Made by a program: the position numbers and the translations under genes. Shown here piece by piece: positions 1 to 26,555 of a stretch of 26,555 nucleotides of DNA (positions are counted from its first letter, which is position 1; the number at the start of each line of letters is the position of its first letter). The stretch is from Saccoglossus kowalevskii (taxonomy: Eukaryota; Hemichordata; Enteropneusta; Harrimaniidae), in NCBI RefSeq assembly GCF_000003605.2, contig NW_003148779.1, positions 63,967 to 90,521 on the forward strand. The letters are read 5' to 3'. A model generated the notes under the pieces. It was not told where the DNA came from. It saw only the letters and a program-made list of their open reading frames with translations, and did not search any database.

Positions 1-994
1 CCAGTTTTGTTTTCATATTGAACATGATTTCGGTATCTTTTTTTCAATGCCTTCCATTTATCCATACATTTGTCATGCGTTGATGAGATACCACATAATT
101 TATTCAATTCAGAGGAAATAATAACCCATGCTGGTTTTTTTTTTCTACCACTCAGGCTATCTAAATTTTTTTTAACAAGATCAATCAAGCAACTTATTTG
201 ACCTTCTGACCATTCTAATCTTTCTTCATTGAAAGATGAAACAGAGTAAGATGTAGAAGGTGCAGGAGAATTGAGTGTAGACAAGGTGGTAGCAGAAGTT
301 GAAGCAGCAGCAGGCAGAGTTGAATCCAAGCAAATGGTTGTGGTAGAGGTTGTAGATGGATGACATGCCGAAGTACTAGCATGGGGATGAGTATATGATT
401 CAGAACTGGCTGATGATTGAAAATAATTCCAGGTAGAAGCAGGTTTACAAAAATTAAGAGTAGACAAAGTGGTAGCAGAAATTGAAGCTGCAGAAGGTAG
501 TGTAGAAGTAGCACTGGTAGGGTGAACTGAAGATGAGCAAGTGAATGATGATGGTTTTGCTAATGGTTTTGGTGAGGCAGGAGCACTAGTATAAAAAGAA
601 GCTTTAGGTACAGATGCATGTACAGGTGTAGAAGTAGCACTGGTAGGGTGAATTGAAGTTGAGCTAGTGAATGATGATGGTTTTGCTGAGGCAGGAGCGC
701 TAGTATAAAAAGAAGCTTTAGGTACAGATGCATGTACAGGTGTAGAAGTAGCACTGGTAGGGTGAATTGAAGCTGAGCTAGTGAATGATGGTTTTACTGA
801 GACATTATAACTAGTATCATGAACTGAAGCTAAAGAAGTTGCACTGGTAGGATGAATAGAAGCTGAGGCAGAACTACCATTAGTCAGATGAATAGAAGCT
901 GTGCTAGGTTCCAAAGCTGCCAAACCAATATAAATTGGATCATTTACTTTTCCATCTGGCAGATTACTAATCAATTCATTTAACAACTCTGGAT
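1..994 (-). CDS. Partial large exon: Ser/Thr-rich protein with Myb/SANT-like DNA-binding domain
   Basis: On the minus strand one frame stays open from the left edge to about 1077. I place the 5' end at 994, after a pyrimidine-rich stretch ending ...catcag. The N-terminal part is Ser/Thr/Ala/Pro-rich with imperfect repeats (HPTSATST..., SFYTSAPAS). From about 212 to the edge it reads WSEGQISCLIDL, then AWVIISSELNKL, then CMDKWKALKKRYR and ENKTG. That Trp spacing and the basic K.KWK.LK.RYR helix are typical of the Myb/SANT-like (trihelix/MADF-like) domains of animal transcription factors and Harbinger-type accessory proteins. A nuclear DNA-binding role is inferred. The exon needs two bases to complete its first codon, and the exon at 3818-3914 supplies one, so the two join in frame. 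The 3' end lies outside the window. A domesticated transposon-derived gene is possible. Confidence 0.55.
501..860 (-). repeat. Imperfect coding tandem repeat (126/114-bp spacing)
   Basis: The block starting tgtagaagtagcactgg occurs at 501, 627 and 741, spacings of 126 and 114 bp (42 and 38 codons). Related degraded copies continue to about 860. Both periods are multiples of three, so the frame of the Ser/Thr-rich region survives. The encoded unit contains HPTSATSTPVHASVPKA and SFYTSAPAS. It is probably a disordered linker that expands and contracts by replication slippage or unequal exchange. Confidence 0.8.
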
Positions 995-1339
995 CTGATG
1001 ATGGAAAAGTACAAACAAATAAAGTTAGCAGATATAATAAAATGCCTGATATTATTTGAGAAATAATAGCAGACCCCTACAGGAAAAAATCAAAGAATGT
1101 GGGGAGTAGAATTTGCTATAAGATGAAGAGAAAACATGCTGTAAAACCAATAACAGTCTATCCATGCTCAACTGAAACATAAATACATCTTGCTTGTTTA
1201 ATTGCATTTGTGCCAAACTTTGAACATACCGGTAATTAATGATGTTAGATGGACACACATACAGACAGACAGACATAAATATGAAACCCAATTCCAACAA
1301 TGACTCGTAGTTTTTGGTAATTATGCAAACCGTCTAAAA

Positions 1340-1985
1340 ATTAATTGTTCAAAGACCAACTTTATGATTATTAGTGGGTGACATGTGTCCCATTATAGTA
1401 AACGGTTCTATAACGATAAAAACATATTTTGAAAGAGACTGGATCAGCTAACTTTATTGGGATTGAAATTGACAAACATTTAACATTGGAAAATCATATT
1501 ACGAAAATTAATAAGCAGATCAGGAATAAGTCTCTTTCAAAATTAAGGCATCATATTCCAAAGCACATTCTTTTGTTATTATATTATTCATTAATCCAAC
1601 CTCATTAAGTATGGACTGGAAGTTTGGGCAAGCACATATCCATCACATCTAAAAAGTATTCTAACTACCCAAACATTTATTGCAAGAATAATAACATTTT
1701 CTGAATTTACTGCCCATTCTGCCCATATTTTCAACCAGCTTAAAATCTTTGACATTTATAAGCTCACAACTTTCTCCTTTTTATGTTTTTGCACGATATT
1801 GTTAATGGAAACACACCACACAACATGTCAGCCTACATCCTGCATTATATTCAACACAATCATAATACTAGACAACAAAACAGAAATGAAATCTCAATCC
1901 CAAATATGAACACAACAATTTGTACATTCGCAATATCTTATTTAGGTCCAAAATTATGAAAGAGTCTACCTGTTGCATTGAGAAA
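1340..1985 (+). mobile_element. Degenerate non-LTR retrotransposon, reverse-transcriptase C-terminal fragment
   Basis: Conceptual translation in shifting plus frames shows the distal RT signature of CR1/L2/Jockey-type LINEs in the right order: KTNFMIISG (about 1354), FIGIEIDKHLTLENHITKI (about 1452), LLLLYYSLIQPH (to about 1606), YGLEVW (about 1617), then FLHDIVNG, HNHNTR, SIPN and YLGPK (to about 1958). Several frame changes and stop codons break it, and no endonuclease or RT catalytic core is visible. It is therefore a dead, 5'-truncated copy. It lies antisense within the first intron of the minus-strand Myb/SANT-like gene. Clade assignment is tentative. Confidence 0.85.
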
Positions 1986-3817
1986 GAATGAAAAAAAATC
2001 AATTTTCAAAATTAAAGTGATTTTGTGTTTTACATATTATCAGTATTATTAAAATTTGATATGTCGTGTTTTTTTTTTTTATTTGTTTTACTATTTTAGT
2101 GTCTACTGTCATTATAATATTTAATTTTATAAAAACCTGTACTCATGAGAATTTTCATAACAACAGTGTTTGTAAATACTCGCATGTGTAATAATTATGG
2201 GTAAAGAAATAAATTATTAGTTAAACAATAATACAACATGTTTTTTGTAGCCTATTTCACCTCTACAAAATGCAATTGTTTCTCTGGAGATTTGTGAATA
2301 TGCATGCAAAAACAAAATGTTAGATGAAATAACTTTTTTGGTGTTTTGGATTTATAATTTATTTTCACTGATTTCTGTGTTAAAGTAAAACATAGGAAAA
2401 AAGGTATATTCGTTGGATTTTATTTTCAGTAAATCATTCATGGTGAACAGTTACCACAACTTTGGGGTAAAATTTCTTGGTAATGAAAAAAGATATCAAA
2501 AATTCAAATAGTAACTTTGTGCCCACACTCAAGCTGAGTAGAATGAGCTATATCAGAGGTGTTTTATCCTAAATTTGTAGGAGGAATTACATTTGGTGTG
2601 CAGCTATCCAAAAATCAGTTGTTTGGCAGTTACTATGGAAATGGTTGGCCAAAATATTATTTAAAACTTTATCTACTAAGTATGGTGAAGGTGTGACCTG
2701 TCTGCCAGGTTTGGGTCAAGATAATTAAACTTAAAAATGGACTGCATTTCCCTCAACCTGTTTAAGTGGGATAACTAAATAGGATAAGCAACTATAACTA
2801 CACAACTGCAAAATACAACATTTCTCTAAAGGATGTAGTAGATTTTTAGGAACTAAAATTTACACTAATTTTTATATAGAATGGATATAAATCAAATCAG
2901 ACATTCACAATATATTTTATGAAAGCATGCAATTCATACTGAAAAAAATTTCAAATTAGATGCAACGTTCATGTGATCATGTGACTGCTTTAACTTAAGT
3001 AAATAAATCTTCCATTGAAAATGACGAGTGAATAAATTAAAAAGGATATCAACATTTTTTTTCCTGAAAAATGTAGAATAAAAACAAGGGAAACATAACA
3101 GTCAAAGCGATTTTGCACAATTTTGTTTCAGTCATCACAACAATGCAAGTTGTTAATTTTAACCACAGTTGTGATCTATTTATGATCGAGCACTGAAATT
3201 TTCATTGATAATAAGATATCTATGAATTTCATAAAGTGTAACAAGTTGATTTTGATTAACATGCTCCAAAAAAACACATCCTTAAACTGTCATTCAAAAT
3301 GTTTCTGACAAAAATTGTAGAATATTATTAATTTGATTTTACCTCCATGAAGTTCAAACCATGATCAAAAATTAAAAATATTTCCAAATGTGAAAAAATA
3401 GTAGTTGTTTATATTAATGAACAATTTGTGAAAAAAATGGGGATATTTCAATCATAACAAATAGAATATAAACTATTATCTACAGCTTACAATAAAAATG
3501 ACAATTTTAGTAAAATAACAAATTTACGCTAGTTTCAGTAAGAGCTGTGATAACAAAAATGTTTAACAAAACGAAAATCGATTGAATATTTACCACAATA
3601 TAATAAAATTAAGACATTCAAAGATTGTTTACATTGCCATGTAGATATATATATATTTTTTATTTCATTTTCGGGAGCGGGGGTAACGTAAAATTTTCAT
3701 TCACAAAAACCCCATCATTCTACTCGGCAGCCGACAAGTGGGAAGAGCCAAAACAAGTTTCAAAAATACAAAATATATTTCTTTTTGGAGATATCGAGTA
3801 AATATAGTTCAACTTAC
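1986..3817. other. AT-rich intron/intergenic DNA, no gene seen
   Basis: About 1.8 kb of AT-rich sequence with frequent stops in all frames and homopolymer runs. No exon, RNA gene or clear repeat was recognised. By the minus-strand model it is intron 1 of the Myb/SANT-like gene. A small unrecognised exon cannot be excluded. Confidence 0.6.
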
Positions 3818-3914
3818 TTTTTTTAACTGTATCCATCTCATGAGACAAAATTTTAAATGGTATTTCCCTCTCTCCATCCACCAGCACAAACGGTAACCAG
3901 TTTTCCTCTGCCAT
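3818..3914 (-). CDS. First coding exon of the minus-strand Myb/SANT-like gene
   Basis: On the minus strand an ATG (3914-3912, context accaaaATGG) opens a 32-codon exon starting MAEENWLPFVLVDGEREI and ending ...MDTVKK. It is followed by a perfect donor (GTAAGT, from 3817). One base is left over (phase 1), which matches the two-base need of the exon at 994, so direct splicing gives a continuous frame with an Asn at the junction. The acidic N-terminus has no signal peptide, consistent with an intracellular protein. The start is supported by the adjacent CpG-rich promoter-like block. Intervening exons in the 2.8-kb intron are possible. I do not recognise the N-terminal segment. Confidence 0.6.
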
Positions 3915-4125
3915 TTTGGTTCATGAACTGTGACCTACAGTTCCACAACCCCGCTTTTGGAGCAGGGGCGATAAAAAGTACCTCGAGGCGCCCCGACGGT
4001 GACGTCAAGAAATAATCGAACGTTAGTCGAGGTGCCTCGAGGCACCCCGGGGCGCCTCGAGGCCGATAATCGAAAACGCTCGTGGTAATCACCGGAAATG
4101 ACGTAAACAGTTTATTCATTCCATT
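3915..4125. promoter_or_regulatory. CpG-rich, palindrome-rich promoter block, possibly bidirectional
   Basis: A GC-rich island in AT-rich surroundings lies directly upstream of the minus-strand ATG. It contains a full palindromic CRE (TGACGTCA, 4000-4007), an ETS-type site (ACCGGAAAT, 4091-4099) overlapping a variant CRE (TGACGTAA, 4099-4106), and a perfect 16-bp palindrome, GGTGCCTCGAGGCACC (4031-4046), with further CCTCGAGG copies at about 3981 and 4056. Promoters of this kind often fire both ways. A plus-strand start here is possible but no downstream exon is firmly tied to it. Confidence 0.55.
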
Positions 4126-5066
4126 ATGTTCTATAGTTCTAAGTCTGAAAAAACTTGTTCTGCTACTCGTCTAAAGGAGTATTGGAGGCACATTGCAATA
4201 GGTTACTGTAAATAACGTATAACTGGTGGATTTAAGCTTATGTACACATGTGTAACAGCCTGGTGGTAGCCAGCATGATCTTCAATAACAATAACAATGT
4301 TACATAAAATAAAACTACCCACCAACACGCCAGCGTGTCACCACGGGTGTTTGTAGGAATTTTAGCTGTAAGGCCATAACAAATATTAAAAACGTGTGTC
4401 ACAGGCTTTTTAAAGGGTTTTTGTTCATAATTTTAGAAAAAAATAAATTCTGTTTTAAAAAGTAACATGACTAGAAACTTTTTTGTTTGTTTATTTGTTG
4501 TTCCTCTTTTAGGCAATTGATTCCCTTTTGAAAACTGATCTGACACATGAGTTGGGCTTGTAGTAATTTCCACAATTTCATTGTGTTACATATGTTGCAG
4601 AACCTACAATTGCATGAAATTAATAAACCGTGTCTCACTCAACAGAACCCAGATTTGGTGTCACTGGTGTTTGCTCTACAATATGACGTACTGTCTGAGC
4701 CGCGGTACTAGCGTACGACGCTTTGCGTTCGATTTCCCGACGCGCACGCCGATGATGTTACAGCCTCGGTTTTCAGGTAAGATGATTTACGATATATTAA
4801 ACAATGGTCGAGAACCATAGTAATTCATAAATATTACACACATTTGTCTAAAACGTTACCATCCCAGACGGTTGATATCTCTGGGATGCCTTGGCAGTCT
4901 GTACGCGGTCGTTCGAATCCGGAGAGAGCGCTTGCTGACCTCGCCTTGCGCCCTCTTTCGATTTCACTCTCGTGAGCGATACATACGTTCCATGATTCCA
5001 GTAATTCCATGCATTGGTGCACCATAACGGCGTCAGTGTGTGCACCGCAAACCATTCTTGGGAAAT
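4126..5066. other. No firmly supported gene; weak plus-strand exon-like fragments
   Basis: A 29-codon plus frame begins at ATG 4126 (MFYSSKSEKTCSATRLKEYW...) but has no good donor in phase with anything downstream. Acceptor-like ends follow at 4513 (tcctcttttag) and 4600 (gttgcag). The open frame after the latter reaches a strong donor (CAG|GTAAGA, 4776/4777). These could be 5' untranslated exons of the large gene starting at 5067. A tRNA B-box-like string (GTTCGAATCC, 4911-4920) has no convincing A box or cloverleaf, so a SINE remnant is only a guess. Confidence 0.35.
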
Positions 5067-5172
5067 ATGTACACCCACATTTATTTACTAGTGTTTCTCT
5101 GTATTGAGGACAAAATTATTGGAACTATAGACGTGACCCAGGGATGGCACTGTTATCCCCGTAGTAATCCAG
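5067..5172 (+). CDS. Large secreted TSP1 gene, exon 1: signal peptide
   Basis: The ATG at 5067-5069 has A at -3 and begins MYTHIYLLVFLCI, a short polar start followed by a hydrophobic core typical of a secretory signal peptide. Then comes EDKIIGTIDVTQGWHCYPRS and a donor (CCAG|GTAGGT, 5172/5173). The exon is 106 nt, 35 codons plus one base (phase 1). It joins in frame to the phase-1 acceptor at 7012, giving NPD|DSSQDIAPC. It supplies Cys29 of the mature N-terminal domain. It was chosen because it is the only upstream open segment I found that combines a start codon, a hydrophobic leader and a donor in the required phase. Another exon between 5173 and 7011 remains possible. Confidence 0.62.
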
Positions 5173-6696
5173 GTAGGTGCTATTCAAACTGAATTATAAA
5201 CGGTATTCCTTGGTATATCCGCCGATTTCATCCACTATGTTAGTTTTCGTACACTTGCCGAAACAATCGCACGTTTGCTAACACTATCGCGCGAATTTAT
5301 CATATGAGAACAACTCTAAAGCAACTGGTCTATGCTTTCGTCGAGCCCCCTTTTTTTGGTTTGCTTAAGTCCTGAAATAGTGGACCGATCATAGTCATCA
5401 GGATTGATTATCGAGAAGAAATCGGCTAACGGAAAAGAAATACCTCAAATTCGTGATTTGTTTCAGCTAACGTGTTATATATATATATATATAACAAGTA
5501 AATCATGCTAATTGTTGCATTCACATTGACAACTCGTTGTACTCCCCGCTATGCGACTGTTCAGACCCATGGTTCCAACGACAAGCGTATTATATTCGAC
5601 AGTGGAAAGTCACGTCGGAATTGGTCACGTCGGCACGCTGAGTTGCAACTCAGAAAACATATTATGTAGCGAATGAACGTTGACTATATATTTCTATGAG
5701 ATGTTGTCATGACCTAGACGCCTGGACATTGAACGCTGGACATCTCAGGGGGCAGTATGAGTGTAAGAATATTTTGGAGAAAATTTCCCAAAACGGATTA
5801 GTTGCTAGCAATTATGTATTGCATGTAACAAGTTTATATTGCATCCAAACACAGAACGATAACATGAAAAGATGTCATACTTGTATATACGCGAAAATGA
5901 GGATTTGATCTGCATACTTATAGAAAATTATTTGAAAAATCGAGAAATTAGATGAATGGATAGCATTTTTATTTGCTTCTCTTAAAAAGCGTACGACTAG
6001 ATGGCGTTTCTGGGTTTCAGTTATATTCCTTGATTTCACGGTTATGTTTGGAAGCACCGGGTAGCGGGCGCGTCAAAGTAAAAATCGTCAAATTCATTTT
6101 AGTTTCCAGGGAAACACAACATGACGGCCTAGAGTCATGAACTCTCTAGATGACGCCGTGTAAGAATATTTACAGAAGTTTTAATAATTATAATTACAAT
6201 GTTTGTCTAGAGGTTTGTAATCGGCATAATTGTCAATATTATTTTATTTGAAACTCGGAATATTTGTCTTTCGATTAGGAATCACATGAACAACTGAAAT
6301 GTATGTCACCCTACAATTTATGATGTCATACTGTTACCACCAATGTATTGGACAAAAATGCGTGAAAACGGTGACATTTTTTATTTATTTAAATCGTTTC
6401 TCAATAAATGTCCGATGACGTCACAGCTTGTATTCCCCTTTGACATGAACTCATATTTTAAAAAAACAATGATATCTGATAAACAATGTCACTATTCATA
6501 CGGTGTATTGCATGTATTATATGAATATTTCTACAGTCCCACTTATATTCTGTGTTTCAAGCCATGGCACAAGTCCTTGCCCAATAAAATAAACAAAGTA
6601 ATTACACAATCTTACCGTAAAGGGCACACAATGATTCACATTTTGTTGTTTTTTACTGCACTCGAATATTGTGTATTCGATGTCATTTGTTTACAC
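5173..6696 (+). other. Intron 1 of the secreted TSP1 gene, proximal part
   Basis: No convincing exon was seen. There is an alternating AT tract that forms a 22-bp palindrome (5474-5495) and a full CRE palindrome (TGACGTCA, 6416-6423). Open frames here are short, hydrophobic and AT-biased, without paired splice signals. Confidence 0.6.
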
Positions 6697-6962
6697 TTCA
6701 TATTCAGTTTGACCCTCGATGTAACTTGGTACATCTTATATTCGGTTTGACCCTCGATGTAACTTGGTACATTTCATATTCAGTTTGACCCTCGATGTAA
6801 CTTGGTACATTTCATATTCAGTTTGACCCTCGATGTAACTTGGTACATTTCATATTCAGTTTGACCCTCGATGTAACTTGGTACATTTCATATTCAGTTT
6901 GACCCTCGATGTAACTTGGTACATCTTATATTCGGTTTGACCCTCGATGTAACTTGGTACAT
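6697..6962 (+). repeat. 38-bp minisatellite, seven copies
   Basis: Seven near-identical 38-bp units run head to tail, with starts at 6697, 6735, 6773, 6811, 6849, 6887 and 6925. Each carries ttcatattcag (or cttatattcgg) then tttgaccctcgatg and taacttggtacat. A diverged eighth copy (ttcacatattgggtttgcccctc) runs into the pyrimidine tract of the acceptor at 7011/7012. Only about 50 bp separate the array from the exon. Confidence 0.95.
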
Positions 6963-7011
6963 TTCACATATTGGGTTTGCCCCTCAATTCGTTCTTTCTA
7001 TTTCATCCCAG

Positions 7012-7216
7012 ACGACTCGTCCCAAGATATAGCACCATGCATTCGGATTATTAGGCCTATTGGAGGTCATGACGTCATAGACCAGGACGCCAAGTCATAC
7101 TTGTTTGAAGTAGACATTGATCCTGGAGGCCAGGAGCATCGTGGTGTGGACATTGATTGGTATCACGTGACCGGAGCAGGCGACAATGAAGAGATCACGT
7201 CAATTAATGATTGCCG
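7012..7216 (+). CDS. Large secreted TSP1 gene, exon 2: unrecognised N-terminal domain, first half
   Basis: The acceptor follows a pyrimidine tract (ctttctatttcatcccag) and the donor is perfect (CCG|GTAAGT, 7216/7217). The 205-nt exon enters in phase 1 and leaves in phase 2. It encodes residues 36-104, including APCIRIIRPIGGHD, SYLFEVDIDPGG, VDIDWYHVTGAGDNEE and a C-terminal NDCR. The alternating beta-like hydrophobics and a central DWYHV suggest a small beta-sandwich, perhaps Ig- or cadherin-like, but I cannot assign a family. Cys45 and Cys103 are here. With Cys29 and Cys109 on neighbouring exons they would make two disulfides in the secretory pathway. A CRE-like TGACGTCA at 7070 falls inside the coding sequence. 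Confidence 0.75.
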
Positions 7217-7825
7217 GTAAGTTTGTACTCTACAGTTTCACATTCACGATGTATGCATGATATGAAGTACAATCCCCGCTAGTTCAAATATAGACTCGTA
7301 CAAGAATAGCCACAATGGCAATTTGGAGAAACTCTATTTTATATCTCAAAAATGTTTTAGTTTCGGGATTTATTTTCTCATATGTATCGTATATTACTCC
7401 GTAATTCTCTGTGTAAAACTAATACAAATCTAAATGAGTTCATAATACGTTCAAATATACTTGAGTTACTCTTAGAAGTAGAAGCGGAAGCGTTTTCACG
7501 TGAGAAACACTTACTGTGTTTTCATTGGTTTTCAATCATGCTGCATTAGTATAACGCGACACATGCATTTGATATGGACAATTGAGGCCGCAGCAGAATA
7601 GACTATTTTAAATGTGTTTGGCTTATTGACAGAAAACGGTACTTTGGGGTGGTTGTTGAGACTTCCCTGAACAGTGTAACAAGATTTGCCCTGCGTGTGT
7701 AACATATATAAATTTGGTTGTTCAGGATTACTTCAAAGTTGAGTTTGTGTTGTTTTCTCGAATTTTCACCGGCTCGACCGGCGTTCCACAGCAGCGCACA
7801 CATAGCCCATAGAAATACATGTACA
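7217..7825 (+). other. Intron 2, proximal part
   Basis: No exon or RNA gene was recognised. The segment includes an E-box-type CACGTG at about 7498 and ordinary AT-rich DNA. GC content rises toward the 73-bp repeat that follows. Confidence 0.5.
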
Positions 7826-8029
7826 GTGGTGCGCGTCTTAGCAACCTGGAACGTCTTGTGACGTAGCTCCGCCCCCGAGGATAAAAATTCATGGTAAAGT
7901 GGTGCGCGGCTTAGCAACGTGGAACGTCTTGTGACGTAGCTCCGCCCCCGAGGATAAAAATTCATGGTAAAGTGGTGCGCGGCTTAGCAACGTGGAACGT
8001 CTTGTGACGTAGCTCCGCCCCGAGGATAG
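7826..8029. repeat. 73-bp tandem repeat with promoter-like motifs
   Basis: Three head-to-tail units start at 7826, 7899 and 7972; the third is cut short near 8029. Each unit holds gtggtgcgcg, cttagcaac, cttGTGACGTAGctCCGCCC and GGATAAAAATTCATGG, that is a CRE half-site, a GC box and an AT-rich TATA-like string in fixed order. The first two units are nearly identical; the third has lost one C and its tail. The unit length is not a multiple of three. Confidence 0.93.
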
Positions 8030-8321
8030 CGCATTTGTTCGGAGAGGCATACCCCCTCTACGGAAGAACATTACACAACTGATATAATTTTTAAAATATT
8101 TTTTTCGAGAATTAGAAAAGCAAGGTTGTGAAAATGTGAGTAAGAGTGAAAGTGCATGATTTCATGGTAACTACGGTCACTTTTTAATGTAATTACTGAA
8201 TTAGTTTTGAAAACTTGTCATTTAATTTGTAGCAGCTAAAAATTCATAGATCACTTTCCTGGAAGTAGTGAGACTGAGGTGCAAGCACGATGGCCGCCTT
8301 TTTCATGGTGCAAATACAAAC

Positions 8322-8399
8322 ATTTCTGTCTGTTGATATTTGGTAAAAGGCAATCTTATTTTTGTCACGCGGATTGGTACATCCATAAGCACAATATCT
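8322..8399 (-). pseudogene. THAP-type zinc-finger N-terminal fragment
   Basis: On the minus strand 26 codons read RYCAYGCTNPRDKNKIAFYQ followed by ISTDRN. This closely matches the start of THAP domains (C-x2-4-C, then GC.N..DK.K..F...P). The frame stays open on both sides (about 8244-8498), but no proper Met is present where THAP proteins start (the codons read WHA), and the conserved downstream W, P and second Cys-His pair are absent. It may be a decayed exon or a P-element/THAP-transposon remnant in intron 2. A real antisense first exon with a weak donor is less likely. Confidence 0.45.
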
Positions 8400-8510
8400 T
8401 GCGTGCCAGTTAAACTTGCATACAGTCTCTTGTTTATTATTTTGTTGGTGTTTTTTTATAAAACTAAATATTACGCACTGAACCCAGACCGGTGACAATC
8501 ATCACTGGTG

Positions 8511-8525
8511 TCGCAAGAGGGCGTC
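8511..8525 (+). promoter_or_regulatory. CTCF-like motif
   Basis: TCGCAAGAGGGCGTC fits the conserved CTCF core (C[G/A]CNAG[G/A][G/T]GGC[G/A]). It is a single-site match by eye in intron 2. Occupancy is unknown and chance matches occur. Confidence 0.3.
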
Positions 8526-9061
8526 TACATGGGTCACAAGTCCTTTATTTCGCGGTAACCCGGCTTTCGTCATTATACACTCCAATCTTTTATTTTATTA
8601 AATTACACACCCAATACTAATGTACGCACACATTTACAATATATGGCAAATTCAAAGTGAGAGACTCATTTTGTTTTTACTTTCCGTAACACAAACGGTG
8701 TGACAGTAGGACTTTCGTGCTTTCGTATATTTCTTCGTCTGGCAATGACATGACGGTCAGTTTGATGAACCGAGTAACACCTTAGTAACCGTTATTCCGC
8801 GACGAAATTATTTTCTTTTGTAAATTATATTTATATTTCACCCTTGACAGTACATTTATGGAACAATCATTATCAACTATAGATAAAATATTTTAAAACT
8901 TGTTTCAATTAGGAATAAATCAACACGAGAGCCCTCTAATAACAAAAATACGCAAATGATACGCGTAGTAAAAGTCTGGCGGTGTGTGGTGGCAGAGATA
9001 CTTTCGGTAATATAACCGCAAAGAACTCTGGGAAGGAGAATGGTGAAAACCCTCATCCCTA

Positions 9062-9592
9062 ACACTGGTGGCGCTCTCATTTCCATTCTGGCTTTCCCCA
9101 CTGCCACACCGTATGTTCCGTAATTTGCATAAAGAAAGTGGTGATTCACCACATTTTGTTCAAATAAAGAATATATGCTATAACATAAATGATGTTAATA
9201 AATATGAAATCATGCAACAGAAAGTGTTTTTAGTTGTATACATGTGACTTTTGTACGAGACCTAGTTTTCAAAATGAAAGTACATTCATGTTTACATGTG
9301 TGATGTTTGACTAAAGGAAACCTGCTTTCGCAAGTCAAAGTCTGTTTTATGTTGTCAAAACTGCTTAAACTAATCTCGCGAGATTCAGACGAATGGGAAA
9401 ATGTGTGTGATAGCGAATATTCAAAGTTCATATACAAGAGCGAAAACAATTATTTCAAAATCACTGTGCCACTCAAAGAGAATTCGAACGTCTTTGATTA
9501 CGTTCTTTTCTTCGATATGCAAATACGGTGTGGCAGTGGTGAAAACCCGAACGAGAGGAACAGAAGTGAGAGCGCCACCAGTGTTTGGAGTG
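9062..9592. repeat. Diverged inverted repeat pair (about 9062-9146 and 9512-9592)
   Basis: The left arm on the plus strand carries AACACTGGTGGCGCTCTCA, then about 16 bp, then CCACTGCCACACCGTAT and a nearby TTTGCAT. The reverse complement of the right arm has the same two blocks in the same order with about 27 bp between them, also followed by TTTGCAT. The arms are separated by about 370 bp. This is probably two copies of one short interspersed element in opposite orientation, or the ends of a MITE-like unit. No target duplication was seen. Confidence 0.7.
9372..9385. promoter_or_regulatory. 14-bp palindrome containing TCTCGCGAGA
   Basis: AATCTCGCGAGATT is perfectly palindromic and centres on TCTCGCGAGA, a motif known from many animal CpG promoters. 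It lies between the arms of the inverted repeat. There is no adjacent exon to regulate, so function is uncertain. Confidence 0.35.
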
Positions 9593-9599
9593 TGATATA

Positions 9600-10008
9600 A
9601 ATGACTCTCGTAAGTCGAAGAATGGCGTTTCGCATGCGCGTGCATGTTGTTTTGGGATGTAACGTAAACTTGCACGCGTGATATTGCGCTTCTGGGTGTA
9701 GCAATTGACGTCACAAAAATAAAATTTCCTTATATTTACTAAAGGCAAACTGACATTTGTTTTTTAAACCATGGCAAAGCAGGGGTATTTTTGCACCCCA
9801 GTTTTGCCACTTCCGGGCTGTGTCCAAGTGTATATTGTTGAGGGCAGTATAAAACCGCAGGAACGGCAACTACTAGTATATACGCTACATAGACAAGAAA
9901 TAGATCTAGTTTTAAACAAAGAACAGCCATATTTTTATGTATAGGCTTTGGGTTCAAGAGATGTGGTTACAATTCCTTAAAAAAATGATTCAATTTTATC
10001 TTTTCTAG
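9600..10008 (+). other. Intron 2, distal part
   Basis: Contains a full CRE palindrome (TGACGTCA, 9706-9713) and a TATA-like agtataaaa (about 9847). No coding exon was recognised. It ends in the pyrimidine tract and acceptor (tttatcttttctag) of the exon at 10009. Confidence 0.5.
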
Positions 10009-10139
10009 TAATTTCCAGGTTTGCGAAGCTTCTGTCAACCTCGTTCAAGGCCTCCTGCATCTACATTTTAGAGTGACTGTTGGCTTTCGTGACAGATTAG
10101 AACATGTCTACGAAGATATGATCCTAGAGCTACAACAAG
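10009..10139 (+). CDS. Large secreted TSP1 gene, exon 3: unrecognised N-terminal domain, second half
   Basis: The acceptor ends tctag (10008) and the donor is CAAG|GTAGAT (10139/10140). The 131-nt exon enters in phase 2 and leaves in phase 1, fitting the exons at 7012-7216 and 12564 exactly. It encodes NFQVCEASVNLVQGLLHLHF, then RVTVGFRDRLEHVYEDMILE and LQQ. Cys109 lies six residues after Cys103 of the previous exon. The beta-like LLHLHFRVTVGF stretch followed by an acidic helix suggests the end of a compact extracellular domain. A second acceptor 10 bp downstream (ttccag) would hit stops, which favours 10009. Confidence 0.75.
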
Positions 10140-10352
10140 GTAGATATATGCAACACAACATATTCGGTATTTCATTTCCTATACACCACCCCACTAATGC
10201 ACAGCTAAGATCCAAATCATATCTAATCCCGGTCAGCTATTGGTTGTAGATTTGATTGGTTGAATGAAAATTCTGCCTACGTTAGCATTGTTAATCATCC
10301 ACAGGATCATGTGATTATGTCAAACGCACAAAAGTCTTTATCAGTTGCTCGA
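10140..10352 (+). other. Intron 3, unique proximal part
   Basis: AT-rich single-copy sequence without exon features, running into the first visible copy of the 42-bp minisatellite. The open frame across the gap is an artefact of N. Confidence 0.6.
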
Positions 10353-12438
10353 TGTCTAGACCAAGGTNNNNNNNNNNNNNNNNNNNNNNNNNNNNNNNNN
10401 NNNNNNNNNNNNNNNNNNNNNNNNNNNNNNNNNNNNNNNNNNNNNNNNNNNNNNNNNNNNNNNNNNNNNNNNNNNNNNNNNNNNNNNNNNNNNNNNNNNN
10501 NNNNNNNNNNNNNNNNNNNNNNNNNNNNNNNNNNNNNNNNNNNNNNNNNNNNNNNNNNNNNNNNNNNNNNNNNNNNNNNNNNNNNNNNNNNNNNNNNNNN
10601 NNNNNNNNNNNNNNNNNNNNNNNNNNNNNNNNNNNNNNNNNNNNNNNNNNNNNNNNNNNNNNNNNNNNNNNNNNNNNNNNNNNNNNNNNNNNNNNNNNNN
10701 NNNNNNNNNNNNNNNNNNNNNNNNNNNNNNNNNNNNNNNNNNNNNNNNNNNNNNNNNNNNNNNNNNNNNNNNNNNNNNNNNNNNNNNNNNNNNNNNNNNN
10801 NNNNNNNNNNNNNNNNNNNNNNNNNNNNNNNNNNNNNNNNNNNNNNNNNNNNNNNNNNNNNNNNNNNNNNNNNNNNNNNNNNNNNNNNNNNNNNNNNNNN
10901 NNNNNNNNNNNNNNNNNNNNNNNNNNNNNNNNNNNNNNNNNNNNNNNNNNNNNNNNNNNNNNNNNNNNNNNNNNNNNNNNNNNNNNNNNNNNNNNNNNNN
11001 NNNNNNNNNNNNNNNNNNNNNNNNNNNNNNNNNNNNNNNNNNNNNNNNNNNNNNNNNNNNNNNNNNNNNNNNNNNNNNNNNNNNNNNNNNNNNNNNNNNN
11101 NNNNNNNNNNNNNNNNNNNNNNNNNNNNNNNNNNNNNNNNNNNNNNNNNNNNNNNNNNNNNNNNNNNNNNNNNNNNNNNNNNNNNNNNNNNNNNNNNNNN
11201 NNNNNNNNNNNNNNNNNNNNNNNNNNNNNNNNNNNNNNNNNNNNNNNNNNNNNNNNNNNNNNNNNNNNNNNNNNNNNNNNNNNNNNNNNNNNNNNNNNNN
11301 NNNNNNNNNNNNNNNNNNNNNNNNNNNNNNNNNNNNNNNNNNNNACTGTCTAGACCAAGGCGTATCAGAGTTTGGTGTGACTGTGTACTTACTGTCTAGA
11401 CCGAGGCGTATCAGAGTTTGATGTGACCGTGTACTGTCTAGACCGAGGCGTATCAGAGTTCGATGTGAATGTGCACTGTCTAGACCAAGGCGTATCAGAG
11501 TTTGGTGTGACTGTGTACTTACTGTCTAGACCAAGGCGTATCAGAGTTTGGTGTGACTGTGTACTTACTGTCTAGACCGAGGCGTATCAGAGTTTGATGT
11601 GACCGTGTACTGTCTAGACCGAGGCGTATCAGAGGTTGATGTGACCGTGTACTGTCTAGACCGAGGCATATCAGAGTTTGATGTGACCGTGTACTGTCTA
11701 GACCAAGGCGTATAAGAGTTTGGTGTGACTGTGCACTGTCTAGACCAGACCACTGTCTAGACCACTGTCTGTATCAGAGTTTGGTGTGACTGTGTACTCA
11801 CTGTCTAGACCAAGGCGTATCAGAGTTTGGTGTGACTGTGTACTTACTGTCTAGACCGAGGCGTATCAGAGTTTGGTGTGACCGTGTACTGTCTAGACCG
11901 AGGTGTATCAGAGTTCGATGTGACTGTGTACTTACTGTCTAGACTGAGACGTATCAGTGCTCGATGTTACCTTGACTGTGCACTGTCTATGCTGAGACGT
12001 AACAGAATTTGATGTGACTGTGTACTGTCTAGACCGAGACGTATCAGAGTTCGATGTAACTGTGAACTTTCTAGACCGAGACGTATCAGAGTTCGATGTA
12101 ACTGTGTACTTTCTAGACTGAGACGTATCAGAGTTTGATGTAACTGTGTACTTTCTAGACTGAGACGTATCAGAGTTTGATGTGACTGTGCACTGTCTAT
12201 GCTGAGACGTAACAGAATTTGATGTGACTGTGTACTGTCTAGACCGAGACGTATCAGAGTTCGATGTAACTGTGAACTTTCTAGACTGAGATGTATCAGT
12301 GCGCGATGTGACTGTGTACTGTCTAGACCGAGACGTATCAGAGTTCGATGTAACTGTGTACTTTCTAGACTGAGATGTATCAGTGCGCGATGTGACCATG
12401 TACTGTCTAGACTGAGACGTATCAGAGTTACGTGTACT
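10353..12438. repeat. 42/46-bp minisatellite spanning an assembly gap, rich in GTCTAGAC
   Basis: The unit is about actgtctagaccgaggcg followed by tatcagagtttgatgtgacc and gtgt: 42 bp, with 46-bp variants that insert actt. Visible copies run from 11345 to about 12438. A partial copy (tgtctagaccaagg) touches the left side of the gap, so the unresolved 977 N (10368-11344) very probably lie inside the array. About 19 visible units carry the perfect palindrome GTCTAGAC. The distal part forms a higher-order pattern of 210 bp (5 x 42), marked by the variant cactgtctatgctgagacg at 11981 and 12191. Confidence 0.95.
10368..11344. other. Assembly gap (977 N)
   Basis: A run of N flanked on both sides by the same minisatellite unit. 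This is probably a repeat collapse, and its true length is unknown. No coding content can be claimed. Confidence 0.99.
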
Positions 12439-12563
12439 AACAAAAGTCACATGATTAAACTATGTGCACATTGAATGTAGAAATATTTTGTGTTTTAAAC
12501 TTTTTTAAAATATGTTTTCATCAAATTCTGACTAGAAATGTTCCATATACATTTGTTTTTCAG

Positions 12564-15500
12564 GAAACAGTGTAACTGAAGCTGCTATCCCCGATTTGTT
12601 TGAAAACAATTCTTTGTTTGCAGTTACGAATACAGATAGTGAAATAATTGATACTGATGTTGGTCCGACTTTCATGATTACACCACAGGATGTCCCAAAA
12701 AGCAATTCATTTGACTCATTTCCAACTAATAACAATCACAATAACTTTTTATCATCTGAACAAAATAATGCACATATGACCGAACACAAATTGAAAAGTC
12801 AGATAATGGAACTGCTTGAGGGCGCTCTACCTGAACGGACGTCAGATTATGGTGATCCAGTGCAAAAGGTTACGAATTCCCATCATCTTCCAGAGATTGC
12901 AACTCATACATCCAGTAAAGAAGAAGCCGAAATGAATTTAAGCAATCTTCTTGAGAACATATTAGCTGATGATGACATTAATGCCAACGTTGGATATAAT
13001 TTGAATGATAATAAAGTTTCAGCATCGTCTAGACCTAAGCACCACCAGATAACAAACGAATTTCATAACATGGCTACTTTCCTTGACAATAACAAAAACT
13101 TCGATTACGATTATGACGTTACAGATGTGTTGCACACATTGCATCAGCATGAAAAAGACACCAGAAAACTGCGTGGAACCACCAACAATTTACACCACAG
13201 TCGTCATAAACCCAAATTCTACAAGGCTTACCATTCAACACTGAAGAACTCAAATCATGATTATGAATTTTCACGAGCAGTTACCCAAAGAGCTGAATAT
13301 CGTGCAAATTATAATGAAGACACTCAGACAAATACGTATGAAGAAAATGATCTAACAACGCAACCAGTGCCTACATTGGCAATGAAAGACACAGGCAATA
13401 TATATAACCACAGTGGTTCAGTGATGTCAGAACCTACTATGGTATCAGTCACTGAAAAACAAATACCAATGCAGACAATTATTAACAATCATAGTGAGCA
13501 CAATTTGCCAAGTTATAATAACACTAACCTTCATGTAAATGATACAAACCAGAATAACATGAACATTACTGACTTAATGTCAACTGATGATTCCATAAAA
13601 TTGTCTAATAGTCACAGCATGATTGAGCCAATCGCCGGACTAATGAAGAAAATAGAAGAACTGAACGATAACCTAGGAAAGCTAATAAATCAGTCGACAC
13701 CAAATGATTCGCTCAACTCCACAGTTATGCACCAAATTCAATCAGGCATAGATGACCTAAGAATTGGTAAAACGAATACAAAAACAGAAGCAAACAAAAC
13801 AAAGAATAACATGACACAAGATCCTGCATTATTACAAGTTTTAGAAGTGATACCTCCACATGTACCTCAAGCAAACAGCACTGATGATGACACACCTATT
13901 TCCAGAGAGAACAATTCAATGAAGTCAATTGGTAGTAAGCAGACTGGTAGGCATAACACAGATGAAATTAGTTGGGCAGACCACTTTTTAAATTTAGCTA
14001 ATAATATTCGTCATGATGATGTTGCCAGTGACATTTTGCATGATCTTCACCAACATCCTAGTACAAAACTATACAAGACAGCTGGTTATGGTGTTAAGGA
14101 GGGCGGGCAACATTCTGTTGATATACTTGGGTTGTCTACTCAGTCGATACCACAATCCAAATCCAGGAACACCATCGAAGATGCTCAACACGATGTAGTG
14201 AATCTCAATGAGATCAACCCATCGCATACATCTAGCTCATTTCCCTCAAAACATGTAGAATCTGTTACCAGTGAGATGCCAGATCGTGCACCAGAACCTG
14301 TACAAATCAATGATTCAGAAAAAGTTAATTCATTTTATACAGATACCAGTGTTGAAAATACTGAAGCATTGGAAAGATCGCATGCCTTCAAGACAGGACA
14401 AGGAAAACCAATTTCTGATCTCTCCCAACAAAAGAACATACATATAAACAAACTGAATCCGGATGCAATGTTCCAAAATGGATTCAATCAGCAGCCCGGT
14501 CAACAAGTAGTACCAATTACACACAATACAATGGAACATAATGAGCAGACATCTTTTCAAGAAACTTATCTTCCAAGACAGTTCAAGCCTGAATCACAAA
14601 TCATGGTAGATAGACACAACAGCGCTGCCACAAACAGTGTGCATGGCTACCCTGGATCACAATCAGTACAGCCATCTACCAAATATGAAGATATAGTAAA
14701 TGACAGAAAACATCATTTACATAGTTCTGATGAGTTTAAGCATCACACATCTATTTCTAATGACCATTCTGCCCAATCATTAACCGGAAAGAACTACATG
14801 GACAGAAACAATATCTTGGAAGATTGGCGACATACTTACCATACCAGTAAGCAACACGATGGCGAAAATGCACATGAGCAGTTTGATCGTGAAAATACAA
14901 TATATGAAAATGATTATTTAGATGCATCAAACATACATCCAAAAAATCATAAAGATACGCATCATTCCGGCCATTCAGCACCTCGCCATAAACCTATGGA
15001 TACCCACATAAATGGCATACACCGAAAATGGGAAAAAAATGTACATCATTCTGATTTTTCAACATCTCACTATAAACCCGAAGGGATGCATGCAAACAGT
15101 TTTGAAAAACACCACACGCATCATGATAATGAACTGAGAAAGACTGATGTACAAGAACCTGAAACAACCACCAATGTGTACCCTACTACCCATGCCGATG
15201 TTAATTTGTATTCAGACTCAAGACCTCACTATATTAACAAAGGTACAAATCATCTACCCAATGTTTTTAAGCCCAATATTAAAAGCAGGGATAAGGAACA
15301 TTCTGACTTGCATCATTCATCTGTACTATATAAACCATCACCAGATGACTTCATTACTTTGACTCCAAATATCAGTCAACCCGGAGTAAGAAAAGAACAA
15401 AACCCATCTAATTTGATGCAAAGTATTGCTGAATTAAGTACTAACCTTAAAGAACTTGTCAGTAGAGTCTTGAATGGAAATGCAACCATTAATAAAGACC

Positions 15501-18500
15501 TGTCAAGTGTGGGACATGATGCTGAGTATCAACAGACTACAAATGCATCCACGCCAAGTGAAATAGCGCAGGTCAAATCAACTAGTAGTCATGCAAATTT
15601 TACTCAAGTAGTTGTTATGGAGAAGCCATTATCTTCAGGTGTCACGGGCCAACATGAGATGAATTCAGACATTCCAATTCCTCCCAAAGATACAACTGAT
15701 TTTCAACAGACTAGAGATGCCTCCACGCCAATTGATGTAGCGCAGATCCAGTCAACTAGTAGTCATGCAAACCTCACTCAAGTAGTAGATGATTTTGACA
15801 TTAGAATGCCAACTATTTTCAAACAAGAGGATGACAAGGAAACTACACAGGGCATTAATAGTGACATATCAGATATTATAGATATTGTGTCAAATGAAGA
15901 TTCAACAGAGTCTATTGCTGAAATGAAACCAGGAATGGCAGAAAATCAAGCAAGGCAAAATAAAATTACTTCAAACATTCCAATTTCACAGCATAGTACA
16001 GCTGACAACTATATGACACAAAATGAACAAACTGCTAATGCTGCTTCAGTTGAAAAAAGTTCAAACGTTATATCAAGTCAACAACTTGGTCTACTAAACA
16101 CAGCAGAAAAAGATCATATTATATCGGAGGAGCAATTAAAGACATCACTTACTGGTACAGAGGACATTCCAAATAACGTTGTTATGGAGAAGCCATTATC
16201 TTCAGGTATCAAAGGGCAGCATGAGATGAATTCAGACATTCCAATTCCTCCCCAAGATACAACTAAATTTCAACAGTCTACAAATGCCTCCACGCCAAGT
16301 GATATAGCGCAGATCCAGTCAACTAGTAGTCATGCAAACCTCACTCAAGTAGTAGATGATTTTGACATTGAAATGCCAACCAAATTTACACAAGAGGATG
16401 CAAAGAAAACTACACAGGGCATTCATAGTGACATATCAGATATCATAGATATTGTGTCAAAAGAAGATTCACAAGAATCTATTGCTGAAATGAAACCAGG
16501 AATGACAGAAAATCAAGCAAGGCAAGATAAAATAACTTCGGACATTCCAATTTCACAGCATAATAAAGCTGGAAACTATGTGACGCAAAATGAACAAACT
16601 TCTAATGCTGTTTCAGTAGAAAAAAGTCTGATATCAACTGAACAACTTGGTCTACTAAACACAGCAGAAAAAAATCATATTGCATCGGAGGAGCAATTAA
16701 ATACATCACTCACTGGTACAGAAGACATTCCAAATGACGATGTTATGGAGAAGCCATTATCTTCAGGTATCACAGTGCAACATGAGATAAATTCAGACAT
16801 TCCAATTCCTCACCAAGGTACAACAGTAGTAAACTATGTGACGAAAATTGGTGAAAATGCTGCTAATAATGTTGTGTCTGGTATGAATAGTCCAAGAATG
16901 GCAAATCAACTGCCTGATCATTTAAACACCAAAGCAAATCATACTATATTGAAGCAACTAAATAAATCATATCACCCTTTCCCAGGAAAAAATGAGGCAT
17001 TATTGCATCGTGTTGGAAATCGTTCTAGATCAAAAGATATTCCAACTGATGTTTCCACTACTACTGGTACACTACCACCTGCAGCATACATGGATGAGAA
17101 AGACCCCATCAGTAACAAGACACCTCTAGCTGAAGATTATCTCTCAGCTGTGTCTGCAATACCTAGTGTGATGAATACACCAGTGAAGGAATCAACAGTT
17201 CCATTCTATGATGAGATAATACCACAAATTGAAAGTACACAATCTATCAGTGCAAACCATCTTTCCGAACTTCCTAAAACTATTGCAAATCCTACCAGTG
17301 GGACAAACACACACATGGTTGAAAATGAAGAAAAGCAATCAACAACATTGAAGAAAGAGAATGAGGCTTCTGCAGAACATAACAGTATACAAGAACTTGT
17401 GGAACTTCAAACAATGGCAATTGACAGGGAACACCTAACAGATAGAATACAATATCATAATTCACTTCCAAGTGATCAGCCAGATCAAATAGATCATTCT
17501 GTACAAGATCTTAAAACCACAATAGTTGGTTCTGTGTCTGCAACACAGGTCATTCCCAGCGACGTGAAATCTACTACGCCAACTCCTGATTTAAAGGAAC
17601 TAGATGGGGATTCACTTGTGAATAAAATTGTAGAACCAGCTTTGGATACAGTTGCAGGGAAAATCAGCAAAGTTTCACATGACACACATGGTAGTAAATC
17701 GTCTGCAATACCTTTTTCAATTGATGAGCAGCAGAAAAATATTATCAGAGGAAAGGAATATTTTACTGATAATGGGCTAGGATTAGTGGAACCAGCTTCA
17801 TCAAGTATGTCAGCTGCTTCTCAAGTTAATATGTCTTCTGGTGATCAAATTATAGGAGTACATGATCTTCACAATATGTCAGCCAAACAAGACACAATAG
17901 AGGAACACATAGGAGTAAACTCAGCTTTTAATGAAATTGCATCATTAGACACTCTAATAGATGGACATGAAGGTAAGCCTTCAGATATAAGTGAGACTAT
18001 CAGTCATGACAGTATGTTGCGAATGGATGCATTGGGATACCCTCTGAGTAATACTGAGCCCAAGAAAGAATCAACATTCTCTGGTGCAAAAAAGGGTCAA
18101 CTTGAAGGTTATACTGCAGACCTTGATACTATAGAACATCTACAAGATATTAAAAATGACCTATCAGATAGTATTGCCTCGAGAGTTGCAGACAAAGTAG
18201 AAACTTCTTTGTTGACATCAAGTAAAATGATTCATCAAATCCTAAATGAGACAGGACAGGTGTCTTATTCAGATGGTGACCTTGGTAAAGATGATGAACC
18301 ACCAACCATCGTAAATGACAGTGACACATTTTATGTGTCAACAACAGCAGCACCAGATGCAAATACCACTGAGTTTCATAACAATATATTCAGTACAACT
18401 ATGCAACCTTCCACTATGGAAATAACAACTGATATGATTCGTAACAGTTCTGAAGATTCTGGACAGCTTACAGGACAGTTGTCTCATTCAGACGGTGACC

Positions 18501-20807
18501 TTGGTAAAGATGATGAACCACCAACCGTTGTAAATGACAGTGACACATTTTATGTGTCAACAACAGCAGCACCAGATGCAAATACCACTGAGTTTCATAA
18601 CAATATATTCAGTACGACTATGCAACCTTCCACCATGGAAATAACAACTGATATGATTCGTAACAGTTCTGAAGATTCTGGACAGCTTACAGGACAGTTG
18701 TCTCATTCAGACGGTGACCTTGGTAAAGATGATGAACCACCAACCATTGTAAATGACAGTGACACATTTTATGTGTCAACAACAGCGGCACCAGATGCAA
18801 ATACCACTGAGTTTCATGACAATATATTCAGTACGACTATGCAACCTTTAACCATGGAAATAACAACTGACATGATTCGTAACAGTTCTGACGATTCTAC
18901 AAGATCAATTGAAATCATTCCAAAAATGTTACTGAAGTCTGAATATGAGCAAATTGCTAATGCAGTTCTACGTATGTTGCACAATCATTCGGGTCATTAT
19001 GATGACGACTCCTGGCTTGATTCTATCCATGTTTTCAGCAATAATGGAAGTTTAATGCATGAAAAATCTGCAATGCCAACTTTCACAGATATTGAACCTG
19101 CAGACATGGCTTTTAAAAAAACCCATACTTTAAACAGAGGTGAGACACTTGGAAATAAAAGTGACGACTCAATTATAGAGATAATGGAACCAGAAATGAG
19201 AGCACCACAAGAGGTCATAGAGACAGTTCCAATGTCAACTTCAACTGTGTATCACAATGTGAAACCTAATCTGTCATTTAATAACCTTCCAGCTACATCA
19301 CATTCCTCTAGTAAATTCAATTCATTGATAAGTGCACGACCTATTTCCTCTACAAAAGAGGCAAGAATCGCAGAAAATTTGAAAAGAAGTGAAGAAAGCA
19401 CAATTAAGAAGGGTACTGCAGATCATTCCATTCTCTACAAAATTATGAATAAGTTGTCAAGTAACAAAGACAACAATAATGATAACAATAATGAAATCAG
19501 TAGCAGAGATGATAGTTTTCATCTGGTGATTAACAATAATGGAGTTACAAACAACTATCGCTATCGACCTGATAATGCAACTAACACAGACTTGAAAGAG
19601 TCTCAGTTTCAACACCCGCACAACAGTGAGACACAAGAACATCATGAGCCAAATCAACCAAAACATGCTTTTGCTTATTCACAAATATCATTGTTCCACG
19701 GGTATGATGCGCATGAACCAACTGCGGAGAGAGAAGCAAATAAAAATGCATTGAATAACTTACATTCACAACCAACCAACTACCTTGAGCAGGATTCCTC
19801 ATCAGAACCATCGAAAGATGCTGAAATCACTTCCTCTGCAGATGCATCTCATAATGCCAACTCCACTATACTAGCTGTTCAGTTAGTTAGTGGCATCGAG
19901 AATGCTATCAAAAATCAGGCTGAAACCCTCACTCATACTGATCCATTCCTCAGCATTGACGCCAAAGGCCATGACAACAAACAGAAGGTGATGAACAAGA
20001 AACAAAATGTTGATAGCTATAATGAAAATATAAGGGATGATCATAGTGACCACAGCATCACAATTGTCGTGAATGAGAAAGATGATAGTCTACACGTGCA
20101 TAGTTCAACAAAAAGTCTGTCAAAGAACATACAAAATGGAAAGAGTGAGAGCAGTTTAACCAAAGAAAAGAAAGACACTGAACAGAAAGATTATGATCTG
20201 ACTGATAGCAAAGGGCATAGTTCTGGTGAGCTGGATGAAGGCATGGAGATGAAGCAATGGAACAAGCAGCTGAACCAGAATAAACACGTTGATCGTGTTA
20301 CACCCGTGCAGAAAAGAACAAGCTTGCATCATTCTAATCACATTAAAGATGGTTTACATACAAACATCAAACATGGCAGTCTCGCAGATAACTATGTTTC
20401 CCATGACAGGAATCAGGATCAGCAGACAAAAGATAATAGCTTTGCACATAATCCTATTGTTATAAATAATTATGTACAACTTCCTCACGTTACTGCAAAT
20501 GATGAATCACAAAGTGATGTTGCTGATGAAGAACCTCATTCAGATGACCCCTATAATTTTTTATCCGTGATGGCACCCAAGGGATCTAAACCTTCTGACT
20601 TAGTGGGTGCCGACTCAACAGACAAGAAGGTTAAGAAGATTTCTAAACCAGGTAATGATTATCCACAAACCACAACAGAATACAACCAAGATGAAGAAGA
20701 TAGAATCACTGAAGCCCATTCATTTCTGAGTTTCCTCACATGGTTGAAAGACATGGTTGTAGGAAAGGGGGATGAAATGTTGGAACCAGTAGAGCATCGT
20801 GAAGCAG
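12564..20807 (+). CDS. Large secreted TSP1 gene, giant exon 4: 2748-residue cysteine-free region
   Basis: One uninterrupted frame runs from an acceptor (tttgtttttcag, 12563) to a donor (GCAG|GTAAGG, 20807/20808). It is 8244 nt, phase 1 at both ends, giving residues 148-2895. It has no cysteine, only about six Trp, and is rich in Asn, Ser, Thr, His, Asp, Glu and Gln, with about 45 N-glycosylation sequons counted by eye. A His-rich stretch covers about 14690-15330. Two repeat families are present (15614-16880 and 18251-18907). Short amphipathic helices recur, such as DVLHTLHQH (13124), DILHDLHQH (14030) and AVLRMLHNH (18962), and MKKIEELNDNLGKLI (about 13645). The end is hydrophobic (FLSFLTWLKDMVVG). 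There is no internal membrane segment or known domain. Secretion is inferred from the upstream signal peptide and the TSP1 modules that follow. It may be a mucin-like, matrix or adhesive spacer; I do not recognise a family. Confidence 0.95.
15530..16880 (+). repeat. Coding repeat family A: about 189-residue units
   Basis: Two full units (15611-16177 and 16178-16738; 567 and 561 nt) are followed by a partial third (from 16739). A partial copy of the internal ASTPS.IAQ..STSSHAN block precedes them at about 15540. Units start VVMEKPLSSG and contain NSDIPIPP, STSSHANLTQVVDDFDI, SDISDIIDIVS, ESIAEMKPGM, QLGLLNTAEK and SLTGTEDIPN. All length changes are multiples of three. The copies have diverged more than family B, so they are older. 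Confidence 0.95.
18251..18907 (+). repeat. Coding repeat family B: three 73-residue units (219 bp)
   Basis: Three tandem 219-bp copies start at 18251, 18470 and 18689 and are almost identical at the DNA level, implying a recent expansion or gene conversion. Each encodes TGQLSHSDGDLGKDDEPP, then NDSDTFYVSTTAAPDANTTE, then IFSTTMQPSTMEITTDMIRN and SSEDSGQL. Every unit carries three N-glycosylation sequons (NDS, NTT, NSS) and many Ser/Thr suitable for O-glycosylation. Confidence 0.97.
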
Positions 20808-20988
20808 GTAAGGCAAAAATGTGTTTTCTCTTGTTACAGTGAGTTAGGCCTCATGTCAGATTACAGTCATGAACCATAGAGCTATATTATAAAACTTAAA
20901 ATAACAGTTTTAATACGGTTGAACAGAGAAACCGAATGTGAACGTTCCAATATGAGCTTCATCGTGCACTTTTGAATTTTTGTTTCAG

Positions 20989-21192
20989 TTGCAACACCAT
21001 CAATAATTAAGGTGTTTAACTATAAATGGTATGATTGGTCAAAGTGGTCAACCTGTTCCGTATCATGTGGGAGTGGTGTACAGTCACGTAGTAGAGTCTG
21101 CACTGATTTGAATAACGAAGCTATGGTCGGCGACAATAACTGCGGTGGGACATCACTTGAAACCACAACGTGTCTTTTGCATGAATGCCACG
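20989..21192 (+). CDS. TSP1 module 1 (exon 5)
   Basis: A 204-nt phase 1-1 exon between tttgtttcag and CACG|GTAAGT; residues 2896-2963. It shows WYDWSKWSTCSVSCGSG, then RSRVC, NNCGG, TTC and HEC: six cysteines in TSP1 order. The WxxWxxW ladder is the C-mannosylation signature, and CSVSCGSG fits the O-fucosylation consensus CxxS/TCxxG. A 20-residue linker precedes the first Trp, joining the module to the giant exon. TSP1 modules bind glycosaminoglycans, matrix or receptors. Confidence 0.96.
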
Positions 21193-21366
21193 GTAAGTTT
21201 CTCATTGAATGAGACTGATAGAGGTTGTTCACGGTAGTCTTGACGCATGGAGCCGCGAACAACCAGTTTATTATGATAGACTTCTAACGTTAGTCGTGAT
21301 GTCATCAATAGTTCAATGTGAATATGTATTGAAATATATATCATGAAACGATGTGTTCATTTTCAG

Positions 21367-21582
21367 ATACAAACAATAGCTTTAGTGTTTTAAAACCGCC
21401 ACAATCGCCGTATTTCTGGGCACCTTGGTCCGATTGGTCACCATGTACAGCATCGTGTGGAGGTGGAAAAATTACCAGAACTAGAGATTGTTTGAACGCA
21501 GACACTAAATCGGAGGAAGACAAGGAGATGTGTGATGGAGCTTCTTTGGAGTCTGCTTCATGTGGTTTACTCAAATGTAAAG
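21367..21582 (+). CDS. TSP1 module 2 (exon 6)
   Basis: A 216-nt phase 1-1 exon after gttcattttcag, ending AAAG|GTATAT; residues 2964-3035. It shows YFWAPWSDWSPCTASCGGG, ITRTRDCL, EMCDG, ASC and LKC, with six cysteines and both the C-mannosylation and O-fucosylation motifs. The YFWAPW lead-in is shared with modules 3 to 5, marking a locally duplicated subgroup. The N-terminal linker (DTNNSFSVLKPPQSP) is the longest of that subgroup. Confidence 0.97.
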
Positions 21583-21804
21583 GTATATATATCAACATAG
21601 TACACACTCTGGACTATTATTGGTGGGACGACAGAGGCAACGGCATGCTTTTTTTAAAACATGATGTATTACTTTGTTTATGCACTGCACTGCACTCGAT
21701 TGATGTAAGATGTGTGCGTTCCGATTTCATGTGAACAGAAAATACAAAAAAACAGTGTCACGTTAATCGACAAGGCTAATTTTCTTTGTATATTCGTATT
21801 TCAG

Positions 21805-22005
21805 AAACATCACCAACAGAGGCGCCATTGCCTTATTTTTGGGCGCCATGGTCCATGTGGTCAAAGTGTTCAGTGTCATGTGGCAACGGAAACATAACCA
21901 GACGACGAAGATGTCTCAATTTCAATTCGAAAATGGCAGTGGCGAATGGAAAGTGTGACGGCGTGGCGGCAGAAAATATTTCTTGTAGCTTGGCGAAGTG
22001 TCCTG
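21805..22005 (+). CDS. TSP1 module 3 (exon 7)
   Basis: A 201-nt phase 1-1 exon after ttcgtatttcag, ending CCTG|GTACGC; residues 3036-3102. It shows YFWAPWSMWSKCSVSCGNG, ITRRRRCLNF, KCDG, SC and KCPG: six cysteines, WxxWxxW and CxxSCxxG all present. The basic ITRRRRC strand would favour heparan-sulfate-type ligands (inference). One sequon (NIS) lies near the C-terminus. Confidence 0.97.
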
Positions 22006-22134
22006 GTACGCATATTACGCATGTAGACTTCCATACCAACGCGTTAACTAGGATAAACATTGCATGGCAAACTGTATAATTTGTGTTACATAGGAAATTC
22101 TATGACAACATAACCATTTCAATTGTATTCACAG

Positions 22135-22317
22135 AGATACCATCTTATTTCTGGGCACCTTGGTCCAAGTGGACGCAGTGCTCAGCAACATGTGGTGATA
22201 GTCATATAACAAGGACAAGGAATTGTTTACATCTAGCTACTAAATTACCAGCCAATGGGGAGAAATGCGACGGAGAACAAATGGAGACTACATCTTGTAA
22301 CTTACCGGAATGTCAAG
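22135..22317 (+). CDS. TSP1 module 4 (exon 8)
   Basis: A 183-nt phase 1-1 exon after ttgtattcacag, ending CAAG|GTAATT; residues 3103-3163. It shows YFWAPWSKWTQCSATCGDS, ITRTRNCLHL, KCDGEQ, TSCNLPEC. It has six cysteines and the Trp ladder, but CSATCGDS lacks the final Gly of the O-fucosylation consensus. It has the shortest linker of the YFWAPW subgroup. Confidence 0.97.
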
Positions 22318-22399
22318 GTAATTTATGAACTCGATGAAAAATTGATAATCACATTTTTTCAGTAAGAAATAAACTAAACCGATTATTATTTGTTTGTAG

Positions 22400-22603
22400 T
22401 AATTCCAACAGCCACAGATGAATCATTATTGCATTTCTGGGCACCATGGACTAGATGGACTAAGTGTTCAGTATCTTGCGGGGAAGGAGATATATCAAGA
22501 ACTCGAAAATGTCTACATCTACGCACTAAATCGGAAGTTGATGCAGATGAGTGTGACGGCGTTGCCAGAGAGTCAACCTCGTGCAGTTTAGCTGACTGTC
22601 CAG
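22400..22603 (+). CDS. TSP1 module 5 (exon 9)
   Basis: A 204-nt phase 1-1 exon after an 82-bp intron (acceptor tttgtttgtag), ending CCAG|GTATTT; residues 3164-3231. It shows HFWAPWTRWTKCSVSCGEG, ISRTRKCLHL, ECDG, TSC and DCPG, complete in cysteines and in both glycosylation motifs. It is the last member of the WAPW subgroup. Confidence 0.97.
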
Positions 22604-22828
22604 GTATTTGCAATTTGCAACTATTAATATTAATTTAATGTACTCATGCGTTCAAAGAAGGGCACACATTAACAATCATTCGTCTGCCCCTGATTTATAT
22701 ACTCAGACATTTGTTTACTTATTTCATGTAATACGCAAAGGGAAAATACTGACTAATGGCATATTTTCCCATAGTCTAGTAGAAGTATCTTTTAACAATT
22801 ACGAGCAAATACTTTTTGTTCCGTATAG

Positions 22829-23005
22829 TAAAACCTCCCATTGTGTTGTCACACTGGAATCAATGGAGTAGATGGTCTTCCTGTTCAGTAACATGTGACG
22901 GAGGACACAGGTCAAGCAAACGGCGGTGTATTTCCCGGTCAACAACCCATTGTCCTGGTAAGAGAAGACGTGTGAAAAGATGCCATTCAGAATCATGTCC
23001 AACAG
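22829..23005 (+). CDS. TSP1 module 6 (exon 10)
   Basis: A 177-nt phase 1-1 exon after gttccgtatag, ending ACAG|GTAAGG; residues 3232-3290. It shows SHWNQWSRWSSCSVTCDGG, SSKRRCISRS, HCPGKRRRVKRCHSESC. It is compact and the most basic module, with GKRRRVKR between Cys4 and Cys5, suggesting a glycosaminoglycan-binding site or a furin-type cleavage site (RRVKR) in the secretory pathway. Asp replaces the usual Gly after Cys2. The downstream intron (641 bp) is the longest in the TSP1 array and no exon was seen in it. Confidence 0.96.
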
Positions 23006-23646
23006 GTAAGGTTTTGAGTGTGACACTATGTGTACTGCTCAATATAAAACTATAAATATATTTTAGTGTGGGACAGAGGTTTTAAATACAAGTCTCGTCA
23101 CAATGCAGTTTTCAATTAATTCCTGGTTTGTCCTGGGCGGTCGGCGTGATAATGCCAGGAGTACTATTTTTGTCAATGGTTGCGTTATTCAGCTGTGTTG
23201 ATTTTCAGTTATTTAGTTCCCCACAAGTAATGCTAGTTGCATTGATCGAGTGACAGTGTTTCCACATTTTATATCACAGGATGTAGAATACTAATCCAGT
23301 TTGTCATTTCCATTTTGTTTTATATTTTCAAGTAGTAAGAATTCGTTTTTCAATTTGTGCATTACATGTAATATAATTGCAGCCAATGTAGTCTGTTTTT
23401 GTTTGTTGTTAAATGATTGGTTCGTCGTACTGTACTCACTTTACCGCACCTGGCATTAAACTTTCCTTATTAAGTGTTTGTTACCCGTTATTGAGTCTAA
23501 TAAGCCTAGTTTTTCTGATATTTATACTTCATTAGCTTCATTAACTGGATTTCTGAATAACGGTTATCATAGTTGGTTGGTTGATGTTTTGTAGGTGTCA
23601 ATGACGATATAAGCCAGTTGACTTTACTTCCTTTAAATCATTTCAG

Positions 23647-23838
23647 CTCCACTTCCTCCTTCGTATCAATGGGCACTGTGGTCACCATGGGCACCATGCA
23701 CAGCAACCTGTGGCTCGTCCGTGAAAACAAAGTTCCGTCAGTGTATGGACTGGCTAACCCAGACACACGTGGGAGACACACACTGCATCGGTAACTCTTT
23801 GGAAAAAGGTCCTTGTCCAGCGCTGACTGACTGCAAAG
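23647..23838 (+). CDS. TSP1 module 7 (exon 11)
   Basis: A 192-nt phase 1-1 exon after aatcatttcag, ending AAAG|GTATGT; residues 3291-3354. It shows YQWALWSPWAPCTATCGSS, KFRQCMDW, THVGDTHCIGN, GPCPALTDC. It has six cysteines. CTATCGSS lacks the Gly of the O-fucosylation site. The VGD.HCIGNS.E pattern pairs it with module 8 as a second subgroup. Confidence 0.96.
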
Positions 23839-23905
23839 GTATGTACGGCGGCGTGGTGGCGTACTTACAAGTGGTGGCGTAGTTTTGTCGCTGTTGGCGT
23901 TCATG

Positions 23906-24025
23906 TAGACTGGCAAAGTCGGGACTTCTTTGTTGTTTTTTCACAAAAAAATGTAATTAATTGTCAGTTTAGCGTGATTGTTTGTCTTTGTAAAACAAAA
24001 AAGAAGTCCCGACTTTGCCAGTCTA
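23906..24025. mobile_element. 120-bp MITE with 26-bp terminal inverted repeats and 9-bp target duplication
   Basis: The ends are perfect inverted repeats of 26 bp (left arm TAGACTGGCAAAGTCGGGAC then TTCTTT, 23906-23931; mirror arm 24000-24025), extended by TTGT after one mismatch. They flank a short AT-rich core. The 9-bp direct repeat GCGTTCATG sits immediately outside both ends (23897-23905 and 24026-24034). This is a non-autonomous DNA transposon in the intron between TSP1 modules 7 and 8. A 9-bp duplication suggests a Mutator-like superfamily; the terminal sequence was not matched to a named family. Perfect arms imply recent insertion. Confidence 0.93.
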
Positions 24026-24173
24026 GCGTTCATGGGACATTTCAAAATACGCCAATATAACTGTCGCAACTGAGTCGTAGCATTCCATAGTACGACACGT
24101 ACTTTGTTGATGTTTTGTGAATTTCAAATGATCACGCTCATTGTATCTGCTCACGATAATGTTTTTGTTTCAG

Positions 24174-24368
24174 TTTACGTGGCTCCTTCTTATCGCTGGT
24201 CCTACTGGTCGCCGTGGACACAATGTACAGCAAGTTGCGGTGCGTCGGAGAAAAGAAGACATCGCCAATGTTTAGATAAACGATTTGATGAGTTCCAGGT
24301 TGGTGACTCAAATTGTATCGGCAGTGCCAAGGAGACTGCGTCTTGTCCCATCATGGTTGACTGTCAAG
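24174..24368 (+). CDS. TSP1 module 8 (exon 12)
   Basis: A 195-nt phase 1-1 exon after gtttttgtttcag, ending CAAG|GTAATA; residues 3355-3419. It shows YRWSYWSPWTQCTASCGAS, RRHRQCLDKR, VGDSNCIGS, ASCPIMVDC. It has six cysteines; CTASCGAS lacks the final Gly of the O-fucose site. Similar to module 7 in the Cys3-Cys6 region. Confidence 0.96.
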
Positions 24369-24673
24369 GTAATATAAGTCATATCTATTTTGTATTTCTC
24401 TACAGAAAGGTATATAGAGTTGAGATAACAGAATGTCTATGAAGTATGGGTTTCAGACATGATACACTTTACTTCAAACCAGATGACAAATAAAACAATA
24501 TCTACAAATACCATCAACGGCAAGATGTTTCTTTTTGGCTGATTTGTTTTATTTCAGTATGCGTGATTTGTGTTCATATCGAGTTCCCGTTCAATTTTTT
24601 TAGAATTCCAAATAATTATTATGGGTTCTTTTGCTTAGTACAAGTTGTTTAATGTATTTACGTTATTTTTCAG

Positions 24674-24883
24674 TTGCTCATGAAATACAGCAATACCAAA
24701 TGAGAATATTGAGTGAACAATTCTTGGAATCATCGTGGGCTGTGTGGAATCAATGGTCAAGTTGTGGAGTGACGTGCGGAAAAGGTCACGTGACACGATC
24801 GAGATCATGCGAGATGCGCAGTGGGATACCTTGCGAGGGTGACGACAAACAGCTGCAGTCATGTCATTTGGATCCATGTACAG
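24674..24883 (+). CDS. TSP1 module 9 (exon 13)
   Basis: A 210-nt phase 1-1 exon after gttatttttcag, ending ACAG|GTGTGT; residues 3420-3489. A Gln-rich, possibly helical 22-residue linker (VAHEIQQYQMRILSEQFLES) leads into SWAVWNQWSSCGVTCGKG, VTRSRSCEMRS, PCEGDDKQLQSC, DPC. It has six cysteines and an O-fucose-type CGVTCGKG. The compact CEG.D...Q.C pattern resembles module 12. Confidence 0.96.
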
Positions 24884-24951
24884 GTGTGTTAAATTTCATA
24901 GATTGCACATTTATGTAAACTGAAAAATTTTATTCAAGTTTGCGTAATCAT

Positions 24952-24952
<1 letters not shown>

Positions 24953-24983
<31 letters not shown>
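24953..24983. repeat. T(31) homopolymer
   Basis: An uninterrupted run of 31 T in the intron between TSP1 modules 9 and 10, about 120 bp upstream of the duplicated segment. It may be the tail of an antisense retroposed sequence or simple slippage. The length is prone to sequencing error. Confidence 0.9.
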
Positions 24984-24984
<1 letters not shown>

Positions 24985-25208
24985 GAAATGAGAATGGATT
25001 TACAAATACTTTTTAAACTAATGTTTATATTTAAAACCATGTACATTGCAATAACGCTTCGGCAAGTTGAAAATGAATAAAACCTGAAATTGAAAAAGAC
25101 CCAATTCTGCCTGGAAGACTATAAACAGCGTTATAAGCGACCAAGAACTAACTTCTTTTGTTTTTACTGCAACTAGAATATCATTTATTACATGACATTT
25201 GTTTAAAG

Positions 25209-25403
25209 TGCAACAAGATTCACCCCTTTCATATCAATGGTTGCCATGGTCACAATGGACAGCATGTTCTGTTTCCTGTGGGATTGGTACTATGTCAAGA
25301 TCTCGAAAGTGTTTGCATGGAGCTGCTTCTCAATACGCGGATCAAAGCAAGTGTAGGGGAAATGGGGACCACGTCAAACAGTGTTCACTGGATAAATGCC
25401 AAT
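25209..25403 (+). CDS. TSP1 module 10 (exon 14), duplicated copy A
   Basis: A 195-nt phase 1-1 exon after atttgtttaaag; residues 3490-3554. It shows YQWLPWSQWTACSVSCGIG, MSRSRKCLHG, KCRGNG, QCSLDKC, with six cysteines and both glycosylation motifs. The donor is CCAAT|GTATCT, where copy B has CCAAG|GTATCT. The conserved -1 G of the donor has become T. Splicing would still keep the frame, giving Leu instead of Val at the junction, but with a weaker site. Read-through would stop 47 codons later. Confidence 0.93.
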
Positions 25404-25560
25404 GTATCTTTAAGTGTAGTGTATGTGGTCTTTGTATTTTACGAAGTGAACCCAACTCTTCCTGGGAGGCTAAAAACAGCGTTATAAGCGACCAAGAACT
25501 AACTTCTTTTGTTTTTATTGCAACTCGAATATCATTTATTACATGACATTTTTTTTAAAG

Positions 25561-25755
25561 TGCAACAAGATACATCGCTTTCATATCAATGGTTGCCATG
25601 GTCACAATGGACAGCTTGTTCTGTTTCCTGTGGGATTGGTACTATGTCAAGATCTCGAAAGTGTTTGCATGGAGCTGCTTCTCAATACTCGGATCCAAGC
25701 AAGTGTGGGGGAAATGGAGACCACGTCAAACATTGTTCACTGGAAAAATGCCAAG
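25561..25755 (+). CDS. TSP1 module 11 (exon 15), duplicated copy B
   Basis: A 195-nt phase 1-1 exon after attttttttaaag, ending CAAG|GTATCT; residues 3555-3619. It is nearly identical to module 10 (YQWLPWSQWTAC, CSVSCGIG, MSRSRKC) and differs mainly around Cys4 (SDPSKCGGNG) and Cys5 (KHC). The acceptor uses the unusual -3 A (aaag rather than cag), preserved in both copies. Donor intact. Confidence 0.96.
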
Positions 25756-25910
25756 GTATCTATAAGTGTATGTGGTCTTTGTATTTTACGAAGTGCATCC
25801 ACTAGTAGTAAGATTGTTCCATTGGCATAGGGCAAGCTTTTAAAACTACCATATAGATCCGAAACCCTCTCCTCTTATTTATTTTTTTAATATATATGTT
25901 TCATTTTCAG

Positions 25911-25967
25911 ATTACGGTTTATCAATATAGTTTATGGAAAGTCTTTTACACGTGTATGTTAAATAAA
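25911..25967 (+). other. Possible alternative terminal exon with poly(A) signal
   Basis: A strong acceptor (tgtttcattttcag, 25910) is followed in the correct phase 1 by DYGLSI and a TAG (25928-25930). An AATAAA hexamer (25962-25967) follows 32 bp later. Its use would end the protein six residues after module 11, releasing a shorter isoform. Nothing else supports it, and the constitutive path to the module at 26295 also keeps the frame. Confidence 0.3.
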
Positions 25968-26294
25968 TTAACCCGTGACCCATTTTTGTTCGCAGTGACT
26001 TTGCATAGCAATACAATGTATCATACATTTCCAAAGGCTAAACTTTATTGATCAAACGGAAGTAAGGTCACAATGATCTGACAGAAGTGATCTGTTTGGT
26101 GTTCTAAAAAAAAACACCGAAGACGTACATTTAAATGCGTACGCAAGTTCTAAAAATCAAAAAAATATTCGTATATTCAAATTCACAGGCGGCAGTCGAT
26201 GCTTGTAGAATGATCTAGACCAACTTCGATTGTATCCAAAGTAATATTTATTCATTTAAAAATTACTGAAATGGTTTTTAACTATTTTTATTAG
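25968..26294 (+). other. Intron before TSP1 module 12, distal part
   Basis: AT-rich intron DNA; no exon or RNA gene seen. It ends at the acceptor ttttattag (26294). Confidence 0.6.
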
Positions 26295-26456
26295 AATCAT
26301 CATGGAGTCTTTGGTCGCCATGGTCACCGTGCCCTGTGACATGTGGCAATAGTCACGTAAGTCGTCATCGTCAATGTGACTCACTTGGTACGGTTACATG
26401 TAAGGGCCAAGGGTCACAACAGAAAGCCTGCGATGTACCAACATGTGAAACCCAGC
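26295..26456 (+). CDS. TSP1 module 12 (exon 16), last in window
   Basis: A 162-nt phase 1-1 exon after ctatttttattag, ending CAGC|GTAAGT; residues 3620-3673. It shows SWSLWSPWSPCPVTCGNS, VSRHRQCDSL, TCKGQGSQQKAC, PTC, six cysteines in the shortest module. CPVTCGNS lacks the last Gly of the O-fucose motif. The consensus donor and phase 1 exit mean the gene continues to the right. The remaining 99 bases are intron, with low-complexity acacaaca/agcaca strings. Confidence 0.95.
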
Positions 26457-26555
26457 GTAAGTATTTGATATTTACCGGTGTATTTCAAATAACACAACAC
26501 GCAGTTTGTAGCACAGCACAACACAATAGAGCACAAACAAGATAACGCAACATAG

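Follow-up and report, generated by a model that had tools for sequence, protein, structure and literature searches.

The window analyzed here, a 26,555-nucleotide stretch of Saccoglossus kowalevskii DNA, contains on its plus strand a gene that probably encodes a secreted multi-domain protein of the extracellular matrix type, in which a long disordered tether bears a TSP1 adhesion array (probability roughly 0.6). Sixteen exons at 5067-26456 (+), with GT-AG borders, are predicted to be spliced into a single stop-free frame of 3,673 residues, and the exon phases (0-1, 1-2, 2-1, and 1-1) chain without adjustment. This rebuilt model is identical to that of an earlier sequence-only reading, which had given the same sixteen exons, single frame, and length and had described the gene as open at the right edge. 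That edge is the end of the contig; a donor is located at 26456, the gene is open there, and the C-terminus lies beyond. Support by exon is good for exons 2 and 4, moderate for exon 3, and weak for the signal-peptide exon. Rfam and tRNA searches of the sequence gave no match. The first four exons and an assembly gap are as follows:

5067..5172 (+), exon 1: ATG, short hydrophobic core (predicted signal peptide), first Cys of the N-terminal domain, donor in phase 1
7012..7216 (+), exon 2: N-terminal domain, phase 1 to 2
10009..10139 (+), exon 3: last part of the N-terminal domain, phase 2 to 1
10368..11344 (no strand), assembly gap of 977 N in intron 3
12564..20807 (+), exon 4: Cys-free spacer, 8,244 bp, 2,748 codons, phase 1 to 1

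Downstream of exon 4, we mapped the following array:

20989..21192 (+), TSP1 module 1, Pfam match
21367..21582 (+), TSP1 module 2, Pfam match
21805..22005 (+), TSP1 module 3, Pfam match
22135..22317 (+), TSP1 module 4, Pfam match
22400..22603 (+), TSP1 module 5, Pfam match
22829..23005 (+), TSP1 module 6, basic (net +11), Pfam match
23647..23838 (+), TSP1 module 7, Pfam match
24174..24368 (+), TSP1 module 8, Pfam match
24674..24883 (+), TSP1 module 9, Pfam match
25209..25403 (+), TSP1 module 10, weaker donor AAT|gtatct, Pfam match, recent tandem copy of module 11
25561..25755 (+), TSP1 module 11, Pfam match
26295..26456 (+), TSP1 module 12, donor at 26456, Pfam match

All 12 modules matched PF00090 (Pfam TSP_1; E 3.7e-104), in line with the earlier count of at least 12, and each has six Cys, WxxWxxW, and CxxS/TC, while the strict form CxxS/TCxxG is present in 8/12. 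Based on PF00090 and the presence of six Cys, WxxW, and CxxS/TC in 12/12 modules, the array belongs to the TSP1/TSR superfamily. The best acceptor score in the set (20.0) belonged to the first TSP1 exon, as measured with a matrix built from this gene's own exons. The genome is rich in TSP1, with at least 137 matches in a family search in which 150 of 256 candidates were scored; 12 TSP1 of the window's own contig are among the matches listed in the genome-wide search. As for narrower families, Pfam searches of the 3,673 residues seen gave no metalloprotease, Cys-rich/spacer, or PLAC match as in ADAMTS/ADAMTSL, no vWD, C8, TIL, or LDL-receptor domain of the SCO-spondin/Mlig-ap2 type, and neither the TSP C-terminal domain nor the type 3 repeats that define thrombospondins in the strict sense. 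Isthmin has a single TSP1 followed by an AMOP domain; here, there are 12 TSP1 modules and no Pfam match to AMOP in the part seen. Locus L024 on contig C1552, which we take to be a likely Isthmin, resembles the present gene in that a TSP1 exon is preceded by a long open frame poor in Cys but differs in having one TSP1 plus an AMOP domain. C-mannosylation and O-fucosylation of TSRs are described with motifs of this WxxW and CxxS/TC type (PMC4448532).

Exon 4 contains no in-frame stop, compared to 157 and 359 in the remaining plus-strand frames, and the chance of 2,748 open codons at its base composition is ~10^-83. It displays three-base periodicity in 8/8 bins and is flanked by strong splice sites; inside it, no acceptor reaches 12 bits and two donors reach 9, and visual inspection shows no separate signal-bearing start. 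It encodes no Cys, and the Cys-free run from C109 to C2918 comprises 2,808 residues. In the model, this 8,244-bp exon joins the TSP1 exons in phase 1. The previously claimed 2,748-residue Cys-free region connected to the array is upheld, as is its description as N/H/S/T/D-rich (S 304, T 242, N 241, D 222, and H 147 of 2,748). The net charge is −181 (407 D+E versus 226 K+R). FoldIndex, a crude disorder predictor, gave negative values in 84.9% of the 101-residue windows of the spacer and slightly positive ones over the TSP1 array. The spacer is accordingly predicted to be mostly disordered, and both this and the order of parts agree with the proposal of an extended spacer ahead of the array. The suggestion of a mucus molecule, on the other hand, found no specific support. 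N-glycosylation sequons occurred at the shuffled expectation, S/T-P was depleted (z −3.0), and the composition (S+T 546 and P 138 of 2,748) is not that of a mucin when set against the threshold for a dense Ser/Thr/Pro region of the PTS type; a mucin reading of the spacer was rejected. GAG-like, S-x-E, and dibasic motifs were without enrichment in the spacer, and on this basis we also rejected proteoglycan, Fam20C-substrate, and neuropeptide-precursor readings. Internal repeats indicate that the spacer grew in part through internal duplication:

15611..16824 (+), spacer repeats D2 and D3, spaced ~189 residues
18251..18907 (+), spacer repeat, 73 residues x 3

Pairwise dN/dS values for the 73-residue repeat were 0.20, 0.31, and 0.54, from few changes, and those for the other spacer repeats were 0.67, 1.27, 0.66, and 0.34, with one undefined, consistent with weak or mixed constraint.

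Contig C3283 is a candidate for the 3' continuation of the gene, with the join unproven. In this contig, TSP1 exons enter 626 bp from the contig end. Phase 1-1 holds for exons one to three of this set, of which the first has a weak donor (4.9). The fourth reaches a stop at AATAAA when its limits are read by eye; here, the exon scan itself proposed nothing but a shorter candidate whose donor is weak (2.9). Among 37 TSP1-bearing contigs of established length besides C3904 (C3283 included), it was the only one with a listed TSP1 match running in less than 1 kb from an end. Two results speak against the join. Using blastn, we found no end-to-end overlap and short matches only, the strongest of which lay between TSP1 exons. 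The window's 12 modules were absent from the top seven matches of each of the four C3283 modules in a comparison of 74 modules from the fetched loci. The open 3' end leaves room for a membrane receptor, adhesion-GPCR-like or single-pass, with its transmembrane part past the contig end and the spacer and TSP1 modules as an ectodomain stalk. Receptors with TSP1 ectodomains exist, among them the BAI receptors, and the PDB matches of modules 1-4 include UNC5 chains. However, the 3,673 residues seen are without a receptor domain, and if C3283 continues the gene, the frame would stop four TSP1 exons later; we consider a receptor unlikely.

At the 5' end, exon 1 was the sole first-exon candidate by the criteria used, with a hydrophobic core averaging 3.01 over 8 residues at the sole candidate start (predicted signal peptide by our own criteria). 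Shuffling of 1-7011 yielded any first-exon candidate in 1/40 shuffles with the threshold set at exon 1's own value. The coding score of exon 1 was below the null 95th percentile with both the long-exon and the TSP1 model, and that of exon 2 exceeded the 99th percentile with both. For exon 3, the long-exon model gave a score above the null 95th but short of the 99th percentile, and the TSP1 model gave one that did not reach the 95th. Based on synonymous codon choice alone, only exon 3 among exons 1-3 exceeded its null 95th percentile, a measure that says little because most TSP1 exons fail it too. A scan for internal exons of 120-400 bp, with splice thresholds set from exons 2 and 3 themselves, identified only these two exons on the plus strand of 5173-12560, and equivalent candidates numbered 0 on the minus strand of 1-12560 and 0 on the plus strand of 1-5000. 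The gap in intron 3 could hide an exon; after it, a tandem-repeat scan detected a 42-bp minisatellite reaching 12429.

The N-terminal domain has Cys at positions 29, 45, 103, and 109. Searches to E 10 returned no Pfam match and, from the PDB, 8 chance-level sequences (E 0.87-1.7). The domain, previously called an unknown four-Cys domain, stays unfamiliar. It had no second match in the animal's own 572-Mb genome and no relative in prokaryote and viral collections, which are uninformative for an animal gene. AlphaFold applied to exon 2 by itself gave a model with two strands and a mean pLDDT of 45.8 that was not interpretable, and the crude FoldIndex value of the domain was zero. It is quite improbable that the protein is a secreted pattern-binding or defence protein, in which this domain would recognize a ligand from microbes or food that the TSP1 array then aggregates: in hydroid rhamnospondins, a lectin domain is paired with eight TSRs and microbe binding is proposed, yet the domain here is without a lectin or other Pfam match, and the accessible part of the same source mentions no comparable giant spacer for rhamnospondin or Hydra TSR proteins (PMC4820225). 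A model that fuses neighboring genes or has a wrong exon 1, making the signal peptide or N-terminal domain foreign to the TSP1 gene, would fit the weak exon 1 and the gap and minisatellite in intron 3 but is highly improbable given the unadjusted phases, the absence by eye of a separate signal-bearing start in exon 4, and the top-ranking acceptor of the first TSP1 exon, albeit with a matrix built from these exons.

In the secreted matrix-type protein that we favor, the signal peptide would route the protein into the secretory pathway, and there the TSP1 modules would fold into rigid rods with disulfide bonds. One binding end would be the small front domain with its disulfide bonds and the other the TSP1 array, the two linked by a disordered, mildly acidic tether of ~2,750 residues. 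The TSP1 end may hold matrix, glycosaminoglycan, or cell-surface partners, and the tether may give reach, hydration, and extensibility to a fibre, coat, or secretion. The open frame, the exon phases, the TSP1 identity, the lack of Cys, and the composition are read from the sequence; splicing, secretion, and disorder are predictions, and binding, extensibility, and tissue are inferred. The explanation is supported by the exon model and its phases, the 12/12 TSP1 matches, the modification motifs, and the net charge and FoldIndex values of the spacer. Further support comes from the dN/dS of 0.20-0.54 for the 73-residue duplications, from the comparable plan of a pearl-oyster byssus protein (PMC4597212, accessible part), and from the occurrence of a TSR-only protein in gland mucous cells of the Hydra hypostome (PMC4820225, accessible part). 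The explanation is weakened by the codon usage of exon 1, which does not exceed the null, and the weak or mixed constraint on the other repeats, by the unenriched spacer motifs (N-glycosylation, GAG-like, S-x-E, and dibasic), and by a C-terminus beyond the contig end and an uninformative exon 2 structure model. A bolder version, which we judge rather unlikely, is a lineage-specific giant spring or tether, in which a novel single-copy four-Cys domain, a one-exon disordered linker, and an adhesive TSP1 rod form an undescribed kind of extensible extracellular material.

If expressed as modelled, the gene would be a clear added case of the low-complexity-plus-TSP1 plan found in secreted materials of animals, its spacer being unusually long and encoded in one uninterrupted exon. 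The orphan four-Cys domain could be a new fold, and the protein would offer a testable system for how mechanical work is shared between disordered tethers and TSP1 arrays. Otherwise, it would add one further large gene with a TSP1 array to a genome already rich in TSP1.

The sequence-only reading knew of no named protein with this order of parts. This may be literally true, but the kind is already known, as described below for the pearl-oyster byssus protein. Searches of open-licence papers listed none whose title or abstract beginning was recognized as giving this order. ADAMTS7/12 similarly have a non-globular mucin-proteoglycan domain between TSRs but are proteases whose mucin domain carries chondroitin sulfate (PMC4448532, accessible part), whereas the residues seen here contain no protease domain, and GAG sites are not enriched. 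Long TSR arrays without other recognized domains also make up HyTSR1 of Hydra and related TSR-only proteins, some of which are located in gland mucous cells; HyTSR1 differs in having 48 TSRs, and the available portion of the source mentions no giant spacer (PMC4820225). The flatworm adhesive protein Mlig-ap2 is likewise giant, its core is long and repetitive, and its TSP1 lies close to the C-terminus, but it has vWD, C8, TIL, and LDL domains, two large repeat arrays, and 14,794 residues (PMC8621496, accessible part). The Pinctada fucata byssal TSP-1 protein, a secreted structural fibre protein, shares a low-complexity region and TSP1 modules and has a signal peptide, as is predicted here; it differs in that its 24 TSP1 fall into three clusters and in having a vWFA domain, GGSS/GSS repeats, and a predicted mass of 191.6 kDa, and neither a 2,748-residue Cys-free segment nor a four-Cys N-terminal domain is mentioned in the part of the report available (PMC4597212). 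By this comparison, the low-complexity-plus-TSP1 plan is already known in animals, and the protein described here would be a variant of it with an unusually long spacer.

The contig is 90,521 bases long and belongs to a 572-Mb genome; the window takes up its final 26,555 bases. The arrangement of a single TSP1 per exon and the abundance of TSP1 genes suggest an animal. The sequence-only reading had proposed a giant secreted protein in which a four-Cys domain is followed by a Cys-free spacer and a TSP1 array, and the gene could be rebuilt as described: 16 exons giving 11,020 coding bases and 3,673 residues without a stop. The exon phases in this 16-exon model are 0-1, 1-2, and 2-1, and thereafter all 1-1. 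The final exon carries a donor at 26456, and therefore the gene remains open where the contig stops. The parts of the gene and the other features of the window are as follows:

3-1076, minus strand: open frame off the left edge, containing repeats rich in S, T, A, and P; its C-terminal domain is Myb/SANT-like (PF13837, E 2e-10)
5067..5172, 7012..7216, and 10009..10139, plus strand: exons 1-3 (putative signal-peptide start, then N-terminal domain)
6698-6966: 38-bp minisatellite, intron 1
7809-8028: 73-bp minisatellite, intron 2
9058-9088 and 9558-9588: MITE-like inverted pair (31 nt, 87%, 469 nt apart)
11345-12429: 42-bp minisatellite, intron 3, adjoining the assembly gap
12564..20807, plus strand: exon 4 (spacer)
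20989-26456, plus strand: exons 5-16 (TSP1 modules 1-12)

Separately, a decayed stretch at 1420-1906 is by eye reminiscent of a LINE reverse transcriptase and has no Pfam matches.

Exon 4 (8,244 bp) is open in one plus-strand frame, the other two containing 157 and 359 stops; at its base composition, the chance of an open run this long is ~10^-83. Three-base periodicity was present in all eight bins, and the interior has no acceptors of 12 bits and two donors that reach 9 bits. The encoded spacer is enriched in S, T, N, D, and E as well as H, has six Trp, no Cys, and a net charge of -181, and FoldIndex is below 0 in 84.9% of its 101-residue windows. An assignment as a PTS mucin was rejected. 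Compared with 400 shuffles, N-sequons, GAG-like sites, S-x-E, and dibasic sites were not in excess, while S/T-P was depleted (z -3.0) and LxxxL showed a mild enrichment (z 2.5). The spacer contains these repeats:

73 residues, three copies
repeats with a spacing of ~189 residues
91-nt family, three copies
residues 300-343 and 602-645: old diverged pair, 34% identity

Between copies of the 73-residue repeat, dN/dS is 0.20, 0.31, and 0.54; the longer repeats gave 0.67 and 1.27, and the 91-nt family 0.66, 0.34, and one undefined value. The changes are few and the constraint is loose, which would be expected of a disordered linker without proving one.

Upstream of the spacer, a splice-score scan for 120-400 bp candidates took its thresholds from exons 2 and 3. 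On the plus strand, 5173-12560 yielded solely these two exons and 1-5000 yielded none; the minus strand, scanned across 1-12560, also yielded none. With both codon models, the coding score lies above the null 99th percentile for exon 2 and below the 95th for exon 1; for exon 3, one model places the score between the 95th and 99th percentiles, and the other places it under the 95th. Based on synonymous codon choice alone, exon 3 exceeds its 95th percentile, and exons 1 and 2 and most TSP1 exons do not; this measure discriminates little here. Exon 1 is the single candidate for a signal-bearing start, and with its own value as the threshold, 1 of 40 shuffles yielded any. Intron 3 contains a 977-base gap that could hide an additional exon.

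The N-terminal domain is ~120 residues long, and its Cys lie at 29, 45, 103, and 109. It had no Pfam matches up to E 10, and nothing meaningful matched in the PDB. It looks single-copy because a genome search (three of three first-look candidates scored, E up to 10) matched only its own two exons; a diverged relative could escape the first look. Judged by eye, our guess is a beta-sandwich; a structure model of exon 2 alone was too poor in quality for use.

All 12 TSP1 modules match PF00090 (total E 3.7e-104), and each has six Cys, WxxWxxW, and CxxS/TC. In TSR proteins, motifs of this kind are described as sites modified by C-mannose and O-fucose (PMC4448532). Among 74 modules compared, the closest groups are modules 2-5 mutually, 7 with 8, 10 with 11, and 9 with 12, and module 6 is nearest to 9, narrowly ahead of a module on another contig. 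These likenesses point to growth of the array through tandem duplication. Modules 10 and 11 represent a recent 352-bp duplication, and the module 10 donor is the weaker one.

On another contig, C3283, four TSP1 exons enter from the contig end, and the last of them, whose limits were set by eye, ends in a stop at AATAAA. If C3283 is the continuation, the protein would have 16 TSP1 modules and ~3,900 residues without a membrane anchor. C3283 and the window's contig have no end-to-end overlap, and similarity among the 74 modules does not favor the join.

TSP1 exons were also seen elsewhere in the genome. At two minus-strand loci on contig C1006 (L012 and L013), they lie amid long GGP-rich, Cys-poor open frames that share a TLPEDIGxPGGP-like motif, together with a TIL domain (PF01826, E 3.4e-6); these loci are possibly a SCO-spondin-like giant with Gly-Gly-Pro spacers. 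The opposite strand reads GPP, and the minus strand is favored by the motif sharing and by the orientation of the TSP1 exons. A minus-strand gene on contig C1552 (L024; 1056-4830 in reverse-strand coordinates) is isthmin-like: a charged, Cys-poor open frame of 367 residues is accompanied by a TSP1 exon plus an AMOP domain (E 2.7e-21). On contig C4459 (L011, minus strand), a TSP1 exon shares its stretch and strand with a Cys-rich frame resembling EGF repeats by eye.

With a contour length of 0.36 nm per residue, a disordered linker of ~2,750 residues would, when stretched, reach ~1 micrometre, which would make a two-ended tether the natural reading of the protein. Its binding partners, tissue, and mechanics are what we infer.

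Among known proteins, HyTSR1 is described as a TSR-only protein that granular mucous gland cells of Hydra express (PMC4820225). In the flatworm protein Mlig-ap2, TSP1 occurs alongside a repetitive core, and the authors of that study deem an essential role of the TSP1 domains in substrate attachment unlikely (PMC8621496); this view speaks against a glue role for the TSP1 array itself. The protein described here belongs to the TSR superfamily and fits none of the named subfamilies tested. Its overall plan is known; what is unusual is the length of the single-exon spacer together with the orphan domain.
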